DNA of 64,000 nt from NCBI RefSeq assembly GCF_041821025.1, contig NZ_JBGUAY010000002.1, positions 1 through 64,000 on the forward strand, given 5' to 3'. Numbering within the stretch: position 1 is the stretch's first letter; every line of letters begins with the position of its first letter. Of the stretch, positions 1 to 64,000 are shown one piece after another. The notes under the pieces were generated by a model. The model made no database searches and had not been told where the DNA came from. It saw nothing but the letters and a program-made list of their open reading frames with translations. The position numbers were made by a program, and so were the translations under genes. The stretch comes from Egicoccus sp. AB-alg6-2. Lineage in GTDB: Bacteria; Actinomycetota; Nitriliruptoria; Nitriliruptorales; Nitriliruptoraceae.

Positions 1-1
1 C

Positions 2-670
2 AGCAGCGACTCGAAGGACTTCACGATCGGCAAGGCTGCGACGACCACGACGGTGACCTGCCCGGCGAACGTGATGTTCACCGGTTCACCGATCGAGCTG
101 TGCTCGGCCAGGGCTACCGGCGTCAATGGTCTCGACGTTCCGGCTGGTGTCACGTACTCGAACAACACCATGCCCGGTACTGCGACCGCCAATGGTTCGT
201 TCACCGGCTCCGCCAACTACGCGCCGAGCACCGGATCGGCAACCTTCGTCATCGACGGGTGGACCGCACGTGGGTTCCACCAGCCGGTCGGGATCGGCAA
301 CTCGGTCCACCTGCCGAATGGTGGGGTGATCGCGCCTGACTCCAAGACCGTCTGGAACACCGCCAAGGGTGGCGCCACCATCCCGTTGAAGTTCAACCTC
401 TTCGCGGGTTCGGCGGAGCTCAAGGACACGAAGGACATCAAGGGATTCAGTGCAACGGCCCTGACTAGCTGCAGCGCCGTGGTGGCCGGCTCCGACGAAG
501 TGGACATCACCACGACGGGCAACACCGCGCTCCGCTACGACACCACGGAAGGGCAGTTCATTCAGAACTGGAAGACGCCGACGGTGAAAGCGGGGGAAGC
601 GTGTTACCGCGCCACCGTCACGTTCCAGGATGGTTCGACCCTCTCAGCCTTCTTCAAGCTGAGGAAGTAG
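2..670 (+). CDS. Secreted Ig-like / PxKF-domain protein, C-terminal part (5' partial)
   Basis: The open frame runs in from the left edge without a start codon, so only the last 222 or so residues are visible. The first ~85 residues form a bacterial Ig-like repeat of the type found in large secreted or cell-surface actinobacterial proteins; a Thr-rich TTTT linker precedes a strand pattern with two Cys. The C-terminal ~115 residues carry the PxKF signature (AKGGATIPLKFNLF), a small terminal domain in extracellular proteins. Cys residues in both parts suggest an exported protein. No catalytic motif is visible; a structural or adhesive role is inference. A strong hairpin follows the stop codon. 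Confidence 0.7.
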   Translation, partial: SSDSKDFTIGKAATTTTVTCPANVMFTGSPIELCSARATGVNGLDVPAGVTYSNNTMPGTATANGSFTGSANYAPSTGSATFVIDGWTARGFHQPVGIGNSVHLPNGGVIAPDSKTVWNTAKGGATIPLKFNLFAGSAELKDTKDIKGFSATALTSCSAVVAGSDEVDITTTGNTALRYDTTEGQFIQNWKTPTVKAGEACYRATVTFQDGSTLSAFFKLRK

Positions 671-682
671 GCCGGTAGAAGC

Positions 683-714
683 AGTGAGGGGCACCCGGAA
701 GGGTGCCCCTCACT
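683..714. terminator. Bidirectional terminator hairpin between convergent genes
   Basis: A perfect 14-bp stem (683-696 with 701-714) closes a GGAA tetraloop. It lies between the converging ends of the PxKF protein gene and the subtilisin gene, so it can stop transcription from both sides. There is no clear U-run, as is common in high-GC actinobacteria. Confidence 0.85.
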
Positions 715-719
715 CGCGT

Positions 720-2693
720 TCAGCGGCTCGCCGCACCTTCGGCGACCAGGAGGTCGAGGAGGCGGGCGACGAAGCTGGCAGTCTGACCGCGGGTGACGTG
801 ACCGGCGGGGTCGTAGCGCTGGCCGTCCACACCGGTCGTGATGCCGGCCACCGCCAGCTTCCCGACCGCCGCCGCGTGGGTGGCGGTCGCGGGCACGTCG
901 CGGAAGCGCGGGCTGCTCGGCGCCGCCAGGCTGAGGCCGTAACGCTGTTCGGCGACGCGCGCCATCAGCGTCGCCATCTGGTCGCGGCGGATCGGCGCGT
1001 CGGGCGCGAACGTCGCGTCCGAGTACCCGAGGATCACGCCCAGTCCGGACAACCGCTCGATCGCTGCCTGGTGCGGGTGGCCGGCCACGTCGCGGAACAC
1101 CGGCACCGCTGACGGCCGCTCGGTCCGGCCGGTCGCGTTCAGCATCCGATCGAGCGTTGCGGCGAACTGGGCACGCGTGAGTGCCTGCCCGGAGCGGTAG
1201 TCGTTGGTCGGGAAGATGCCGATCTCCCACCAGTCGAGGCAGCTTGCCGCCTGGCTGTGCACGCCGGCCGTGGTCACCGGCGCCGGAATCCCTGCCGGGC
1301 ACGCATTGCTGATCGAGCGTGTCGGCGCGACGGCCGGCGTCGCCTCCTCGACCGGCGCCGGAGCCGGTGCGGGCGCGGGAGCCACGGGCGCGGTTGCGCG
1401 GACCAACCGCTCGATCGCGGCATCGACCTGCATCCGGCCGGTGCGCACGCCGACGTTGGCGCTCTTCGCGCTGCGCTCCAGGGCGTCGCGGACCTGCGCC
1501 GGCGTGGCGGTCGGAGCAGCGGAGAAGGCCAGCGCCGCAGCACCCGCGACCAGCGGCGCCGCCGAGGACGTCCCGCAGAAGTTGGCGTACGAGCCGCCCA
1601 CCCTCGTGGTGGCGTTGCACCCCGGCGCGGCGATGTCGACCCAGCCGCCGTGCGTCGACCAGTCGTAGCGCTGGTCGCGCGACGTGCTGCCGGCAACCGC
1701 GAGCACGCCGGGCAACCCCGCGGGGTAGCGAACCTCGGTCTTGCCGGTGTTCCCGGCGGACGCGACGACGAGCATCCCCTTGGCATTCGCGTACGCGACC
1801 GCGTCGTCGATCGTCCGGCTGGTCGCGGCGCTGCTCAGGCTCAGGCTCGCCACACGCGCGCCCTGGTCCGCGGCCCAGATCAGCCCCTGGGCCACGCCCG
1901 ACATCGTCCCCGAGCCCTTGCTGTCCAGCACCTTCACCGGCAGGATCTGGCAGCTCCAGCACATCCCCGCGACACCGACGCGATTCCCGCCGCGCGCGGC
2001 GATGATGCCGGCAGCCGAGGTGCCGTGACCGTTGTCGTCGGCGGTGCTCGTGACCCCGGCGACGAACGAGCGACCCGGCAGAACCGCACCCTCCAGGTCC
2101 GGGTGACGGGCGTCGACACCGCTGTCGAGCACCGCCACCGTCACCTGCCGGCTCCCGGTCCCGCGCGTCCACGCCTTCCCGGCGCCGACCAGCTGCGGGC
2201 CCCACTGCTGCCCCCACAGGGCGTCGTTAGGGCGCACCACGTCGGCGCGCACCTCGACGTCGAGTTCCGCCCACTTGACCCGGCCGTCGGCGGCCAGTTC
2301 GGCGAGCACGGCGGCGCCCTCGCCGGCCGGAACCTCGACGACCTGGAGGTTGAGCTCGTCGATGACCTCGACGACCTCGCTCGTGCCCGACGGTCCGGCA
2401 GCCTGCTCGACGAGGTCGGCCGCGTCACCGGTGACAGCACCAGCACCCGTCACCGCTCCGGACGAGAAGCCAGCGGCGGTGATGCGGTCGTCGAGCGCGA
2501 CGACGATCCGGTCCACCGCATCGGACGCGTCCGCAGCACCAGAGCTCACCGAGGAAACCGTCGAGCCAGGCTCGGAGCCGGCATCCGTCGACGCGTCGGC
2601 CGGCCCACCGGCCAACAGGGAGGCGACGACGGCGGCGGCCGTGACGGCGGCGACGCGGGCGTGGCGGCGCGAGTGCGCGATGAGCGTGGACAT
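720..2693 (-). CDS. Secreted subtilisin-family (S8) serine protease with C-terminal SLH repeats
   Basis: 657 residues. The N-terminus is a signal peptide (basic MSTLIAHSRRHAR, then an Ala/Val-rich core ending near PADA). Residues ~60-150 look like an S8 propeptide. The peptidase domain shows the triad: Asp190 in AVLDSGVDARHPDL, His223 in NGHGTSAAG and Ser376 in GTSSAAP. After a short Ala/Pro linker, residues ~465-657 hold about three S-layer-homology repeats (for example FRDVAGHPHQAAIERLSGLG and FAPDAPIRRDQMATLMARV), so the enzyme is probably anchored to the cell wall. The ATG at 2693 is preceded by AAGGGA at proper spacing. The gene stands alone and converges on the terminator at 683-714. 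Confidence 0.93.
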   Translation of the reverse strand: MSTLIAHSRRHARVAAVTAAAVVASLLAGGPADASTDAGSEPGSTVSSVSSGAADASDAVDRIVVALDDRITAAGFSSGAVTGAGAVTGDAADLVEQAAGPSGTSEVVEVIDELNLQVVEVPAGEGAAVLAELAADGRVKWAELDVEVRADVVRPNDALWGQQWGPQLVGAGKAWTRGTGSRQVTVAVLDSGVDARHPDLEGAVLPGRSFVAGVTSTADDNGHGTSAAGIIAARGGNRVGVAGMCWSCQILPVKVLDSKGSGTMSGVAQGLIWAADQGARVASLSLSSAATSRTIDDAVAYANAKGMLVVASAGNTGKTEVRYPAGLPGVLAVAGSTSRDQRYDWSTHGGWVDIAAPGCNATTRVGGSYANFCGTSSAAPLVAGAAALAFSAAPTATPAQVRDALERSAKSANVGVRTGRMQVDAAIERLVRATAPVAPAPAPAPAPVEEATPAVAPTRSISNACPAGIPAPVTTAGVHSQAASCLDWWEIGIFPTNDYRSGQALTRAQFAATLDRMLNATGRTERPSAVPVFRDVAGHPHQAAIERLSGLGVILGYSDATFAPDAPIRRDQMATLMARVAEQRYGLSLAAPSSPRFRDVPATATHAAAVGKLAVAGITTGVDGQRYDPAGHVTRGQTASFVARLLDLLVAEGAASR

Positions 2694-2800
2694 CCGTGTC
2701 CCTTGAGCGACGGCGGGGCCCCGGCCGTCGGAGGACGACAGCGCGCGCGGGGCGATGCCCCCTACTCATCGACGCCGGCACGCCGGGCTTGAGCCCTCAC

Positions 2801-2936
2801 CGCCCACGGGCGCGGTCACCGCGCCGACCCCCCTGCCGTCACCGTGCCGACACGCCCACGGGCGCGGTCACCGCGCCGACGCGCCGCACAGCCGACGCGC
2901 CGCACAGCCGACGCGCCGCACAGCCGTCGCGCCGAC
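2801..2936. repeat. Intergenic GC-rich direct and tandem repeats
   Basis: A 28-bp sequence occurs identically at 2801-2828 and 2853-2880, 52 bp apart. The second copy runs into three tandem copies of a 16-bp unit (cgacgcgccgcacagc) at 2877-2924 plus a partial fourth to 2936. The array fills the gap between the 5' end of the subtilisin gene and the 3' end of the mutase gene. Its function is unknown; slipped-strand expansion is the likely origin. Confidence 0.75.
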
Positions 2937-2937
2937 G

Positions 2938-4917
2938 TCAGCCGGCCGGCTGCAGGCCCCGTGCCACCAGCTCGGCCACCTCGACCAGCAGCTCGGTGAG
3001 CTCGAAGTCCTTGGGGGTGAACACCGCCGCCACCCCCGCCTCGCGCAGCTTGCGGGCGTCCGACGGCGGGATGATGCCGCCCGCGACCACCGGGACGTCG
3101 TGGCCCTCGCGGCGCAAGCCCTCGACCACCTGCGGAACCAGCGACAGGTGCGAGCCCGACAGGATCGACAGGCCGACGACGTGGACGTCCTCGTCCACCG
3201 CTGCGCGCACGATCTGCTCCGGGGTCAACCGGATGCCCTCGTACACGACCTCCATGCCGAGGTCGCGGGCGCGGATCGCGACCTGTTCGGCACCGTTGGA
3301 GTGACCGTCGAGCCCCGGCTTCCCGACGAGGATGCGCAGCTTGCGGCCCACGCGTGCCTCGACGTCACGGACGCGTCGGCGTGCTTCGTCGAGTTGGGTG
3401 CCGAGCGGTCCGCCGGCGGCCAGCGCCTGCTCGCCGACGCCGGTCGGGCCCCGGTACTCGCCGAACACCTCGCGCAGGACGGCGGTCCACTCGCCGGTCG
3501 TCGCGCCCGCCCTCGCGCACGCGATCGAGGCCTCCATCAGGTTGGCGTCCGACTGCGCCGCCGACCGCAGTTCGTCCAGTGCGGCGGCCACGGCGGCATC
3601 GTCACGCGACGAACGCCACGCCTCCAGCCGCGCCAGTTGCTCGGCCTCGGCGGCGTCGTCGACCACGAGGATCCCGCCCTCGTCGTCGACCAGCGGCGAC
3701 GGTTCACCGCTGGTGAACACGTTGACACCGACGACCTGCTGCTCGCCGGCCTCGATGCGACGCAGCCGACGGGCGTTGGACGCGACCAGCTCGGCCTTCA
3801 TGAAGTCGACCGCGGCGATCGCACCGCCACGCGCCAACACCTCGTCGAGCAGCGCCTGCGCACCGTCGACCAGCTCGGCGACCTTGCGGTCCATGACGAC
3901 CGAGCCCTCGAACAGGTCGTCGTTCTCCAACAGGTCGGTCTCGAACGCCAGCACCTGCTGCATCCGCAGGCTCAGCTGCTGGTCCCACGGACGCGGCAGG
4001 CCCAGCGCCTCGTTCCACGCCGGCAACTGCACCGCCCGGGCGCGCGCGTCCTTGGACAGCGTCACGCCCAGCATCTCGATCAGGATGCGCGCGATGTTGT
4101 TCTCGGGCTGCTGTTCGGTCAGCCCGAGCGAGTTGACCTGCACGCCGTAGCGGAACCGTCGCAGCTTCGGGTCGGTGACCCCGTACCGCTCGCGCGTGAT
4201 GCGGTCCCACAGCTCGACGAAGGCGCGCATCTTCGCGACCTCCTCGACGAAGCGGATCCCGGCGTTGACGAAGAACGAGATCCGGCCGACCACCTGGTCG
4301 AAGTCGGCCTCGGGGACCTGGCCACGCTCACGGACGACGTCGAGCACCGCGATCGCGTTCGCCAGCGCGAACGCCAACTCCTGGACCGGCGTCGCGCCCG
4401 CCTCCTGCAGGTGGTAGCTGCAGATGTTGAGCGGGTTCCACCTCGGCAGGTTGGTCACCGTGTAGGCCACGATGTCGGTGGTCAGCCGCAACGACGGTGC
4501 CGGCGGAAACGCGTACGTCCCGCGCGACAGGTACTCCTTGATGATGTCATTCTGCGTCGTGCCGGCGAGCTGCGACACGTCGGCGCCCTGCTCCTCGGCG
4601 ACGGCGATGTAGAGCGCCAGCAGCCACATCGCGGTGGCGTTGATCGTCATCGAGGTGTTCATCTGCTGCAGCGGGATGCCCTCGAACAGGGTGCGCAGAT
4701 CATCGAGGGAGCCGACCGGGACGCCGACCTTGCCGACCTCGCCGCGCGCGAGCACGTGGTCGCTGTCGTACCCGGTCTGGGTCGGCAGGTCGAAGGCCAC
4801 CGACAGCCCGGTCTGGCCCTTGGCGAGGTTGGCGCGGTACAGCGCGTTCGAGGCCGCCGCCGAGGAATGCCCCGAATAGGTGCGCATCAACCACGGCCGG
4901 TCACGTCGCTCGCTCAC
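2938..4917 (-). CDS. meaA: Ethylmalonyl-CoA mutase (MeaA/Ecm), B12-dependent
   Basis: 659 residues, the usual length for MeaA/Ecm. The N-terminal ~520 residues form the acyl-CoA mutase TIM barrel, starting RPWLMRTYSGHSS and containing FDLPTQTGYDSDH and MNTSMTINATAMWLLALY, which match the actinobacterial MeaA subgroup better than methylmalonyl-CoA mutase. The C-terminal ~130 residues are a cobalamin-binding domain with the D-x-H-x-x-G lower-ligand motif (GLDGHSNGA). The family converts (2R)-ethylmalonyl-CoA to methylsuccinyl-CoA in the ethylmalonyl-CoA pathway of acetyl-CoA assimilation. The start is GTG at 4917 behind a near-ideal GGAGGGAGGTG. No crotonyl-CoA carboxylase/reductase gene is nearby, so the rest of the pathway must lie elsewhere. 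Confidence 0.92.
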   Translation of the reverse strand: MSERRDRPWLMRTYSGHSSAAASNALYRANLAKGQTGLSVAFDLPTQTGYDSDHVLARGEVGKVGVPVGSLDDLRTLFEGIPLQQMNTSMTINATAMWLLALYIAVAEEQGADVSQLAGTTQNDIIKEYLSRGTYAFPPAPSLRLTTDIVAYTVTNLPRWNPLNICSYHLQEAGATPVQELAFALANAIAVLDVVRERGQVPEADFDQVVGRISFFVNAGIRFVEEVAKMRAFVELWDRITRERYGVTDPKLRRFRYGVQVNSLGLTEQQPENNIARILIEMLGVTLSKDARARAVQLPAWNEALGLPRPWDQQLSLRMQQVLAFETDLLENDDLFEGSVVMDRKVAELVDGAQALLDEVLARGGAIAAVDFMKAELVASNARRLRRIEAGEQQVVGVNVFTSGEPSPLVDDEGGILVVDDAAEAEQLARLEAWRSSRDDAAVAAALDELRSAAQSDANLMEASIACARAGATTGEWTAVLREVFGEYRGPTGVGEQALAAGGPLGTQLDEARRRVRDVEARVGRKLRILVGKPGLDGHSNGAEQVAIRARDLGMEVVYEGIRLTPEQIVRAAVDEDVHVVGLSILSGSHLSLVPQVVEGLRREGHDVPVVAGGIIPPSDARKLREAGVAAVFTPKDFELTELLVEVAELVARGLQPAG

Positions 4918-5113
4918 GATGCACCTCCCTCCGTTTCGGAGCGTAACCCCCTCGTATGGCCGGAACGGAACCCGAAGCGGGGTCGTCGACGACTTGAGGC
5001 ACCGTGAGGATTGGGCTTAGCTTCGCGCTCGTGGCTCGTGGTGTCGCGCCGGGGTGGGGCGTGGCACCTCCTGCGGGCCGCCCTCTGCGGTGGCCGCAAC
5101 CTCGAGGTCGTCC

Positions 5114-6127
5114 ATGTCCGCGTCCTGCCCCTCGTCCGCGCTGCGGTCGTTGGCGTTGGCGCTCGGCCTCGTCCTCGCCTCCGGACCCGCGGCCGGTGCG
5201 CAGGAACTGGACGCCGTCCGCGACCGCGTCGAGGGGCTGCGCGACGACCTCGACGCTGCCACGCAGGAGTACGAGGCCGTCTGGGCCGAGGTGGAGACCG
5301 TCCGGACCGAACTGCTCACCATCGAGGCACGCGAACAGCATCTCGAGGGCGAGGCCCGGCGCCTGACCGCCCTGCTCGGTGACCGTGCCCGCTCGGTGTT
5401 CATGCACGGATCCACCGCGACGCTGCAGTCACTGCTCGCCGCCCGCGGGCCGCAGAACGCCGTCGAGCGGGCCGGACTGATCGCCGCACTGCAGTTCCGC
5501 CAGGGCGCGAGCCTTGAGGACGCGGTCGCCACCCGCACCTCCCTCGACCAGGCCCGCCGACTCGCCGACGACCGACGTGCCGAACTGCACGCACTCGAAG
5601 CCCGACTCGAGCAACAGCAGGCCCGACTCGCCGACCGCCTCGAGGACGCCGAGGCAGAGCTCGCCTCGCTCCAGGAGCGCGCCGACCGGCAGCGCACCAT
5701 CGACCGCGGCGAACAGTCGGGCGTCTACGCCTGCCCCATGAACCCGCGCATCACCCACTTCCGCGACACCTGGGGCCACCCGCGCTCGGGTGGGCGCCGT
5801 CACAAGGGCACCGACGTGTTCGGTCCCATGGGCGCCGAGGTGTACGCCATCACCGGCGGCACCATCGCGCGGCACACGCAGGGCGGGCTCGGCGGCATCT
5901 CGCTGTACCTGCAGGGCGACGACGGCAACGTCTACTACTACACCCACCTGCAGGGCTACGCGCCGCTCGGCGCCGTCGGCACCCGTGTGGAGGCCGGCGA
6001 CCTCGTCGCCTACAACGGCGACACCGGCAACGCCCGCGGCGGCGCCCCGCACATCCACTTCGAGCGCAAGCCCGGCGGTGGCGCCTCGGTCAACCCCTAC
6101 CCCTTCCTCGCTGCCGCCTGCTTCTGA
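5114..6127 (+). CDS. Secreted M23 (LytM-type) metallopeptidase with coiled coil
   Basis: About 337 residues from the ATG at 5114, chosen because it starts directly with a signal peptide (hydrophobic RSLALALGLVLASGPAAGA); an in-frame ATG at 5054 would add 20 residues before it. Residues ~30-190 are a long amphipathic coiled coil rich in Glu, Arg and Leu, as in EnvC/NlpD-type regulators. The C-terminal ~140 residues are an M23 domain with the zinc ligands in HKGTDVFG and HIHFE, and a YYYTHLQGYAP strand. The family cleaves peptidoglycan cross-bridges or activates amidases. It is divergent from meaA with about 200 bp between. Confidence 0.88.
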   Translation: MSASCPSSALRSLALALGLVLASGPAAGAQELDAVRDRVEGLRDDLDAATQEYEAVWAEVETVRTELLTIEAREQHLEGEARRLTALLGDRARSVFMHGSTATLQSLLAARGPQNAVERAGLIAALQFRQGASLEDAVATRTSLDQARRLADDRRAELHALEARLEQQQARLADRLEDAEAELASLQERADRQRTIDRGEQSGVYACPMNPRITHFRDTWGHPRSGGRRHKGTDVFGPMGAEVYAITGGTIARHTQGGLGGISLYLQGDDGNVYYYTHLQGYAPLGAVGTRVEAGDLVAYNGDTGNARGGAPHIHFERKPGGGASVNPYPFLAAACF

Positions 6128-6276
6128 TTCCTCTGGCGCCGGTTCCGTATCAAGGTGCGCGCGCGACGGACCGTGGTCGGTCTGAACGGTCACCGGCGGC
6201 CGCTTCCCGGGGCGCCGTGGCTGCTCGTGCTGGTCGCCTACGCTCGGTCGGCTCGCCTCCGTGGACAGGTCCGCCC

Positions 6277-6723
6277 GTGACGATCGCCGTTCTCGCCGCC
6301 CTGCTCGCCGGCACCCTCATCGCCATCCAATCGGCGATCATCGGGGTGTTCGGGGAGAACCTCAACCCGTTCGTCGCCGCGGTCTGGGTCCACGTCGGCG
6401 GGCTGGCGTTCGGGGTGCTCGGCGTGCTCGTCGCTCCGCGGCTCGGATTCGAGCTCGCCGCCGTGCGCCAGGCACCGTGGGGGCTGCTCGCCGGCGTGGC
6501 CGGCATGCTGCTCGTGACCGGTATCGCGGTCGCCGTCGGCGGGCTCGGGCTCGCCTCGACGCTGGCGATCGTCACCGGGATGCAGCTGGTGGTCGGCTTC
6601 GCGCTCGAGGCGACCGGCCTGATCGGGCGGGCGGTCGCGCTGGACCCCGTGCGGGTCGTCGGCGCGCTGCTGATCGTGGCCGGCGTGTACGTGGTCGCCA
6701 GCCGCGGCCCCGTGCCGGCGTGA
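6277..6723 (+). CDS. DMT-superfamily membrane protein, YdcZ (DUF606) type
   Basis: 148 residues from GTG at 6277; an upstream ATG at 6217 in the same frame would add a basic, non-hydrophobic leader, so the shorter form is preferred. The protein is almost entirely hydrophobic with about five membrane spans (first span TIAVLAALLAGTLIAIQSAI). The repeated small-residue helices and the end LLIVAGVYVVASRG are typical of the half-size YdcZ branch of the drug/metabolite transporter superfamily. Its stop codon overlaps the ATG of the next gene (TGATG), indicating translational coupling. Substrate unknown. Confidence 0.72.
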   Translation: MTIAVLAALLAGTLIAIQSAIIGVFGENLNPFVAAVWVHVGGLAFGVLGVLVAPRLGFELAAVRQAPWGLLAGVAGMLLVTGIAVAVGGLGLASTLAIVTGMQLVVGFALEATGLIGRAVALDPVRVVGALLIVAGVYVVASRGPVPA

Positions 6724-7565
6724 TGCAACCGGCGCCCCTGCACCGTCGTCCCACCGGCATGCGCCTCGTGACCCGCCTCCTCCTTGCCGTGTTACTGCTG
6801 ACGCTCGGCGGCTGCAGCGACCCGCCGCCCGCGCCCTCGACCGCCGACCGCGACGAGCTGACCGGGTCGACCTGGCTGCTGACCGAGGGCGAGGGTCCGG
6901 CCGGGTCGGTGCTGGTCGCCGACGGTGCCAGGGTCACGTTGCGGTTCGACGAGGCCAGCGACCAGCTCGGGGGTGTGTCGGGCTGCAACCACTACGGCGC
7001 CGAGGTGGCGCTGGACGGCGACGCCATCGAAGTCGGCGGACTGGGCGGCACCGAGATGGCCTGCGAGCAGCCGCTGATGGAGGTCGAGCGGCGCTACCTC
7101 GACGCACTCGCCGGCGTGGACACCGTCACCGTCGAGGGGGACGTACTGACCCTGACCGGCCCTGACGCCAGGCTTCTCTACGACCGCGAGCCGGACGCGC
7201 CGACCGAGGCGCTGCTCGGCACCACCTGGCGCCTGGAGTCGGTGGTCCACGGCGAGGGGGACGCCGCCGCGGTCAGCCAGGCCGGTGACCCCGCCGAGTT
7301 ACGACTCGGCCAGGGCACGCTGGAGCTGCAGACCAGTTGCGTGCGCGTCGCGGCGGAATGGGTCGAGCAGGGCGCGGAGTTCCGCATCACCTCCTCCAGC
7401 TACGAGTACGCCGACGAGGACGCCGTCTGTCTGCACGACGACCCCGAGCAGCAACGCATCCTCGAGGTCTTCGACGGCGCCTTCACCGCCGAGGTCGACG
7501 GCGACCTGCTCACGCTGCACGCGACCCGCAGCGACACCGGCCTGCAGTTCCGCGCCGAGGGATGA
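6723..7565 (+). CDS. Lipoprotein with two META/HslJ-type domains
   Basis: 280 residues from ATG 6723, overlapping the previous stop; an alternative ATG at 6759 begins directly at the signal peptide MRLVTRLLLAVLLLTLGGC. The lipobox LGGC predicts lipidation at Cys and anchoring to the outer face of the membrane. Residues ~40-150 hold a META domain (LTGSTWLL, SGCNHYGAEV, TEMAC), as in HslJ. The second half repeats the pattern more loosely (LLGTTWRLESV, DAVCLHD) and ends in an HslJ-like LTLHA strand. META domains are linked to stress or motility phenotypes in other bacteria; the role here is unknown. Confidence 0.78.
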   Translation: MQPAPLHRRPTGMRLVTRLLLAVLLLTLGGCSDPPPAPSTADRDELTGSTWLLTEGEGPAGSVLVADGARVTLRFDEASDQLGGVSGCNHYGAEVALDGDAIEVGGLGGTEMACEQPLMEVERRYLDALAGVDTVTVEGDVLTLTGPDARLLYDREPDAPTEALLGTTWRLESVVHGEGDAAAVSQAGDPAELRLGQGTLELQTSCVRVAAEWVEQGAEFRITSSSYEYADEDAVCLHDDPEQQRILEVFDGAFTAEVDGDLLTLHATRSDTGLQFRAEG

Positions 7566-7654
7566 CGCGCCGAGGGATGACGCGCCGCCGCTTGCCCTGC
7601 TGCCGCCGGGCGCCCGCTGCCGCAAGGCGCCCGATGTCGCAAGGCGCCCGATGT
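7557..7654. repeat. Two short tandem duplications after the META lipoprotein
   Basis: A 15-bp unit (gagggatgacgcgcc) is duplicated at 7557-7586, spanning the stop codon of the lipoprotein gene, and a 17-bp unit (cgcaaggcgcccgatgt) is perfectly duplicated at 7621-7654. Both lie between convergent genes and probably arose by replication slippage. Confidence 0.7.
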
Positions 7655-7661
7655 CCGTCGA

Positions 7662-8315
7662 TCAGGCGACGCGCAGCGCCACCAGCACGCCGTCGCGCAG
7701 CGGGACCAGCGAGTTGAGGTAGCGCTCGTCGTCGGCGACCGCCCGGGTCATGGCCACGATCGCCGGGGTCACCGCGTCGCGGCCCGCCGACGTGCCGGTC
7801 CCGATCCCCGCCACGCGGCCACCCCACAAGGTGTTGTCGCAGACGAACAGCCCGCCGACGCGCACCCGGTCGCGGGCTGCCTCCCAGGCGTCGGGGTAGC
7901 CGTCCTTGTCGATGTCGCAGTAGACGACGTCGAACTCGCCCTCGAGCTGCGCGAACGAGGTCAGCGCGTCGCCGACGCGGTAGTCGATCCGCTCCCACAG
8001 CCCGGCGCGGCGCAGGTAGCCCTCGGCGAGGGCCGCGTTGTCGGGGTCGCCGTCGGTGCAGACGACCTCCCCATGCTCACCCACCGCGCGGGCGAAGAAG
8101 AAGGCCGAGTAGCCGAAGCCGCTGCCGAGTTCCATGACACGCCGGGCGCCGATCGCCCGTGCCTGCAGTTCGAGGTGGCGGCCGACCGCGCGTCCGACGA
8201 TCGGGAACCCGTGCTCGCGGGCGCGGCCCTCCATCTCGTCGAGGACCGCGTCGCGCAGTCCCGTCCCGGCCAGGGCGGTCAGGTAGTCGTCGACCTCGGG
8301 CGGGAGCAGCGGCAC
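7662..8315 (-). CDS. SAM-dependent class I O-methyltransferase (catechol/caffeoyl-CoA OMT family)
   Basis: 217 residues from GTG at 8315, chosen because AAGGA lies at good spacing and the protein then begins PLLPPEVDDYL; the open frame extends 21 codons upstream without a good ribosome site. The Rossmann fold shows motif I (VMELGSGFGYSAFFFA), the acidic strand VVCTDGD and the divalent-metal site VVYCDIDKDGYPDAW followed by DNTLWGG, all diagnostic of the Mg-dependent caffeoyl-CoA/catechol family. It transfers a methyl group from S-adenosylmethionine to a hydroxyl, substrate unknown. It is divergent from the NYN gene, about 100 bp apart. Confidence 0.88.
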   Translation of the reverse strand: MPLLPPEVDDYLTALAGTGLRDAVLDEMEGRAREHGFPIVGRAVGRHLELQARAIGARRVMELGSGFGYSAFFFARAVGEHGEVVCTDGDPDNAALAEGYLRRAGLWERIDYRVGDALTSFAQLEGEFDVVYCDIDKDGYPDAWEAARDRVRVGGLFVCDNTLWGGRVAGIGTGTSAGRDAVTPAIVAMTRAVADDERYLNSLVPLRDGVLVALRVA

Positions 8316-8419
8316 GGCGCGTCCTTCGTGTGCGGATGGTGGCGGATCGTGCCACGACGAATGACGCCGGGCATCCACCGCGGCCTAGGGTGCGCCACGC
8401 CCGAGCAGGAGGAGCCCGC

Positions 8420-9025
8420 GTGGGACGTCACGTGCTGGTCTGGGACGCACCCAACGTCGACATGACGCTGGCCAACATCATCGAGGGCAAGCCCACCCCC
8501 AAGGAGCGGCCCGACCTGGCCGTCCTCGGCTCGTGGCTGGTCGACCACGCCGACCCGGGCGACGCGGTCGAGGCCGCCGTGTTCGTCAACGTCGCGCCCC
8601 ACGTGGCCGGACCGATGCGCGGCTGGGTCATGTGGCTGCTCGAGCAGGGCTACCGCGTCTTCGCCAAGCCCAAGCACGGCGACAGCGACGTCGACGACGA
8701 CATGGTCGCCCACCTGTGGGACCGCTACGACGAGGGTGACCTCGACGCCGTCTACGTCGGTTCGAACGACGCGCGCGCGTTCCTCGAACCGCTGGAGGAG
8801 CTGTCCGAACGTGGCGTCGTGGTCAACGTGCTCGGCTTCGCGGAGTTCGCCGGCGGACTGTCCACCGCCGAGGGCATGCGGTTCGTCGACCTCGAGTCCA
8901 TCGAGGGCCTGTTCGGCGAGCCGCTGCCGCGCCTGACGCTGGAGTTGCTGCCGGTCGAAGGCCGCTGGTTCGAGCCGCGGGGCCGGTTGGGCGCCTCGCA
9001 GTCGTCGCCCGGCTGGGGGGAGTGA
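8420..9025 (+). CDS. NYN-domain (PIN-like) RNase, LabA/DUF88 type
   Basis: 201 residues from GTG 8420 behind AGGAGGAG. The fold starts with VLVWDAPNVDM, the NYN signature with an early Asp and Asn, and continues with KPKHGDSDVDDDMVAHLWDR and AVYVGSNDARAFLEPLEEL, giving the conserved acidic residues of the PIN-like metal-dependent nuclease site. Members act on RNA or tRNA in several bacteria. The gene is immediately followed by arginine deiminase (2-bp gap), so the two are co-transcribed, although no functional link is evident. Confidence 0.85.
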   Translation: MGRHVLVWDAPNVDMTLANIIEGKPTPKERPDLAVLGSWLVDHADPGDAVEAAVFVNVAPHVAGPMRGWVMWLLEQGYRVFAKPKHGDSDVDDDMVAHLWDRYDEGDLDAVYVGSNDARAFLEPLEELSERGVVVNVLGFAEFAGGLSTAEGMRFVDLESIEGLFGEPLPRLTLELLPVEGRWFEPRGRLGASQSSPGWGE

Positions 9026-9027
9026 GC

Positions 9028-10293
9028 ATGGCACCGCAGGAGTCACCGCAGGCGCAGGTCGCCGAGACCGCACCGGGCACGAAGGCACCGTCGGTCCGCT
9101 CCGAGGTCGGGGCGCTTCGCACCGTGCTGCTGCACCGTCCCGGCACCGAGGTCGAACGCATCACCCCAAGCAACATGGACCAGTTGCTGTTCGACGAACT
9201 GCTGTGGGTCGAGCACGCCCAACTCGAACACGACGCCTTCGCCAAGGTCCTGGGCGGCCTCGGCGTCGAGGTGCTCTACGTCGAGGAACTGCTCGCCGAG
9301 GTCGTCGCCGACCCCGAGGTCGCCCGCGCGGTCGTCGAGCGCCACGTGACCGACCGCACCTGCGGCCCGCAGGCGGTCGAGCGGGTCCGCGACCTGCTGC
9401 TGGACACCGAACCACGTCAGCTCGTCGAGCACCTGATCGGCGGGGTGACCGTCGAGGAGGTCGGTCCCGGCGACGGCCTGGTCACCGCCGTCAGCGGCCC
9501 GTCCGAGATGCTGCTGCAGGCACTGCCGAACGCGGTGTTCACCCGCGACTCGTCGGCCTGGATCGGTGAGGGGGTCGTGCTCTCGCCGATGAACCGGCTC
9601 GTACGCCGGCGGGAGACCGACCTGTTGCGCACCGTCTACTCGCACCACCCGAGGTTCGCCGAGCACCCGATCTGGTTCGGCGGCGAGGTGACCGACTACT
9701 TCCCGGCCACCTTCGAGGGCGGCGACCTGCTGGTCGTCGGCGACCGCGGCCTGGCCGTCGGCATGTCGGAGCGCACCAGCCCCGCCGGGGTCGAGGCACT
9801 GGCGACCGCGCTGTTCGACGCCGGCGTCGTCGACCGCGTGCTGGCGGTCGACCTGCCCAAGGTGCGCGCGGCGATGCACCTCGACACGATCGTGACGCAG
9901 GTCGACGTGGACGCCTTCATCACCTACCCGACGATGACGGCCAGCCTGCGCAGCTACGCCGTCACGCCGCGACCCGGCGGCGGGATCCACGTCGCCGAAC
10001 GCCAGGGGTTCGTGCAGGGGCTGGCCTGGGCGGCCGGACTCGACCACGCCAGGGCGATCGAGCCGGCCCTCGGCTCGGTCCGGGCCGAACGCGAGCAGTG
10101 GAACGACGCCAACAACACCCTCGCCGTCAGCCCGGGCGTGGTGGTGGCCTACGAGCGCAACGTCGCGACCAACGAGATCCTCGAGACGGCAGGCGTCACG
10201 GTCCACACCATCCCGTCCTACGAGCTGCCGCGTGGCCGTGGTGGGCCGCGGTGCATGTCGTGTCCGGTGCAGCGCGATCCACTGGGAACGTGA
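9028..10293 (+). CDS. arcA: Arginine deiminase (ArcA)
   Basis: 421 residues from ATG 9028 with GGGGAG six bases upstream; an in-frame GTG lies two codons earlier. It hydrolyses L-arginine to citrulline and ammonia. Family motifs are complete: LRTVLLHRPG at the N-terminus, ALPNAVFTRDSS, TFEGGDLLV, HLDTIVTQVD and the catalytic Cys near residue 409 in GGPRCMSCP. No ornithine carbamoyltransferase, carbamate kinase or antiporter gene is adjacent, so this is not a standard arcABC operon. It could release nitrogen or protect against acid; the coupling to the NYN gene is unexplained. Confidence 0.95.
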   Translation: MAPQESPQAQVAETAPGTKAPSVRSEVGALRTVLLHRPGTEVERITPSNMDQLLFDELLWVEHAQLEHDAFAKVLGGLGVEVLYVEELLAEVVADPEVARAVVERHVTDRTCGPQAVERVRDLLLDTEPRQLVEHLIGGVTVEEVGPGDGLVTAVSGPSEMLLQALPNAVFTRDSSAWIGEGVVLSPMNRLVRRRETDLLRTVYSHHPRFAEHPIWFGGEVTDYFPATFEGGDLLVVGDRGLAVGMSERTSPAGVEALATALFDAGVVDRVLAVDLPKVRAAMHLDTIVTQVDVDAFITYPTMTASLRSYAVTPRPGGGIHVAERQGFVQGLAWAAGLDHARAIEPALGSVRAEREQWNDANNTLAVSPGVVVAYERNVATNEILETAGVTVHTIPSYELPRGRGGPRCMSCPVQRDPLGT

Positions 10294-10318
10294 CTTCAAA
10301 CGATTGCAGCGCTAGCTT
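10290..10318 (+). promoter_or_regulatory. Promoter with LacI-type operator before the EamA transporter
   Basis: GTGACT (10290-10295) and TAGCTT (10313-10318) are spaced by 17 bp. Between them lies TTCAAACGATTGCA (10295-10308), a mixed member of the operator family recurring through this window. The promoter overlaps the last codons of arcA. Confidence 0.55.
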
Positions 10319-10347
10319 GCGCCGATCGTAGGCAGAGCCGGAGGCGC

Positions 10348-11238
10348 GTGGTGGCAGGGGTCGTTCCGGCGCTGCTCGCCGCCGTCGCCTTCGCCGTCTA
10401 CCAACTGGTCAACCGGCGGGCGCTGCTCGGCGTCGATGTCTACCGCGGGACCTCGACGGTCATGGGCGTCGGCGCGGTGCTGCTGCTGCTGGTCGCGGGC
10501 CTGACCGGTGGGCTCGCGCTCGTCCCCTCGGCGCCGCTCACCTCGCTGCTGCTGTGCGCGGCCGCCGGCTTCGTGCACTTCTTCTGCGGCTGGACCTTCC
10601 TCGGTTGGAGCCAGGTCCGCCTCGGCGCCGCCCGCACCGGCATCCTCATCGGCACCGTCCCCCTCTTCGGTGCCCTGATCGCCGCGCTCGCGCTCGGTGA
10701 GGCGCTCTCGCCCCAGGACGTCGTCGGTCTGCTGGTGGTCGTCAGCGGCGTCGCCATCGTCAGCGCGCGACGCGGTGCCGCCGACACCCCGGTGGCGGAC
10801 GCGAGGCTGGGCGTGGCCGCCGGACTCGCGACCGCACTGTGCTGGTCGTCGTCGCCGGTCCTCATCCGCCGTGGGCTCGAGGGGCTGCCGTCGCCGCTGG
10901 CGGGCGCGGCCATCGGCATGCTCGCCAGCGCGGTCGTCTACGGCCTCGCGGTGCTGCTCACCCGCCGGCGTGCACGGCGCTCCGTGGTGGAGCCGGGGAC
11001 CCGCCGCCTGCTGCTGATCGTGGGGCTGGCGGCGTCGTTCGCGATCTGGATGCAGTGGACGGCGTTCGACCTCGCTCCCGTCGCCACCGTGCTGGCACTG
11101 CTGCAGCTGACGCCCATCACCGTGGTCGTGCTGGCATCGCGGATCGGCGGCGACCGGCTCACCGGGCGGGCGCAGCAACGGGTGCTGCTGGGCGCCGCCC
11201 TCACGGTCTCCGGATCGCTACTGCTCGTCCTCGGCTGA
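10348..11238 (+). CDS. EamA-family (DMT) transporter
   Basis: 296 residues, GTG start at 10348 after GGAGG. Ten hydrophobic segments form two EamA repeats (residues ~1-140 and ~150-296), with typical repeat ends at AALALGEALSPQDVVGLLVVVSG and, at the C-terminus, ALTVSGSLLLVLG. The family exports amino acids, metabolites or drugs; the substrate cannot be read from the sequence. The last 21 bp overlap the 3' end of the convergent nitrile-hydratase-beta-like gene. The operator just upstream suggests control by one of the LacI regulators of the island. Confidence 0.85.
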   Translation: MVAGVVPALLAAVAFAVYQLVNRRALLGVDVYRGTSTVMGVGAVLLLLVAGLTGGLALVPSAPLTSLLLCAAAGFVHFFCGWTFLGWSQVRLGAARTGILIGTVPLFGALIAALALGEALSPQDVVGLLVVVSGVAIVSARRGAADTPVADARLGVAAGLATALCWSSSPVLIRRGLEGLPSPLAGAAIGMLASAVVYGLAVLLTRRRARRSVVEPGTRRLLLIVGLAASFAIWMQWTAFDLAPVATVLALLQLTPITVVVLASRIGGDRLTGRAQQRVLLGAALTVSGSLLLVLG

Positions 11239-11511
11239 GTCTCCCTCGGCGGGGCGCAGCCACTCCTCGTGCAGGTCGGCCAGCACCTGGTCGTGCGGCG
11301 CCCGGCCGTCGTCGAGGTCGAACAGCACCGAGTACAGCGGTGGGTAGGCCTGCCGGTGGTCGAGGGGGTTGTCCACGATCCCGTGGCGCCGCACGATCGT
11401 GCCGATGCGCCCGCGCAGGTAGTTCGGCGTGCGCGGGTTGCCGTCGGTCACGTCGTCGAGCACCTGCACACGTTGTCCCGTCCGCAGGTGCCCGACGTCG
11501 TGCTCGTCCAT
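11218..11511 (-). CDS. Stand-alone nitrile hydratase beta C-terminal (SH3-like) domain protein
   Basis: 97 residues. The sequence fits the C-terminal SH3-like domain of nitrile hydratase beta or the small subunits of thiocyanate hydrolase: GQRVQVLDD, then NPRTPNYLRGRIGTIVRRHG, then LYSVLFDLDD and DLHEEWLRPA. A full beta subunit is about 220 residues, so its N-terminal helical half is missing here. It lies downstream of the alpha-type gene, the R1 regulator gene and a CMD-family gene, all on the minus strand, which supports a shared role. In the families the SH3-like part packs on the alpha subunit near the metal site. The ATG at 11511 has only a close GGAG, so expression may depend on upstream translation. 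Confidence 0.75.
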   Translation of the reverse strand: MDEHDVGHLRTGQRVQVLDDVTDGNPRTPNYLRGRIGTIVRRHGIVDNPLDHRQAYPPLYSVLFDLDDGRAPHDQVLADLHEEWLRPAEGDSAEDEQ

Positions 11512-11519
11512 GCTCCGTC

Positions 11520-11576
11520 GCCCGTGCTCAGTCGCTCGCGCTCAGTCGTTGGTGCTCAACCGTCCGTGCTCAGTAT
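11520..11576. repeat. Short imperfect repeats of gtgctcagtcg
   Basis: Four or five imperfect copies of an 11-12-bp unit built on gctcagtcg fill the gap between the SH3-like gene and the CMD-family gene. No hairpin or start signal is apparent. Confidence 0.4.
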
Positions 11577-11582
11577 TCCGGC

Positions 11583-12218
11583 TCAGTGGCTGTGCGCCCA
11601 GTAGTCCTCCGACGCCTTGCTCTGCTGCAGCGCGTCGGCGGACTCGAACCCCGGCGCCATGGAGGCCGTCGTACCCGCCATGAACTGGTGGTGGTCGATG
11701 CCGAGCAGCCGGATCCAGCTCTGCTGGCCCAGCGTCAGGCCGATCGCGCAGCCGAGCTCGACCAGTTCGGCTTCGCTGAAGTGCTGGTGCAGCCGCTTCC
11801 ACAGCAGCTCCAGCTCGCCCTCGGCGCCCGGACCCCAGGCGATGGCCTGCGCATAGGCGAGCGCCGCCTTCTGCCGCTCGTCGTAGCGGTCGGACGACTC
11901 GAAGTTGAGCAGCTCGTCGTACTGCGCCTCCTCGAGCCCGGCCTTCAGCGCCTTCTCCGAGCGCTGGTTGCCGCAGTACTCGCACTTGACGGTTCGCGAG
12001 ATGTAGACCCGGCACAGGTCCTTCAACTCGTGCTCGACCACGCCCTCGTGGAACAGCGCCTTCCACGAGTCGGCGAAGAACCAGAACGCGGCCGGAACGT
12101 GGGCTCGCACCGCGCTGCTCTCGGGGCGTGGGGTCCCTTCCCGGGCACAGCGCGCCATCTCCTCGCGCATGCGCTCGTCCATGTCCTCGAGCGGGACGTA
12201 ACTGATCTGCTGTTCCAT
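11583..12218 (-). CDS. Carboxymuconolactone decarboxylase/AhpD-like protein with CxxC
   Basis: 211 residues from ATG 12218 behind GGAGGGAG; an in-frame ATG at 12281 lies upstream of the operator and is unlikely. The all-helical AhpD fold shows the redox pair in VKCEYCGNQRSEKAL (Cys-Glu-Tyr-Cys) and the typical LCRVYISRTV helix before it. Members are either decarboxylases or CxxC thiol peroxidase/reductase-type proteins; the intact CxxC favours redox chemistry. It sits between the alpha-type and beta-type nitrile hydratase genes. A possible task is handling the oxidised Cys ligands of the alpha metal site, which is inference only. An operator lies 22 bp upstream of the start. Confidence 0.8.
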   Translation of the reverse strand: MEQQISYVPLEDMDERMREEMARCAREGTPRPESSAVRAHVPAAFWFFADSWKALFHEGVVEHELKDLCRVYISRTVKCEYCGNQRSEKALKAGLEEAQYDELLNFESSDRYDERQKAALAYAQAIAWGPGAEGELELLWKRLHQHFSEAELVELGCAIGLTLGQQSWIRLLGIDHHQFMAGTTASMAPGFESADALQQSKASEDYWAHSH

Positions 12219-12239
12219 GTCGGCTCCCTCCGGCGGCGA

Positions 12240-12253
12240 TGTAATCGATTGCA
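12240..12253. promoter_or_regulatory. LacI-type operator (ATCGAT class) before the CMD-family gene
   Basis: TGTAATCGATTGCA, centred on CG at 12246-12247. It lies between the proposed minus-strand promoter (12266-12294) and the GTG/ATG region of the CMD-family gene, at about +5 to +18, a position suited to repression. Confidence 0.75.
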
Positions 12254-12265
12254 GAACGTCTCCAC

Positions 12266-12294
12266 ACGGAACCATGTGCACGTCGTCCCGTCAA
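12266..12294 (-). promoter_or_regulatory. Proposed promoter for the CMD / beta-like genes
   Basis: On the minus strand TTGACG (12289-12294) is followed after 17 bp by TTCCGT (12266-12271). The -35 hexamer is good and the -10 weak; support comes mainly from the operator lying immediately downstream, the same layout as at three stronger promoters in this window. Confidence 0.4.
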
Positions 12295-12326
12295 GAGCTC
12301 GACGGCGCGGCTGCCGAGGCCCGCCG

Positions 12327-13409
12327 TCAGGGCACCGCCGGTGGCGCAGCGGTGGAGGCCCGGACGAGGAGGTGCGTCTCGACCGTGTGGACGGCCGTGG
12401 GCGTCGCGTCCTGATCCGCCGACGTCCCGTCCTGATCCGCCGACGTCACGCCTTCAGCCACCGACGTCGCGTCCCGTGCGGTGAGCTGTGCCAGCAGGAC
12501 GTTCGCCGCCACGCTGCCGAGGCGCTCGTGGTCGATGCGCACCGTCGTCAGTGGCGGGTCGAGCAGGTCGACGAACTGCATGTCGTTGAAGCCGGTCAGC
12601 GAGACGTCGTCCGGGACCCGGCGACCCAGTTCGCGCAGCGCGCGCAGGCAACCGACGGCGACGAGGTCGTTCGCGGCGACCAGCGCGGTCAGGTCCGGGC
12701 GTCGGCGCAGCAGGGCGCCGGCGGCCCGATGCCCCTCGTCGACGGTGAGCCGGCGCGTCGTCTCGACGTCGGCGGGCGACGCGACGCCGGATGCGGCCGT
12801 GACGGCCAGGAAGGCGCGGGCGCGGTTGCGGCCCGTGGAGATCTCCGGCGGCCCGGCGACGTGTCCGAGCCGACGGTGCCCGAGCTCGAGCAGGTGGGCG
12901 ACCACGCGTTCGACGCCGCCGGTGTCGTCCGGCACGACGCTCGGCAGCGGCAGACCGCTGCCACGGTTGATCAACACGACGGGGAGGTCGGGCGGCGTGG
13001 CCGGCCGCCAGTCGGGATCCAGCCGGGCCGTCGCGAGCAGGAGTCCCTCGACCTGCCGCGCCAGCATGGCGCGGATCACGACACGTTCGCGGGCCGGGTC
13101 GTTGTCGGTGTTCGACACCACCAGGGTGTAGTCGCTGGCACCGAGTGCGTTCTCGATCGCCCGGACCACCGGCGGCATGAAGGGATTGGTCAGGTCCGGA
13201 ACGAGCATGCCCAGGGTCGCCGAGCGCTGTCGACGCAAACCTCGGGCGACGAGGTTGACCTCGTAGCCGAGCTCGTCGGCCGCCCGCCGGATGCGGCTGA
13301 CGGTCTCGGGGCGCAGGCTGTCGGCGGTTGCCTGGTTCAGTGCCCGCGAGACCGTCGCGACCGACACGCCCGTGGCCGCGGCGATGTGGGCCATCGTGGG
13401 TCGGGCCAT
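12327..13409 (-). CDS. LacI-family transcriptional regulator (R1)
   Basis: 360 residues. The N-terminus is the LacI helix-turn-helix (MAHIAAATGVSVATVSRALN) followed by the hinge VARGLRRQRS. Residues ~62-330 form the periplasmic-binding-like effector domain (LGMLVPDLTNPFMPPVVRAIE, INRG, LELGHRRLGHVAGP, LVAANDLVAVGCLRAL, DVSLTGFNDMQFVDLLDPPLTTVRI). It closely resembles R3 and R4 in this window. The C-terminal tail contains a duplicated SADQD segment from an 18-bp in-frame DNA duplication near 12410-12450. It lies between the nitrile-hydratase-like genes and is the natural candidate to bind the operators at 12240 and 14521; this is inference. Confidence 0.92.
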   Translation of the reverse strand: MARPTMAHIAAATGVSVATVSRALNQATADSLRPETVSRIRRAADELGYEVNLVARGLRRQRSATLGMLVPDLTNPFMPPVVRAIENALGASDYTLVVSNTDNDPARERVVIRAMLARQVEGLLLATARLDPDWRPATPPDLPVVLINRGSGLPLPSVVPDDTGGVERVVAHLLELGHRRLGHVAGPPEISTGRNRARAFLAVTAASGVASPADVETTRRLTVDEGHRAAGALLRRRPDLTALVAANDLVAVGCLRALRELGRRVPDDVSLTGFNDMQFVDLLDPPLTTVRIDHERLGSVAANVLLAQLTARDATSVAEGVTSADQDGTSADQDATPTAVHTVETHLLVRASTAAPPAVP

Positions 13410-13454
13410 GTGACGGCAAGCCCTTCGGCGCGGCAGGACGACAGGGCGCGCAGC

Positions 13455-14483
13455 CTACGCGGGGGCCGACCCGGGCGGGGGCACCAGCGCCGCCCCGACC
13501 AGGCTCTCGGCGGTGACGAGTTCCGCCAGGGCGTCCTCGTCCATCCCCTCGGTGCCGTCGGGGCGTTGGGGCAGCACCATCCAGCGCACGTCCGAGGTCG
13601 AGTCGTGGACCCGGACGCGGACCTCGTCGGGCAGGTCGATGCCGAACATGTCGCGGATCGTGGCGCGTGGGTCGCGGACGATCCGTTCCTTGTAGGTGTC
13701 GGTGCGGTACCACCAGGGCGGGTTGCCCAGCAGGTCGTGGGGATAGCACGAGCACAGCGTGCACACCACGATGTTGTGGACCTCGTCGGTGTTCTCCGCG
13801 ACCCCGAGGCGCCCCAGCTTTCCCGGCGGGATGTCCAGCTCGCGGACCGCCTCCCGTCCGGTGGCGATCAGGCGCTCCTTGAAGGCGGGGTCGAGCCACG
13901 CCCGGGCGGTGATCCGCGCACCGTTGCGGTGGTCGATCCGCGACAGCTCCTGCCGGCGCGCCTCGAGCTGCTCGGAGGTGATGCGCCCCCGACGGAGCAT
14001 CGCGGTCGTGAACGCCTCGAGCAGCCGGTGGGCGTCGTCGAGTTCGCCGGCGACGGCGGCCAGGCGCTCGTCGAGCTCGCCCTTGCCGAGGTCGCGCGGC
14101 GCGATCTTGAAGAACGGGTCGTAGTCGCCCCGCTCGCGCCGCGTGTCGTCGATCGCGACCGGCTCGGCGCCCTGGTGGGGGACGGTCACCGTGGCGATCC
14201 CGCGCACGAGCCGGTCGAGCTCGTCCTCGACGAAGCGGATCGGGCCGTCCGCGTCCGCCCAGCTGCGCTCGTGCCAGGGCGTGGCCGTGGTGTGGTCGGG
14301 TGCCGCGGCGAGCAGGTCGGCGAAGGTGATGATGCCGCGCCGCAGGAAGTGCAGGACGCGTGACTCGAGCCGCTTGCGCCGGAAGTACTCGAAGTCGGTC
14401 TCGACCGCCCGCACGTGCCCCTCGGGGTCGTGGATGTGGACGTGACCGCCCCCGTGGTCGTCGTGGTCCCCGTGTGCGCTCAT
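13455..14483 (-). CDS. Nitrile hydratase alpha-type protein with His-rich N-terminus and 150-residue extension
   Basis: 342 residues against about 200 for a normal alpha subunit. Residues ~150-335 are the alpha fold with the metal-claw motif VCTLCSCYPHDLLGNPPWW; the Thr in CTLCSC is typical of cobalt enzymes. The tail RWMVLPQRPDGTEGMDEDALAELVTAESLVG also matches. The first 25 residues are extremely His-rich (MSAHGDHDDHGGGHVHIHD), suggesting metal storage or delivery, and residues ~30-145 are a helical extension I cannot assign. The reaction in the family is nitrile to amide (or thiocyanate hydrolysis). No P14K/P47K-type activator is visible nearby. The ATG at 14483 follows GAGGACGAG. Confidence 0.85.
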   Translation of the reverse strand: MSAHGDHDDHGGGHVHIHDPEGHVRAVETDFEYFRRKRLESRVLHFLRRGIITFADLLAAAPDHTTATPWHERSWADADGPIRFVEDELDRLVRGIATVTVPHQGAEPVAIDDTRRERGDYDPFFKIAPRDLGKGELDERLAAVAGELDDAHRLLEAFTTAMLRRGRITSEQLEARRQELSRIDHRNGARITARAWLDPAFKERLIATGREAVRELDIPPGKLGRLGVAENTDEVHNIVVCTLCSCYPHDLLGNPPWWYRTDTYKERIVRDPRATIRDMFGIDLPDEVRVRVHDSTSDVRWMVLPQRPDGTEGMDEDALAELVTAESLVGAALVPPPGSAPA

Positions 14484-14520
14484 GACGGCTCGTCCTCGAT
14501 GTGGTGGATCGACGGGTCAT

Positions 14521-14534
14521 AGAAATCGATTGCA
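14521..14534. promoter_or_regulatory. LacI-type operator before the nitrile hydratase alpha-type gene
   Basis: AGAAATCGATTGCA; the right half is perfect and the left half degenerate. On the minus strand a TATGAC -10 candidate sits at 14516-14521, but -35 candidates are spaced 15 or 20 bp away, so the promoter is uncertain. The site could also influence the divergent M24 operon. Confidence 0.6.
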
Positions 14535-14660
14535 CATCGGAAGGCAAGCGCCGAACACGAGTCCGGTCGCGCCCCGCTGCGCCGAGCGCGCAGTCGCCGT
14601 GGCCCGACGCGCGGAGGTGGCGTGCCGCCGCGGGATCCGACACCGTGGGCGGGCCATGCC

Positions 14661-14690
14661 TTGACGCCCCCGAGGCGGGTGTTCTATCTT
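14661..14690 (+). promoter_or_regulatory. Promoter of the M24 / E1 / aldehyde dehydrogenase operon
   Basis: TTGACG (14661-14666) and TATCTT (14685-14690) with an 18-bp spacer. The expected start site near 14697 is directly followed by a perfect operator, and the first start codon lies about 70 bp downstream. Confidence 0.7.
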
Positions 14691-14702
14691 GAGCAGCGGA
14701 AA

Positions 14703-14716
14703 GCAAACGTTTGCAC
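14703..14716. promoter_or_regulatory. LacI-type operator (AACGTT class) of the M24 operon
   Basis: AGCAAACGTTTGCA with a perfectly palindromic 12-bp core. It covers about +6 to +19 of the promoter at 14661-14690, a position where bound repressor blocks initiation or early elongation. Confidence 0.85.
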
Positions 14717-14766
14717 GGCACACGGGGCGTTCGAACCGGTGGCCGCGCCCGGGAGGGGAGACGACG

Positions 14767-16017
14767 GTGGTGGAGTTCGCGCAGAGCGGTATCGCGGCCC
14801 CAGGGATCCAGCAGGTGGACTGGGAACAGCGGGTCGACATGGACCGGCTGCGGAACTACCGGCTGCAGCGCGCCAAGGCGGCGCTGGAAGCCAGCGACCT
14901 CGGCGCCGTGCTCGTGTTCGAGACCTCCAACGTGCGCTACCTCACGGCGACGCACATCGGCACCTGGGCCTACAACAAGACCGAGCGGTGGGCGCTGCTC
15001 ACGCGCGGCGGCTCACCGTGGATCTGGGACTTCGGCTCGGCCGCGAAGAACCACCGCATGTACTCGCCCTGGATCGACAGCTCGCAGTCGCTGGGCGGCA
15101 ACCTCGGCCTGCAGGGGGCGATCGCGCCGACCTCCGGGCTGCCGAAGAACGCGGCCCAGGAGATCGCGGCCATCCTGCGCGAGGAGGGCGTCGCGGACAT
15201 GCCCGTCGGCGTCGACACCGTCGAGGTCGCGGTCCTGCGCGAGCTCGAGGCGGCCGGCATGGACGTCCGCGACGGCCAGCAGGTGATGCTCGACGCCCGC
15301 GAGATCAAGAACGCCGACGAGATCATGCTGCTGAGCCAGGCGGCGGCGATGGTGGACGGCGTCTACCAGGACATCTCCGAGGTGCTCAAGCCGGGGGTGC
15401 GCGAGAACGACATCGTCGCGCTCGCGACCAAGCGGTTGATCGAGATGGGCTCGGAACAGGTCGAGGCGATCAACTCCATCGCCGGCGAGCGCTGCAGCCC
15501 TCACCCGCACGTGTTCTCCGACCGCTACGTGCGCCCCGGCGACACGGCCTACTTCGACATCATCCACGCCTACAACGGCTACCGCACCTGCTACTACCGC
15601 ACCTTCGCGGTCGGGCGCGCCACCCAGGCCCACCACGACGCCTACGCCAAGGCGCGCGAGTGGATCGACGCCGCCATCCAGGCCGTCAAGCCGGGCGTCG
15701 GCACCGACGAGATCGCCCGGCTGTGGCCCAAGGCCGAGGAGTTCGGCTTCGACTCCGAGATGGAGGCGTTCGGGCTGCAGTTCGGCCACGGGCTCGGACT
15801 CGGACTCCACGAACGTCCGATCATCTCGCGCCTGAACTCGATCGAGACCCCCGTCGAGATCAAGGAGGGCATGGTGTTCGCCCTCGAGACCTACTGCCCC
15901 GCCTCGGACGGCCGCTCCGCCGCGCGCATCGAGGAGGAGATCGTCGTGACCGCCGACGGCGCCGAACTGCTGACGCTGTTCCCGGCCGAAGAACTGTTCA
16001 TCACCAACAAGTACTGA
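14767..16017 (+). CDS. M24-fold metallohydrolase-like protein (Xaa-Pro peptidase/DddP-like) with altered metal site
   Basis: 416 residues from GTG 14767 behind GGAGGGGAG; the open frame upstream crosses the operator and is not expected to be translated. It has a creatinase-type N-terminal domain (~1-190) and a pita-bread catalytic domain. Normal M24 ligands are D, D, H, E, E. Here Asp264 (YFDIIHAYNGY), His341 (FGHGLGLGLHE), Glu374 (FALETY) and Glu389 (RIEEEIVV) remain, but the second Asp is replaced by Cys275 (GYRTCYYRTF). The N-terminal layout resembles the DMSP lyase DddP by memory; a peptidase or a lyase/hydrolase of small molecules is possible. First gene of the operon with E1 and aldehyde dehydrogenase. 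Confidence 0.82.
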   Translation: MVEFAQSGIAAPGIQQVDWEQRVDMDRLRNYRLQRAKAALEASDLGAVLVFETSNVRYLTATHIGTWAYNKTERWALLTRGGSPWIWDFGSAAKNHRMYSPWIDSSQSLGGNLGLQGAIAPTSGLPKNAAQEIAAILREEGVADMPVGVDTVEVAVLRELEAAGMDVRDGQQVMLDAREIKNADEIMLLSQAAAMVDGVYQDISEVLKPGVRENDIVALATKRLIEMGSEQVEAINSIAGERCSPHPHVFSDRYVRPGDTAYFDIIHAYNGYRTCYYRTFAVGRATQAHHDAYAKAREWIDAAIQAVKPGVGTDEIARLWPKAEEFGFDSEMEAFGLQFGHGLGLGLHERPIISRLNSIETPVEIKEGMVFALETYCPASDGRSAARIEEEIVVTADGAELLTLFPAEELFITNKY

Positions 16018-16034
16018 GACGAAGGCCTACCAAC

Positions 16035-17168
16035 GTGGCAACGACGACCGCGAAGAAGACGGCCAAGAAGACGGCCGCGAAGAAGACGGCCGCGAAGCAG
16101 ACGGCCGCGAAGCAGACGGCGGCCAAGAAGACCGCCGCGCGCAAGGGTGCGCCGCGTCCCAAGCCCGCGAAGCCGGCCGGTGGCGAGGAACTGAGCGAGG
16201 AGACGCGCCTCGGCCTGTACCGCCAGGTGGTGCGGCTGCGGCGCTTCGAGGAGCGCGCCTACCGGCTGTTCATGGAGGGCCTGGTCAAGGGCACCTCGCA
16301 CCTCTCGCTCGGCATGGAGGCGGTCGCGGCCGGGGTCGCCGAGGCGATGAACCCCGACGACTACACCTACTGCACCTACCGCGGCCACGCCCACACGCTG
16401 GCGCGCGGCACGCCGATGGACGGCGTGATGGCGGAACTGCTCGGCCGCGCGAACGGCGTCTGCGCGGGCAAGGGCGGCTCGATGCACCTCACCAGCATCG
16501 AGCACGGTGTGATGGGGAGCTACGCCATCATCGGCGCCCACCTGCCGATCGCCGTCGGTTCGGCGTGGTCGGCCCAGCTGCGCGGCAGCGACCAGGTGAC
16601 GGTGTGCTTCTTCGGTGACGGCGCCACCAACATCGGCGCGTTCCACGAGGCGCTCAACCTCGCCGTCGTGTGGAACCTGCCGGTCGTGTTCGTGTGCGAG
16701 AACAACCTCTGGATGGAGTACACCGCCATCGCCGACGTGACGGCGGTCGAGCACCCCGCCGCCGACCGCGCCGCCGCCTACGGGCTCGAGCGGATCGTGG
16801 TCGACGGCAACGACCCCGAGGCGGTCCACCTCGAGGCGAAGAAGGCCATCGACAAGGCCCGCTCCGGGGGCGGCCCGACGATGTTCGAGGCGATGACCTA
16901 CCGCCACGGCGGCCACTCGCGGGCCGACCCGGGCGACTACCGGCCCAAGGAAGAGGTCGAGGAGTGGCTGGCCAAGGACCCGCTGCCGTTCTACCGGCAG
17001 CGGCTGCTCGACCTCGGGGTCGACGCCGGCGTCCTCGACGAGATCGAACAGCAGGCACAGGCCGACGTCGACGCCGCCACCGAGGCAGCCAAGAACGGCC
17101 CACTGCCCGACATCGACAGCGCGTTCACCGACGTGTGGGCGGACGGAGGTTCGTCATGGCGGAACTGA
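16035..17168 (+). CDS. 2-oxoacid dehydrogenase E1 component, alpha subunit, with Lys/Ala-rich N-terminal tail
   Basis: 377 residues, GTG 16035. Residues ~1-45 are a low-complexity Lys/Ala/Thr tail (repeats of AKKTA and AKQTA) like those of bacterial histone-H1-like proteins; the DNA encoding it is itself repetitive. From residue ~50 a normal E1 alpha begins: LYRQVVRLRRFEERAYRLF, CAGKGGSMHL, and the thiamine-diphosphate motif FFGDGATNIGAFHEALNLA ending VCENN. Together with the beta subunit it decarboxylates a 2-oxoacid and acylates the lipoyl group of E2. Pyruvate, acetoin and branched-chain types are hard to separate by eye; pyruvate- or acetoin-like is my preference. It overlaps the beta gene by 13 bp. 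Confidence 0.88.
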   Translation: MATTTAKKTAKKTAAKKTAAKQTAAKQTAAKKTAARKGAPRPKPAKPAGGEELSEETRLGLYRQVVRLRRFEERAYRLFMEGLVKGTSHLSLGMEAVAAGVAEAMNPDDYTYCTYRGHAHTLARGTPMDGVMAELLGRANGVCAGKGGSMHLTSIEHGVMGSYAIIGAHLPIAVGSAWSAQLRGSDQVTVCFFGDGATNIGAFHEALNLAVVWNLPVVFVCENNLWMEYTAIADVTAVEHPAADRAAAYGLERIVVDGNDPEAVHLEAKKAIDKARSGGGPTMFEAMTYRHGGHSRADPGDYRPKEEVEEWLAKDPLPFYRQRLLDLGVDAGVLDEIEQQAQADVDAATEAAKNGPLPDIDSAFTDVWADGGSSWRN

Positions 17169-18136
17169 TCACCTACCGCGAGGCGGTGGCCAAGGCCATC
17201 GCCCAGGAGATGCGTCGCGACGAGTCGGTGGTGTTCCTCGGCGAGGACATCGCGGCGGCGGGCGGCGTGTTCAAGGCCACCAAGGGCCTGCTCGACGAGT
17301 TCGGGCCGACCCGGGTGCGCGACACCCCGATCTCCGAGGAAGCCATCCTCGGCGCGGCGATGGGCGCTGCGATGACCGGCATGCGCCCGATCGCCGAGAT
17401 CATGTTCTCCGACTTCCTGGCCACCTGCTGGGACATCGTCGCAGTCGAGATCGCCAAGTCGCGCTACATGACGGCGGGCCAGGTCAAGGTCCCGCTGGTC
17501 ATCCGCACCGCCAACGGTGGCGGCCTGCGCTTCGGCGCCCAGCACTCGCAGGCGGTCGAGAACTGGGCCATGATGATCCCCGGCCTGAAGGTGGTCGCTC
17601 CCTCGACCCCGGCCGACCTGATCGGGCTGTTCGCCGCCTCGGTGCGCAGCGACGACCCGGTGCTGTTCTTCGAGCAGAAGTCGCTGTATCCGACCAAGGG
17701 CGAGGTGCCCGACGGCGAGATCGTCGACGAGCTCGGCGTCGCCAAGACGGTGCGCAAGGGCGACGACGTCACGATCGTGGCGCTGGCCGCGATGGTGCCG
17801 CGCGCGGTGACTGCCGCCGAGCGGCTCCAGGAGGAGCACGGCATCTCCGCCGAGGTCATCGACCTGCGCTCGCTGGTGCCGATGGACACGCGCACCGTCC
17901 TGGAGTCGGTGTCGCGGACCAGCAGGCTGGTCACCGTCGAGGAGAATCCCCGTCTGTGCGGCTGGGGAGCCGAGGTGGTCTCGATCGTGGGCGAGGAGTG
18001 CTTCTGGGACCTCGACGCACCCCTGACCCGCATCACCACCCCGCACGTGCCGTTGCCGAGCGCGGACACGCTCGAGGACGAGACGCTGCCCAACGTCGAC
18101 CGCATCACCGAGACGGTCGCCAAGGTCGTCGGCTGA
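17156..18136 (+). CDS. 2-oxoacid dehydrogenase E1 component, beta subunit
   Basis: 326 residues from ATG 17156 with GGAGG eight bases upstream, inside the end of the alpha gene. Transketolase-like pyrimidine-binding domain (ITYREAVAKAIAQEM, VVFLGEDIAAAGGVFKATKGL, DTPISEEAILGAAMGAAMTG, FGAQHSQ) and C-terminal transketolase domain (EVIDLRSLVPMD, TVEENPRLCGWGAEV) are complete, with the conserved Glu of SEE for thiamine activation. It pairs with the alpha subunit as an alpha2-beta2 E1. The E2 partner may be the acyltransferase encoded at 39992-41563; no E3 gene is in the window. Confidence 0.92.
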   Translation: MAELITYREAVAKAIAQEMRRDESVVFLGEDIAAAGGVFKATKGLLDEFGPTRVRDTPISEEAILGAAMGAAMTGMRPIAEIMFSDFLATCWDIVAVEIAKSRYMTAGQVKVPLVIRTANGGGLRFGAQHSQAVENWAMMIPGLKVVAPSTPADLIGLFAASVRSDDPVLFFEQKSLYPTKGEVPDGEIVDELGVAKTVRKGDDVTIVALAAMVPRAVTAAERLQEEHGISAEVIDLRSLVPMDTRTVLESVSRTSRLVTVEENPRLCGWGAEVVSIVGEECFWDLDAPLTRITTPHVPLPSADTLEDETLPNVDRITETVAKVVG

Positions 18137-18139
18137 CGC

Positions 18140-18164
18140 GGCGGCCGGGGCGCACCCGGCCGCC
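18140..18164 (+). terminator. Hairpin between the E1 beta and aldehyde dehydrogenase genes
   Basis: A 10-bp perfect stem (18140-18149 with 18155-18164) around a GCGCA loop directly after the E1 beta stop. It may act as a partial terminator or protect the 3' end of the upstream message. Confidence 0.6.
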
Positions 18165-18199
18165 TCGCAACGACCCGCGACCCACGCCAGGGAGCTGAC

Positions 18200-19648
18200 A
18201 TGTCGGACGTCATCGCGAAGATCCCAACGGACCTGTCCATCGGCGGGTCGTGGCAGCCCGCCAGCGATGGCGAGCGCTTCGACGTGCACGACCCGGCCAC
18301 CGGCGAGGTCATCGCCTCGGTCGCGTCGGGCTCGGCCGAGGACGCCACCGCGGCGGTCGCCGCCGCCGACGCGGCCGCGGCCGAGTGGCGCGCGACCCCG
18401 CCGCGCGAACGCGGCGAGGTCCTGCGACGGGCCTACCAGGCGATCATCGACCGGCGCGACGAACTCGCCGAGGTGATCGTTCGCGAGAGCGGCAAGAGTT
18501 GGGGCGACGCCATCGGCGAGCTGACCTACTCGGCCGAGTTCTACCGCTGGTACGGCGAGGAGGCCGTGCGCGCCATCGGCGGCATCTCCATGGCTCCGGG
18601 CGGCGACAAGCGCATCATCGCCCAGCACCGGCCCGTCGGCGTGTCCGTGCTGGTGACGCCGTGGAACTTCCCGGCGGCGATGGCCACGCGCAAGATCGGT
18701 CCTGCGTTGGCGGCCGGCTGCACCGTCGTCCTCAAGCCGGCCTCCGACACCCCGCTGACGGCGTTGCTGCTCGGCGAGATGCTGACCGAGGCGGGGGCGC
18801 CAGCCGGTGTGGTCAACGTGATCCCCTCGCGCCGCTCGGGTGCGACGGTGGGCACGATGCTGCAGGACCCGCGGGTGCGCAAGGTGTCGTTCACCGGCTC
18901 GACCGAGGTCGGCCGGATGCTGCTCGAGCAGGCGGCCCAGCAGATCCTCAACTGCTCCATGGAGCTCGGCGGCAACGCGCCGTTCGTCGTCTTCGGCGAC
19001 GCCGACCTCGATGCCGCCGTCGAGGGCGCCATGGTCGCCAAGATGCGCAACGGCGGGGAGTCGTGCATCGCCGCCAACCGCTTCCTCGTGCACGACAGCG
19101 TGGCCGAGGAGTTCTCGCGCAAGCTCGCCGAGCAGATGGGCGCACTCAAGCTGGGTCCGGGCATGGACAAGAGCAACGACGTCGGCCCGGTCATCAACGA
19201 GGGCGCCCGCGAGGAGATCGCCGGCATGGTCGACCAGTCGGCCTCCGGCGGCGCCAAGGTGCTGGTCGGTGGCAAGTCGCCGTCTGGCCCGGGCTGGTTC
19301 TACGAGCCGACCGTGCTCTCGCGCGTCGACCGCGACGACCCGCTGCTCGCGCACGAGATCTTCGGCCCCGTGGCGCCGGTCACCTCGTTCAGCAGCGACG
19401 ACGAGGCGATCGAGCTCGCCAACGCCACCGAGTTCGGGCTCGCCGCCTACGTCTACAGCGGCGACCTCGCCCACGGCCTGCGTGCCTGCGAGGCGATCGA
19501 GGCCGGCATCGTCGGGCTCAACCGCGGCTTCGTGTCCGACCCGGCGGCGCCGTTCGGCGGCATGAAGCAGAGCGGTCTCGGCCGCGAGGGCGCCCACGAG
19601 GGCCTGCTCGAGTTCCTCGAGACCCAGTACATCGCCGCCGCCTGGTGA
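18200..19648 (+). CDS. NAD(P)-dependent aldehyde dehydrogenase, succinate-semialdehyde dehydrogenase-like
   Basis: 482 residues, ATG 18200 after GGGAG. Complete ALDH family: VTPWNFPAAMATRKIGPALAAG, the nucleotide site FTGSTEVGR, the general base Glu in MELGGNAPFVVF and the catalytic Cys in NGGESCIAANR, then EIFGPVAPV and the C-terminal GMKQSGLGREG. The short SSxT-type start and the ESCIAANR context fit the GabD/succinate-semialdehyde group, but substrate choice cannot be fixed by eye. It would oxidise an aldehyde made by the island's enzymes to an acid, possibly succinate. Last gene of the operon starting at 14767, followed by a terminator hairpin. Confidence 0.9.
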   Translation: MSDVIAKIPTDLSIGGSWQPASDGERFDVHDPATGEVIASVASGSAEDATAAVAAADAAAAEWRATPPRERGEVLRRAYQAIIDRRDELAEVIVRESGKSWGDAIGELTYSAEFYRWYGEEAVRAIGGISMAPGGDKRIIAQHRPVGVSVLVTPWNFPAAMATRKIGPALAAGCTVVLKPASDTPLTALLLGEMLTEAGAPAGVVNVIPSRRSGATVGTMLQDPRVRKVSFTGSTEVGRMLLEQAAQQILNCSMELGGNAPFVVFGDADLDAAVEGAMVAKMRNGGESCIAANRFLVHDSVAEEFSRKLAEQMGALKLGPGMDKSNDVGPVINEGAREEIAGMVDQSASGGAKVLVGGKSPSGPGWFYEPTVLSRVDRDDPLLAHEIFGPVAPVTSFSSDDEAIELANATEFGLAAYVYSGDLAHGLRACEAIEAGIVGLNRGFVSDPAAPFGGMKQSGLGREGAHEGLLEFLETQYIAAAW

Positions 19649-19672
19649 GCTGACGCAGCGAACGTCCGGCGA

Positions 19673-19697
19673 GGCCCGCCCTCGAAAGGGGCGGGCC
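19673..19697 (+). terminator. Terminator hairpin after the aldehyde dehydrogenase gene
   Basis: Perfect 9-bp stem (19673-19681 with 19689-19697) with a 7-base loop, 24 bp after the stop codon of the last gene of the operon. Confidence 0.7.
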
Positions 19698-19730
19698 GCG
19701 CCGCGTCCGGCGAGGGGTGGGGTGACGCGG

Positions 19731-19826
19731 CCCGGGTCATGTCGCGCGGGTGGATCGTTGTCGCGCCAGCGCCGCATTGGTGCGCGCGGGGCGCGACAGA
19801 GCGGCGCTGGCGCGACATGACCCGGG
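19731..19826. repeat. Nested inverted repeats with mutually exclusive pairing
   Basis: The segment 19810-19826 is the perfect 17-bp complement of 19731-19747, while 19801-19817 is the perfect 17-bp complement of 19759-19775. The two right arms share 19810-19817, so an RNA or extruded DNA can form only one of the two hairpins at a time. The element lies in the 419-bp gap between the aldehyde dehydrogenase terminator and the operator of the Liv operon. No coding potential is seen in the gap. Confidence 0.8.
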
Positions 19827-19897
19827 ATGACCCGTGCGGCGCGCTGCGTATCGGCTTCCGGCCACAAAACGCTGGCTAACCGGCCCGAAAGGGCCAA

Positions 19898-19911
19898 TGC
19901 AAACGTTTGAC
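19898..19911. promoter_or_regulatory. LacI-type operator overlapping a -35 box, Liv operon
   Basis: TGCAAACGTTTGAC. Its right end runs into TTGACA (19907-19912), a perfect -35 hexamer; a TATAGC at 19928-19933 follows after a short 15-bp spacer. Repressor here would compete with RNA polymerase. The start codon of the binding-protein gene is about 135 bp downstream. Confidence 0.75.
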
Positions 19912-20020
19912 ATCATTCGGGGGCGCGTATAGCGTCGGCGTGCGGCTTGGGAGGGCTCTACGCGGCGGGCAGGTGTCCGCTGTCGGATGCGTGACGAGGG
20001 ATGGGATCGCGTCGCGGTTC

Positions 20021-20034
20021 TGCAAACGTTCGCA
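20021..20034. promoter_or_regulatory. Second LacI-type operator of the Liv operon
   Basis: TGCAAACGTTCGCA, one mismatch from the perfect palindrome. Its centre is 123 bp from the centre of the operator at 19898-19911, so a tetrameric or looped repressor arrangement is possible. It lies 34 bp before the ATG of the binding-protein gene. Confidence 0.7.
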
Positions 20035-20067
20035 TCCGGGGCCCGGGAGACGCCGCGGGAGGACTTC

Positions 20068-21426
20068 ATGCGAGTACGGTCCCGATGGATCGCGCTGCTG
20101 GCCGCGATGTCGCTGGGCGTCGTCGCGTGCGGCGGTGCCGACACGACCGAACCGGACGCCGCGGCGCCCGAGGACACGGCCCCCGACGACGGTGGGGACG
20201 ACGCGGAGGGTGAGACGGGCGAGGACGGCGAGGCCGCACCGGAGCCGTCCGGTGACCCGATCCAGATCGGCGGGGCGCTCGCCCTGACCGGTCCCTTCGC
20301 ACCGACGGCGAAGATCCACGAGATCGTCGCCGAGCAGTTCGTCGAGATGCTCAACGAGCAGGGCGGCCTGCTCGGGCGGCCCGTGGAGTGGACCGTGCTC
20401 GACGACGAGTCGCAGCCGGAGCAGTCCGCAGCCCTCTACGAGCGGCTGATCACCCAGGACGGGGTCGACCTCGTCATGGGTCCCTACGGCACCGGCTCGA
20501 TCACCGCGGCCATGGCCGTGGCCGAGCGCTACGGCTACGTGTTCCCGCACCACACCGCCAGCCTCACCTACGCCTACACCTACGACAAGCACTTCCCGAC
20601 CTGGTTCGTGGGCCTCAACACCCACCACACCACGCCGCGCAAGGTCTTCGAGGCCTACGAGTCGCTCGGTGACGACGCCCCGCAGACCGTCGCGTTCGTG
20701 ACCAACCGCTTCCCGGGCACCGACTTCCTGGTCTACGGCGTCGACGGCGACCAGGGCGCCCTGCGGGGCGGCGGCGGTGCGCTCCGTGTCGCCGAGGAGA
20801 TGGGGCTCGACGTCGTCCTCGACCTCTCGTTCGACATCGGGACCACCGACTTCTCCGGCATCGCGCAGCGCGTCGCCGAGGCCGACGCCGACCTGCTCTA
20901 CGTCGGTGCGCTCGGTGAGGACGGCACCAACCTGCTGGCCTCGCTGGCCCAGCTCGGATACACGCCGCGCAACCACTTCTACCAGTGGCCGGCGCCAGGT
21001 CCGATGCTCGCCGCCGGTGAGCTCGCCGAAGGCGCCACCTCGGTGACCATCTTCGAGCCCTACGAGCCCTACCTCTCCAACGAGGGCGCGCAGGAACTCG
21101 TCGACCGGTACCGCGCCGGCGCCGAGGAGGAGGGGCTGTCCTACACCGACCCCGAGACCCAGGCGGGTGCGTCGTGGGCGGCGTGGCAGGTCCTGGTCGC
21201 CGGGGTCGAGGGCTGTCAGTGCCTCGACCACGACGAAATCGCCGATTGGCTGCTCAACAACCCGATCGACACGGTCCAGGGCACCTTCGAGTACCGCGCC
21301 GACGAGCAGAACTACGGCGACGACATCCAGACCATCAAGCAGATCCAGGACGGTGGCTGGTACGTCGTGCACCCCGAGGACGCCGCAAGCGACGGACGTT
21401 CGCTGCAGGCCGGCTCGGGCGACTGA
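20068..21426 (+). CDS. Liv-type ABC transporter substrate-binding lipoprotein
   Basis: 452 residues, ATG 20068 behind GGGAGGA. Lipoprotein signal MRVRSRWIALLAAMSLGVVAC, then a ~45-residue acidic linker rich in Asp, Glu and Pro, then a type I periplasmic-binding fold (IQIGGALALTGPFAPTAKIHE, DDESQPEQSAALYERLI, VDLVMGPYGTGSITAAMAVAERY, DFSGIAQRVAEADADLLYVGA). The fold serves leucine-type, amide and urea importers (LivK, AmiC, UrtA). The ligand is unknown; in this context an amide or nitrogenous aromatic is as likely as an amino acid. First gene of a five-gene transporter operon; a strong hairpin follows. Confidence 0.88.
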   Translation: MRVRSRWIALLAAMSLGVVACGGADTTEPDAAAPEDTAPDDGGDDAEGETGEDGEAAPEPSGDPIQIGGALALTGPFAPTAKIHEIVAEQFVEMLNEQGGLLGRPVEWTVLDDESQPEQSAALYERLITQDGVDLVMGPYGTGSITAAMAVAERYGYVFPHHTASLTYAYTYDKHFPTWFVGLNTHHTTPRKVFEAYESLGDDAPQTVAFVTNRFPGTDFLVYGVDGDQGALRGGGGALRVAEEMGLDVVLDLSFDIGTTDFSGIAQRVAEADADLLYVGALGEDGTNLLASLAQLGYTPRNHFYQWPAPGPMLAAGELAEGATSVTIFEPYEPYLSNEGAQELVDRYRAGAEEEGLSYTDPETQAGASWAAWQVLVAGVEGCQCLDHDEIADWLLNNPIDTVQGTFEYRADEQNYGDDIQTIKQIQDGGWYVVHPEDAASDGRSLQAGSGD

Positions 21427-21437
21427 AACCGCAACCA

Positions 21438-21477
21438 CCGGCCGGGGCCCCGCCGCACGTCGCGGAGCCCCGGCCGG
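21438..21477 (+). terminator. Intra-operon hairpin after the binding-protein gene
   Basis: Perfect 11-bp stem (21438-21448 with 21467-21477) with an 18-base loop, 12 bp after the stop codon. Such hairpins raise the level of binding-protein mRNA over permease mRNA. Confidence 0.7.
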
Positions 21478-21522
21478 CACGACTGGCGTCCGACGCACGG
21501 GGCGGACCACGGGAGGTGACCC

Positions 21523-22404
21523 ATGACGCTGATCACCCAGACCCTCGCGACCGGCATCCTGCTGGCGGGTCTGTACTCGATCTTCGCGCTGGGCCTGAGC
21601 CTGCAGTGGGGCCTGCTCCACACCATCAACTTCGCCCACTTCGGCTTCGTCTTCCTGACCGCCTACATCACCTATGAGATCGCGACGACGTTCGGGCTCG
21701 ACCCGCTGGTCGCCGTCGTCGTCACCGGCCCCGTCGGGGCGCTGCTCGGCATCGCCCTGCAGGTGTTCATCACCCGCTTCAAGATCGACGTGTTCGGGTC
21801 CCTGATCGTCACGTTCGCGCTGTTCCTCATCTTCGAGGCCGGCATGACGATGCGGTGGACCTCCGACCTGGTCCGCATCCCGCTCGACCAGAACCCCTAC
21901 TTCATCAAGGCACTGCGCTTCGGGCCGTTCACGCTGCCGCTGACCGGCGTCATCGCCCTGGTGGCCGCCCTGCTCGCCTGCGGCGGCGTGTGGTGGCTGC
22001 TCAACCGCACCCACGCGGGCAAGGGGATGCGCGCGTTCGTGCAGGACCCCGAGATGGCGTCGGCGTTCGGGGTGAACTACCCCCGCCTGGCGATGCTGGT
22101 GGCCGCCATCTCGGGCGCCGCGGCCGGCGTGACCGGCACCCTCGTCGGCATGCTGTTCGTCCTGACCCCGACGGGCGCCGAGATCTGGATCGCGGTCATC
22201 TTCGCGGTCGTGCTGCTCGGCGGGCTGGCCAACCCCCTCGGCGTCATCGGTGCCGCGCTGATCATCGGGCTCGTCGAGTCCTTCACGCGTCAGTTCGCCG
22301 ACCCGGCACTGGCCCGGCTCATGGCGCTGGTGGTGCTCGCCGTCGTGCTCATCTTCCGTCCCGGCGGACTGTTCAAGCCGATCGTCGAGGAGGCACGCGA
22401 ATGA
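21523..22404 (+). CDS. livH: Liv-type ABC transporter permease (LivH)
   Basis: 293 residues, ATG 21523 behind GGGAGGTG. About eight membrane spans; typical starts LATGILLAGLYSIFALGLSLQWGLLHTINFAHFGFV and the conserved ALGxxxxxxxxxxxNFAHG-like LivH signature near the N-terminus, with the cytoplasmic coupling segment around NRTHAGKGMRAFVQDPEMASAFGVNYPRL contacting the ATPase. It forms the channel with LivM. The stop overlaps the LivM start (ATGA). Confidence 0.9.
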   Translation: MTLITQTLATGILLAGLYSIFALGLSLQWGLLHTINFAHFGFVFLTAYITYEIATTFGLDPLVAVVVTGPVGALLGIALQVFITRFKIDVFGSLIVTFALFLIFEAGMTMRWTSDLVRIPLDQNPYFIKALRFGPFTLPLTGVIALVAALLACGGVWWLLNRTHAGKGMRAFVQDPEMASAFGVNYPRLAMLVAAISGAAAGVTGTLVGMLFVLTPTGAEIWIAVIFAVVLLGGLANPLGVIGAALIIGLVESFTRQFADPALARLMALVVLAVVLIFRPGGLFKPIVEEARE

Positions 22405-23603
22405 GCTCACGCCACCCGCTTCGGCCGCAGGTCCTGGCGGCCTGGGCACTGGTCGCGCTGCTGCTCGCGGCCATCCCGACCCTGCAGGGCATCTTCGACT
22501 TTCCGCTCTACAACCTGATCTTCCTCTACCTGGTGTTCTTCTGGGTCGCGCAGGCCACCAGCTGGAACCTGTTCAGCGGCTACTCGGGCTACTTCAGCTT
22601 CGGGCAGGGCGCGTTCTTCGGCGCGGGCATGTACACCACGGCGATCCTCGGGGCCCGACACGGCTGGTCGCTGCTGCCGACGCTGCCGATCGCGGCCCTC
22701 GTCGCCGGCACGATCGCCCTGGCCACCGCGTTCCTGGTGTTCCGTCTGCGGCGGCTGTCCGGCGAGATCTTCGCGCTGTTCACGCTCGTGGTCGCCCTGG
22801 GCATCGGGGCGTTGTCGAACAACTGGACCGCCATCGACGGCGGACGCGGCATCCCGCTGGGGCAGCTCGACTATCCCGACTGGCTCGGCTCGACCACCCA
22901 GATGCTGTACTACGTCGGCCTGCTGATCGCCCTGGTCGCGGTCTTCATCGCCTACCTGATCCAGCACAACCGCTTCGGCGCCGGCCTGTTCGCGATCCGC
23001 GACGACGAGAAGGTCGCCGAGGCGATCGGTGTCCCGACCCTGCGCTACAAGGTGGGCGTGTTCGCCCTCAACGGCGTGATCGCCGGGATCTCGGGCGGCC
23101 TGCACGCCCAGCAGGTCAACTTCATCAGCCCCGGCAGCACGTTCTCGCTGCGGGTCCCGGTGTTCGTGATCCTGATGAGCGTCGTCGGCGGTCGCCGGCA
23201 CTGGTTCGGTCCCGTGCTCGGCGCGGTGCTGATCTACACCGTCACCGACCGGATGTCGGGCGCCGGCTACGCCGAGTTGAGCCAGATCGTGCTGGCCCTG
23301 GTCCTGATCACCGCCACGCTGTTCCTGCGAGGCGGCATCTCCACGCGCCTGCTGGAACGTCCCGTGCCGCCGGTCGTCGCCCTGGTCGCGGTCACGGCGA
23401 TCAGTGCGCTGTTGACCGACAGCACGGCGATCACCGTGTTCGCCTACGGCCTCGTCGCCGCCCTGGTGGTGCTGTTCCTCCCGGCGCGGGTCGTGCCGGG
23501 CACGGGATCCGGACGCCGACGTCGACCGCCAGGCGGTGCGGCGGAGCCGGTGCTCGGCCGCGACGAGGACGCCGACGTGGCACCGCAGGAGAGCGGCCGA
23601 TGA
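22401..23603 (+). CDS. livM: Liv-type ABC transporter permease (LivM)
   Basis: 400 residues from ATG 22401, overlapping LivH by 4 bp. About ten membrane spans; family segments include ATSWNLFSGYSGYFSFGQGA, RLRRLSGEIFALFTLV and the coupling helix FGAGLFAIRDDEKVAEAIGV followed by YKVGVFALNGVIAGISGGL. The C-terminal ~45 residues are an Arg/Pro/Glu-rich cytoplasmic tail not typical of LivM. The stop overlaps the start of the LivG gene (ATGA). Confidence 0.9.
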   Translation: MSSRHPLRPQVLAAWALVALLLAAIPTLQGIFDFPLYNLIFLYLVFFWVAQATSWNLFSGYSGYFSFGQGAFFGAGMYTTAILGARHGWSLLPTLPIAALVAGTIALATAFLVFRLRRLSGEIFALFTLVVALGIGALSNNWTAIDGGRGIPLGQLDYPDWLGSTTQMLYYVGLLIALVAVFIAYLIQHNRFGAGLFAIRDDEKVAEAIGVPTLRYKVGVFALNGVIAGISGGLHAQQVNFISPGSTFSLRVPVFVILMSVVGGRRHWFGPVLGAVLIYTVTDRMSGAGYAELSQIVLALVLITATLFLRGGISTRLLERPVPPVVALVAVTAISALLTDSTAITVFAYGLVAALVVLFLPARVVPGTGSGRRRRPPGGAAEPVLGRDEDADVAPQESGR

Positions 23604-24323
23604 GCGAACCGCTGTTGCGCTGTGAGGGCCTGACCAAGACCTTCGGTGGTCTGCGCGCCGTCGACGGCGTCGACTTCGAACTGCGAGCGGGCGAGGTCCG
23701 CGGCCTGGTCGGCCCCAACGGCTCGGGCAAGTCCACCACCATCAACCTGCTGAGCGGCCACCTGCCGATGGACTCGGGGACCATCGCGATCGAGGGGACC
23801 CGGATCGAGCGCCTCGCGCCCCACAAGATCAGCGGTCTGGGCCTCGCCCGGACCTACCAGATCCCGCGTCCGTTCAGCACACTGACCGTCCACGAGAACG
23901 TCCGGGTCGCCGCCCACTTCGGCGCCACCGACTCACGCCCCGACGACATCGACGCCGAGGCCGACAGGTGGGTCGAGTTCGTCGGTCTGGCGCCGGTCGC
24001 CGGCCTGCTGCCCGACACCATCACCCTGCACCAGCGCAAGCTGCTGGAGCTCGCCCGGGCACTGGCGACCCGCCCCCGCGTGCTGTTCCTCGACGAGGTA
24101 CTCGCGGGCCTCAACCCGCGCGAACTGGTCGAGGGCATCGAGCTGGTGCACCGCATCAAGGGGCTCGGCATCAGCATCGTGGTCGTCGAGCACATCATGC
24201 GCGTCATCCTCGACCTCTGCGACCACCTCACCGTCCTCAACTTCGGCAAGGTCATCGCGCAGGGGCAACCCGAGGAGTGTCTGCGCGACGACGACGTCGT
24301 CACCGCCTACCTCGGAGGCCACC

Positions 24324-24331
<8 letters not shown>
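23600..24331 (+). CDS. livG: Liv-type ABC transporter ATPase (LivG)
   Basis: 243 residues. Walker A GPNGSGKSTT, Q-loop region ARTYQIPRPFSTLTVHENV, Walker B VLFLDEVLAGLNP and the H-loop in VVVEHIMRVI are present. The signature motif is unusual: the segment before Walker B reads ITLHQRKLLELARALA instead of the common LSGGQ-type sequence, though LivG proteins often show LxxxQRKxLELARAL. It energises import together with LivF; the 3' end overlaps livF by 8 bp. Confidence 0.9.
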
Positions 24332-25028
<697 letters not shown>

Positions 25029-25066
25029 CGCGCCAGCCACCACGACCACCGACCCGGGAGGCAGGC

Positions 25067-25501
25067 ATGAGCGACCACCTCGAGGTGGTGCACCACGACG
25101 GCTACGACCCCGCCATCAACTCGCTGTTCGTGCCGGCGATCAAGGTGCGGTCCGGCCACCCCGTCTACATCTCCGGGGTGACCGCGGCGCCGGTCTACCA
25201 CGACCACCCGCACATCCCCGAGGACTTCGACGCCATCCCGCTGGACGCGCAGAGCCAGGTGGCGCTGGTGTTCGAGCACCTCGACCAGGCGCTGGAGGCG
25301 GCCGGTTGCCAGCGCTCGGACGTGGTCATGCTCACGCGCTTCCTCGTCGACGTCGAGGGCGACCAGGACGTCATCAACCGGGCCCAGGGCCAGTACTTCG
25401 GCGACCACCTGCCCACCAGCACGACGGTGCAGATCGTGCGGCTCGCCACCGACCCGCGTCTGCGCCTGGAGATCCAGGCCGTCGCCATCGCCCAACCCTG
25501 A
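25067..25501 (+). CDS. RidA/YjgF/Rid-family protein
   Basis: 144 residues, ATG 25067 behind GGGAGG, 38 bp after livF. The Rid fold is recognisable from VYISGVTAA near the start, FEHLDQALEAAGCQRSDVVMLTRFLVD in the middle and TSTTVQIVRLATDPRLRLEIQAVAIA at the end. The active-site Arg of imine deaminases usually lies in an (I/V)R-VE motif near the end; here LRLEIQAVA keeps Arg and Glu. Members hydrolyse reactive enamine/imine intermediates or act as aminoacrylate-type hydrolases in pyrimidine and aromatic pathways. Its place in the importer operon suggests catabolism of a nitrogenous substrate. It overlaps the next gene (TGATG). Confidence 0.88.
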   Translation: MSDHLEVVHHDGYDPAINSLFVPAIKVRSGHPVYISGVTAAPVYHDHPHIPEDFDAIPLDAQSQVALVFEHLDQALEAAGCQRSDVVMLTRFLVDVEGDQDVINRAQGQYFGDHLPTSTTVQIVRLATDPRLRLEIQAVAIAQP

Positions 25502-26082
25502 TGGCCTGGATCGAGCTCCCGGATCCGTCGACCGCCCAGGGGTCCCTCGCCGACGCGTTCGCGGCCGGGGAGGCCCGCTACGGGCAGGTGCTGCAGACCT
25601 GGCGCGCGGTCGGCATGGTCGAGGGCGCCTTCGAGGCCTATCTGCCCTACCTGTCGGCCGTGGTGGGACCCGGGCGCGTGCCGATCCGGGTCAAGGACCT
25701 CAGCGCTCTACGCGTCGCCGTCCTCAACCGTTGCCGCTACACGATCAGCCACCGGGTCGCGTCGGCCCGCCGCAACGACCTCGACGAGCGCGACATCCTG
25801 GCGATGGGGGATCCGGCCGCGGCGGAGCTCGACGAACCGCTCGCTGCCGCGGTCGCGTTCACCGACGCGGTGACGCTGTCCCCGCCGACGACGTCGTACC
25901 TCGACGTTCCGCAGGCGGTCGCCCCGGACGTGCTCGTACGGTGCAAGGCGGTCTTCGACGAGCACCAGATCGCGGAACTCACCCTGTCGATCAGCCTGTG
26001 GAACGCGCTCGCACGCTTCCACCGCGTGCTCGGCCTCGACCTCGACATGCCCCCACCACCCCCCGAACTCGAGCCCCGCTGA
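25501..26082 (+). CDS. Carboxymuconolactone decarboxylase-family protein lacking the second Cys
   Basis: 193 residues from ATG 25501, coupled to the RidA gene by TGATG. The AhpD-like fold is seen in LSALRVAVLNRCRYTISHRVASARR followed by helices to the Pro-rich C-terminus (PPPPPELEPR). In most relatives this site is CxxC-x-x-H; here it is Cys-Arg-Tyr-Thr, so only one Cys of the redox pair remains while the following His is kept. A peroxidase-type thiol exchange is therefore unlikely, and decarboxylase or binding roles become more plausible. Compare the CMD-family protein at 11583-12218, which keeps both Cys. Confidence 0.78.
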   Translation: MAWIELPDPSTAQGSLADAFAAGEARYGQVLQTWRAVGMVEGAFEAYLPYLSAVVGPGRVPIRVKDLSALRVAVLNRCRYTISHRVASARRNDLDERDILAMGDPAAAELDEPLAAAVAFTDAVTLSPPTTSYLDVPQAVAPDVLVRCKAVFDEHQIAELTLSISLWNALARFHRVLGLDLDMPPPPPELEPR

Positions 26083-26110
26083 CCCGCGGCCGGGGCGTGC
26101 GGGCGAGCGC

Positions 26111-26340
26111 CGCCTGTCCACTTTCGTGCGGGGACACGAAAGCGGGGACGCTCGGGTGCCCGCAGCGCCGTATCCCCACCGGTTTCGTTCAGGGGCACGA
26201 AAGCGGGGACCGCTCGGGTGCCCGCAGCGCCGTATCCCCACCGGTTTCGTTCAGGGGCACGAAAGTGGGGGCGCGGCGCGGCGGGCCGCGGCGGGGGCCG
26301 CGCGCGCGCCGGTTTTCGTGCGGGGAGCCGAGAGTGGGGG
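26111..26340. repeat. Tandem 61/62-bp intergenic repeats
   Basis: Two almost identical consecutive copies of a 61/62-bp unit begin at 26135 and 26196 (cacgaaagcggggac then gctcgggtgcccgcagc and tatccccaccggtttcg), with a third partial copy from 26258. A diverged fragment with ttttcgtgcgggg lies near 26310. Each unit can pair cgaaag-type and tttcg-type ends. The array fills the 304-bp gap between convergent operons; no gene is seen in it. Confidence 0.75.
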
Positions 26341-26386
26341 TGGGCGGCGCGGCGCGCGCGGTGCGGTCCGCGGGGCGTGGGAGCGG

Positions 26387-28051
26387 TCAGGGGGTGGTGA
26401 GGCCGGCGAAGTCGCCGCTGGCGTGGGAGACGCGGCCCTCGACGACGGTGAGCTCGCTGCGGAGCCGGCGGATCGCGTCGTCGTCGACGGTGAAGTAGTC
26501 GTCGTCGAGGACGGCGAGGTCGGCGGCCATGCCCGGCTCCAGTGCGCCGCGGTCGTGCTCCTCGACGCTGAACCACGCGCTGCCGCGGGTGTAGGCGTGC
26601 AGGGCCTCCTCGCGGGTCAGGCACTGCCGGGGGTCCCGCTCGGGGCCGTCGTCGTAGGTGCGACCCGTCACCAGCCACCACAGCGACACCCACGGGTTGG
26701 GGGAGGCGACGCGCGTGGCGTCGGTGCCGGCGCCCAGCGGGATGCCGCGGTCCAGGATGTTGCGCAGTGGCGGGCCGCGCCGCACCGCCTCCTCGCCCCA
26801 CACGCGTGCGGAGTCGGTCGCGCGGTACACGAGGCGGTCCTGGACGGCGATGCCGGCGCCGAGCCGGGCGACCCGGTCGAGGTTGTGGTCGCTGATCGGC
26901 TCGACGTGTGCGAGCGACCAGCGCAGTCGGGCGATCGGCACCTGCCGGTGGACGCGCTCCCAGACGTCGAGCACCGCGGACGTCGTGTCGTCGAGCACGG
27001 CATGTATGTGCAGCGGCCACCCGGCACGGGCGACGTCGAGGAGGATGCGCTCGAGCTCGTCCTGGGCGGCGGGCGCGACGCTGAAGTCGTGCAGGCCCTC
27101 GAGGTCGTGGCAGCCGAAGTGGGCGATCTCGCCGACACCGACGTGTTGCAGCCACGCGTCGCCGAACCCCGGACGGGTGTGGCGGACCCAGGCGCCGATC
27201 TCGTCGGCCTCGCCCCCACGGGTGGCGGCACAGACGTACAGCCGCAGCTTGAGCGGGAGCGGGCCCTGCCGCCACAGCTCGAACAGCGGACGGTACGAGT
27301 CGGGGGTCATGCCGAGGCCACCGGCATCGATGGCTCCGGTCAGCCCGTACCCCGCGAGCGACCGCAACATCGCTTGGGTCGAGGTGGACGGTTCCTGCGG
27401 ACTGGGTGCGGGGCCCTGACCGAGGCAGTGCTGGAACGCGCCGATGCCGCGCACGACGCCGGTCGGCTCGCCGGTGGCCGCGTCGCGGTCGTAGGCCCCG
27501 CGTTCGGGGTCGGGGGTTCCGCGGTCGATCCCGGCCGCCCGCAGGCCGGCGGCGTTGAGCACCGCCTCCTCGTACAGCAGTTGGACGTAGACGGGGTGCT
27601 CGGGCGCGAGCGCGGTGAGCTCGGCCGACGTGGGGCCACGCCGTTCGCGGAACTGGCCGCCGTGCCAGCCGCCGACGACGCGGATCCAGGTGCCCGGTGG
27701 TTGGGTGTCGACCTGCTCGCGGATGATGTCCAGACCGGCTTCGAGCGAGTCGACCTCGAACCAGAACCGCTCCTGGTCCCAGGTCAGCCCGCCGCGCACC
27801 ACGTGGATGTGCGAGTCGATCAGGCCGGGCACGACCGTGCGGCCGGCGAGGTCGACCACCTCGGTCGCGGGGCCGATCAGGTCCTGCAGGTCGCGGTCCG
27901 CACCCACACGTGCGACCGCACCGCCGCGCAGGGCGACGGCCTCGACGGGTGCGGCGTCGGTCTGCGCGTGCACCTTCCCCGAGCGCAGCACCAGGTCTGC
28001 GTGCCCGGAGGAACCGCTGCGCCTGGCCCGAGTTGGCCACTGGATCGTCAT
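26387..28051 (-). CDS. YtcJ-type amidohydrolase (Amidohydro_3)
   Basis: 554 residues from ATG 28051 behind AGGAG; longer frames upstream run across the divergent promoter. The metal-dependent TIM barrel begins after a small beta domain: GLIDSHIHVVRGG gives the HxH pair, HIHAVLDD and LAHVEPIS give further His, and GAGTDATRVASPNPW gives the late Asp. The pattern and length match the YtcJ group, whose members hydrolyse amide, formamide or imide bonds (for example N-substituted formamide deformylase). Transcribed divergently from the next amidohydrolase through one shared operator. Confidence 0.87.
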   Translation of the reverse strand: MTIQWPTRARRSGSSGHADLVLRSGKVHAQTDAAPVEAVALRGGAVARVGADRDLQDLIGPATEVVDLAGRTVVPGLIDSHIHVVRGGLTWDQERFWFEVDSLEAGLDIIREQVDTQPPGTWIRVVGGWHGGQFRERRGPTSAELTALAPEHPVYVQLLYEEAVLNAAGLRAAGIDRGTPDPERGAYDRDAATGEPTGVVRGIGAFQHCLGQGPAPSPQEPSTSTQAMLRSLAGYGLTGAIDAGGLGMTPDSYRPLFELWRQGPLPLKLRLYVCAATRGGEADEIGAWVRHTRPGFGDAWLQHVGVGEIAHFGCHDLEGLHDFSVAPAAQDELERILLDVARAGWPLHIHAVLDDTTSAVLDVWERVHRQVPIARLRWSLAHVEPISDHNLDRVARLGAGIAVQDRLVYRATDSARVWGEEAVRRGPPLRNILDRGIPLGAGTDATRVASPNPWVSLWWLVTGRTYDDGPERDPRQCLTREEALHAYTRGSAWFSVEEHDRGALEPGMAADLAVLDDDYFTVDDDAIRRLRSELTVVEGRVSHASGDFAGLTTP

Positions 28052-28074
28052 CGCCGTGTCTCCTGCCGGCTTCG

Positions 28075-28126
28075 GTTCTACCAGGAGCGAAAAACTGTTG
28101 CAACCGTTTGCATCGGCGCGTAGGGT
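28075..28126. promoter_or_regulatory. Back-to-back promoters sharing one -35 hexamer and one operator
   Basis: The self-complementary TTGCAA at 28098-28103 serves as -35 in both directions. On the plus strand TAGGGT (28121-28126) lies 17 bp away; on the minus strand TAGAAC (28075-28080) also lies exactly 17 bp away. The operator TGCAACCGTTTGCA (28099-28112) covers the shared hexamer, so one bound repressor would silence both amidohydrolase operons, and the two polymerases cannot bind at once. Confidence 0.72.
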
Positions 28127-28203
28127 GAGGCTGCGCTGGGAGGCGCGAGACGGAGCAGAAACGGGACAGGCGCGCCGCGCGCGTGCCGGAAAGGGGGGCC
28201 GGG

Positions 28204-29565
28204 ATGGGCCGGCTGCTGCTGCAGGGAGGGTGTGTCCTGACCATGGACAAGGACATCGGGGACCATGCGGTCGCCGACGTCTTGATCGAAGACGACAAGA
28301 TCGCCGCCGTCGGGGTCGATCTCGACGTCGGGGACGCCGAGGTGGTCGACGTGCGGGGCCGGATCGTGATCCCGGGCTTCGTCGACACCCACCGCCACAC
28401 CTGGGAGGCGGCCATCCGTGGCTGCGCCCCGAACGCGACGCTCGACGACTACTTCGTCGAGGTGCTGGACAGCTTCGCACCCGTCTACCGGGCCGAGGAC
28501 GTCTACGCGAGCAACCTCGCCGGCGCGCTGGAGTGCCTCAACGCGGGCATCACCACGCTGGTCGACTGGTCGCACATCAACAACACGCCCGAACACCCCG
28601 ACGCGGCGATCGCCGCGCTCAAGGAGGTGGGCATCCGCTCGCAGTACGCCTACGGCAGTGCGAACACGTCGCTGGCGGACTACTGGTTCGAGTCCAAGAT
28701 CGTGATGCCGGCCGACGACATCCGCCGCATCCGCGACACCTACTTCAGCAGCGACGACGGCCTGCTCACGATGGCGCTGGCGACCCGCGGCACGGGATTC
28801 TGCGTCGACGACGTCGTCACGCAGGAGTGGAAGCTCGCCCGCGAACTCGGCATCCCCATCACCGTGCACGTGGGCATGGGGCGGCTCGCCGGCCGCTTCT
28901 CCATGGTCAAGAACCTCGACCGGCTCGGACTGCTCGGGCCCGACATCACCTACGTCCACGCCTGCTACCTCGACGACGAGGAGTGGCGCATGGTCCGCGA
29001 CAGCGGTGGCACCATCTCGATCGCCGCGCAGGTCGAGCAGCAGATGGGCCACGGCTACCCGCCGACGGGCCGGGCGCTGGCCGAGGGCCTGCGTCCGTCG
29101 CTGTCCATCGACGTCGTCACGACCGTGCCGGGGGACATGTTCACGCAGATGCGGGCGGCGTTCGGTGGCGAGCGTGCGGCGGTCAACTCCGACTGCTGGC
29201 AGGCCGACGTCGACATCCCCGACACGATGCTGACCGCCCGGCAGTTGCTGGAGATGGCCACCATCGACGGTGCGTACGTCGCCGGCGTCGAGGACCGGAC
29301 CGGTTCGCTGACCCCCGGCAAGCAGGCCGACATCGTCGTGATCGACGGCACGGCCCCCGGCACCGCTCCGGTGATCGACCCGGTCGCCACCGTGACCTTG
29401 GCCGCCGACGTCTCCAACGTCGAGTCGGTGCTCGTCGCGGGACAGTTCAAGAAGCGCGACGGCAAGCTCGTCGAGGACTTCGGGCGGGCCCGTGACCTCG
29501 TGACGGCGTCCCAGGAGCACCTCGTCTCGCAGGTCAAGCACCAGCCCGGCTGGCTGCTGGCCTGA
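28204..29565 (+). CDS. Amidohydrolase (chlorohydrolase/deaminase-like subgroup)
   Basis: 453 residues from ATG 28204 with AAGGGGGG upstream. The order of motifs is that of the TrzN/AtzB/cytosine-deaminase-like amidohydrolases: GFVDTHRHTWEAAIRG (HxH), VDWSHINNTPEH, ITVHVGMG (third His), YVHACYLDDEEW (fourth His) and AVNSDCWQADVDIP (metal Asp), then the C-terminal beta domain with LTPGKQADIVVID. Such enzymes remove amino, amide or halide groups from N-heterocycles. First gene of an operon with bicupin, SDR, LacI R2 and LVIVD genes. Confidence 0.88.
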   Translation: MGRLLLQGGCVLTMDKDIGDHAVADVLIEDDKIAAVGVDLDVGDAEVVDVRGRIVIPGFVDTHRHTWEAAIRGCAPNATLDDYFVEVLDSFAPVYRAEDVYASNLAGALECLNAGITTLVDWSHINNTPEHPDAAIAALKEVGIRSQYAYGSANTSLADYWFESKIVMPADDIRRIRDTYFSSDDGLLTMALATRGTGFCVDDVVTQEWKLARELGIPITVHVGMGRLAGRFSMVKNLDRLGLLGPDITYVHACYLDDEEWRMVRDSGGTISIAAQVEQQMGHGYPPTGRALAEGLRPSLSIDVVTTVPGDMFTQMRAAFGGERAAVNSDCWQADVDIPDTMLTARQLLEMATIDGAYVAGVEDRTGSLTPGKQADIVVIDGTAPGTAPVIDPVATVTLAADVSNVESVLVAGQFKKRDGKLVEDFGRARDLVTASQEHLVSQVKHQPGWLLA

Positions 29566-29576
29566 CGCCCACGTCG

Positions 29577-29600
29577 CCGCGCCCCGGCCACGGGGCGCGG
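29577..29600 (+). terminator. Hairpin after the amidohydrolase gene
   Basis: Perfect 10-bp stem (29577-29586 with 29591-29600) and a GCCA loop, 11 bp after the stop codon. Probably a partial terminator or mRNA-stabilising element inside the operon. Confidence 0.6.
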
Positions 29601-29633
29601 CCGCCCCTGCCCGCACGGACACAAGGAGCCCAC

Positions 29634-30569
29634 GTGAGCCTTCGGCACCTCGTCGCCCTGGCGACGGACGCGCAGTACGACACCCCGACGATCTTCGACG
29701 GCCACAGCGAGGGGCACACCCGCTGGGACGTCGTCGGACCCGACCGCGGCTCGGTCCACATGGGCTTCGGCATCTGCCAGCTCGACGCCGCCGGCACCAT
29801 CGACTGGCACCTGCACTCCTTCGAGGAGAGCTTCTTCGTCCTGTCGGGCGAGGTCGTCGTCGAGACCCCGGAGGGCTCGTTCCGCCTCGTCGAAGGCGAC
29901 TACGGCGTCGTGCCGGTCGGTGTCCCGCACGCCTGGCACAACGACGGCGACCAGCCGGCGAGGTGGGCCGAGATGCTGGCGCCCCAGGGCCGCTCGGGCG
30001 ACGCGACCGACACGTTCTTCGTCGACGCGCCCCCGGGACGGTGGGCACCGGGCGCGGACGCGGGGGCGGGCGAGCCGCAGCTGCTGGATCCACGCGATCC
30101 CCGCTGCCGCTCGTTCGGGCACTTCGAGCCGCACCACATGGAGCCGTCGCAGCAGACCCAGGACAAGCTGGCGCTGTCGGCGAGCATGCGCACCGCGCTG
30201 CTGGTGTACAGCGGCATCAGCGTCAAGATGATGGTCGACTCCGACCTCGGCGCGTTCCTGGCCACGATGTTCATGGTCCAGTACGAGCCGGGTGGGTTCG
30301 CCGGCGCCCACGACCACCCTTTCGAGGAGGCCTACCTGATCCTCGAAGGCGAGGTCGAGACCGTCATCGACGGTCGGACCTACCGCCTCGGGCCGGGCGA
30401 CGTCGCCTTCGCCGGCGTCGCGTCCACCCACGAGTTCGCCAACGTCGGCGACGGGCCCGTCCGCTGGCTCGAGACCCAGGCGCCGCAGCCGCCAGGACGC
30501 CACTCCTACCGCTTCGCCCGGGACTGGGCCTACCTCGAGCAGCAGCTCGGGCACACACACGACCACTGA
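29634..30569 (+). CDS. Bicupin protein, (S)-ureidoglycine aminohydrolase-like
   Basis: 311 residues, GTG 29634 behind AAGGAG. Two cupin barrels: the N-terminal one (~50-125) has IDWHLHSFEESFFVLSGEV with His-x-His and Glu ligands and a late His in VPHAWHNDG; the C-terminal one (~215-295) has GGFAGAHDHPFEEAYLILEGEVE and STHEFANVG. The arrangement matches AllE/ureidoglycine aminohydrolase and related bicupins. If that assignment holds it would release ammonia from a ureido intermediate, in line with neighbouring amidohydrolases; other bicupin activities are equally open. The C-terminus is His-rich (HTHDH). Confidence 0.72.
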   Translation: MSLRHLVALATDAQYDTPTIFDGHSEGHTRWDVVGPDRGSVHMGFGICQLDAAGTIDWHLHSFEESFFVLSGEVVVETPEGSFRLVEGDYGVVPVGVPHAWHNDGDQPARWAEMLAPQGRSGDATDTFFVDAPPGRWAPGADAGAGEPQLLDPRDPRCRSFGHFEPHHMEPSQQTQDKLALSASMRTALLVYSGISVKMMVDSDLGAFLATMFMVQYEPGGFAGAHDHPFEEAYLILEGEVETVIDGRTYRLGPGDVAFAGVASTHEFANVGDGPVRWLETQAPQPPGRHSYRFARDWAYLEQQLGHTHDH

Positions 30570-30615
30570 CGACCGCAGGCGCGACCGCGCGCCGGGACAC
30601 GAGCAAAGGACGAAC

Positions 30616-31323
30616 GTGGGAACTCCAACAGGTGCCGTCGTGGTCGTCGGGGCGACCTCCGGGATCGGCCTGGCGACCGCCCGCCACTACACCGACCTCG
30701 GTCACGAGGTGTGGGTGACCAGCCGTGACGCCGGCCGCGCCGAGGAGACGGCGCGCGAGCTGGGCGGCAGCGCCCGCGGCATCGCGCTCGACCTCGCCGA
30801 CCCGGGCTCGATCGCAGGTGCGCTGGCCGACGTCGGGCCCGTCGCGCGGCTGGTCATCGCCGCCGTCGACCGCGACGAGAACACCGTCCGCGACTACGAC
30901 CTCGAAGGCGCCATGCACCTGGTGACGCTCAAGCTGGTCGGCTACACCGAGGTGGTGCACGCGCTGGTCGACCGTCTCGGCGACGACAGCTCGATCGTGC
31001 TCTTCGGCGGGCTGGCCAAGGACCGTCCCTACCCGGGTTCGACCAGCGTGAGCACCGTCAACGGCGGCGTCATCGGCATGGTCCACACGCTCGGGGTCGA
31101 GCTGGCGCCGGTGCGGGTCAACGCCATCCACCCCGGCATCGTCGGGGACACGCCGTACTGGGACAGCAAGCCGGACGGCGCGCTGGACCCCATCGTGGAC
31201 CGAACCCCGCTCGGCCGGCTCGTCACCACCGACGAGGTGGTGCACGCGACCGTGTTCCTGCTGGAGAACTCGGGGGTCACCGGCGTCAACCTCAACGTCG
31301 ACGGTGGTTGGATGCTGCGCTGA
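30616..31323 (+). CDS. Short-chain dehydrogenase/reductase-like protein lacking the catalytic triad
   Basis: 235 residues, GTG 30616 behind AAAGGA. The Rossmann nucleotide site is intact (VVVVGATSGIGLATARHYTDLG, then the SRD position) and the C-terminal end VNAIHPGIVGDTP and GVNLNVDGGWMLR is typical. The catalytic Ser-Tyr-Lys triad is lost: the Ser position is Gly in VLFGGLAKD, and the Tyr-x-x-x-Lys site reads V-S-T-V-N. It may bind NAD(P) without oxidoreductase activity or have a changed chemistry. It sits between the bicupin and LacI R2. Confidence 0.85.
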   Translation: MGTPTGAVVVVGATSGIGLATARHYTDLGHEVWVTSRDAGRAEETARELGGSARGIALDLADPGSIAGALADVGPVARLVIAAVDRDENTVRDYDLEGAMHLVTLKLVGYTEVVHALVDRLGDDSSIVLFGGLAKDRPYPGSTSVSTVNGGVIGMVHTLGVELAPVRVNAIHPGIVGDTPYWDSKPDGALDPIVDRTPLGRLVTTDEVVHATVFLLENSGVTGVNLNVDGGWMLR

Positions 31324-31347
31324 TGCCCGCCCGGGGAGGACGCCGCC

Positions 31348-32403
31348 ATGGCGGTAGGTGAACGGCCGACGGTGACCATCCGCGACGTCGCGCGGGCCGC
31401 CGACGTCCACGTGTCGACCGTGTCACGCGCCCTCGATCCCCAGAAGCAGTGGCTGATCGCCGAGGCGACCCGGCTGCGGATCCTCGAGGTGGTCGAGGAG
31501 CTCGGCTACCGGCCCCACCGCGGTGCCAGCGGTCTGCGCCGGGGACAGACGCGCACGATCGGTGTCGTCGTCCCCGACCTCGGCAACCCGCTGTACGCCC
31601 CGTTCCTGCGCGGGGTCGCGCGGGCGCTGGACGCCGCCGACTTCATGCCGCTGGTCACCGACACCGAGGACGACCACGATCGCCTCGTGCGGATCCTGCG
31701 GCATCTCGAGGAACGCCGCGTCGAGGCCGTCATCACCACGGCTGCACGCGAGGGCGACGTCGCGCTGCTGCAGCAACTGCGCGCCTCGGGCACCGAGGTG
31801 GTGTTGGCGGTGCGGACGCTGTCGGACAGCGGCCTGCCGACGGTCCCGCACGACGACGTCCTCGGCGGGCGGATCGCGGTGGACCACCTGCTCGAACTCG
31901 GACACCGCCGCATCGCCCAGGTCCAGGGGCCGCTGGACGTGGAGCCGTTCCGCGCCCGCTCGCAGGGGTGTGAGGACGCGCTCGCCGCGGCCGGCCTGGC
32001 GGTGGTCGCACGCGCGCAGGCCGCGTCGAGTCCCACGGTCGCCGAGGGGGAGCGGCACACCCTCGAACTCCTGCGCAGCTGCGGCGACGCACCGCCGACC
32101 GCCTTGTTCGTCCAGAACGACCTGCTCGCGCTCGGTGCGCTGTCGGCACTGCGGTCGCGCGGGTTGCGCTGCCCCGAGGACGTCTCCGTCGTCAGCTACA
32201 ACGACGCCTTCTTCGCCGCCTACACCCAGCCGGCGCTCACGACCGTCCGCCTCCCGGCGCACGCGATCGGCTATGCGGCGGGCCGGCTGGCGCTGCGCCA
32301 CGTGGCGGGTGAGGACGGCGACGTCGGCACCTCGGTGCAGCCCGAGCTCGTGGTCCGTGACTCGGCGGCAGCGCCGGCAACCGGATCACCACCCGCGGCC
32401 TGA
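31348..32403 (+). CDS. LacI-family transcriptional regulator (R2)
   Basis: 351 residues, ATG 31348 behind GGGGAGGA. Helix-turn-helix VTIRDVARAADVHVSTVSRALD, hinge GASGLRRGQTRTIG, then the effector domain (VVVPDLGNPLYAPFLRGVARAL, LELGHRRIAQVQGP, LFVQNDLLALGALSAL, DVSVVSYNDAFFAAYTQPALTTVRL). It is the most divergent of the four LacI proteins: the helix ends in LD rather than LN, and it reads GNP where the others read TNP. It is the fourth gene of the amidohydrolase operon, so it may autoregulate through the shared operator at 28099. Confidence 0.92.
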   Translation: MAVGERPTVTIRDVARAADVHVSTVSRALDPQKQWLIAEATRLRILEVVEELGYRPHRGASGLRRGQTRTIGVVVPDLGNPLYAPFLRGVARALDAADFMPLVTDTEDDHDRLVRILRHLEERRVEAVITTAAREGDVALLQQLRASGTEVVLAVRTLSDSGLPTVPHDDVLGGRIAVDHLLELGHRRIAQVQGPLDVEPFRARSQGCEDALAAAGLAVVARAQAASSPTVAEGERHTLELLRSCGDAPPTALFVQNDLLALGALSALRSRGLRCPEDVSVVSYNDAFFAAYTQPALTTVRLPAHAIGYAAGRLALRHVAGEDGDVGTSVQPELVVRDSAAAPATGSPPAA

Positions 32404-32476
32404 TCTCTTCGCCGCGGCCGGATCGCCGCCCCCGGCCGGATCACCGTCCACCCGACCGTCGTCGCAGGAGCGTCCC

Positions 32477-33712
32477 GTGTCCTCCCCAGCGCCCTCCCAC
32501 CGTGCCGAGGGCTTCGAGCTGCTCGGCTACACCGATCTCGACGGCCGGCCGGGCTTCAAGTTGGCCCTGCAGGTCACCGGGGGCCGGTGGTGGTTGTACG
32601 TAACCCGCTTCTGGGAGCCGGGGGTGTGGATCGTGGACGTGACCGACCCGACCTCGCCGGCCGTCGTCGACGAGATCCCCGGTCCCGACGATCCCAACGT
32701 CGCGACCTGGCAGGTGCAGGTGGCCGACGGGCTGCTGGTGCTCGGGCTCGAGCACCGGCCTCTCCCCTGGGGCGGCGACCCCACGGCCGCCGGGGCCGAG
32801 GGCTTGGAGTTCTGGGACGTCGCCGACCCCACCTCGCCGCGGCGCCTGTCGGGGTACGCGTACGGCGGGCACGGCACCCACCGCAACCACTACACCGGCG
32901 GCAACCTCGTCCACGTGACCGCGTCCGTACCCGGGTTCGAGGGCAACATCTACTCCATCCTCGACATCGAGGACCCGGCCCGACCACGCGAGGTCGGCCG
33001 CTGGTTCCTGCCCGAACAGTGGGTCGCGGGCACGGCGCCGGGTGCGGCGCCCGGCCGGCGGATCTCGTTGCACGGCCCGCCGTATCCGCACGGGGATCGG
33101 GCCTATCTGCCCTACGGCGCCGCGGGCATGGTCGTGCTCGACATCAGCGACGTCCGGACGCCGCGGCTGGTGTCGCGGCTCGACATCGGTGGCGCCTTCA
33201 GCAGCATGATCGCGATGCACACCGCGATCCCGCTGCCCGGTCGGGGGCTGGTGGCGGTCAACACCGAGGCGATCGCCGAGCGCAGCGAGGAGGCCTACAA
33301 CTTCGCCGGACTGGTCGACGTCACCGACGAGCGCGAGCCCCGACTCGTGTCCCTGCTGCCCGTCCCCGTCCCACCCGACGGCGCCGACTTCGCCAACTTC
33401 CAGCGTCGCGGTGGCCGCTTCGGACCGCACAACCAGCACCACCCCCAGAACGGCGCACCGCACCTGTTCCAGTCCGAGGACCTGCTCTACCTGACCTGGT
33501 TCAACGCCGGGCTGCGGGTCTACGACATCAGCGACCCGTACCTGCCGCGCGAACGCGGCTGGTTCCTGCCCGACGACCCGGTCGAGCGCCGCGGTCTGCT
33601 GCCGCGCGGGGCGCTGGTGACCCAGTCCGAGGACGTCCTCGTGGACAACCGCGGGGTGGCCTACCTGACCGACAAGAATCACGGTCTGCACGTGCTCCGC
33701 TTCACCGGGTGA
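32477..33712 (+). CDS. LVIVD-repeat beta-propeller protein
   Basis: 411 residues, GTG 32477 behind GGAG. At least six blades carry the LVIVD-type core: VWIVDVTDPTSP, LEFWDVADPTSP, ILDIEDPARP, MVVLDISDVRTP, GLVDVTDEREP and LRVYDISDPYLP. There is no signal peptide, so it is predicted cytoplasmic. His-rich segments GGHGTHRNHYTGG and FGPHNQHHPQN suggest a metal site like those of selenium-binding-protein/methanethiol-oxidase propellers, by analogy only. It resembles the protein encoded at 49652-50815, and both genes sit beside an NMT1-type importer. Enzyme or scaffold function unknown. Confidence 0.8.
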   Translation: MSSPAPSHRAEGFELLGYTDLDGRPGFKLALQVTGGRWWLYVTRFWEPGVWIVDVTDPTSPAVVDEIPGPDDPNVATWQVQVADGLLVLGLEHRPLPWGGDPTAAGAEGLEFWDVADPTSPRRLSGYAYGGHGTHRNHYTGGNLVHVTASVPGFEGNIYSILDIEDPARPREVGRWFLPEQWVAGTAPGAAPGRRISLHGPPYPHGDRAYLPYGAAGMVVLDISDVRTPRLVSRLDIGGAFSSMIAMHTAIPLPGRGLVAVNTEAIAERSEEAYNFAGLVDVTDEREPRLVSLLPVPVPPDGADFANFQRRGGRFGPHNQHHPQNGAPHLFQSEDLLYLTWFNAGLRVYDISDPYLPRERGWFLPDDPVERRGLLPRGALVTQSEDVLVDNRGVAYLTDKNHGLHVLRFTG

Positions 33713-33749
33713 GGGGCGCTGAAACTTCTCTGAATTCGGGCCGGTCGCG

Positions 33750-33778
33750 TTGACGCTGGGGGAAGCGCTCCGTACGGT
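33750..33778 (+). promoter_or_regulatory. Promoter of the first NMT1-type importer operon
   Basis: TTGACG (33750-33755) and TACGGT (33773-33778), spacer 17 bp. The operator at 33786-33799 starts right after the expected transcription start. The leader to the ATG is about 200 bp and shows no open frame or clear riboswitch. Confidence 0.7.
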
Positions 33779-33785
33779 TTGGGGC

Positions 33786-33799
33786 AACAAACGTTTGCA
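33786..33799. promoter_or_regulatory. LacI-type operator (AACGTT class), first NMT1-type importer operon
   Basis: AACAAACGTTTGCA with a perfect CAAACGTTTG core (33788-33797), just downstream of the promoter at 33750-33778. Confidence 0.82.
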
Positions 33800-33983
33800 G
33801 TGCCGGTGCACCTGCAGACGCGAAGGACTCGACAGGACGTCGCCCGCCACAAGCGCGACGTCCGGCGTCGGACGGCTCACCTGCCGTCCGGGCGCCCACG
33901 GGAGTGTCGATCCGCACCGTGCCCGACGCGATGACGTCGGGTCACCTCGACGTGCACACCCGTCCGGTGACAGGGGAGAGACC

Positions 33984-34775
33984 ATGGACGCGACGACGGC
34001 CGCACCCGACCGCATCGTCATCTCGGATCTCTGCAAGTCCTACGGCGACCTGACCGTGTTCGACGGCATCGATCTGGCCGTCGGCGAGGCGGAGATCGTG
34101 TCGTTGGTGGGCCCTTCGGGGTGTGGCAAGACGACGCTGTTGCGCTGCATCGACGGCCTCATCCCGGCGACCGCGGGCCAGGTGAGCATCGACGGTGAGC
34201 CGGTCACCGAACCTCGCGAGGGTGTCGCCATCGTGTTCCAGCACTTCGGCCTGTTCCCGTGGAAGACCGTGCAGGACAACGTCGGCTACGGGCTACGCAT
34301 GGCCGGCATGAGCAAGCGCGAGGTCCGCAAACGTGTGCCGAAATTCATCCAGTTGGTGGGGCTCGAGGGCTTCGAAGAGTCCTACCCGTATCAACTCTCC
34401 GGCGGCATGCAGCAGCGAGCCGGACTGGCGCGCGCGCTGGCCATCGAACCACGGGTGCTGCTCATGGACGAGCCGTTCGGCGCCCTCGACGCGCAGACGC
34501 GCGAACTGCTGCAGTTCGAGTTGCTCAGCATCTGGCAGCAGCAGCCGACCTCGATGGTCTTCGTCACCCATGCGATCGAGGAAGCGGTCCTGATGGGCCA
34601 CCGGATCGTGCTGCTCAAGGGCCGTCCGAGTTCGGTCGCCGAGGTCATCGAGGTGGACCTGCCGTGGCCGCGCACCCGCGAGACGTTGTCGCTGCCCCGC
34701 TTCCAGGAGATCCGCGAGCACGTGTGGGGCCAGTTGATGGGTGAGGCCGCAGCCGCCGTCCGCGAGCAGCACTGA
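33984..34775 (+). CDS. ABC transporter ATPase, nitrate/sulfonate/taurine (SsuB/TauB) type
   Basis: 263 residues from ATG 33984 behind GGGGAGAG; the frame is open further upstream but crosses the operator. Walker A GPSGCGKTTLLR, the Q-loop with the SsuB-type AIVFQHFGLFPWKTVQDNV, signature LSGGMQQRAGLARALA, Walker B LLMDEPFGALDAQTR and H-loop FVTHAIEEAV are all present. It drives import with the permeases at 36039-37642. The related ATPase at 46584-47453 belongs to a second importer. Confidence 0.92.
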   Translation: MDATTAAPDRIVISDLCKSYGDLTVFDGIDLAVGEAEIVSLVGPSGCGKTTLLRCIDGLIPATAGQVSIDGEPVTEPREGVAIVFQHFGLFPWKTVQDNVGYGLRMAGMSKREVRKRVPKFIQLVGLEGFEESYPYQLSGGMQQRAGLARALAIEPRVLLMDEPFGALDAQTRELLQFELLSIWQQQPTSMVFVTHAIEEAVLMGHRIVLLKGRPSSVAEVIEVDLPWPRTRETLSLPRFQEIREHVWGQLMGEAAAAVREQH

Positions 34776-34826
34776 AACCGTCACCGACGACGTTGCGGCC
34801 CAACGGTCGCGAGGAGAGGGAGACCC

Positions 34827-35969
34827 ATGCGAACGAGGACGAGAACCGGCCTGCGGTCGGTCACGGCCGCCGCGGCGGCGCTGGCGCTGGTACTGGCCGG
34901 CTGCGGTGGTGGCGACGACCCCCAGACGGCACCGGGCGACGAGCCCGGTGACGCCGCCGAGCCGGGGGCTGACGCCGGTACCGACGCCGATGCCGATCCC
35001 GACGCCGAGCCCGGCGTCGAGCTCGAGGACGTTCCCCCGATCACCGTCGGCACCATCGGGATCCCCTCGATCTTCTCGATGGTGATGCCGGCCGTCGCCG
35101 AGGAGGCCGGGTTCTACGACAAGTACAACGTCGACGTCACCTCGCGCCCCATGGAGACCGGCGTGGACGCGGCCAGGGCCGTGCAGGGCGGGGACCTCGA
35201 CATCGCCTGGTCGCCGACCGGGCCGGTCATGACCTTCGCCGGCACCGGCGTCGACGTCGCCGCGTTGATGGGCATGGACAACATCGACTGGCTGGTCGGA
35301 ACGACCAATCCCGACATCCAGGCGTGTGAGGACCTCGCCGGCGAGACCATCGGCGTCGACTCGGTCGGTGGTGCGCGCTACAGCGTGCTCGAGATCATCC
35401 TCGACTCCTGCGGTCTGTCGATCGACGACGTCGACGTGGCCGGGTTCCCGGGACCCGCCGCGATCCAGGCCGTGGTCGCCGACCAGATCCAGACCTCCGT
35501 GATCCACATCGACGACGTCTACGTGATCGAGGAGCAGGGCACCCAGACGATGGAGGTGGTGGCCTTCCTCGCCGACTCCGACCCCAACCAGCACTACCTG
35601 GTGCTGTGGACGCTTCGCAGCTCGATCGATGACAACCGCGAGTCCTACGTCCGGCTGTTGGCCGCGTACACCGAGGCGGTGCGGTGGATGAACGACCCCG
35701 CGAACGAGGACGAGGTGGTGCGTATCGGCGCCTCGGCGACCGGACACAGCGAGGAGGTGGTCCGCAACTCCATGGCCGACTTCCTGGAACTCGAGTTCTG
35801 GCCCGTCGACCGTCACGGGCTCCCGGAGGAGAAGCTCGAGGCGACCATCGACGAACAGGTCCGGCTCGACAACATCCCCGAAGGGGACGCCCCCGCCTAC
35901 GACGACGTCGTCGACGTGTCGATCTGGGAGGACGCGTTCGACCTCGTCGAGCAGGTCACCGGCAGCTGA
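34827..35969 (+). CDS. ABC transporter substrate-binding lipoprotein, NMT1/SsuA type
   Basis: 380 residues, ATG 34827 behind GGAGAGGGAG. Lipoprotein signal with LVLAGC, then an acidic linker of ~40 residues (Asp/Ala/Pro-rich), then the NMT1/THI5-like fold: VMPAVAEEAGFYDKYNVDV, GVDAARAVQGGDLDIAWSPTGPVMTFAG, CEDLAGETIGVDS. Relatives bind sulfonates, nitrate, aromatic acids or pyrimidine precursors of thiamine. The ligand here is unknown. A hairpin follows the gene. Confidence 0.88.
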   Translation: MRTRTRTGLRSVTAAAAALALVLAGCGGGDDPQTAPGDEPGDAAEPGADAGTDADADPDAEPGVELEDVPPITVGTIGIPSIFSMVMPAVAEEAGFYDKYNVDVTSRPMETGVDAARAVQGGDLDIAWSPTGPVMTFAGTGVDVAALMGMDNIDWLVGTTNPDIQACEDLAGETIGVDSVGGARYSVLEIILDSCGLSIDDVDVAGFPGPAAIQAVVADQIQTSVIHIDDVYVIEEQGTQTMEVVAFLADSDPNQHYLVLWTLRSSIDDNRESYVRLLAAYTEAVRWMNDPANEDEVVRIGASATGHSEEVVRNSMADFLELEFWPVDRHGLPEEKLEATIDEQVRLDNIPEGDAPAYDDVVDVSIWEDAFDLVEQVTGS

Positions 35970-35976
35970 CCCCGCC

Positions 35977-36010
35977 CGTGCGGGCCGTCGCTCTCGCCTC
36001 GGCCCGCACG
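35977..36010 (+). terminator. Intra-operon hairpin after the binding-protein gene
   Basis: Perfect 10-bp stem (35977-35986 with 36001-36010) with a 14-base loop, directly after the stop codon and before the permease genes. Confidence 0.65.
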
Positions 36011-36038
36011 CGGCGTCCCTGCGTCGACGACCGGAGAG

Positions 36039-36815
36039 ATGGACACCTTGACCACGATGCGAGCGCACGCGCCGAAGTACCTCGTGTACGCGGCCAGCCT
36101 GCTGGTGGGCGCGGTTGCCTGGGAGGTCGTCGGGCACCGCACCGACCCGATCTTCCTGGTGCCGCTCTCGGACACGTTGGTGAGGTTGTGGGAGCTGACC
36201 TCCAGCGGGGTGCTGCCGCGGGCCCTGGTGGCCTCGTTGCAGGTGTTCGGCCTGGGGCTGTTCTTCGGTGTGGTGGTCGGCGCGCCGGCCGGGCTGCTGT
36301 TGGCTCGCATCCGGTTCCTGCGGGAGGGTGCCGAGGGCTATGTCACGGCGGCCTACGCCACCCCGATGGTGGCGCTCATCCCGTTCATCCTCGCGATCTT
36401 CGGCTTCGGGTTCACGCCCAAGGTCATCGTGGTGTTCCTGTTCACCGTGTTCCCGATGATCATCAGCGTCTTCGAGGGTGCGCGCTCGGTCGATGAGAAG
36501 TTCCTCGAGGTCGCCCGCTCGTTCCGGGCCAGCGAACGGGAGATCTGGCGCGACGTGGTGCTGCCCTACACCCTGCCGTTCGCCATGACGGGCCTGCGTC
36601 TCGCGATCGCCCGCGGCCTGGTCGGCATGATCGCCGCGGAGTTCTTCCTCGCCGTGGCGGGTCTCGGTGAGTTGATCCTGGTCACCTCGCGGCGGTTCGA
36701 CACCGGCGGGGTGTTCGCCTCGATCCTGGTGGTCTGCCTGCTCGGGGTGACGTTCATGGCCATCGGGCAACGTCTCGAGGACCGGTTCGCCGCGTGGCGG
36801 GAGGTGGGCCGATGA
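36039..36815 (+). CDS. ABC transporter permease, SsuC/TauC type (first)
   Basis: 258 residues. Six membrane spans and the EAA-type coupling motif near FLEVARSFRASEREIWRDVVLPYTLPFAMTGLRLAIARG, as in SsuC/TauC. The ATG at 36039 has a GGAGAG that is slightly too close; TTG 36048 or ATG 36057 are alternative starts. The stop overlaps the ATG of the next permease (ATGA). Confidence 0.9.
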   Translation: MDTLTTMRAHAPKYLVYAASLLVGAVAWEVVGHRTDPIFLVPLSDTLVRLWELTSSGVLPRALVASLQVFGLGLFFGVVVGAPAGLLLARIRFLREGAEGYVTAAYATPMVALIPFILAIFGFGFTPKVIVVFLFTVFPMIISVFEGARSVDEKFLEVARSFRASEREIWRDVVLPYTLPFAMTGLRLAIARGLVGMIAAEFFLAVAGLGELILVTSRRFDTGGVFASILVVCLLGVTFMAIGQRLEDRFAAWREVGR

Positions 36816-37642
36816 GCACGGCCACCCGTGCCTCGACGACGGCGGGCAGGACCGCCCCGGCGGCGCCGCCCCGGCCGCCGTGGAAGCGCATCCCCTACCG
36901 GCTGCGCGCGCGTGTCGCCGTCGGACTGCTGCTGCTGGCGTTGTGGGAGGTGGGGATCCGGCTGCTGGCCCCGCCCTACGCGGCGCGCCCGTCCACCGTG
37001 GCACCGGTCGTCCCCGAGGTGCTCACGTCGGAGCAGTTCCTGACCGCGTTCGCCGGCACGATGGTCCCCATCGCGCAGGGGCTGGCGATCGGGATCGCGC
37101 TCGCCGTGCTGGTGGGTCTGGCGATGGGGCGGATCCGGTGGGTGGAGTGGGCGCTGCGCGGCTACACCAATGCCCTGTTCGCGCTGCCCATGGTCGCGGT
37201 CGTGCCGCTCATCACCATGTGGCTCGGCTACACCGAGGCGTCGCGGCTGGCGATCGTGATCTTCGCGACCTACTTCCCGATGGTGCTGTCGGTCTACGAC
37301 GGCGCCCGGGCGGTCTCGGGTCGCTACCTCGAGGTGGCCGCCACCTACCGGGCGCCGCGCCGTCACGTCTGGTTCGGTCTGGTGCTGCCGGCGTCTATCC
37401 CCTACCTGCTGACCGGATTCCGGCTCGCGTCGGGGCGCGCGCTGGTGGGCGCCGTCGTCGCCGAGTACATCATCAGCATCCCGGGCCTGGGGTTCTACAT
37501 CCTGCTCAACGCCCGCAGCTTCCGGCATCCCGAGGCGTTCGTGGCCGTTCTGGCGCTGGCTGGGGTCGGGGTCGGCATCGTCGTCGCGGTGCGTTGGGCG
37601 ACCCGGCGTTTGGCGCCCTGGTACGCCGCGGAGTCGCGGTGA
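36812..37642 (+). CDS. ABC transporter permease, SsuC/TauC type (second)
   Basis: 276 residues. A ~25-residue Pro/Arg-rich cytoplasmic N-terminus precedes six membrane spans. The coupling motif is YLEVAATYRAPRRHVWFGLVLPASIPYLLTGFRLASGRA. Two different permeases in one operon suggest a heterodimeric channel, whereas the second importer at 46584-49571 has only one. It ends about 45 bp before the promoter of the next unit. Confidence 0.9.
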   Translation: MSTATRASTTAGRTAPAAPPRPPWKRIPYRLRARVAVGLLLLALWEVGIRLLAPPYAARPSTVAPVVPEVLTSEQFLTAFAGTMVPIAQGLAIGIALAVLVGLAMGRIRWVEWALRGYTNALFALPMVAVVPLITMWLGYTEASRLAIVIFATYFPMVLSVYDGARAVSGRYLEVAATYRAPRRHVWFGLVLPASIPYLLTGFRLASGRALVGAVVAEYIISIPGLGFYILLNARSFRHPEAFVAVLALAGVGVGIVVAVRWATRRLAPWYAAESR

Positions 37643-37686
37643 TGACCCGCGAGGCGTGCGACGGGTGGGTGCCCGGGGGCGTGTTG

Positions 37687-37715
37687 TTGACAACGTCCGC
37701 AACTTCCGGCAATGT
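37687..37715 (+). promoter_or_regulatory. Promoter of the hydroxyisobutyrate-dehydrogenase-like gene
   Basis: A perfect TTGACA (37687-37692) is followed after 17 bp by a weak CAATGT (37710-37715). The operator at 37720-37733 begins at the expected start site. Confidence 0.6.
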
Positions 37716-37719
37716 TCCC

Positions 37720-37733
37720 TGCAAACGTTTGTA
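37720..37733. promoter_or_regulatory. LacI-type operator (AACGTT class)
   Basis: TGCAAACGTTTGTA with a perfect 10-bp core, 18 bp before the ATG of the dehydrogenase gene and just after the promoter at 37687-37715. Confidence 0.82.
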
Positions 37734-37750
37734 GCGCGAGGATGGACCAC

Positions 37751-38722
37751 ATGACAGATCAGGCCGCACCGACCATCGGTTGGCTCGGGACCGGACGCAT
37801 GGGCTTCGAGCTCGCCGTCCGGTTGCTCAACTCCGGCACCTCGCTGAAGGTCTGGAACCGCACACGCGAGAAGGCCGAGCCGTTGGCCGGCCTCGGCGCG
37901 ACGGTGGTCGACCGCCCCGCCGACCTCGCCGACTGCGACATCGTGTTCAGCATCGTCTCGTCCTCCGACGTCTTCGTCGACGTCACCCTGGGGGAGGGCG
38001 GTCTGCTCACGGTCGACGGGTCGGTTCCGGGTCTGCTGGTGGACTCGTCCACCATTTCCGCCGACGCCTCCGAGCGGGTGCGCCAGGCCGCCGACAAGGT
38101 CGGCTGCAAGCTGCTGGCCGCGCCGGTCAGCGGCAGCCCGAAGGTGATCAAGTCGGGTCGTCTCGGCGTCGTGGCCTCGGGTCCGCGCGAGGCGTTCGAC
38201 ACCGCGCGTCCCTACCTGGAGCGCTTCGGAAACACCGTCACCTACGTGGGCGAGGGCGACCACGCCCGCCTCGTCAAGATCTGTCACAACCTCATCCTCG
38301 GCGTCGTGACCCAGGTGCTGTCCGAGACGACGGTCCTGGCCGAGAAGGCCGGCATCGCCCGGGCCGACTACCTCGAGTTCATCAACGGCAGCGTCATGGG
38401 CTCGGTGTTCACCAACTACAAGACGCCGGGGCTGGTCAACCTCGACTTCTCGCCGACGTTCACCGGACACCTGCTGCGCAAGGACTTCGAGCTCGGGCTG
38501 GACGCCGCCCGCGAGCTGGATGTCGCCCTGCCCGTGTCGGCCCAGGTCCACCAGATGGTCGTGGACATGATCGGCAACGGCCTCGGCGACGAGGACTTCT
38601 CGCACCTGCTGACCATGGCGGCGCGCGGCGCAGGTCTCGAGCTCACCTCCGAGGACCGCGACGACGTCTCCGACGGGCTCACGCCCCCCATCGACGATCT
38701 CTCGCAGCGTCGCCCCGAGTGA
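37751..38722 (+). CDS. 3-hydroxyisobutyrate dehydrogenase-family NAD(P)-dependent oxidoreductase
   Basis: 323 residues from ATG 37751, eight bases after GAGGA; an ATG three codons earlier is less well placed. Rossmann motif IGWLGTGRMGFELAVRLL, the substrate signature LLVDSSTISAD, AAPVSGSPKVIKSGRL and the catalytic Lys in HARLVKICHNLI identify the beta-hydroxyacid dehydrogenase family (HIBADH, tartronate-semialdehyde reductase, GarR). It would interconvert a 3-hydroxy acid and a semialdehyde. Located before the second M24-fold gene in the same orientation. Confidence 0.9.
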   Translation: MTDQAAPTIGWLGTGRMGFELAVRLLNSGTSLKVWNRTREKAEPLAGLGATVVDRPADLADCDIVFSIVSSSDVFVDVTLGEGGLLTVDGSVPGLLVDSSTISADASERVRQAADKVGCKLLAAPVSGSPKVIKSGRLGVVASGPREAFDTARPYLERFGNTVTYVGEGDHARLVKICHNLILGVVTQVLSETTVLAEKAGIARADYLEFINGSVMGSVFTNYKTPGLVNLDFSPTFTGHLLRKDFELGLDAARELDVALPVSAQVHQMVVDMIGNGLGDEDFSHLLTMAARGAGLELTSEDRDDVSDGLTPPIDDLSQRRPE

Positions 38723-38736
38723 CGTCGCGCACGACT

Positions 38737-38773
38737 TCGGCGCCGGTCTGCGTTCGCCGCGGGCCGGCGCCGA
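38737..38773 (+). terminator. Hairpin between the dehydrogenase and M24-fold genes
   Basis: Perfect 10-bp stem (38737-38746 with 38764-38773) with a 17-base loop in the 85-bp intergenic gap. Possibly a partial terminator. Confidence 0.55.
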
Positions 38774-38807
38774 GCCATGTCTCCGCCGCAGGCGAGGGGA
38801 GCCGACC

Positions 38808-39980
38808 GTGACGACCTCCTCCGCCGGCTACCTCCGCTTCAGCGACGACGAGCACGCCCGCCGCGCGGATCTCGTCCGGGCTTTGCTCGACGACGAGGGT
38901 CTCGACGCCGTCGTCGTCTTCGGGTGGTCCGCGCTCGGCCGCGCGCTGCAGGCCGACGTGCACTACCTGTCGGGGTTCCTGGGCATGCGCGACAACTACG
39001 TGCTGTTCCCCCGCGACGGCGACCCGGTGCTGTTCGTGCAGAGCTTCAACCACGTCCCCAACGCCGCGGCGGTGTCTCCCCTGGACGACGTCCGCTGGGG
39101 CGGGGTCGACAGCGGCGAGACGCTGGGCGCGGAGCTGGCCGCGCGAGGTGCGCGGGAGGTCGGCGTGGTCGGGCTCATGCCCTACCAGCACCACGAGCGG
39201 ATGCGGGCGAGGTCGGGAGCGCGGCTGCGCGACCTCACGTCCGCGTTCCGGCGTCTGCGGGTGGTCAAGAGCGACGAGGAGCTGGCGTGGCTGCGGCGCG
39301 GTGCCGCCCACACCGACGCCGCCATGGCCGCACTCCGCGAACAGATGCGACCGGGGATGCGCGAGTACGAACTCGCCGACGTGATCGAGCGCGCCTACAC
39401 GCGCGCAGGCGGACTGACCACGTTCCACTACCTGGCCTCGACGCCGAGGTCGGCACCAGACCGGTGCGTGCCCGCCCAGGTGCTCTCGGACCGGGTGCTG
39501 CGGGCCGGCGACGTGGTCACGACCGAGATCAGCGCCTCCCACGGTGGCTATGCCGGCCAGTCGCTGCGGACCTTCGTCCTCGAGGCGGAGCCGACCCCGC
39601 TGTTCGCCGAACTGCACGAGGTGGCGCTCGAGGTGTTCCACGCGGTGGTCGCGGCGATGCGGCCCGGTGCGACCGAGCAGGACGTCCTCGACGCGGCGAG
39701 CCCCATCGCGGCGCACGGCTTCACGATCGTCGATGCGCTGGTCCACGGCTTCGGGATCGGGATCCTGCCGCCGTCGATCCGGACCCACGAGACCACCCAC
39801 GACCCCGCGCCCTGGACCTTCGAGGTCGGCCAGACCCTGGTCGTGCAGCCCAACGTCGTGACCGCCGACGAGTCCGCGGGCGTCCAGGTCGGCGAGCTGG
39901 TCGAGATCACCCCCGACGGCGCCCGCTCGATGCACGAGTTCCCCGTCGAGCTGGTCCGTGTCGGCGCCCCGACCGCCTGA
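38808..39980 (+). CDS. M24-fold (creatinase-like) hydrolase without the metal ligands
   Basis: 390 residues, GTG 38808 behind GAGGGGAG. Creatinase-type N-terminal domain (~1-150) and pita-bread domain. Of the five M24 metal ligands only His313 (LVHGFGIGI) is kept: the two Asp positions read Glu240 (VTTEISASHGGY) and Gln251 (GYAGQSLRTF), and the two Glu positions read Gln347 (LVVQPNVV) and Gly362 (GVQVGELVEIT). This pattern is shared with the protein at 42976-44190 and recalls creatinase, a metal-free member. A metal-independent amide or guanidino hydrolase is my inference; substrate unknown. Confidence 0.8.
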   Translation: MTTSSAGYLRFSDDEHARRADLVRALLDDEGLDAVVVFGWSALGRALQADVHYLSGFLGMRDNYVLFPRDGDPVLFVQSFNHVPNAAAVSPLDDVRWGGVDSGETLGAELAARGAREVGVVGLMPYQHHERMRARSGARLRDLTSAFRRLRVVKSDEELAWLRRGAAHTDAAMAALREQMRPGMREYELADVIERAYTRAGGLTTFHYLASTPRSAPDRCVPAQVLSDRVLRAGDVVTTEISASHGGYAGQSLRTFVLEAEPTPLFAELHEVALEVFHAVVAAMRPGATEQDVLDAASPIAAHGFTIVDALVHGFGIGILPPSIRTHETTHDPAPWTFEVGQTLVVQPNVVTADESAGVQVGELVEITPDGARSMHEFPVELVRVGAPTA

Positions 39981-39991
39981 GAACGGCGAAT

Positions 39992-41563
39992 TCAGGCGAG
40001 TTCGGCGACCTCGTGGTCCCAGCCTTCGCGGTCGAGTTCCGCGGCGAGGTCGCTCAGGAAGCGGGCCGCGTCGGCGCCGTCGACCAGGCGGTGGTCGTAG
40101 CTCAGGCACAGGTAGGTGCGGTGGCGCACCGCGAAGGTGTCGTTGCCGAAGTCGTCGGTGACCACCACCGGGCGCTTCTCGATCGTCGGCGTGGCCAGGA
40201 TGCCCACCTCGGGCGGGTTGAGGATCGGCGTGTCGAACAGCGACCCGCGCGAGCCGGTGTTGGTGATCGTGAACGTGCCGCCACCGATGTCGTCGGGGGT
40301 GAGCTTGCGGTCCCGCGCCCGGGTGGCGAGGTCGGCGATGCGGCGCTGCAGTCCGACGACGTTGAGGTCCTGCGCGTCACGGATGGTGGGGACCACCAGC
40401 CCCTGGGGCGCGTCGACCGCGAGGCCCAGGTTCACCGAGGTGTGGAACACGACCTCACCGCCCTCGAGGTCGATCGACGCGTTCAGCAGCGGGTGCCGCT
40501 GCAGCGTCTTTGTCGTGGCGCGCGCGATGAAGGCCAACGGCGACAGGCTGGTGCCGTGTCGGGCACGGTGTGCGGCGTTGACCGCCGCCCGGACGTGCAT
40601 GATGCGGGTCACGTCCGCCTCGACGGCCGCGGTGAGCTGGGCGGTCGTCTGCAGGCTCGCGAGCATGCGCTGCGCGATGATCCTCCGGGTGCGCGACAGC
40701 GGCTCGACCCGGTCCCCGGGCAGCTGGTGGGGCGGCGCCGCCGTGGGGGACGCGGCGACGGCCGGAGCGCCGTCCGCCGCTGCGGCCGTTCCGACCGGCG
40801 CGGGTGCTCCCGCAGGTGACCTCGCGCCGGTCTGGGCCTGGTCGGGCTGCTCGGCGGGTGCCTCGACGGCCGCCATGACGTCGGCGGGGGTGATGCGCCC
40901 GTCGCGCCCGGATCCGACCACGCCGCTCGGGACGAGGTCGTGTTCACGCAACAGGCGCTTCACCAGCGGGGACAGTCGCGGTCGGGTCCGCTGGGCCATC
41001 GCGCGCACGTCGTCGGGTGTGACGCGCCCTCCTGCGCCGCTGCCGGTGACGTCACCCGCAGCCAGGCCGTGCTCGCGGAGCAGGCGCTTGACGAGAGGCG
41101 ACAGGGGCCCGGCGTCGGCGCGACCGGTCCCTCGAGCACCTCCGCTGCGCCGCTCGTCCCCGACGTCGCCGGCCGGTACCGGGGCATCCGCCACCACCTC
41201 CGCGGCGGTGTAGGACTCCGGGTCGCTGGGGCGGGGCTGCGCGGCAGCGTCGTCGGACGCCCCCGCCGGCGCGGCGACGTCGTCGGACGCACCGGTCGGC
41301 TCGGAGACGTCGTCGGACGCGTCGTCCCCGCCGTCGAGTTCGAGGATCGGCTGCCCGACGGCGACGACGTCGTCGATGTCGGCGAGCAGTCGGGTGACCC
41401 GCCCGGCCGCGGGGCTCGGAATCTCGGTGTCGACCTTGTCGGTACTGACCTCCGCCACGGCCTGGTCGAACGCGACCTCGTCGCCGACCTCGACCAGCCA
41501 GGCGACGATGGTCCCACTGTCGACCGACTCGCCCAACTGCGGCAGCGTCACCTGGGTGGCCAT
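39992..41563 (-). CDS. Dihydrolipoamide acyltransferase (E2) with duplicated peripheral-subunit-binding domain
   Basis: 523 residues, ATG 41563. Lipoyl domain (1-77) with Lys43 in EVSTDKVDTEIPSP; a flexible Ala/Asp-rich linker; two consecutive E3/E1-binding domains at ~154-190 and ~197-233, both starting LSPLVKRLLREH; a second Ala/Pro linker; and the catalytic domain (~285-523) with the His-x-x-x-Asp-Gly site near His491/Asp495 (SYDHRLVDGADAARFL). Tandem binding domains are unusual for E2. It transfers the acyl group from E1 to CoA. It is not beside the E1 genes (14.7 kb cluster) but faces the operator at 41631. Convergent with the M24-fold gene, 11 bp apart. Confidence 0.93.
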   Translation of the reverse strand: MATQVTLPQLGESVDSGTIVAWLVEVGDEVAFDQAVAEVSTDKVDTEIPSPAAGRVTRLLADIDDVVAVGQPILELDGGDDASDDVSEPTGASDDVAAPAGASDDAAAQPRPSDPESYTAAEVVADAPVPAGDVGDERRSGGARGTGRADAGPLSPLVKRLLREHGLAAGDVTGSGAGGRVTPDDVRAMAQRTRPRLSPLVKRLLREHDLVPSGVVGSGRDGRITPADVMAAVEAPAEQPDQAQTGARSPAGAPAPVGTAAAADGAPAVAASPTAAPPHQLPGDRVEPLSRTRRIIAQRMLASLQTTAQLTAAVEADVTRIMHVRAAVNAAHRARHGTSLSPLAFIARATTKTLQRHPLLNASIDLEGGEVVFHTSVNLGLAVDAPQGLVVPTIRDAQDLNVVGLQRRIADLATRARDRKLTPDDIGGGTFTITNTGSRGSLFDTPILNPPEVGILATPTIEKRPVVVTDDFGNDTFAVRHRTYLCLSYDHRLVDGADAARFLSDLAAELDREGWDHEVAELA

Positions 41564-41596
41564 CGACGCGCTCCTTCTCGTCTCGGGAGGCTGCGC

Positions 41597-41625
41597 TTGA
41601 CGCGCGCAGGACTTCGCGCGATGCT
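41597..41625 (+). promoter_or_regulatory. Promoter of the MFS / M24 / TauE operon
   Basis: TTGACG (41597-41602) and GATGCT (41620-41625), spacer 17 bp; the -10 is weak. The operator follows at 41631-41644. Confidence 0.5.
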
Positions 41626-41630
41626 AGCAC

Positions 41631-41644
41631 AGCAATCGATTGCA
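41631..41644. promoter_or_regulatory. LacI-type operator (ATCGAT class) between E2 and MFS genes
   Basis: AGCAATCGATTGCA with a perfect 12-bp palindromic core (41632-41643). It lies between divergent genes, 68 bp from the E2 start and 65 bp from the leader frame of the MFS operon, and may control both. Confidence 0.82.
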
Positions 41645-41708
41645 TCGTCTGGTGCAGTCCGGGTGACCCGCTCATCGTCCGGCTGCCGATGCCGGAGGGG
41701 AGCGCAGC

Positions 41709-41747
41709 ATGTCGAAGGCCAGCCAGGCTGACGGGCCGGCCGCGTGA
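41709..41747 (+). CDS. 12-codon leader frame coupled to the MFS gene
   Basis: ATG 41709 sits eight bases after GGAGGGG, the best ribosome site in the region, and opens a 12-residue frame (MSKASQADGPAA). Its TGA overlaps the GTG start of the MFS gene (GTGA), which has no ribosome site of its own. The likely role is translational coupling rather than a functional peptide; no attenuator hairpin is seen. Confidence 0.5.
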   Translation: MSKASQADGPAA

Positions 41748-42979
41748 CGCCTCCCGAAGACGCCCCCCTCCTGCCACGACGCGCGATGACCCTGGTCGGC
41801 GGCGTCGTCCTGCTGATCTCGATCGGGGCCTTCTTCCGGGTGCCGCTCCTGCCCTCGATCGGTGACGAGCTGTCCATGAGCCCCGGGCAGCTCGGGCTGA
41901 TCACCACGGTCTTCGCCCTCGGGCGACTCGTCACCGACATTCCGGCCGGCCGCATGGCCGACCGGATCCCGCCGCTCCGCTCGCTGGGCCTGGCCGGAGC
42001 CATCCTCGCCGTGGGCAGCATCGGCGTCGCGTCCGCGGGCGCAGGGGTGTGGGTGATCACGGCCGCGTTCGCGCTCGGCATCGCGTCGGCGCTGGCCAAC
42101 ACCACGGGGATGACGTTCTTCTCCACGGCCGCACCCGCGGCACAACGCGGTACCTCGATGGCGGTGTTCTCGGCGGCGCTGCTGGGCGGCCAGGCGCTCG
42201 GCCCTATGATCGGTGGGGCCATCGGTGGTGCGGCCGGGTGGCGGACCGCCATCGCGAGCGCCGCCGTCGTCGGCCTGGTCGTCGCACTGCTCGGTGCCTT
42301 CTCCAACCGCCTGCCGAGGCCCCCGCAGGCGGCGCCGGGGGGCGGGCACCACGGCGTCATGCCCTCGGGTCCGGACCCGACGCCCCGGCTGCAACGCTGG
42401 CTGCTGTTCTCCGTCGCCTTCTCGTTGTTCTTCATGCTCGGGTCGATGCCGCAGACGCTGATCCCGATCATCGGGGATGCACGGTACGCGTTGACGCCGG
42501 GGCGCATCGGCCTGGCCCTCGGGATCGGTGGCGCGTGTCGGTTCGTCGGCGCCATGGTCGGTGGGCGGCTCGCCGATCGCCTCTCGCGCAAGATCTCGCT
42601 CATTCCCGGCATGGCGCTGTGCACCGCTGGCATCGCGATCCTGGCCGTCGACCTCGGCGTCGCCGGGTGGGTCGCCTCGATCGTGCTGCTCTCCCTCGGC
42701 TCCTATGGCGTGTCCGTGTCGGCGACGATGCTCGCCGACCACGCCGGGGGCAGCGGCGTCGGCCGGCGCCTGGGCACCTACCGGTTCGTCGGTGACGTCG
42801 GCCTGATCGCCGGTCCGACGCTGTCTGGCGTGTTGTACGAGCGGGTGAGCGACACCGCGGCCGTGCTCCTCGTCGCCGGTCTCGTCGGCGCCGTGACGCT
42901 GCTGTGCGCGCTGCTGTTGCGCGAGACCCGCTGGATCGACGAACACCCGACGGCCGACGTCGCAGGAGGAAACGCATGA
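41744..42979 (+). CDS. Major facilitator superfamily permease
   Basis: 411 residues from GTG 41744, or possibly an internal ATG at 41786. Twelve hydrophobic spans with the loop 2-3 motif GRLVTDIPAGRMADRIPPLRSLG and the matching second-half segment GGRLADRLSRKISLIPGMAL. The region between the halves is a Pro/Gly/His-rich cytoplasmic loop. It is translationally coupled to the leader frame upstream and to the M24-fold gene downstream (ATGA), suggesting transport of that enzyme's substrate or product. Confidence 0.87.
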   Translation: MTPPEDAPLLPRRAMTLVGGVVLLISIGAFFRVPLLPSIGDELSMSPGQLGLITTVFALGRLVTDIPAGRMADRIPPLRSLGLAGAILAVGSIGVASAGAGVWVITAAFALGIASALANTTGMTFFSTAAPAAQRGTSMAVFSAALLGGQALGPMIGGAIGGAAGWRTAIASAAVVGLVVALLGAFSNRLPRPPQAAPGGGHHGVMPSGPDPTPRLQRWLLFSVAFSLFFMLGSMPQTLIPIIGDARYALTPGRIGLALGIGGACRFVGAMVGGRLADRLSRKISLIPGMALCTAGIAILAVDLGVAGWVASIVLLSLGSYGVSVSATMLADHAGGSGVGRRLGTYRFVGDVGLIAGPTLSGVLYERVSDTAAVLLVAGLVGAVTLLCALLLRETRWIDEHPTADVAGGNA

Positions 42980-44190
42980 CCACCGGGCCCTTCGGTTGGA
43001 CCCTGCCGGACGCCGCCCAGCGGCGTGCCCTCGTCGAAGCGTCGTGGCCGCGGGCGTCGGCGCAGGAGATCGCGCGCCGCCGCGCCGCCATCGCCGAGGT
43101 GGCGGCCGAACGCGACGTCGACCTCGTGCTGGTCTACGGCGCCGACCGCGCCGGTTCCGGCGTGCCGTGGCTGACGTCGTGGCCCGTGACGCGGGAAGCG
43201 GCACTGCTGCTCGACCTGCGCAGCGGGGACGCCGACCTGTGGATCCAGTTCCACAACCACGTCCCGCTCGCCACGGAGCTGGCACAGGACTGTCGCGTCC
43301 ACTGGGGTGGCCCGGTCACGGCACAGACGCTCGTCGACGCGCTGTCGGAGCGCGGTTCGGGCCGACGGCTGGGCGTGGTCGGCCCCGTCACGGTGCCGCT
43401 GAACCGCGCCCTGGCCGGGGCCGTCGACGAAATCGTCCCGCTCGGCAGCGACTACACCCGCCTCCGGCTCGTCAAGAGCCCCGAGGAGCTGGACCTGCTC
43501 GCCGCTGGTGCCTACCTGTCCGACCTCGCCGCAGCGGCGCTGCGTGACGGGATCCGCGAGGGGACGACCGACCACGAGATGGCCGACCTCGTCGAACGTG
43601 CCTACGTGCCGCTCGGTGGCACCACGCACATCCACTACTTCGGGATCACGGCGATGGACGCCCCGGATCGTGGGGCGCCGGCGCAGATCACGACCGGACG
43701 GGTGCTGGCGCGGGGCGACGTCGTCGTCACCGAGCTCTCCGCCGCCCTCGAGGGGTACGCGGGCCAGGTGCTGCGCACCATGACCCTCGACGACCGCCTC
43801 GCGGCCCCGTTCGACGAGCTGCACGCCGTCGCCGATGCGGCGTTCGACGCCGTGTGCGCCGCCATCCGCCCTGGGGCGACGGCGGGGGACGTGGTCGCAG
43901 CCTCCGGCGTGATCGAGGCGGCCGGCTACACCATCGTCGACGACCTCGTCCACGGCTTCGGCGGCGGCTACCTGCCCCCGGTGCTCGGCTCGGCGAGCCG
44001 GCCCGCCGGTCCGCTGCCCGACCTGGTGTTCGAGGCGGGGATGACGGTGGTCGTCCAACCCAACGTGACCACGCCCGACCACCGGGCCGGGGTGCAGACC
44101 GGCGAGCTGGTGGTCGTCACCGACGACGGGGTCGTGTCGCTGCACGACGTGCCGCGCGGGCCGTGGCTGGCCGCGGGCGCAGGGCGGTAG
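42976..44190 (+). CDS. M24-fold (creatinase-like) hydrolase without the metal ligands, resembling 38808-39980
   Basis: 404 residues from ATG 42976 behind AGGAGG. It shares with the protein at 38808-39980 the same changes at the M24 ligand positions: Glu253 (VVTELSAALEGY), Gln264 (GYAGQVLRTM), His326 (LVHGFGGGY), Gln361 (VVVQPNVTT) and Gly376 (GVQTGELVVV). The pita-bread domain is otherwise well kept, including YFGITAMDAPDRGAPAQITTGRVL. The same substitutions in two genes 3 kb apart suggest a defined metal-free activity rather than decay. Follows an MFS permease and precedes a TauE-type exporter. Confidence 0.82.
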   Translation: MTTGPFGWTLPDAAQRRALVEASWPRASAQEIARRRAAIAEVAAERDVDLVLVYGADRAGSGVPWLTSWPVTREAALLLDLRSGDADLWIQFHNHVPLATELAQDCRVHWGGPVTAQTLVDALSERGSGRRLGVVGPVTVPLNRALAGAVDEIVPLGSDYTRLRLVKSPEELDLLAAGAYLSDLAAAALRDGIREGTTDHEMADLVERAYVPLGGTTHIHYFGITAMDAPDRGAPAQITTGRVLARGDVVVTELSAALEGYAGQVLRTMTLDDRLAAPFDELHAVADAAFDAVCAAIRPGATAGDVVAASGVIEAAGYTIVDDLVHGFGGGYLPPVLGSASRPAGPLPDLVFEAGMTVVVQPNVTTPDHRAGVQTGELVVVTDDGVVSLHDVPRGPWLAAGAGR

Positions 44191-44193
44191 CCG

Positions 44194-44937
44194 GTGGACC
44201 CCCAGGCCGTCATCATCATCTTCGTGGCGATCGCCCTCGGCGCGTTGATCAAGGGCGTCACCGGGTCCGGTCTGCCGCAGATCGCGATCCCGGTCATGGC
44301 GATCTTTCTCGGGGTCGAGCGCTCCGTGGTGATCATGGCGATCCCGGGCATCGTCTCCAACGCCTGGCTGATCTGGCGCTTCCGGGGTCACTTCGGACGG
44401 ACGCGGGACCTCCCGACGCTGCTGACCACGGGCGTCATCGGCGCCGTGGGGGGTACCTGGCTGCTGAAGGCGCTCGACCCGCGCATTCTCTCGGGCGTAC
44501 TGGCGCTGATCATCCTGGTCTACCTCGTCGTGCGCCAGACCCGACCGGAGTTCGAGCTCTCACCGACGGCGACGCGGCGGTTGTCCCCACCCGTCGGCCT
44601 GGCGGCCGGCACGCTGCAGGGCGCCACCGGCATCTCGGGTCCGCTGGTGACGACGTGGTTGCACAGCTACCGGCTGGATCCACCGGTGTACATCGTGTCG
44701 CTCGTGACCCTGTTCCAGGTGTTCGGCACGGTGCAGGCGATCACGTTGGTCGGCCTGGGGCTGTTCACCCCGACTCGCGTGCTCGAAGGCCTGCTGGCCC
44801 TGGTGCCGATGGTCATCGCCCTGCCGATCGGCGCCCGGCTGGCGACCCGGATGTCACCGAAGACCTTCGACGTCTGGATCGTGCTGCTGTTGCTCGGTTC
44901 GGCCGGCAAGTTGGCCCACAGCGCGATCTGGGGCTGA
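44194..44937 (+). CDS. TauE/SafE-family membrane transporter
   Basis: 247 residues, GTG 44194, three bases after the M24-fold stop. Eight membrane spans; the family's repeated segment is seen as ALGALIKGVTGSGLPQIAIPV and LAAGTLQGATGISGPLV. TauE/SafE proteins move sulfite, sulfoacetate or organic anions. Ends 12 bp before the convergent LacI R3 gene. Confidence 0.87.
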   Translation: MDPQAVIIIFVAIALGALIKGVTGSGLPQIAIPVMAIFLGVERSVVIMAIPGIVSNAWLIWRFRGHFGRTRDLPTLLTTGVIGAVGGTWLLKALDPRILSGVLALIILVYLVVRQTRPEFELSPTATRRLSPPVGLAAGTLQGATGISGPLVTTWLHSYRLDPPVYIVSLVTLFQVFGTVQAITLVGLGLFTPTRVLEGLLALVPMVIALPIGARLATRMSPKTFDVWIVLLLLGSAGKLAHSAIWG

Positions 44938-44949
44938 AACGCCCCCGTG

Positions 44950-45972
44950 TCAGGCTGCCGGTGGGGCGGTCGACCCGCGCACCCGCAGCTCGGGCGGCAG
45001 GCGCAGGCTCATGCCGCCGGTGCCCGGGTCCTCGATCTCGGCCAGGATCAACTCGGCCGCCTTGACCCCGATGTCGTAGTGCGGGATGCGGACGCTGGTC
45101 AGCGGTGGGGCGAACCGGTCGGTGAAGGGGATGTCGTTGTAGCCGACGATGGAGACGTCGTCGGGGATGCGGATGCCACGGTCGGCGGCCACGTCGTAGC
45201 AACCGAGGGCCACGAGGTCGTTGGCCGCCACGACGGCGGTGAACGCTGCGTTCCGATCGAGCAACGCACGGAAGCCCATCACCCCCGCCTGCTGCGTGAA
45301 CCAGCTGCAGAACACGATCAGATCGGGGTCGACGGGCAGATCGCAGCCGTCCATCCAGGTGAGGAAGCTCTGGTGCCGGTTGAGGCCGGTCGACACCGAG
45401 CGCGGACCGGCGAGGTGGGCGATCCGGCGGTGGCCCAGGGACGCGAGGTGGCGCACGGCGAGGCCGATGCCGACGTGGTCGTCGCCGCTGACCGACGGCA
45501 GCGGCGGCTCGTCGGCGGTGCGGTTGACGAGGACGACGGGGTAGTCCGACCGCAGCATCCGGGTCAGCATCGGGTGCTCGCGCTGGGCCGTGGCGACGAT
45601 CAGCCCGTCGACACGACGGCGCGCCATCACCTCGAGGATCGCCCGCTCCTTCTCCTCGGCGTTGTCGGTGTTGGCCAGCAGCAACGTGCAGCCGGCCTCG
45701 GTGAGACGGTCCTCGATCCCGCGCACGATGGGGGGGAACAGGGGGTTGGTGAGGTCGGGGACCAGCATCCCGATCGTCATCGTGCGATTGACCTTCAGCC
45801 CCTGGGCGAGCGCGTTGGGCTGGTAACCGAGGTCGCTGGCCGCCTTCAACACCCGCGCAACCGTCACCGCGTTCACGAGCGTGCGCGTGCGCTCGTTGAG
45901 CGCCCGTGACGCCGTCGACGGGTGGACGTCGGCGCGTGTGGCGACGTCGCGCAGCGTGATCGTGCGGTTCAC
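44950..45972 (-). CDS. LacI-family transcriptional regulator (R3)
   Basis: 340 residues from GTG 45972 with GGGAGAG upstream; the open frame to 46191 runs through the promoter region and is rejected as start. Helix-turn-helix ITLRDVATRADVHPSTASRALN with a Pro/Ala variant (HPSTASR) in the recognition helix, hinge LAQGLKVNRTMTIG, then the effector domain (MLVPDLTNPLFPPIVRGIED, RTADEPPLPSVSGDDHVG, VVAANDLVALGCYD, IVGYNDIPFTDRFAPPLTSVRIP). An operator overlapping its own -35 box indicates autoregulation. Confidence 0.92.
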   Translation of the reverse strand: MNRTITLRDVATRADVHPSTASRALNERTRTLVNAVTVARVLKAASDLGYQPNALAQGLKVNRTMTIGMLVPDLTNPLFPPIVRGIEDRLTEAGCTLLLANTDNAEEKERAILEVMARRRVDGLIVATAQREHPMLTRMLRSDYPVVLVNRTADEPPLPSVSGDDHVGIGLAVRHLASLGHRRIAHLAGPRSVSTGLNRHQSFLTWMDGCDLPVDPDLIVFCSWFTQQAGVMGFRALLDRNAAFTAVVAANDLVALGCYDVAADRGIRIPDDVSIVGYNDIPFTDRFAPPLTSVRIPHYDIGVKAAELILAEIEDPGTGGMSLRLPPELRVRGSTAPPAA

Positions 45973-46085
45973 GGGCTCTCCCCTGCCCCTCGTTCCCGCG
46001 ACGCCAGCGCGCAGCAGGGCGTGGCGAGCGCGGCACGATTCCGCACGTTCTCCCGAGGTGCGCGGCCGTCTCCCACTGGGGGAGA

Positions 46086-46114
46086 ACGCTACGCGGTCCG
46101 TGGGCGGGCGGCAA
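46086..46114 (-). promoter_or_regulatory. Promoter of LacI R3
   Basis: On the minus strand TTGCCG (46109-46114) and TAGCGT (46086-46091) are spaced by 17 bp. The operator at 46110-46123 overlaps the -35 hexamer. Confidence 0.6.
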
Positions 46115-46123
46115 ACGTTTGTT
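46110..46123. promoter_or_regulatory. LacI-type operator (AACGTT class) at the R3 promoter
   Basis: GGCAAACGTTTGTT with a perfect 10-bp core (46112-46121). It overlaps the -35 of R3 and is the first of three operators in the 611-bp gap between R3 and the importer operon. Confidence 0.78.
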
Positions 46124-46286
46124 GCGGACGGGCCGGTCGGGCCGGGGCCGCCGCGCCTCGAGGGCGACGTCGCCGCCGGATCGCCGGCCACCGACGAGCC
46201 AGAGGGCGCTCAGCGCTCACGCCGTGCGCGCCGTTCCCGAACGATCCGCGGAGGTGCGCCAGCCGTGCAGCCCGTCTGGGGCCAGT

Positions 46287-46300
46287 TGCAACCGATTGCC
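46287..46300. promoter_or_regulatory. LacI-type operator, mixed class
   Basis: TGCAACCGATTGCC, with a C at the position that is A or T in most sites. It lies 179 bp from the operator at 46110 and 192 bp from that at 46479 (centre to centre about 177 and 192). Confidence 0.6.
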
Positions 46301-46478
46301 GAGGCAGGATCGGGCGAGAACCCGCCTGCGAACGGCATTCTGGGCGACTCCGGCGTCGTGCGGCGGGGGTGTCACGGGCGGCCGTCGTCCCGGCGCGCGG
46401 ATCGGCGCCTCCGAGCGCGATAGGAGCCTACGGGGAGGGACCGTGGGCAGGGAGCGGACATCCCGCCCGCCAATTTCC

Positions 46479-46492
46479 TGCAATCGATTGTC
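46479..46492. promoter_or_regulatory. LacI-type operator (ATCGAT class), second NMT1-type importer operon
   Basis: TGCAATCGATTGTC with a perfect CAATCGATTG core (46481-46490), about 90 bp upstream of the importer ATPase start. Confidence 0.78.
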
Positions 46493-46583
46493 AGAGGACG
46501 AGCGTCGTGGTTGGATGGACCGCGAGGTGGCACGGGAGCGCCATCGTCACGCGGGACCGGGTCGATCCGGTCGGGAGGATGGG

Positions 46584-47453
46584 ATGACCAGCATGTCGAC
46601 ATCGCCGACGCGGTCGAGCGCGTCCGACGAGCGGGCGCCTGCCGACGTCGTCATCGACGCTCGGGACCTCGTCGTCGGCTACCGCAAGCTGCGCGAGAAG
46701 ATCGAGCTCACCGCACTGACCGGGGTGACCCTGCAGATCCGCCGCGGCGAGTTCATCGCCATCGTCGGTCCGTCGGGGTGCGGCAAGACGACCTTCATCA
46801 ACGTCGTCGCCGGCCTGGTCAAGCCATGGTCGGGATCGGTGTCCGTCAACGGCAAGCCCGTCAACGGGCCGAGCCCCGACCGCGCCATGGTGTTCCAGGA
46901 CTACGCGCTGATGCCGTGGCGGACGGTCAAGGACAACGTCACCTTCGGCCTCGAGTTCCAGCGTCACGGGCTCAGCAAGCAGCAGCTCGAGGACCGCGTC
47001 GCGGAGTACATCGACCTCGTCGGGCTCACGGGTTTCGAGGACTCGTTCCCGTACGAGCTGTCGGGCGGGATGCGTCAACGCGTCGGGATCGCCCGGGCCC
47101 TGGCCTGCGAGCCCCAGATCCTGCTCGCCGACGAGCCCTTCGGCGCCGTCGACGCCATGACGCGCGAAGGCATGCAGGGCGAGCTCGAGCGGATCATCGC
47201 GCAGACCGGGCAGACCGTCGTGCTGATCACCCACTCGATCGACGAGGCCATCACGCTCGCCGACCGGGTCGTGGTGATCTCCCACCGACCGGGCCAGATC
47301 CGTGAGGTCGTCGACGTGCCGCTGCCACGGCCGCGTGACCCGGTCGAGGTGAAGGCCAACCCGGTCTACCACGAGCTGCGCGAGCACGTGTGGGACCTGC
47401 TCAAGGCCGAGACCTTCGGTGCGAACGTCGTGGACGAGGAGGCGCAGGCATGA
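46584..47453 (+). CDS. ABC transporter ATPase, SsuB/TauB type (second importer)
   Basis: 289 residues from ATG 46584 behind GGGAGGA. Walker A GPSGCGKTTFIN, Q-loop AMVFQDYALMPWRTVKDNV, signature LSGGMRQRVGIARALA, Walker B LLADEPFGAVDAMTR and H-loop LITHSIDEAI are intact. A ~25-residue Ser/Thr/Ala-rich N-terminus precedes the domain. The stop overlaps the permease start (ATGA). Confidence 0.92.
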   Translation: MTSMSTSPTRSSASDERAPADVVIDARDLVVGYRKLREKIELTALTGVTLQIRRGEFIAIVGPSGCGKTTFINVVAGLVKPWSGSVSVNGKPVNGPSPDRAMVFQDYALMPWRTVKDNVTFGLEFQRHGLSKQQLEDRVAEYIDLVGLTGFEDSFPYELSGGMRQRVGIARALACEPQILLADEPFGAVDAMTREGMQGELERIIAQTGQTVVLITHSIDEAITLADRVVVISHRPGQIREVVDVPLPRPRDPVEVKANPVYHELREHVWDLLKAETFGANVVDEEAQA

Positions 47454-48310
47454 GCGCGACCGTCGAGCCGAAGACCGCCAACGCGCCCGGCGCGGAGCCG
47501 GGCCGCACACCCGAGCGCAGTTTCCGCTACGGCCCGCTCAACTACCTGCGCCGGTATGGCGCCATCGGCCTGGTGATCCTCAACCTCACCACGTTCTTCA
47601 TCATCTGGGAGCTGTTCGCGCGCTCCGGCGCGGTCAACCCGCTGTTCCTGCCCAAGCCCAGCGACGTCTTCACGACCATGTTCGCGGAGTTCGGGCCCGA
47701 CGGGGTGCTGCGCGAGAACATCCTCATCAGTGCGCAGCTGTTCGGCAGCGGCATGCTCGCCGCCGCGGCCGTCGGGATCCCGATCGGGCTGCTGATGGGC
47801 GCGAGCCGGGTCGTCGACGCGATCATCAGCCCCTACGTGTGGGCCATGGCGTCGCTGCCCCGCGTGGCGTTGATGCCGCTGCTGATCCTGATCCTCGGGT
47901 TCACCACGACCGCGCGGTTCACGCTGGTGTTTCTCTCGGCGGTGTTCCCGATCATCATCAACTGCATGGCCGGGGTGAAGACGGTCGACCAGTCGCTGGT
48001 GCGCGCCGGACAGGTGTTCGGCGCCAACAAGGCCCAGCTGTACCGGAAGGTGATCTTCCCCTTCACCCTGCCGTTCATCATCTCCGGGCTCAACCAGGGC
48101 ATGACGCGCGGCCTCGTCGGGCTGGTCATCGCCGAGATCTTCGGCGGCAACAAGGGCCTGGGCTATCTGACCAAGCGCGCGGCCGAGCAGTACAACTCGC
48201 CGCTGCTGTACGCGGTGCTGTTGATCCTGGTGATCTTCTCGCTGCTGTTCGTGCAGATCGTCCGTTGGATCGAGATCAAGGCGGCTCCCTGGCGCAACTA
48301 CCAGGGCTGA
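47450..48310 (+). CDS. ABC transporter permease, SsuC/TauC type (second importer)
   Basis: 286 residues from ATG 47450. A charged ~35-residue N-terminus is followed by six membrane spans; the coupling segment is LVRAGQVFGANKAQLYRKVIFPFTLPFIISGLNQGMTRG. It is the only permease of this importer, so a homodimeric channel is expected. A 97-bp gap without obvious signals separates it from the binding-protein gene. Confidence 0.9.
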   Translation: MSATVEPKTANAPGAEPGRTPERSFRYGPLNYLRRYGAIGLVILNLTTFFIIWELFARSGAVNPLFLPKPSDVFTTMFAEFGPDGVLRENILISAQLFGSGMLAAAAVGIPIGLLMGASRVVDAIISPYVWAMASLPRVALMPLLILILGFTTTARFTLVFLSAVFPIIINCMAGVKTVDQSLVRAGQVFGANKAQLYRKVIFPFTLPFIISGLNQGMTRGLVGLVIAEIFGGNKGLGYLTKRAAEQYNSPLLYAVLLILVIFSLLFVQIVRWIEIKAAPWRNYQG

Positions 48311-48407
48311 GATTTTCGGCGGGACCACCCGTCGGGAAAGTGTCCCAAGGGACGTCGTGGACGGTCACTCGGCCGTGCACGGGGAGCGGGATCCGGGAGG
48401 GTCTTCC

Positions 48408-49571
48408 ATGAAGGCAATCAAGAAGTGGCAACGCGCCGCTGCCGTGCTCGGCGCCCTGACGTTGGCGCTCACCGCCTGCGGCGGGACCGACGCGACCACG
48501 GGCAGCGAGGAGCCGGCAGCCGGCACCGACACCGACACGGACGCCGGCACCGACACCGACACGGACGCCGGTACCGACACGGACACCGACACCGACACCG
48601 GTGACGGTGGCGAGTCCGCCGCCGGTGCGGACTGGTGCGACGACACCGACGTCACCGAGTCGATCGTGGTCGGCATCAACAACCCCAACTACGCCACGCA
48701 GCTCGCGGTCGTGCTGGCCGACGAGAAGGGCTACTTCGCCGAGCAGGGCATCACCGACGTCGAGATCATCGAGACCGACGAGTACATCGCCGGCCTGATC
48801 GGTGGCAGCCTCACGATCGCGCAGGGCGACACCGACGTGACCTTCGGGTCGGCCGACGCCAGCGGTGAGGACCTGGTCTATCTCGGTACCTACCGCAACG
48901 GCGAGTACCAGATCATGGGTACCGCGCCGGGCATCGAGAACCCCGAGGACCTGATCGGCCAGCCCGTCACCGGTGGTGACCTCGAGGGCCGCAACACCTC
49001 GCTCATGCGCAAGTTCCTGCAGGAGCTCGGCGTCGACCCGGACGAGGTCGAGTTCGTGCCGATGGGTGGCAACTCCGACGCCCGCCTGCAGGCGGTCATG
49101 CAGGGCACGGTGAAGGCCGCCAGCCTCTTCCCACGTCACAAGGTGCCGCTCGAGGAGGCCGGCGGGAAGTTCATGTACGAGGAGTTCGAGGTCAACCCGC
49201 AGGAAGGCGTCATCGTCATGGGTGACACCCTCGAGAACGACTGCGCGACCGTCATCGCCTACATGACCGCGGACCTGATGGCCCGTCGCGACATGTACGA
49301 CTTCTCGCTGAAGGACGAGCACCTCGAGATCATGCGGAGCCGTGGCTTCGAGATCCCGGACTTCTTCGAGGAGGTCTACCAGATCGAGGTCGAGCAGGTC
49401 GGTGAGACGGCCGGCTTCGACGTCGCCGAGATGGACGAACTGGTCCAGGAGATGATCGAGCTCGGCGAGCTGCCCGAGGGCCTCGACTGGCGCCAGTACG
49501 TCGACCTGCGGCCGCTGCACACGGCCCAGGAGGCGCTGGGCATCGAGCCCGAGCCGGCCAGCCTCGACTGA
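48408..49571 (+). CDS. ABC transporter substrate-binding lipoprotein with Thr-Asp repeat linker
   Basis: 387 residues from ATG 48408 behind GGGAGGG. Lipoprotein signal with LALTAC, then a linker built of Thr-Asp repeats (GTDTDTDAG twice and a TDTDTDT run) coded by a DNA minisatellite near 48523-48602. The binding domain starts with SIVVGINNPNYATQLAVVLADEKGYFAEQG and follows the NMT1/SsuA fold with YIAGLIGGSLTIAQGDTDVTFGSAD. Ligand unknown. A 14-bp hairpin follows. Confidence 0.87.
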   Translation: MKAIKKWQRAAAVLGALTLALTACGGTDATTGSEEPAAGTDTDTDAGTDTDTDAGTDTDTDTDTGDGGESAAGADWCDDTDVTESIVVGINNPNYATQLAVVLADEKGYFAEQGITDVEIIETDEYIAGLIGGSLTIAQGDTDVTFGSADASGEDLVYLGTYRNGEYQIMGTAPGIENPEDLIGQPVTGGDLEGRNTSLMRKFLQELGVDPDEVEFVPMGGNSDARLQAVMQGTVKAASLFPRHKVPLEEAGGKFMYEEFEVNPQEGVIVMGDTLENDCATVIAYMTADLMARRDMYDFSLKDEHLEIMRSRGFEIPDFFEEVYQIEVEQVGETAGFDVAEMDELVQEMIELGELPEGLDWRQYVDLRPLHTAQEALGIEPEPASLD

Positions 49572-49595
49572 CGCGTCGAGCACCACAGCCGGACC

Positions 49596-49628
49596 GTGGC
49601 CCGGGCGGCGACCAGCCGCCCGGGCCAC
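49596..49628 (+). terminator. Strong hairpin after the binding-protein gene
   Basis: Perfect 14-bp stem (49596-49609 with 49615-49628) with a GACCA loop, 24 bp after the stop codon. It may reduce read-through into the LVIVD and amidohydrolase genes or stabilise the upstream mRNA. Confidence 0.75.
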
Positions 49629-49651
49629 GCCCGTCGAGGAGCGAGATCATC

Positions 49652-50815
49652 ATGACCCGACCCGAGGAACGACACGGCCTGCGTCTGCTCGGCCACTCCC
49701 GCCTGAACGGCTACGGCGACGGCATGCAGGTGTTGCGCGAGGGGGATGCGCTGTACGTGGGCCACTTCGGCCCGAGCGGCATGGGGACCTCGATCCTCGA
49801 CGTCAGTGACGTGACCGACCCCCGGGTCGTGCGCCAGTGGGAGGCGCCTCCGGGCAGCCACACGCACAAGGTGCAGGTCGCCGACGGCCTGCTGCTGGTC
49901 AACCACGAACAGTTCCGGGGCGGGAAGAACTTCTCCGCCGGCATGGCGGTCTACGACCTCGCGGATCCGTTCGACCCGAAGCAGATCGGGTGGTTCGACT
50001 CGACCGGCAAGGGTGTGCACCGCATCGTCTACACCGGCGGCCGTTACGCCTACATGTCGGCCATCCCCGACCGCTTCGAGGATCGCATCTGGGTCATCGT
50101 CGACCTCGACGACCCGACCCGGCCCGTCGAGGTCGGACGCTGGTGGTGGCCCGGGCAGCGCGACGACGAGGAGCCGACGTGGCCCGAGGGCAAGCGCTAC
50201 GCGGCCCACCATGCGCTGATCGACGGCGACCGCGCCTACCTCGGCTACAACGACGCTGGCATGGTCATCCTCGACATCAGCGACGTCACCTCGCCACAGG
50301 TCGTCAGCAAGCTGACCTGGGACCCCGTCGGGGACACCCACACGTGCCTGCCGCTGCCGGGGCGTGACCTGCTGGTGGTGACCGACGAGGAGGTCCACGA
50401 CCAGGTCGCCGCCGGACCCCACTACGTACGCGTCGTCGACATCAGCGACGACCGCAACCCCGAGGTCATCGCGGTCGTGCCGCCCCCGGAGGGCGACTAC
50501 GCCACCCGCGGCCTGCGATTCGGTCCGCACAACACCCACGAGAACCGGCCGGGCAGCTACCGCAGCGCCGAGGTGGTGTTCGTGACCTACTTCAACGCCG
50601 GCCTGCGCGTCTACGACCTCGCCGATCCGGCCGACCCCGTCGAACTGGCCCACTACCTGCCGCCGCTGCCCGAGGGCCAACCCGACCTGCAGATCAACGA
50701 CGTGTTCGTGGCCGACGACGGGCTGATCTACATCACCGACCGCTGGGCCGACGGCGTCTACATCCTCGAACCCGAACCCGAACTGCGCGCACGCATGGAG
50801 GAAGCCCGCCTGTGA
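49652..50815 (+). CDS. LVIVD-repeat beta-propeller protein, resembling 32477-33712
   Basis: 387 residues, ATG 49652 behind GAGGAG. Six blades with ILDVSDVTDP, MAVYDLADPFDP, WVIVDLDDPTRP, MVILDISDVTSP, VRVVDISDDRNP and LRVYDLADPADP. As in the other LVIVD protein there is no signal peptide, and the segment RFGPHNTHENR matches its RFGPHNQHH, so a conserved His-Asn-x-His site is likely functional. It is coupled to the ACMSD-like gene by a GTGA overlap. Confidence 0.8.
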   Translation: MTRPEERHGLRLLGHSRLNGYGDGMQVLREGDALYVGHFGPSGMGTSILDVSDVTDPRVVRQWEAPPGSHTHKVQVADGLLLVNHEQFRGGKNFSAGMAVYDLADPFDPKQIGWFDSTGKGVHRIVYTGGRYAYMSAIPDRFEDRIWVIVDLDDPTRPVEVGRWWWPGQRDDEEPTWPEGKRYAAHHALIDGDRAYLGYNDAGMVILDISDVTSPQVVSKLTWDPVGDTHTCLPLPGRDLLVVTDEEVHDQVAAGPHYVRVVDISDDRNPEVIAVVPPPEGDYATRGLRFGPHNTHENRPGSYRSAEVVFVTYFNAGLRVYDLADPADPVELAHYLPPLPEGQPDLQINDVFVADDGLIYITDRWADGVYILEPEPELRARMEEARL

Positions 50816-51819
50816 CCACCTACGACGTCCACGCCCACTGCGCGCCCGAAGGTCTCCTGGCGCTGTTCGCCCGCGAGGGCGACCGCTACGGCACCGAGTT
50901 GGTCGACACCGACAAGGGCCAGGCGGTCCGGTTCGCCGGTGGGGTGACGACCCCCGCGCTGCGGCCCGACTTCGACGACGTCGCGCACCGGCTGGAATCG
51001 ATGGACGCCGCCCGGGTCGACGTGCAGCTGATCTCGAGCTGGATCGACCTCACGGGCTATTCGCTGCCGCGCGACGTCGGCGTGCGCTACGCCCGCATGT
51101 TCAACGAGTTGCTGGCGCAGACCGTCGCGGCCCATGCCGAGCGCTTTCTCGGGCTGTGCACGGTTCCGCTCCAGGACGGCGCCGCGGCCGCCGACGAGCT
51201 CCGGCACGCGGTCACCGAGCTGGGCATGGTCGGGGTCGAGATCGCCACGACGGTCGACGGGCGCGACCTCGACGATCCGGATCTCGAGCCGTTCTGGGGT
51301 GCGGCGGCCGAGTTGCGATGCCCGGTCGTCATCCACCCCTACGTGTCGCTGGCCGGGCGTGGCGTGTCGCGCTACTTCCTCGGCAACCTGGTCGGCAACC
51401 CGGCCGAGTCGACGATCGCGATCGCCCACATGATCTTCGGCGGGGTGCTGGACCGTCATCCCGACCTGCGGCCGGTCCTGTTGCACGGTGGCGGCTTCGC
51501 GCCGTGGCAGTCGGGCCGCTGGGACCGCGGCTACGACGCCGTGTCCCACCTCACCGGCAAGGGGGGCATCGCGACCCGGCCGACGGAGTTGCTGGAGCGG
51601 GTCCACTTCGACACCGTCCTGCACGACCCCAGGGTGCTCGCGATGCTGGTGCAGTGGGCTGGTGCGGAACGGGTCGTGCTGGGCTCGGACTACCCCTTCC
51701 CGATGGGTGACCTGACGCCCGTGGACACCCTCGACGCCGTCGCGGACCTGGCCGATGCCGACCGCGAACTGATCCTTGGCGGCAACGTCGAGCGCCTGCT
51801 CGCCGAGGTCCGGCGGTGA
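50812..51819 (+). CDS. Amidohydrolase_2 (ACMSD-like) metal-dependent hydrolase/decarboxylase
   Basis: 335 residues, GTG 50812 overlapping the LVIVD stop. The signature of the ACMSD/gamma-resorcylate decarboxylase group is complete: YDVHAHCAPEG (HxH), VIHPYVSLAGRG (His), and LGSDYPFPMGDL (Asp), with ILGGNVERLL at the end. Family members remove CO2 from 2-amino-3-carboxymuconate semialdehyde or hydroxybenzoates, or hydrolyse lactones. This fits a ring-breakdown pathway, substrate unknown. Overlaps the next gene by GTGA. Confidence 0.88.
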   Translation: MTTYDVHAHCAPEGLLALFAREGDRYGTELVDTDKGQAVRFAGGVTTPALRPDFDDVAHRLESMDAARVDVQLISSWIDLTGYSLPRDVGVRYARMFNELLAQTVAAHAERFLGLCTVPLQDGAAAADELRHAVTELGMVGVEIATTVDGRDLDDPDLEPFWGAAAELRCPVVIHPYVSLAGRGVSRYFLGNLVGNPAESTIAIAHMIFGGVLDRHPDLRPVLLHGGGFAPWQSGRWDRGYDAVSHLTGKGGIATRPTELLERVHFDTVLHDPRVLAMLVQWAGAERVVLGSDYPFPMGDLTPVDTLDAVADLADADRELILGGNVERLLAEVRR

Positions 51820-53426
51820 CGTCGGCCGCCCCGACCGTGCCGGGGAGGACGACGGCGGACGTCGTGGTCGCCGGCTCCGGGCACAACGCGCTCATCACGG
51901 CCGTGTACCTCGCGCGTTCCGGCCGTGAGGTCGTCGTGCTGGAGGCCCGCGAACGACCCGGCGGCGGGGCGGTCTCCGAGGAGTTGGTGCTGCCCGGCTA
52001 CGTCATGGACACCTGCTCGACCGGGCACACCCTGATCCAGAACAACCCGGTCATCGCCGACGACGAGCTCGGGCTGCTGGCGCGCTACGGGCTGACCTAC
52101 CTCGACCCGGACCCGGTCGCCCACGTCGCCTTCCCCGACGGGGAACAGTTCACGATGTGGCTCGATCCCGAGCGCACCGTCGCCGAGTTCGCCCGGTTCT
52201 CGCGCGAGGACGCCGACACCTACCGCCGGGTGCTGCGCGAATGGGCCGAGATCGGACCGCTCGTCGGCCGCTCGCGCCGCCACCCGATCGGCTTCGGCCC
52301 CTCGCTCGACGACCTGCTGCGAGAACATCCGCGCGGTGGGGTGTGGCGCCGCCGCCTGGCGCTGAGCGCCTGGGACGTGATCCGCCACGAGTACCGCGAG
52401 CCGCACGTCCGGGCGTTCGTGTTCTGGCAGGCGTTCATGACCCTGGTGTCGCTGGACCTGCCCGGCTCGGGGATGCTGCCGTACTCGATCATGGCCGGCC
52501 GGCAGCGCCGCAGCTGGACCATCCCGCAGGGAGGGTCCGGGCGTCTGACCGACGCGCTGCTGGCCGCGCTGGCCGATGCCGGCGGGACGGTGGTGTGCGA
52601 GCAGGAGGTGGTCGAACTCGTGCTCGACAACGGTCGCTGCGTCGGCGTGGAGACGGCGACCGGTGACCGGTTCCTCGCACGTCAGGCCGTGGTCTCCTCG
52701 ATCCACGTCAAACACCTGGTCGACATGGCGCCCCGCGACGCCTGGGACGAGTCGTTCCTGTACGGGGTCGAGACCTTCGATCCCGGCCTGCCGATGTTCG
52801 CGGTGCAGTTCGCCACCACCGAGCCGCCACGCTTCGCCGGCGCGCCGCACACGCCACCGGCGGTGTCGTCCGGGCTCGCCGGCTGGCCCCAGGACGTCGT
52901 CGACGTGTGTCGCGAGATCCGCGACGGTCGTCCCTCCGAGCGGTTCCCGTGGATCCTCGTCGCCACGCCGACGGCGGCCGACCCCTCACGCGCCCCGGAC
53001 GGACATCACACCGTCAAGTTCCTGGTGCCGTGCTCGTCGGTGCCGCCACGCGGGGCCGCGTCGTGGGACGAGGTCAAGGAGGACCATGCCGACGCGCTGC
53101 TCGCCGCCGTACGCGCGTTCGCCCCGAACCTGACCGACGACGCCGTCCTCGGCCGCCTCGTGCTCAGCCCGCTCGACATCGAGCGCGCGAACGCCCACAT
53201 GGTCGGCGGATCCGCGCACGGCGGGGACCGCGGCGTGCCGTTCAGCGGCCCGCTGCGCCCCGCGCCCGGCTGGGCCCAGCACCGCACCCCGATCGCGGGC
53301 CTGTACCAGACCGGCGGCACGACCCACCCCGGCGGATCCATCACGGGCACGCCCGGACGCAACGCGGCCCAGGTCCTGCTGCAGGACCTCGGCACCTCGC
53401 TCGAGGCGGTGCTGGCACGACCCTGA
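51816..53426 (+). CDS. FAD-dependent oxidoreductase, phytoene-desaturase-like
   Basis: 536 residues, GTG 51816. The ADP-binding motif reads VVVAGSGHNALITAVYLARSG followed by VVVLEARERPGGGAVSEE, with the His-Asn in GSGHNA that marks the phytoene-desaturase-like NAD(P)/FAD branch. The C-terminal FAD segment TPIAGLYQTGGTTHPGGSITGTPGRNAAQ is typical. It probably oxidises a hydrophobic or aromatic intermediate. It is translationally coupled to the ACMSD-like gene; the next gene, a DHPON-hydrolase-like enzyme, starts 63 bp later. Confidence 0.87.
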   Translation: MTSAAPTVPGRTTADVVVAGSGHNALITAVYLARSGREVVVLEARERPGGGAVSEELVLPGYVMDTCSTGHTLIQNNPVIADDELGLLARYGLTYLDPDPVAHVAFPDGEQFTMWLDPERTVAEFARFSREDADTYRRVLREWAEIGPLVGRSRRHPIGFGPSLDDLLREHPRGGVWRRRLALSAWDVIRHEYREPHVRAFVFWQAFMTLVSLDLPGSGMLPYSIMAGRQRRSWTIPQGGSGRLTDALLAALADAGGTVVCEQEVVELVLDNGRCVGVETATGDRFLARQAVVSSIHVKHLVDMAPRDAWDESFLYGVETFDPGLPMFAVQFATTEPPRFAGAPHTPPAVSSGLAGWPQDVVDVCREIRDGRPSERFPWILVATPTAADPSRAPDGHHTVKFLVPCSSVPPRGAASWDEVKEDHADALLAAVRAFAPNLTDDAVLGRLVLSPLDIERANAHMVGGSAHGGDRGVPFSGPLRPAPGWAQHRTPIAGLYQTGGTTHPGGSITGTPGRNAAQVLLQDLGTSLEAVLARP

Positions 53427-53489
53427 CGACGGGTCACGCCGGCCTCGCCCGACGGAAAACCCCAGCACCTGCGACGGAAGGCTCTTTCG

Positions 53490-54575
53490 GTGGCCGACAC
53501 GACCGACGTCGACCCGAGGATCGCGTCGGCGATCTCCCACTGGGCGCCCCGCTTCGTCGCCAACGGGGTCCCGCTCGCCGACTTCGAGGAGGTGACCGGC
53601 TCACTGACCCGGTGGGAGGACTGGTGCCGCGCCTGGTCGGCGCGCGGCGAGGTGCACGAGTCGCTCGGCCATCGGGCGCTGGCGTCCGGCCACACGCTCA
53701 GCGCCGGCGAGCACCTGACCCGGGCCGCGGTGTGCTTCCACTTCGGCAAGTTCCTGTTCGTCGACGACCCGCAGCAGATGCGCGAGGCCGGCCGCCGCGC
53801 GGTCGCGTGCCGCAACGCCGCACTGCCGCTGCTCGACCCGCCGGGGGAGCGGGTGGCCGTGCCGTACGAGGGCACCGAGCTCTACGGCAACCTGCGTCGC
53901 CCCGCCGGCGCCGAGCGTCCGCCCGTCGTCGTGATGTGCATGGGTCTGGACTCGACGAAGGAGGAGATGCACGACTACGAGCAGCGGTTCCTGCGCCGCG
54001 GCCTGGCCACCTTCGCGTTCGACGGTCCCGGTCAGGGCGAGGCCGAGCACGACCTCGCCCTGTGCCCCGAGTACGAACGACCGGTCGCGGCCGTGATCGA
54101 CCACCTGCAGACCCGCGCCGACCTCGACCCGGAGCGGATCGCGCTGTGGGGCGTATCGCTGGGGGGCTACTTCGCGGCCCGGGCGGCCTGCTTCGAACGA
54201 CGCGCGAAGGCCTGCGTGTCGCTGTCGGGCGCCTACGAGCGCAAGACCAACTTCCACGGCCGTCCCCCACTGAACATCGCCGCGTTCCTGTACCGCGCGA
54301 AGGTCGACGACCTCGAGGCAGCCGCCGAGGTGTCCGCACGCATGACGCTGCGTGGGCATGCGGCGGGCATCACCTGCCCGCTCTACGTCGTGGCCGGCAG
54401 CGCCGACCGGATCACGCCGGCATCCGAGGCCGAGAAGCTGGCCGCCGAGGCGTCGGGCCCGGTGGTCCTCGACATCGTCGAGGGCGGCAACCACGTGGTG
54501 AACAACTACTGGTACCGCTACCGCGACCAGACCGCCGACTGGCTCGCCGAGCAACTGGGCGTCGCCGGCGACTGA
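53490..54575 (+). CDS. Alpha/beta hydrolase, 2,6-dihydroxypseudooxynicotine-hydrolase-like
   Basis: 361 residues, GTG 53490 behind GGAAGG. A ~120-residue helical N-terminal domain precedes the alpha/beta-hydrolase core, as in DHPON hydrolase. Core motifs: FAFDGPGQGEAE, nucleophile Ser223 in GVSLGGYFAARAA, Asp306 in GSADRITP and His335 in EGGNHVVNN. The model enzyme splits a carbon-carbon bond in nicotine breakdown. It resembles the protein at 60886-61953. Converges with a UPF0126 gene 16 bp away. Confidence 0.88.
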   Translation: MADTTDVDPRIASAISHWAPRFVANGVPLADFEEVTGSLTRWEDWCRAWSARGEVHESLGHRALASGHTLSAGEHLTRAAVCFHFGKFLFVDDPQQMREAGRRAVACRNAALPLLDPPGERVAVPYEGTELYGNLRRPAGAERPPVVVMCMGLDSTKEEMHDYEQRFLRRGLATFAFDGPGQGEAEHDLALCPEYERPVAAVIDHLQTRADLDPERIALWGVSLGGYFAARAACFERRAKACVSLSGAYERKTNFHGRPPLNIAAFLYRAKVDDLEAAAEVSARMTLRGHAAGITCPLYVVAGSADRITPASEAEKLAAEASGPVVLDIVEGGNHVVNNYWYRYRDQTADWLAEQLGVAGD

Positions 54576-54591
54576 CGCGATCGGCGTCCGG

Positions 54592-55230
54592 TCACTGCGG
54601 CTCGCGTGGAACCGGGAGGTGCAGGCCGGCGAGCCGGCTGCCCGCGCGCAGCCCGGCCGCGACGACGGCGCCCACCACGAGCGCGAGTGGCAGAGAGAAC
54701 GGCGCCAGGAGGAACACGCACGCCGCGCCGGCGGCCGCGGCCGTCGCGTAGAAATCACCGGAGCGGTACATCACGCCGGGGACGACGCCCGACAGCACGT
54801 CGCGGATGATGCCGCCCCCGATCCCGCTGACCGCGCCGACGAACACCGTGCCCAGGAGGCCGAACCCGACCTCGACGCCGCGCTGGGCGCCGAGCGCGGC
54901 GAACAGGCCCAGGCTCAGCGTGTCGGCCACGTACAGCAGGCGGCCCGTCGGCAGGCGATGGTGCGTCGCGAACACCACCAGGCCGGTCGCGACCGGTAGC
55001 CACAGCAGCGCCTCGTCGGTGAGGGCGGTCGGCGGGATGATCCCGACCACGACGTCGCGCACCGAGCCGCCCCCCACGGCCGTCACCACGGCCAGGATGA
55101 CGACCCCGGCGATGTCGAAGCGCTTCCGGACGCCCGCCAGGGCGCCGGCCATCGCGAAGGTGACGACGCCGGCGTACGACAGCGCCTGTTCCAGGTTCAG
55201 TTCGCCGCTCCGGTCCCGGCTCGGGCGCAC
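54592..55230 (-). CDS. UPF0126 (YicG-type) membrane protein
   Basis: 212 residues, GTG 55230. Two three-helix UPF0126 repeats: VVTAVGGGSVRDVVVG and FVGAVSGIGGGIIRDVLSG carry the GGGxxRD signature. The family is related to trimeric cation (TRIC-like) channels; in a few bacteria it is linked to glycine or potassium movement. Probably the last gene of the minus-strand unit starting at 58468, 10 bp after the cupin gene. Confidence 0.88.
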   Translation of the reverse strand: MRPSRDRSGELNLEQALSYAGVVTFAMAGALAGVRKRFDIAGVVILAVVTAVGGGSVRDVVVGIIPPTALTDEALLWLPVATGLVVFATHHRLPTGRLLYVADTLSLGLFAALGAQRGVEVGFGLLGTVFVGAVSGIGGGIIRDVLSGVVPGVMYRSGDFYATAAAAGAACVFLLAPFSLPLALVVGAVVAAGLRAGSRLAGLHLPVPREPQ

Positions 55231-55240
55231 GGTAGCCGGG

Positions 55241-55621
55241 TCAGTCCCGCGACGGTCCCAGGTCGGGGCCGTCCAGCTCCTCGAGGTTGGCGGCCAGGTC
55301 CGGGTGCGGGAAGAAGCACAACAGTTCGAGTTCCACGCCGGGGTCGGGCAGCGTCGCGTGCGCCGCCCCGGCGGGGACCAGGAACGTGTCGCCCGGTGCG
55401 ACGGCGGTGCGCCCGCCGTCGACCCAGGCGGTCCCCGTCCCGGACAAGACGTGCACCACCTCGACGCTGTGGGGGTGGCGATGCGGGCGCCGGTCCGCGT
55501 CGGGGTACAGACGGACCTGGCGCACGCTGACGGGAACGCCGGGGAAGGCCGCGAACGGGTCGGCGGCGTCCCGCCCCGGCAGGGGCCGGAACTCCAACGC
55601 GTCCCGCGGTCCGAGCAGCAT
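55241..55621 (-). CDS. Small cupin-domain protein
   Basis: 126 residues from ATG 55621, overlapping the stop of the Gfo/Idh/MocA gene (TGATG). A single cupin barrel with RRPHRHPHSVEVVHVLSGTG and PAGAAHATL gives the usual three His and one Glu metal ligands. Possible roles are isomerase, dioxygenase or sensing; no substrate is evident. Confidence 0.82.
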   Translation of the reverse strand: MLLGPRDALEFRPLPGRDAADPFAAFPGVPVSVRQVRLYPDADRRPHRHPHSVEVVHVLSGTGTAWVDGGRTAVAPGDTFLVPAGAAHATLPDPGVELELLCFFPHPDLAANLEELDGPDLGPSRD

Positions 55622-56688
55622 CAGCCGATCGCCGCGCCGGCGCCGGCGGCCTCGATCACCTCGGCGACCTCGACCAGTGCCCCGTCGCGCCGCGCGGAGA
55701 GCAGCCCCGCGTGGACCACGGCCAGCGCGCGCACGGCCTCCTCGACGCCGACCTCGATGGTCGCCTCGCCCCGGATGGCCCGGCCGAACTCCTCGAGTTG
55801 CTCGCGGAACATGTCCGTCGGCGGCAGCTCGACCGGGGTGCGCTCGATCTGCCCGAACTCCTGCGACACCAGCGAGCTGTACGCGTCCGCCTCGTGCGAC
55901 TCGTCCCAGTGGGTGAAGTCGAGGTCGTAGCGCAGGTTGGCTTTGGTGCCCTGGACGTTGACCGTGTAGATGCCGGGCGACGCCCAGCCGGCGCCGAGGT
56001 AGCCCAGCGCCCCGGAGGCGAACTCGAGGATGGCCATGACCGCGTCCGGGACCTCGGCCTTCGTGAACACCTTGCGGGTGCGCGCGGTGACGGCCGTCAC
56101 CGGACCGGCGAGGTACTGCAGGTTGTCGGCGTGGTGGACACCCAGCTGGCTGAACGGGCCACCCGGCGCCTTGTCCTCGTACCAACGCCAGGTGTCGGGG
56201 GTCAGCTCGAGGCCGCGCTCGTTGGAGAAGTTGGCCTCCAGCATGGACACGCCGCCCGTGCGACCCGAGTCGATCCAGGTCTTCATGACGCGCGAGCCCG
56301 ACAGCCGGCGGGCGCTGTGGCCCACGGCGAACGTCTGGCCGGTTGCGGCAACGACCTGCGCGATCGCGGCGGCGTCCTCGAGCGTGGTCGAGATCGGCTT
56401 CTCGGTGTAGACGGCCTTTCCCGCTTCGAGGCAGGCCGTGATGATGTCGCGGTGTGTGTCGTTGGGCGTGGTGACGATCACGCCTTCGACGGCGTCGTCG
56501 GCCAGCAGCTCCTCGAGGCTCGCGGCCGACCGCGGCACGCCGAACTCGTCCTGGAACGCGGCGCGCTTGTCCTCGGCGCGGCTGAAGCAGGACACGAGCT
56601 CGATCGCGTCGCTGCGGAGCACCGAGCGACCGAGCACCTTGGCCCACCGGCCGAGCCCGATCGAGGCCAGGCGGATCTTGTCGGACAT
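55621..56688 (-). CDS. Gfo/Idh/MocA-family oxidoreductase
   Basis: 355 residues, ATG 56688. N-terminal Rossmann domain RLASIGLGRWAKVLGRSV, TTPNDTHRDIITACLEAGKAVYTEKPISTT with the catalytic Lys of the EKP motif, then the C-terminal beta domain with GGPFSQLGVHHADNLQYLAG (typical His pair). Such enzymes oxidise sugars, inositols or other polyols with NAD(P). It lies 19 bp after the creatininase-like gene in one operon. Confidence 0.9.
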   Translation of the reverse strand: MSDKIRLASIGLGRWAKVLGRSVLRSDAIELVSCFSRAEDKRAAFQDEFGVPRSAASLEELLADDAVEGVIVTTPNDTHRDIITACLEAGKAVYTEKPISTTLEDAAAIAQVVAATGQTFAVGHSARRLSGSRVMKTWIDSGRTGGVSMLEANFSNERGLELTPDTWRWYEDKAPGGPFSQLGVHHADNLQYLAGPVTAVTARTRKVFTKAEVPDAVMAILEFASGALGYLGAGWASPGIYTVNVQGTKANLRYDLDFTHWDESHEADAYSSLVSQEFGQIERTPVELPPTDMFREQLEEFGRAIRGEATIEVGVEEAVRALAVVHAGLLSARRDGALVEVAEVIEAAGAGAAIG

Positions 56689-56707
56689 GCGCTTCCCTTT
56701 CGCGTGG

Positions 56708-57478
56708 TCAGTCGCCGGCGCGGCGCCGGGCCTGCAGGTCGAGGATCATCCGCACCCGCTCGAGGGTGGCGTCGGCGACGTCGGCTGCGAACGTCTCGGC
56801 CCGGGCCGCTGTCGCCCAGGCGGGTTCGCCGTACCAGCCGTCGTCGGCGAGGGCGGTCACGTCGGTGACGAAGCCGTAGACCTCGTGCGAGCGGCGCATC
56901 GCGTCCATCTCGAGGGCGTCGTCCGGCCGGGTGGGGGCGTCCACCCGATCGGTCCGAACCAGCGCGGGATCGTGGGCCAGGACGGCGAGGGTCTCGATAC
57001 CCCCGCCGTGCGTGAGCTCCCCGCCGGCGTCGGCGTAGATCCGCTGGGCCGTGTAGCACGCCTGGACCGCCACGAACGTCAGCTCCCGGGTGTCCTGCAA
57101 TTCGGTGGCGACGGCGTTCATCGACGCGTTGTTGCCCTCGTGCCAGTTGACCAGCACGATCGTCGCGATGCCGTGGTCGGCGAGTTCGTGGCAGATGTCG
57201 GTGAGCAGCGCCTCGAACGTGCTGCGCCGCAGGTTGATCGTCCCCGGGTGGCCGGCGTGGATCGGCGTGACCCCGTACGGGCCGAACGGGACGTAGAGCG
57301 CGTCCAGGCGTTCGGCGAGCGCCTTGGCCACCAGTTCGGCCGCGAAGGTGTCGGTGCCGCACGGCAGGTGTGGGCCGTGCTGCTCGATGCTGCCCAGGGG
57401 CACCACGGCCACCGGGTTGTCGGCGACCGCGTCACGGACGTCGGGACTCGGCAGATCGGCGATCGATCGCAGCGTCAT
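56708..57478 (-). CDS. Creatininase-family amidohydrolase
   Basis: 256 residues, ATG 57478. The two-metal site is complete: PLGSIEQHGPHLPCGTDT (Glu, His, Asp), HPGTINL, LVNWHEGNNASM and THGGGIETLAV (Glu). The second motif in true creatininases is usually NGHGGN; NWHEGN is a variant. The family includes creatininase, formamide hydrolases and the mycofactocin protease MftE. An amide ring-opening role fits the operon with 2-hydroxyacid dehydrogenase and Gfo/Idh/MocA genes. Two creatinase-fold proteins are also in this window. Confidence 0.88.
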   Translation of the reverse strand: MTLRSIADLPSPDVRDAVADNPVAVVPLGSIEQHGPHLPCGTDTFAAELVAKALAERLDALYVPFGPYGVTPIHAGHPGTINLRRSTFEALLTDICHELADHGIATIVLVNWHEGNNASMNAVATELQDTRELTFVAVQACYTAQRIYADAGGELTHGGGIETLAVLAHDPALVRTDRVDAPTRPDDALEMDAMRRSHEVYGFVTDVTALADDGWYGEPAWATAARAETFAADVADATLERVRMILDLQARRRAGD

Positions 57479-57505
57479 CGGTTGGCCTCTCGTGACGGGT
57501 CGGTA

Positions 57506-58468
57506 TCAGGTCGGGTCGACGACGACGTCGTCGGGTCGCTCGCCACGTAGCAGCGCCTCCGCGGCCCGGGCCGCCTTCTGTCGCATGTCCGCCTCGGACT
57601 CCTCGCTGTACCACGCCGTGTGGGGCGTGAGCACCACCTGGTCGGCGACGGCGTCGAAGCGGCTCGCGTCCACCGGCTCCTGCGCGTGCACGTCCAGTGC
57701 CGCCACCGCCGGCCGCCCCGTCCGCAGCGCCGTCACCAACGCGTCGGGATCGATCAGCGAGCCCCGGGCGGTGTTGACGAGCACGCTGCCGGGGCGGCAG
57801 TTGGCGAGCTCGGCGGCGCCGAGGAGGGGTGTGCCGTCGGCGTTGCCTGGTACGTGCAGGCTGACCACGTCGGCGGCGGCGAGCAGGTCGTGCAGGTCGG
57901 CCACCTGCTCGTGCCCTTCGGCCACCTCGGAGACGAACGGGTCGTGGACCAGGACCCGGAAGCCGATGCCGGCGAACAGTCCGGCCGCGTAGCGACCGAT
58001 GCGGCCGTACCCCACCACCGCGGCGGCACTGGCCGAGGGAAGGTGCAGCGGGCGCAGGTGGTCGAAGCCCCAGTTGCCCGCCCGCACCCAGCGGTCGCTG
58101 GCGACGACCCGCCGGAAGCCGCTCATGGCGAGGGCGAGCGCGTGCACGGCCACGGCCTCGGTGCCGTAGTCGCTGACGCGAGCGACCCAGATGCCCTGCT
58201 CCCGGGCCGCGTCGAGGTCGATCGAGTCGGTGCCGATCCCGTAGCGCACGATCCCACGACACGACAGGCGGGCCAATACCTCGGCGTCGAAGCGTGGCCG
58301 GGAGCCGCACAGGATCAGCTCCGCCTCACCGGCGACCGCCAGGATCGCGTCCGCGTCGGCGCCGTCGCCGGTGACCAGGCGCACGTCGTGGTCGGCCAGG
58401 ACGGCTTCCTCGATGGACAGGTCGGGATAGCGCGTGCCGAGGACGGCAACCACGGTCTCGCCCAACAC
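57506..58468 (-). CDS. D-isomer-specific 2-hydroxyacid dehydrogenase
   Basis: 320 residues, GTG 58468 behind GAGGGAGGG. NAD site VVGYGRIGRYAAGLFAGIGFRVLVHDPF and the catalytic residues Arg in NTARGSLID, Glu in DVHAQEP and His in LTPHTAWYSEES are present. It reduces or oxidises a 2-hydroxy/2-oxo acid; the class also includes C-terminal-binding-protein-like members. It is the first gene of a minus-strand operon and has an operator 33 bp upstream. Confidence 0.9.
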   Translation of the reverse strand: MLGETVVAVLGTRYPDLSIEEAVLADHDVRLVTGDGADADAILAVAGEAELILCGSRPRFDAEVLARLSCRGIVRYGIGTDSIDLDAAREQGIWVARVSDYGTEAVAVHALALAMSGFRRVVASDRWVRAGNWGFDHLRPLHLPSASAAAVVGYGRIGRYAAGLFAGIGFRVLVHDPFVSEVAEGHEQVADLHDLLAAADVVSLHVPGNADGTPLLGAAELANCRPGSVLVNTARGSLIDPDALVTALRTGRPAVAALDVHAQEPVDASRFDAVADQVVLTPHTAWYSEESEADMRQKAARAAEALLRGERPDDVVVDPT

Positions 58469-58500
58469 CGCCCTCCCTCGCTCCCGTCACCAACCTAGGC

Positions 58501-58514
58501 GACAATCGATTGCA
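58501..58514. promoter_or_regulatory. LacI-type operator (ATCGAT class) before the 2-hydroxyacid dehydrogenase operon
   Basis: GACAATCGATTGCA with a perfect CAATCGATTG core (58503-58512), 33 bp upstream of the GTG on the minus strand. A TACCTT -10 candidate lies upstream but its -35 is unclear. Confidence 0.78.
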
Positions 58515-58556
58515 CGCCAAGGTATGTCCAGCAGGACGCACACGCCGGCGTCCAGG

Positions 58557-59801
58557 TCACGCCGGTCGCAGCGCCGCCAGCAGGGCCCCCGGGTCGAAGT
58601 CGGCGGGGTCCACCACGGGCGGGCGCCCGGGAAGGGGCGGTGCCGGATACTTGGCACCGATGCCGGTGTCGAAGACGACGACGCGTTCGTCGCGACCGAT
58701 CCAGCCCGAGGCACGCAACTCCCCGGTGGCGGCGACGACCGCGGCGGTCTCGGGACTGACGTAGCCGGCGCCGTGCGCCCCCGCGAGCAGTTGCGCCCGG
58801 TCGATGTCGGCCTCGTCGACGGCGACCGCCGTTCCCTCGGAATCCCGCAATGCCTGCAGGATGAGCCGGTCGCCGACGGCCCCCGGCACGCGGATGCCGC
58901 CGGCGCGGGTGGTCGCCCCCTGCCAGGGTTCGGCCTCGAGGTCGCCGCGCTCGAAGGCGCGCACGATCGGTGCGCAGCCGGTGGCCTGCACGGCGACCAT
59001 GCGGGGGCGCCGGCCCGTGACCAGGCCGAGGGCCTCGAGCTCCGCGAAGGCCTTCCACATCCCGACCAGACCGGTGCCGCCACCGGTGGGGTAGAGGATC
59101 ACGTCCGGCAGCTCCCAGCCGAACTGCTCGGCGAGTTCGAGCCCCATCGTCTTCTTGCCCTCGACCCGGTAGGGCTCCTTGAGGGTCGAGACGTCGAAGG
59201 CGCCGGTCAGCGCCGCCAGTTGCGCTCCCACGCGGCCGCAGTCGCTGATCAGTCCCTCGACCAGGATCAGCTCGGCGCCGCACACCAGCACCTCGACCTG
59301 GTTCACCTCGGGCGCGTCGACGGGCATCAGCACGGTCGCCGGCAGGCCCGCGGCGGCGGCGTAGGCCGCAAGCGCGCCGGCGGCGTTCCCTGCCGAGGGC
59401 GCGATGAAGCTCGTGGCGCCCAGTTCGGCGTTGCGGGACACGGCGGCGGTCATGCCGCGGGCCTTGAACGACCCGGTGGGATTGCCGCCCTCGGCCTTGA
59501 TCCGGAGATCGCCCAGGTCGAGGCGGTGGCCGAGTCGCGGCGCCGTCACCAGCGGGGTGTCGCCCTCGCCGAGGTGCACGATCGCCGCGGGGTCGCGGAC
59601 CGGCAGCAGCTCGCGCCACCGCCACAGGCCCCGCGGACGTTCCCGCAGCGACGCGGGGGTCAGGGTCCGGGCCGCCGCCTCGAGGTCGTAGGTCGCGAGC
59701 AGGGGCCGGTCGTCGACCGGGTCGAGCCGGTGCAGCTGGTCGGCGTCGTACGCCTCGCCGGAGCTGGAACCGTGCAGCGAGACGAGGGTCGAGTCGGGCA
59801 T
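58557..59801 (-). CDS. Threonine-synthase-like PLP-dependent enzyme (fold type II)
   Basis: 414 residues, ATG 59801 behind GGAGAG. The PLP Lys is in AEGGNPTGSFKARGM, the Asn-containing loop is APSAGNAAGALAAYAA and the phosphate site is YPTGGGTGLVGMWKA. The order and the N-terminal domain match the threonine synthase (ThrC) branch. As last gene of the molybdenum-hydroxylase operon it may be a catabolic lyase or a dedicated amino-acid enzyme rather than the housekeeping ThrC; this is inference from context. Confidence 0.87.
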   Translation of the reverse strand: MPDSTLVSLHGSSSGEAYDADQLHRLDPVDDRPLLATYDLEAAARTLTPASLRERPRGLWRWRELLPVRDPAAIVHLGEGDTPLVTAPRLGHRLDLGDLRIKAEGGNPTGSFKARGMTAAVSRNAELGATSFIAPSAGNAAGALAAYAAAAGLPATVLMPVDAPEVNQVEVLVCGAELILVEGLISDCGRVGAQLAALTGAFDVSTLKEPYRVEGKKTMGLELAEQFGWELPDVILYPTGGGTGLVGMWKAFAELEALGLVTGRRPRMVAVQATGCAPIVRAFERGDLEAEPWQGATTRAGGIRVPGAVGDRLILQALRDSEGTAVAVDEADIDRAQLLAGAHGAGYVSPETAAVVAATGELRASGWIGRDERVVVFDTGIGAKYPAPPLPGRPPVVDPADFDPGALLAALRPA

Positions 59802-59816
59802 GGGGACTCTCCGGAC

Positions 59817-60839
59817 TCAGGAAGCGCCGGGCGCGGCCGTCGACTGGCGCACCACCAGCTCGGGGGCGAGTTCGACCGCCTTGCGGGCGCGGCGGGCGGG
59901 CGGATCGTCGAGCAGCCCCAGCAGCAGCTCGCCGGCCCGACGTCCCATCTCGTACTGCGGGATGCGCACGGTCGTCAGCGGCGGATCGATCAGGTCCACG
60001 AGCGGCATGTCGTTGAAGCCGACCAGCGACACCTCCTGCGGCACCCGGCGGCCGGCCGCCCGCAGCGCCCGCAGACAGCCGATCGCGAGCAGGTCGTTGG
60101 CGGCGCAGATCGCCGTGACGTCGGGGTGCTGCTCGAGCAGGCGCTGGCACGCCTCCATGCCGTCGCCGACGGCGAAGATCGCGGCGTGCTCGACCAACGC
60201 GGGGTCGTAGACCCCGGCGTCGGTGGCGAAGGTCTCGAACGCCTCGGCCCGGCTGCGTCCGGTGGAGGTGTCGGTCGGTCCGGCGACGTGCGCGATCCGC
60301 CGGTGGCCGAGGTCGAGCAGGTGTCGGACGGCCAGCGTGACCCCGGCGGCGTCGTCGGGGACCACGGCCGGCACGGACGGATCGGTCCCACGACGGTTGA
60401 CCAGCACGACCGGGAGGTTGCCGACGGCCGCGGTGCCCTCGTCGCTGTCGAGGTGGGAGGTCGCGACGACCAGGCCGTCGACCTGGCGGCCGACCAGGCT
60501 CTGCAGGCTGCGTGCCTCGCGCCGGGCGTCGTTGTCGGTGTTGGTGACGATGAGCGTGTAGCCGCCCGCGTCCAGCGCGTCCTCGAGCCCGCGCACGATG
60601 GGCGGGAAGAACGGATTGGTGAGGTCGGGCAGCAGCATGCCGACCGTGTGCGAGCGCTGGGTCCGCAGTCCGCGGGCGAGCACGTTGGGCTGGTAGCCGA
60701 GCTCGCTGGCCGCGGCGAGCACGCGCTCGACCGTCTCCGAGCGCAGCATGGCCGCGGTGCGCTCGTTGAGCGCCCGCGACACCGTGGAGACGTCGACACC
60801 CGCGAACCGGGCGACGTCGGACATCGTCGTCTTGGCCAT
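59817..60839 (-). CDS. LacI-family transcriptional regulator (R4)
   Basis: 340 residues, ATG 60839. Helix-turn-helix TTMSDVARFAGVDVSTVSRALN, hinge VLARGLRTQRSHTVG, then the effector domain (MLLPDLTNPFFPPIVRGLED, VNRRGTDPSVPAVVPDDAAG, CAANDLLAIGCLRALRAAG, LVGFNDMPLVDLIDPPLTTVRIP). It is highly similar to R1. It lies inside the molybdenum-hydroxylase operon, so it can control that operon and autoregulate through the operator at 63372. Confidence 0.93.
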   Translation of the reverse strand: MAKTTMSDVARFAGVDVSTVSRALNERTAAMLRSETVERVLAAASELGYQPNVLARGLRTQRSHTVGMLLPDLTNPFFPPIVRGLEDALDAGGYTLIVTNTDNDARREARSLQSLVGRQVDGLVVATSHLDSDEGTAAVGNLPVVLVNRRGTDPSVPAVVPDDAAGVTLAVRHLLDLGHRRIAHVAGPTDTSTGRSRAEAFETFATDAGVYDPALVEHAAIFAVGDGMEACQRLLEQHPDVTAICAANDLLAIGCLRALRAAGRRVPQEVSLVGFNDMPLVDLIDPPLTTVRIPQYEMGRRAGELLLGLLDDPPARRARKAVELAPELVVRQSTAAPGAS

Positions 60840-60885
60840 GGTGGGGGACCCTAGGCCAGCGCGCCGGAAGCCGCCGTGAAGCGGT

Positions 60886-61953
60886 TCAGAGCCGGCCTCC
60901 GAGGTGTTGCGCCATCCAGTCCGCCGTGCGGTAGCGGTAGGCGTGGGCGCGGTTGTTGGCGACGTGGTTGCCGTCCTCGATGACCAGCAGCTCGGTCGGC
61001 CCGGTGGCCTCCGTCGCCAGCCGCTCGGCGGCCTGCCAGGGCACCAGTCGGTCGAGCTTGCCGGTCACCACGAACAACGGGCACGAGATCTGCGGTGCGG
61101 CGTCGACCAACGTCAGCGAGCGGCCGTGCTCGCGCGCCTCGTCCTGCGTCGCCAGGTGGGACCGGACCCGGAACGCCTCCCTGGTCAGGTCGGGGAGCGC
61201 GTCCCATCCGGCCTCCCAGTCGTAGGGCCCCGACAGCGAGATGCAGGCCCTGACGCGCTTCTCGAACGCGGCCGCCCGGGGGGCGTAGTAGCCGCCGAGG
61301 CTGACGCCCCACAGCCCGATGCGGTCGCCGTCGAGGTCGGGTCGTGCCTGCAGGTGGTCGACCACGGCCGCGACCGGGACCTCGTAGTCGCCGCGGATGG
61401 GCAGGTCGTACTCCGCCTCGCCCTGGCCCGGTCCGTCGAAGGCGAACGTGGCCAGCCCGCGGGCGAGGAACAGCTGCTCGTACGCGTGCATCTCCTCCTT
61501 CGCGGAGTCGAGCCCCATGCACATCACGACGACGGGCGGACGTTCGACGCCGGACGGTCGCCGCAGGTTGCCGTACAGGGAGGTGCCCTCGAAGGGGACG
61601 GCCACGCGTTCACCCGGCGGGTCCACGAGGGCGAGGGCGTCGGTGCGGCACGCCACCGCACGACGGTGCGCCGCACGCATCTCCTCGACGTCCTGCACGA
61701 ACAGGAACTTGCCGAAGTGGTAACAGACCGCCGCCGTCGTCAGGTGCGCACCGGCGCTCTGTCGCCGGCCGGCGTCCAGTGCCTCGCGACCCAGCTGCTC
61801 GTGCATGCCGGCGCGCTCGGCCCAGGCCCCGCACCACTCCTCCCACCGTTCCACGCCACCGGTGACCTCCTGGAAGTCGGTCAGCGGAACCCCGTTGGCG
61901 ACGAACCGGGGGGCCCAGTGGCTGATGGCGGCGGTGACGCGCTCGTCGGTCAT
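60886..61953 (-). CDS. Alpha/beta hydrolase, 2,6-dihydroxypseudooxynicotine-hydrolase-like, resembling 53490-54575
   Basis: 355 residues, ATG 61953 overlapping the CoxM-type stop. Helical N-terminal domain (~1-110), then FAFDGPGQGEAE, nucleophile Ser218 in GVSLGGYYAPRAA, Asp301 in GKLDRLVP and His330 in EDGNHVANN. In the nicotine pathway of Paenarthrobacter the enzyme of this type acts after a molybdenum hydroxylase (KdhLMS), and here too it is encoded in one operon with CoxS- and CoxM-type subunits. The substrate may differ. Confidence 0.9.
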   Translation of the reverse strand: MTDERVTAAISHWAPRFVANGVPLTDFQEVTGGVERWEEWCGAWAERAGMHEQLGREALDAGRRQSAGAHLTTAAVCYHFGKFLFVQDVEEMRAAHRRAVACRTDALALVDPPGERVAVPFEGTSLYGNLRRPSGVERPPVVVMCMGLDSAKEEMHAYEQLFLARGLATFAFDGPGQGEAEYDLPIRGDYEVPVAAVVDHLQARPDLDGDRIGLWGVSLGGYYAPRAAAFEKRVRACISLSGPYDWEAGWDALPDLTREAFRVRSHLATQDEAREHGRSLTLVDAAPQISCPLFVVTGKLDRLVPWQAAERLATEATGPTELLVIEDGNHVANNRAHAYRYRTADWMAQHLGGRL

Positions 61954-62831
61954 GGTCGTGGCTCCGGGTCCGGGACGTCGAGGTCGAGCGCCCGGCCGAG
62001 GGCGCGGGCGGTCAGGACGCGCGCGAGGTGGCGGCGGAAGGCGGCGTCGGCGTTGCTGTCGCTGGGGGGCGAGGTGTCGACGTCGGCCAGCGCGGCTGCC
62101 GCGGCGATCGCGGCCGGCTCCGCGGGACCACCGCGCAGCGCACCCTCGGTGGCCGTCGCACGCAGGGGTACCTCGCCCATGTGCGTGAGCCCGACGCGAA
62201 CGTCGGCGATCCGTCCCTGCTTACGGCGGACGAGCGCGCAGGCGCCGACGACGGCCCACGCGTGCGACACGGGCGCGAACTTCTCGTACGCCCACGACCA
62301 CCCGGCGAGGTCGGGCACACGGACGGCCAGCAGCACCTCCTCGGGCGCGAGCACCGTCTGCAGGTGCCCGGTGAAGAAGTCGGCGGCGCGGACCCGGCGG
62401 CGACGCTTCTGGCTCGCCAGCACGAACTCCGCGTCGAGGGCACGGGCGAGGGCCGGCAGGTCACCGGCGGCGTCACCGTGGGCCATCGCGCCACCGATCG
62501 TCCCGCGGTGCCGGACCTGCGGGTCGCCGATCCGCCGCACGACCGCGGCCAGTGCTCCGCAGCGCGCGGCCAGCACGGGCGCGTCGATCACGTCCTGGTG
62601 GGTCGTCGCGGCACCGATCTCGAGGTGGTCGCCGTCGACACGTACGCCGCGGAGGGCCTCGACGCGGCCGATGTCGATCAGCACCCCCGGTGTCGCGAGG
62701 CGGAACTTCATCAGCGGCAGCAGGCTCTGCCCGCCGGCGAGGAGCTTCGCGTCGTCGCCGTGCTCGTACAGCGCCGCCACGACGTCGTCGACCGTCTCCG
62801 CCCGGTGGTAGTCGAAGGCCGCCGGGAACAC
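61950..62831 (-). CDS. Molybdenum hydroxylase, FAD-binding medium subunit (CoxM/KdhM type)
   Basis: 293 residues, GTG 62831, one base after the CoxS-type stop. The PCMH-type FAD site shows KLLAGGQSLLPLMKFRLA and TIGGAMAHGDAAGDLPALARALDAEF. It passes electrons from the iron-sulfur subunit to FAD. Its 3' end overlaps the hydrolase gene by 4 bp. Confidence 0.92.
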   Translation of the reverse strand: MFPAAFDYHRAETVDDVVAALYEHGDDAKLLAGGQSLLPLMKFRLATPGVLIDIGRVEALRGVRVDGDHLEIGAATTHQDVIDAPVLAARCGALAAVVRRIGDPQVRHRGTIGGAMAHGDAAGDLPALARALDAEFVLASQKRRRRVRAADFFTGHLQTVLAPEEVLLAVRVPDLAGWSWAYEKFAPVSHAWAVVGACALVRRKQGRIADVRVGLTHMGEVPLRATATEGALRGGPAEPAAIAAAAALADVDTSPPSDSNADAAFRRHLARVLTARALGRALDLDVPDPEPRP

Positions 62832-62832
62832 C

Positions 62833-63321
62833 TCAGGCCCCCGGCTGCGCGGCGAGCTCGTCGGCGGCCTGGCGCACCGCCGCCACGATGGGCGCGTACC
62901 CGGTGCAGCGGCACAGGTTGCCCTCGAGGCCTTCGCGGATCTCGGCGTCCGAGGGGCGTGGGTTGTGGTCGAGCAGGTCCTTGGCGGCCATGATCATGCC
63001 CGGGGTGCAGTACCCGCACTGGAGCGCGTGGCAGTCCCGGAAGGCCGACTGCAGCGGGTGCCAGGCCGCGGGCTCGTCGGGCGGTGTGAGACCCTGCACC
63101 GTCGTCACCTCGCAACCGTCGGCCTGCACGGCCAGCACCGTGCAGCTCTTCACGCTGCGACCATCGAGGAGCACCGTGCACGCGCCACAGTTGGTCGAGT
63201 CGCAGCCGACGTTGACCCCTGTACGGTCGAGGTCGTCGGTCAGCAGGTGGACCAGCAGCACCCGGGCGTCGACGTCACGGGTCACGGCGTCGCCGTCCAC
63301 GGTCAGTCGAATCGATGGCAT
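62833..63321 (-). CDS. Molybdenum hydroxylase, 2Fe-2S small subunit (CoxS/KdhS type)
   Basis: 162 residues, ATG 63321 behind GGAGGGG. The plant-type [2Fe-2S] Cys set (GCDSTNCGACTVLLDG and a fourth Cys in KSCTVLA) and the second cluster set (QCGYCTPGMI and NLCRCTGY) are complete. First gene of the minus-strand operon through CoxM, hydrolase, R4 and the PLP enzyme; divergent from the CoxL-type gene. Confidence 0.94.
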   Translation of the reverse strand: MPSIRLTVDGDAVTRDVDARVLLVHLLTDDLDRTGVNVGCDSTNCGACTVLLDGRSVKSCTVLAVQADGCEVTTVQGLTPPDEPAAWHPLQSAFRDCHALQCGYCTPGMIMAAKDLLDHNPRPSDAEIREGLEGNLCRCTGYAPIVAAVRQAADELAAQPGA

Positions 63322-63371
63322 GCTGCCCCCTCCCGCGTCCGCTTCAGGGCGATGCTAACGTAACGCGCGGT

Positions 63372-63385
63372 ATCAATCGATTGCA
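63372..63385. promoter_or_regulatory. LacI-type operator (ATCGAT class) between CoxS- and CoxL-type genes
   Basis: ATCAATCGATTGCA with a perfect CAATCGATTG core (63374-63383), central in the 107-bp gap between the divergent subunit genes. It can coordinate both transcripts. On the minus strand TTGCAA (63381-63386) and TTACGT (63358-63363) with 17 bp between form a weak promoter candidate. Confidence 0.8.
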
Positions 63386-63428
63386 ACAGGATCTGCCGCC
63401 CACGGCGTGGAGCACCCCAGGAGCAGCG

Positions 63429-64000
63429 ATGGCGACGGCCCCCGGCACCGCGCCCCACCGGCTCGAGGACGACCGGCTCGTCCACGGGCGGGGCCGGTTC
63501 GTCCCCGACCTGCGCCCGCCGGGCCTGCTGCACGCCGCCTTCGTGCGCAGCTATCTCCCCCACGCCCGGATCGTCGAGGTGGACCGCTCCGACGCACAGG
63601 GGATGACCGGCGTCGCGGGGGTGTTCACCGCCGACGACCTCGACCTGCCGCCGATTCCCGGTGCGACCGGCCGTGGTCCCGAGGTCGCGATGCCCCGGGA
63701 GATCCTGGCGCGCGAGCGGGTGCGCTATGTCGGCGAACCGATCGCGCTGGTGGTCGCCGAGGACCGCTACACCGCGGCCGACGCCGCCGAGATGTGGGTC
63801 GAGCTCGACGAACTGCCGGTCGTTGCCGACCCGGTCGCCGCGCTCGAGGACGCCTCCGTGCTGCATCCCGGGCACGGCTCGAATCTCGTCTCGTCCTCGG
63901 TGGTCGGGGTCGAGGACCCGGCCGACGGTCCCGCCGGTCCGGTCAGCGTCACCGTCCGCGTCGACAACCAGCGGCTGGCGCCCGCGCCGATCGAGCCGCT
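63429..64000 (+). CDS. Molybdenum hydroxylase large subunit (CoxL/xanthine dehydrogenase family), 3' truncated by the window
   Basis: Starts at ATG 63429 behind AGGAG and stays open to the right edge (190 residues seen). The N-terminal a/b-hammerhead domain is recognisable: HRLEDDRLVHGRGRFVPDL, LHAAFVRSYLPHARIVEVD, GVAGVFTADDL, RVRYVGEPIALVVAEDRYTAADAAE. The molybdenum-cofactor domains lie outside the window. It completes the three-subunit enzyme with the CoxS and CoxM types on the other strand. Confidence 0.93.
   Translation, partial: MATAPGTAPHRLEDDRLVHGRGRFVPDLRPPGLLHAAFVRSYLPHARIVEVDRSDAQGMTGVAGVFTADDLDLPPIPGATGRGPEVAMPREILARERVRYVGEPIALVVAEDRYTAADAAEMWVELDELPVVADPVAALEDASVLHPGHGSNLVSSSVVGVEDPADGPAGPVSVTVRVDNQRLAPAPIEP

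What the first reader, a model, noticed from the sequence alone, without database searches (positions are those of the whole stretch)
10290..63385. Fifteen related LacI-type operators mark a coherent catabolic regulon family
The window holds 15 sites matching TGCAA(A/T)CG(A/T)TTGCA, in two main classes (central AACGTT and ATCGAT) plus hybrids; 10 have a perfect CAAWCGWTTG core. Assuming 70% GC my own estimate is well under one such core by chance in 64 kb. All lie in intergenic or promoter positions of the 10-64 kb island, with four LacI regulators interspersed. The two classes differ by one symmetric base pair, suggesting either distinct regulators or deliberate cross-talk.
Basis: partly seen in the sequence, partly recalled or inferred. 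Interest (0 to 1): 0.75.

Follow-up and report, generated by a model that had tools for sequence, protein, structure and literature searches.

The report
LacI-type switch sites across a catabolic island
A 56-kilobase block of genes, probably for breaking down non-sugar compounds, carries four related repressor genes and about fifteen copies of one DNA switch site that is almost absent from the rest of the genome; the mechanism looks ordinary, but the small differences between copies make a good natural test of how such repressors read DNA.

Summary
All 10 perfect CAAWCGWTTG cores of the 3.74-Mb genome lie in this block. Fifteen good sites are all intergenic. Fourteen have counterparts in a sister species with the same centre. 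Another sister species lacks the block and has no perfect core.

R1-R4 belong to one LacI clade. Among 66 genomes of the class, 19 of 20 with a clade member have cores, against 12 of 46 without. TTGAC boxes pile up upstream of the sites, which points to repression.

The two classes differ at the base pair beside the central CG (NT-2). One relative (G020) has a single LacI-family gene yet cores of both classes and hybrids, so distinct regulators are not required. Lys55 regulators never had a symmetric T site next to them (0 of 17). Arg55 regulators often did: 11 of 12 counting perfect cores, but only 7 of 12 under the scoring rule fixed later, and 10 of 12 in a plasmid set. Counterexamples exist. 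This is a tendency, and the link NT-2/AA-55 was already published.

Verdict: a real LacI subfamily regulon for non-sugar catabolism, with an ordinary mechanism.

The parts
10295..10308 (.). operator, hybrid centre (ACGA), upstream of EamA-type transporter gene 10348-11238(+)
   Evidence: hybrid centre in the same orientation in G041
12240..12253 (.). operator, T class, upstream of 11583-12218(-)
   Evidence: T class in G041
14521..14534 (.). operator, T class, upstream of nitrile-hydratase-alpha-like gene and R1 (-)
   Evidence: T class in G041, paired by gene order, not by alignment
14702..14715 (.). operator, A class, upstream of M24 / 2-oxoacid dehydrogenase E1 / aldehyde dehydrogenase genes (+)
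   Evidence: A class in G041, paired by gene order
19898..19911 (.). operator, A class, upstream of the branched-chain-type ABC transporter genes
20021..20034 (.). second operator, A centre, with one mismatch that is also present in G041
28099..28112 (.). operator TGCAACCGTTTGCA between divergent amidohydrolase genes; likely promoter of the R2 operon
   Evidence: identical in G041
33786..33799 (.). operator, A class, upstream of NMT1-type ABC transporter genes
   Evidence: no orthologous region found in G041
37720..37733 (.). operator, A class, downstream of a TTGACA box, upstream of the dehydrogenase / M24 genes
41631..41644 (.). operator, T class, between E2 acyltransferase gene and MFS / M24 / TauE genes
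46110..46123 (.). operator, A class, upstream of R3 (autoregulatory)
   Evidence: A class in G041, paired by gene order
46287..46300 (.). operator TGCAACCGATTGCC, middle of the R3/ABC intergenic region
   Evidence: same in G041
46479..46492 (.). operator, T class, upstream of the second NMT1-type ABC operon
58501..58514 (.). operator, T class, upstream of the D-2-hydroxyacid dehydrogenase / creatininase-like genes (-)
63372..63385 (.). operator, T class, between divergent Mo-hydroxylase genes; likely promoter of the operon holding R4
12327..13409 (-). R1, LacI-family regulator (V15 A16 R20, hinge R55, PurR numbering)
31348..32403 (+). R2, LacI-family regulator (V S R, R55)
44950..45972 (-). 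R3, LacI-family regulator (P S R, K55)
59817..60839 (-). R4, LacI-family regulator (V S R, R55); ortholog next to PEP carboxykinase in G042
10348..64000 (.). catabolic island (runs to about C2:66770): amidohydrolases, nitrile-hydratase-like, M24 proteins, 2-oxoacid dehydrogenase, Mo-hydroxylase, FrsA-like hydrolases, ABC/MFS transporters; absent at this place in G042

Best explanation
The island is a self-contained regulon family. R1-R4 are members of one LacI-family clade and bind, most likely as homodimers, the even palindrome TGCAA-N-CG-N-TTGCA. Operators lie around or just downstream of the -10 region, so bound repressor blocks transcription of the transporter and catabolic operons and of the regulator's own operon; a pathway compound (unknown, probably not a sugar) would release it. 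The four share nearly the same recognition helix, which reads the arms. The two 'classes' are the NT-2 base pair beside the central CG, next to hinge residue 55. R3 (Lys55) should favour AACGTT and hybrid centres and disfavour ATCGAT, R1/R4 (Arg55) should accept ATCGAT, with graded overlap and not strict insulation. Shown here: sites, their exclusivity, conservation, promoter position, clade membership and a residue-55 tendency. Inferred: binding, repression, inducer, and which regulator acts at which site.
For: 10 of 10 genome cores lie in the island, which G042 lacks. Between G000 and G041, 14 of 14 paired operators keep the centre while flanks are 57% identical; where both species have A/T in flanks 214 of 254 agree, so 26 unchanged W positions has a chance of 0.012, or 0.032 for the 20 in the 11 sites that align. 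Cores track the clade in 66 genomes: 19/20 versus 12/46 (inputs). 70 of 73 cores are intergenic. 25 of 44 TTGAC boxes found within 100 bases of 70 sites lie 31-51 bases before the operator centre. R1-R4 and relatives are one side of a branch, SH-aLRT 97. Residue 55: Lys 0 of 17 with T/T; Arg 11 of 12 (perfect cores), 7 of 12 (rule), 10 of 12 in the plasmid set.
Against: No binding or expression data. The residue-55 result depends on the rule: in four R5-type loci a weaker, nearer site without a perfect core wins under the rule fixed later, so Arg55 drops to 7 of 12 T/T, and to 3 of 8 without the four rows assigned through their operon promoter after seeing the data. Under that rule 13 of 17 Lys55 rows have an A half; the other four have C or G. 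Only 2 independent K/R switches on well-supported branches, 4 at most, so relatedness is not excluded. R2 (Arg55) has an ACCGT centre. At operon level Skermanella and Cupriavidus campinensis (Arg55) carry A/A sites and Streptomyces YIM 121038 (Lys55) a T site. G020's Lys55 regulator comes with 3 T/T cores. In G042 an R4 ortholog exists with no perfect core. 74 genome matches at 3 mismatches against 40 for the control show that weak sites alone mean little.
Confidence: 0.66

Rival explanations
1. The flanking base pair is simply free (W): every regulator of the clade binds every site and the classes mean nothing; the island is one pooled regulon with cross-regulation by all four proteins.
For: G020 has one LacI-family gene and 14 cores of all types. 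Over the 70 intergenic cores the types are 36 hybrid, 17 A, 17 T, what independent W positions would give. Recognition-helix residues are similar. The residue-55 tendency weakens under a stricter rule.
Against: Centres unchanged at 14 of 14 paired sites, chance 0.012 to 0.032 if W were free. The island genus has 2 hybrids among 14 distinct cores against 33 of 47 elsewhere, p 0.0004, relatedness not corrected. Lys55 0 of 17 with T/T.
Confidence: 0.35
2. The two symmetric classes belong to two strictly separate regulators (insulated paralogs), and hybrids are bound by heterodimers.
For: Symmetric sites dominate in the genus that has R1, R3 and R4 together; an A site stands next to R3 and T sites at the likely R1 and R4 operon promoters.
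Against: Hybrids dominate in G020, where only one LacI-family gene was found, so heterodimers are not needed there; T/T cores occur there with a Lys55 protein; the R3/ABC gap holds A, T and ACCGA sites together.
Confidence: 0.1
3. The sites are spread by recent duplication of island DNA (copies by descent, not selected operators).
For: All 10 perfect cores sit in one island; R1, R3 and R4 are paralogs.
Against: Flanks of the 10 window sites show no evident likeness by eye (no alignment was run) and sites persist in diverged promoters of other genera.
Confidence: 0.03

Closest known systems
LacI/GalR family operators and the LacI recognition code (Camas, Alm, Poyatos 2010, PMC2978694; abstract, outline, sections 6, 7, 9 and found passages seen)
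   Same: Even palindrome with central CG; Arg20 with G at NT-6; NT-2 variation statistically linked to AA-55, AA-15 and AA-5; autoregulation
   Different: The text I saw gives no Lys/Arg-to-base rule; here Lys55 avoids T/T centres and Arg55 often has them, with exceptions
PurR / RbsR of gammaproteobacteria (Glasfeld et al. 1999 on PurR Lys55: only its citation was seen; PurR and RbsR operator letters recalled)
   Same: GCAAA-CG half-site; RbsR models give R4's best NCBIfam scores; PurR is among the solved relatives
   Different: R4 is far below the RbsR and PurR cut-offs (231.4 of 382 and 180.4 of 501 bits); the neighbourhood is neither ribose nor purine
LacI-family regulons in RegPrecise (Ravcheev et al. 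2014, PMC4052901; abstract, outline and passages seen), including PckR of Rhizobiales
   Same: Local autoregulated regulons; multiple sites per promoter; PckR links a LacI protein to PEP carboxykinase, as suggested here at C2:68592 and in G042
   Different: They report 96% carbohydrate effectors; this clade sits with other catabolic genes. PckR sequence and motif were not compared

Membership tests
LacI/GalR transcription factor family | N-terminal LacI HTH plus periplasmic-binding-protein-like sensor domain | tested here: met
   R1-R4 all above Pfam cut-offs for PF00356 and Peripla_BP models
LacI/GalR transcription factor family | even palindromic operator with central CG in promoters | tested here: met
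   15 sites, all intergenic
LacI/GalR transcription factor family | direct binding of the operator, changed by an effector | not testable with these tools
   no assay possible
LacI/GalR transcription factor family | regulation of sugar use (typical, not defining) | tested here: inconclusive
   no carbohydrate-specific family among the island proteins scanned, apart from broad families such as GFO/IDH/MocA; four ABC subunits were not scanned
RbsR (ribose repressor) | score above the NCBIfam equivalog cut-off | tested here: not met
   R4 231.4 bits, cut-off 382; R1-R3 not scanned
PurR (purine repressor) | score above the NCBIfam equivalog cut-off | tested here: not met
   R4 180.4 bits, cut-off 501; R1-R3 not scanned
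PckR (Rhizobiales PEP carboxykinase regulator) | orthology and shared motif | not tested
   no PckR sequence or motif letters were held; only a functional resemblance through PEP carboxykinase
strict AA-55 / NT-2 code | Lys55 never with T/T, Arg55 always with T/T | tested here: not met
   Arg55 exceptions G048, Ensifer, Bosea, four R5-type loci under the rule; operon-level exceptions Skermanella, C. campinensis, Streptomyces

The most novel reading that the evidence does not exclude
After duplication inside one island, paralogous LacI repressors split an ancestral hybrid operator into two symmetric channels by a Lys/Arg change at hinge residue 55 paired with an A/T change beside the central CG, giving partly insulated control of sub-pathways while keeping graded cross-talk.
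Probability: 0.25. Interest if true: 0.6.

Novelty: new member of a known kind. Interest (0 to 1): 0.42.

Why it matters
It ties a LacI clade, from a family mostly known for sugars, to a large catabolic island that looks non-sugar, and supplies natural contrasts (one regulator with all site types; four regulators with sorted sites) in which the published but unresolved NT-2 / residue-55 contact can be measured directly.

Tried and rejected
Heterodimers as the reason for hybrid sites: not needed, because of G020. Promoter direction as the reason for asymmetry: hybrid orientation toward genes was 15 against 18, no bias. Recognition residues 15/16 and residue 5 as cause of the classes: by eye they do not sort with the classes. 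A literature search for the operator letters listed 30 of 45 papers: by title, those on bacterial gene regulation include PurR and MalR (LacI-family) work but nothing on such an island. Searches on LacI and aromatic catabolism, on Nitriliruptor/LacI and on Lys55 listed no description of this regulon; only listings were seen for these, except the passages of PMC1781455.

A pre-registered test (note) found no new proteins (5 of 27 genomes, all already known). I replaced it with plasmid records, same scoring rule, chosen after that failure: 16 loci were fetched, 15 of the 23 listed hits at 40% identity or more, plus H26 at 37%; the list showed 60 of 1260 records. It tested Arg55 only, since both Lys55 loci lacked a site under the rule.

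Exploratory tally: 29 of 45 rows; 16 rows without a T/A call were dropped, among them R2 of G000 and of G041 (ACCGT), G303b (a T site at -716, outside the rule) and the Solirubrobacterales protein (Ala55). R1, R4, G041_R4 and G054_R2 were assigned by operon promoter. G320 and G291a are another LacI type (His20). Other corrections made then: distinct cores of the island genus are 14, not 13, and TTGAC boxes in range 25, not 24. Superseded scripts: wrong strand; one search is right; wrong starts; one search is right.
Full report
OBSERVATION. CAAWCGWTTG occurs 10 times in the window (0.04 expected from shuffles) and 10 times in the whole 3,737,302-base genome: every copy lies at C2:10,297-63,383. 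With the 14-mer TGCAAWCGWTTGCA, 9 genome sites have at most one mismatch (7 in the window, one at C2:68592, one at C3:419637) and 18 have at most two (14 in the window). All 15 are intergenic in my gene calls; the other three window matches with 3 mismatches are coding or weak (34326, 57458, 63307). The C3 site lies in DNA that is open in several frames and 18 kb from the nearest LacI match on its contig, so it may be chance.

REGULATORS. The genome has 10 LacI-type HTH matches, four of them in the island. R1-R4 share 38-55% identity with one another and 29-37% with five of the others (21-25% with L010, a poor match); they carry two residues more after the recognition helix than most of the others, which L007 also has. 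With their relatives they fall on one side of a branch, SH-aLRT 97 (29 rows of 53). None of the six other LacI matches lies in the island, and all ten perfect cores do, so the motif goes with this clade.

ISLAND. In G042, of the same genus, the genes flanking the island (arginine deiminase at 9028 and PEP carboxykinase at C2:66942) sit together with a single LacI gene between them, 70% identical to R4 (Pfam). The island is therefore about C2:10,300-66,800. G042 has no perfect core. I cannot say whether G042 lost the island or the window's lineage gained it. A degenerate site stands upstream of PEP carboxykinase in both species (CCAACGATTGCA in G000, CCAACGTTTGCA in G042), and in G042 the R4 ortholog is the next gene downstream of PEP carboxykinase (gene table). 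This suggests that PEP carboxykinase belongs to the same regulon; it is inference.

GENE CONTENT (four ABC subunits not scanned). EamA and MFS transporters, two NMT1-type and one branched-chain-type ABC systems, a nitrile-hydratase-alpha-like protein and a small beta-C-terminal-like protein, two carboxymuconolactone-decarboxylase-like proteins, three amidohydrolases (26387, 28204, 50812), three M24 proteins, 2-oxoacid dehydrogenase E1 alpha/beta and E2, an aldehyde dehydrogenase most like succinate-semialdehyde dehydrogenases, a creatininase-like protein, two FrsA-like hydrolases, a Mo-hydroxylase of the CO-dehydrogenase type. No carbohydrate-specific family appeared beyond broad ones such as GFO/IDH/MocA. 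The substrate is not identified. On named plasmids, where records are annotated (11 of 16; 5 are not), some relatives stand beside dioxygenases (annotated as catechol or intradiol type in several), branched-chain-type or TRAP transporters, or (Streptomyces YIM 121038) an M24-like peptidase, alpha-ketoacid dehydrogenase, succinate-semialdehyde dehydrogenase and NAD(P)-dependent oxidoreductase (annotations as written).

COMPARATIVE TESTS. (a) Among 66 genomes of the class, those with a clade LacI (best R4 match E <= 1e-56, a cut I chose after seeing the table) have cores in 19 of 20, the others in 12 of 46, p 2e-7 (inputs). The reversed control pattern totals 20 over the class, 11 of them in G026, which also has 17 forward matches. 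(b) 70 of 73 cores in the fetched loci are intergenic, coding fraction 0.867. Loci were partly chosen because they hold cores, so (b) tests position, not frequency. (c) Fourteen operators could be paired between G000 and G041 and all keep their centre, including a hybrid, ACCGT and ACCGA. Eleven align; 14521, 14702 and 46110 were paired by gene order. Flanks are 57% identical; 214 of 254 flanking positions with A/T in both are the same base, giving 0.012 for 26 unchanged W positions or 0.032 for the 20 in aligned sites. One window operator (33786) had no orthologous region, and two G041 cores (C107:5487, C220:18498) have no counterpart. (d) TTGAC occurs 44 times within 100 bases of 70 sites, both strands, 25 of them 31-51 bases before the operator centre; at 29 sites with one possible target, TTGAC occurs 14 times on the gene's strand and once on the other within 60 bases. 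The operator thus sits about where RNA polymerase starts, typical of repression.

THE TWO CLASSES. They differ at NT-2, beside the central CG. Camas et al. 2010 (PMC2978694) found NT-2 linked to AA-55, AA-15 and AA-5. In this clade AA-55 is Lys in R3-type and Arg in R1, R2, R4 and R5-type proteins, with single exceptions such as G279 and G157. First tally, taking perfect cores and, for four rows, the operon promoter: Lys55 17 of 17 not T/T, Arg55 11 of 12 T/T, exception G048. Second tally, under the rule written down later (fewest mismatches to TGCAANCGNTTGCA, then nearest): Lys55 0 of 17 T/T (13 of 17 have an A half), Arg55 3 of 8, p 0.024, or 7 of 12 with the four operon rows, p 0.0005. The drop comes from G047, G050, G062 and G064, where a site without a perfect core (mostly [CT]GCTATCGTTTGCA) lies nearer the gene than the symmetric T site. 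These p values ignore relatedness; only 2 well-supported independent switches exist. Two telling single cases: G279 (R3-type but Arg55) has TGCAATCGATTGCA; G157 (R2/R5-type but Lys55) has TGCAAACGTTTGGC. A planned new sample was empty. The substitute plasmid sample gave Arg55 10 T/T and 2 hybrid of 12 with a near site, 4 of 16 loci without one; most of the T/T rows are closely related rhizobial proteins. Operon-level counterexamples in the same call: Skermanella and C. campinensis (Arg55, A/A), Streptomyces (Lys55, T). So: tendency, not code.

ONE REGULATOR, ALL TYPES. G020 (95% complete, 6% contamination) has exactly one PF00356 match, an R3-type protein, and 14 cores: 9 hybrid, 3 T, 2 A; two of the 14 lie inside my gene calls. 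One homodimer evidently serves all types, unless a second gene hides in the missing part. In the island genus symmetric sites prevail (2 hybrids among 14 distinct cores of G000 and G041, against 33 of 47 in the other fetched loci, p 0.0004, relatedness not corrected).

ASSIGNMENT (inferred). A class, R3-favoured: 14702, 19898, 20021, 33786, 37720, 46110. T class, R1/R4-favoured: 12240, 14521, 41631, 46479, 58501, 63372. Hybrid or C-containing, open: 10295, 28099 (likely promoter of the R2 operon), 46287.

VERDICT. The mechanism is that of ordinary LacI repressors. What is new is the member: a clade with island-bound operators beside what looks like non-sugar catabolism, and a natural test case for the NT-2 / residue-55 contact. 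Novelty in print was judged only by the searches, in an open-licence library that lacks most subscription journals.

Noticed in passing
C2:68592-68605 (beyond the window; L011) and L068:12017: Degenerate operator about 115 bases upstream of a PEP carboxykinase gene in two species; in G042 the R4 ortholog follows that gene directly.
   Followed up: partly
L083:11060-11100: A Solirubrobacterales relative with Ala55 has three operators in tandem 13 bases apart downstream of its LacI gene, the outer two with G at NT-2 (CAAGCGCTTG).
   Followed up: no
window 11218-14483: Nitrile-hydratase-alpha-like gene with a His-rich N-terminal extension, separated from a beta-C-terminal-like gene by R1 and a carboxymuconolactone-decarboxylase-like gene.
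   Followed up: no
window 14767-16017: M24 protein scores with the DMSP lyase DddP model (E 4.7e-37) but far below its cut-off (127.8 of 600 bits).
   Followed up: no
L024-L027, about 30-40 bases before the LacI gene: Four R5-type regulators have a second similar site, [CT]GCTATCGTTTGCA, besides the CGCAATCGATTGC core site.
   Followed up: partly
L124, L127: A different LacI type (His20, Lys55) has two operators 12 bases apart just before its gene, with hybrid or A centres.
   Followed up: no
   Followed up: no
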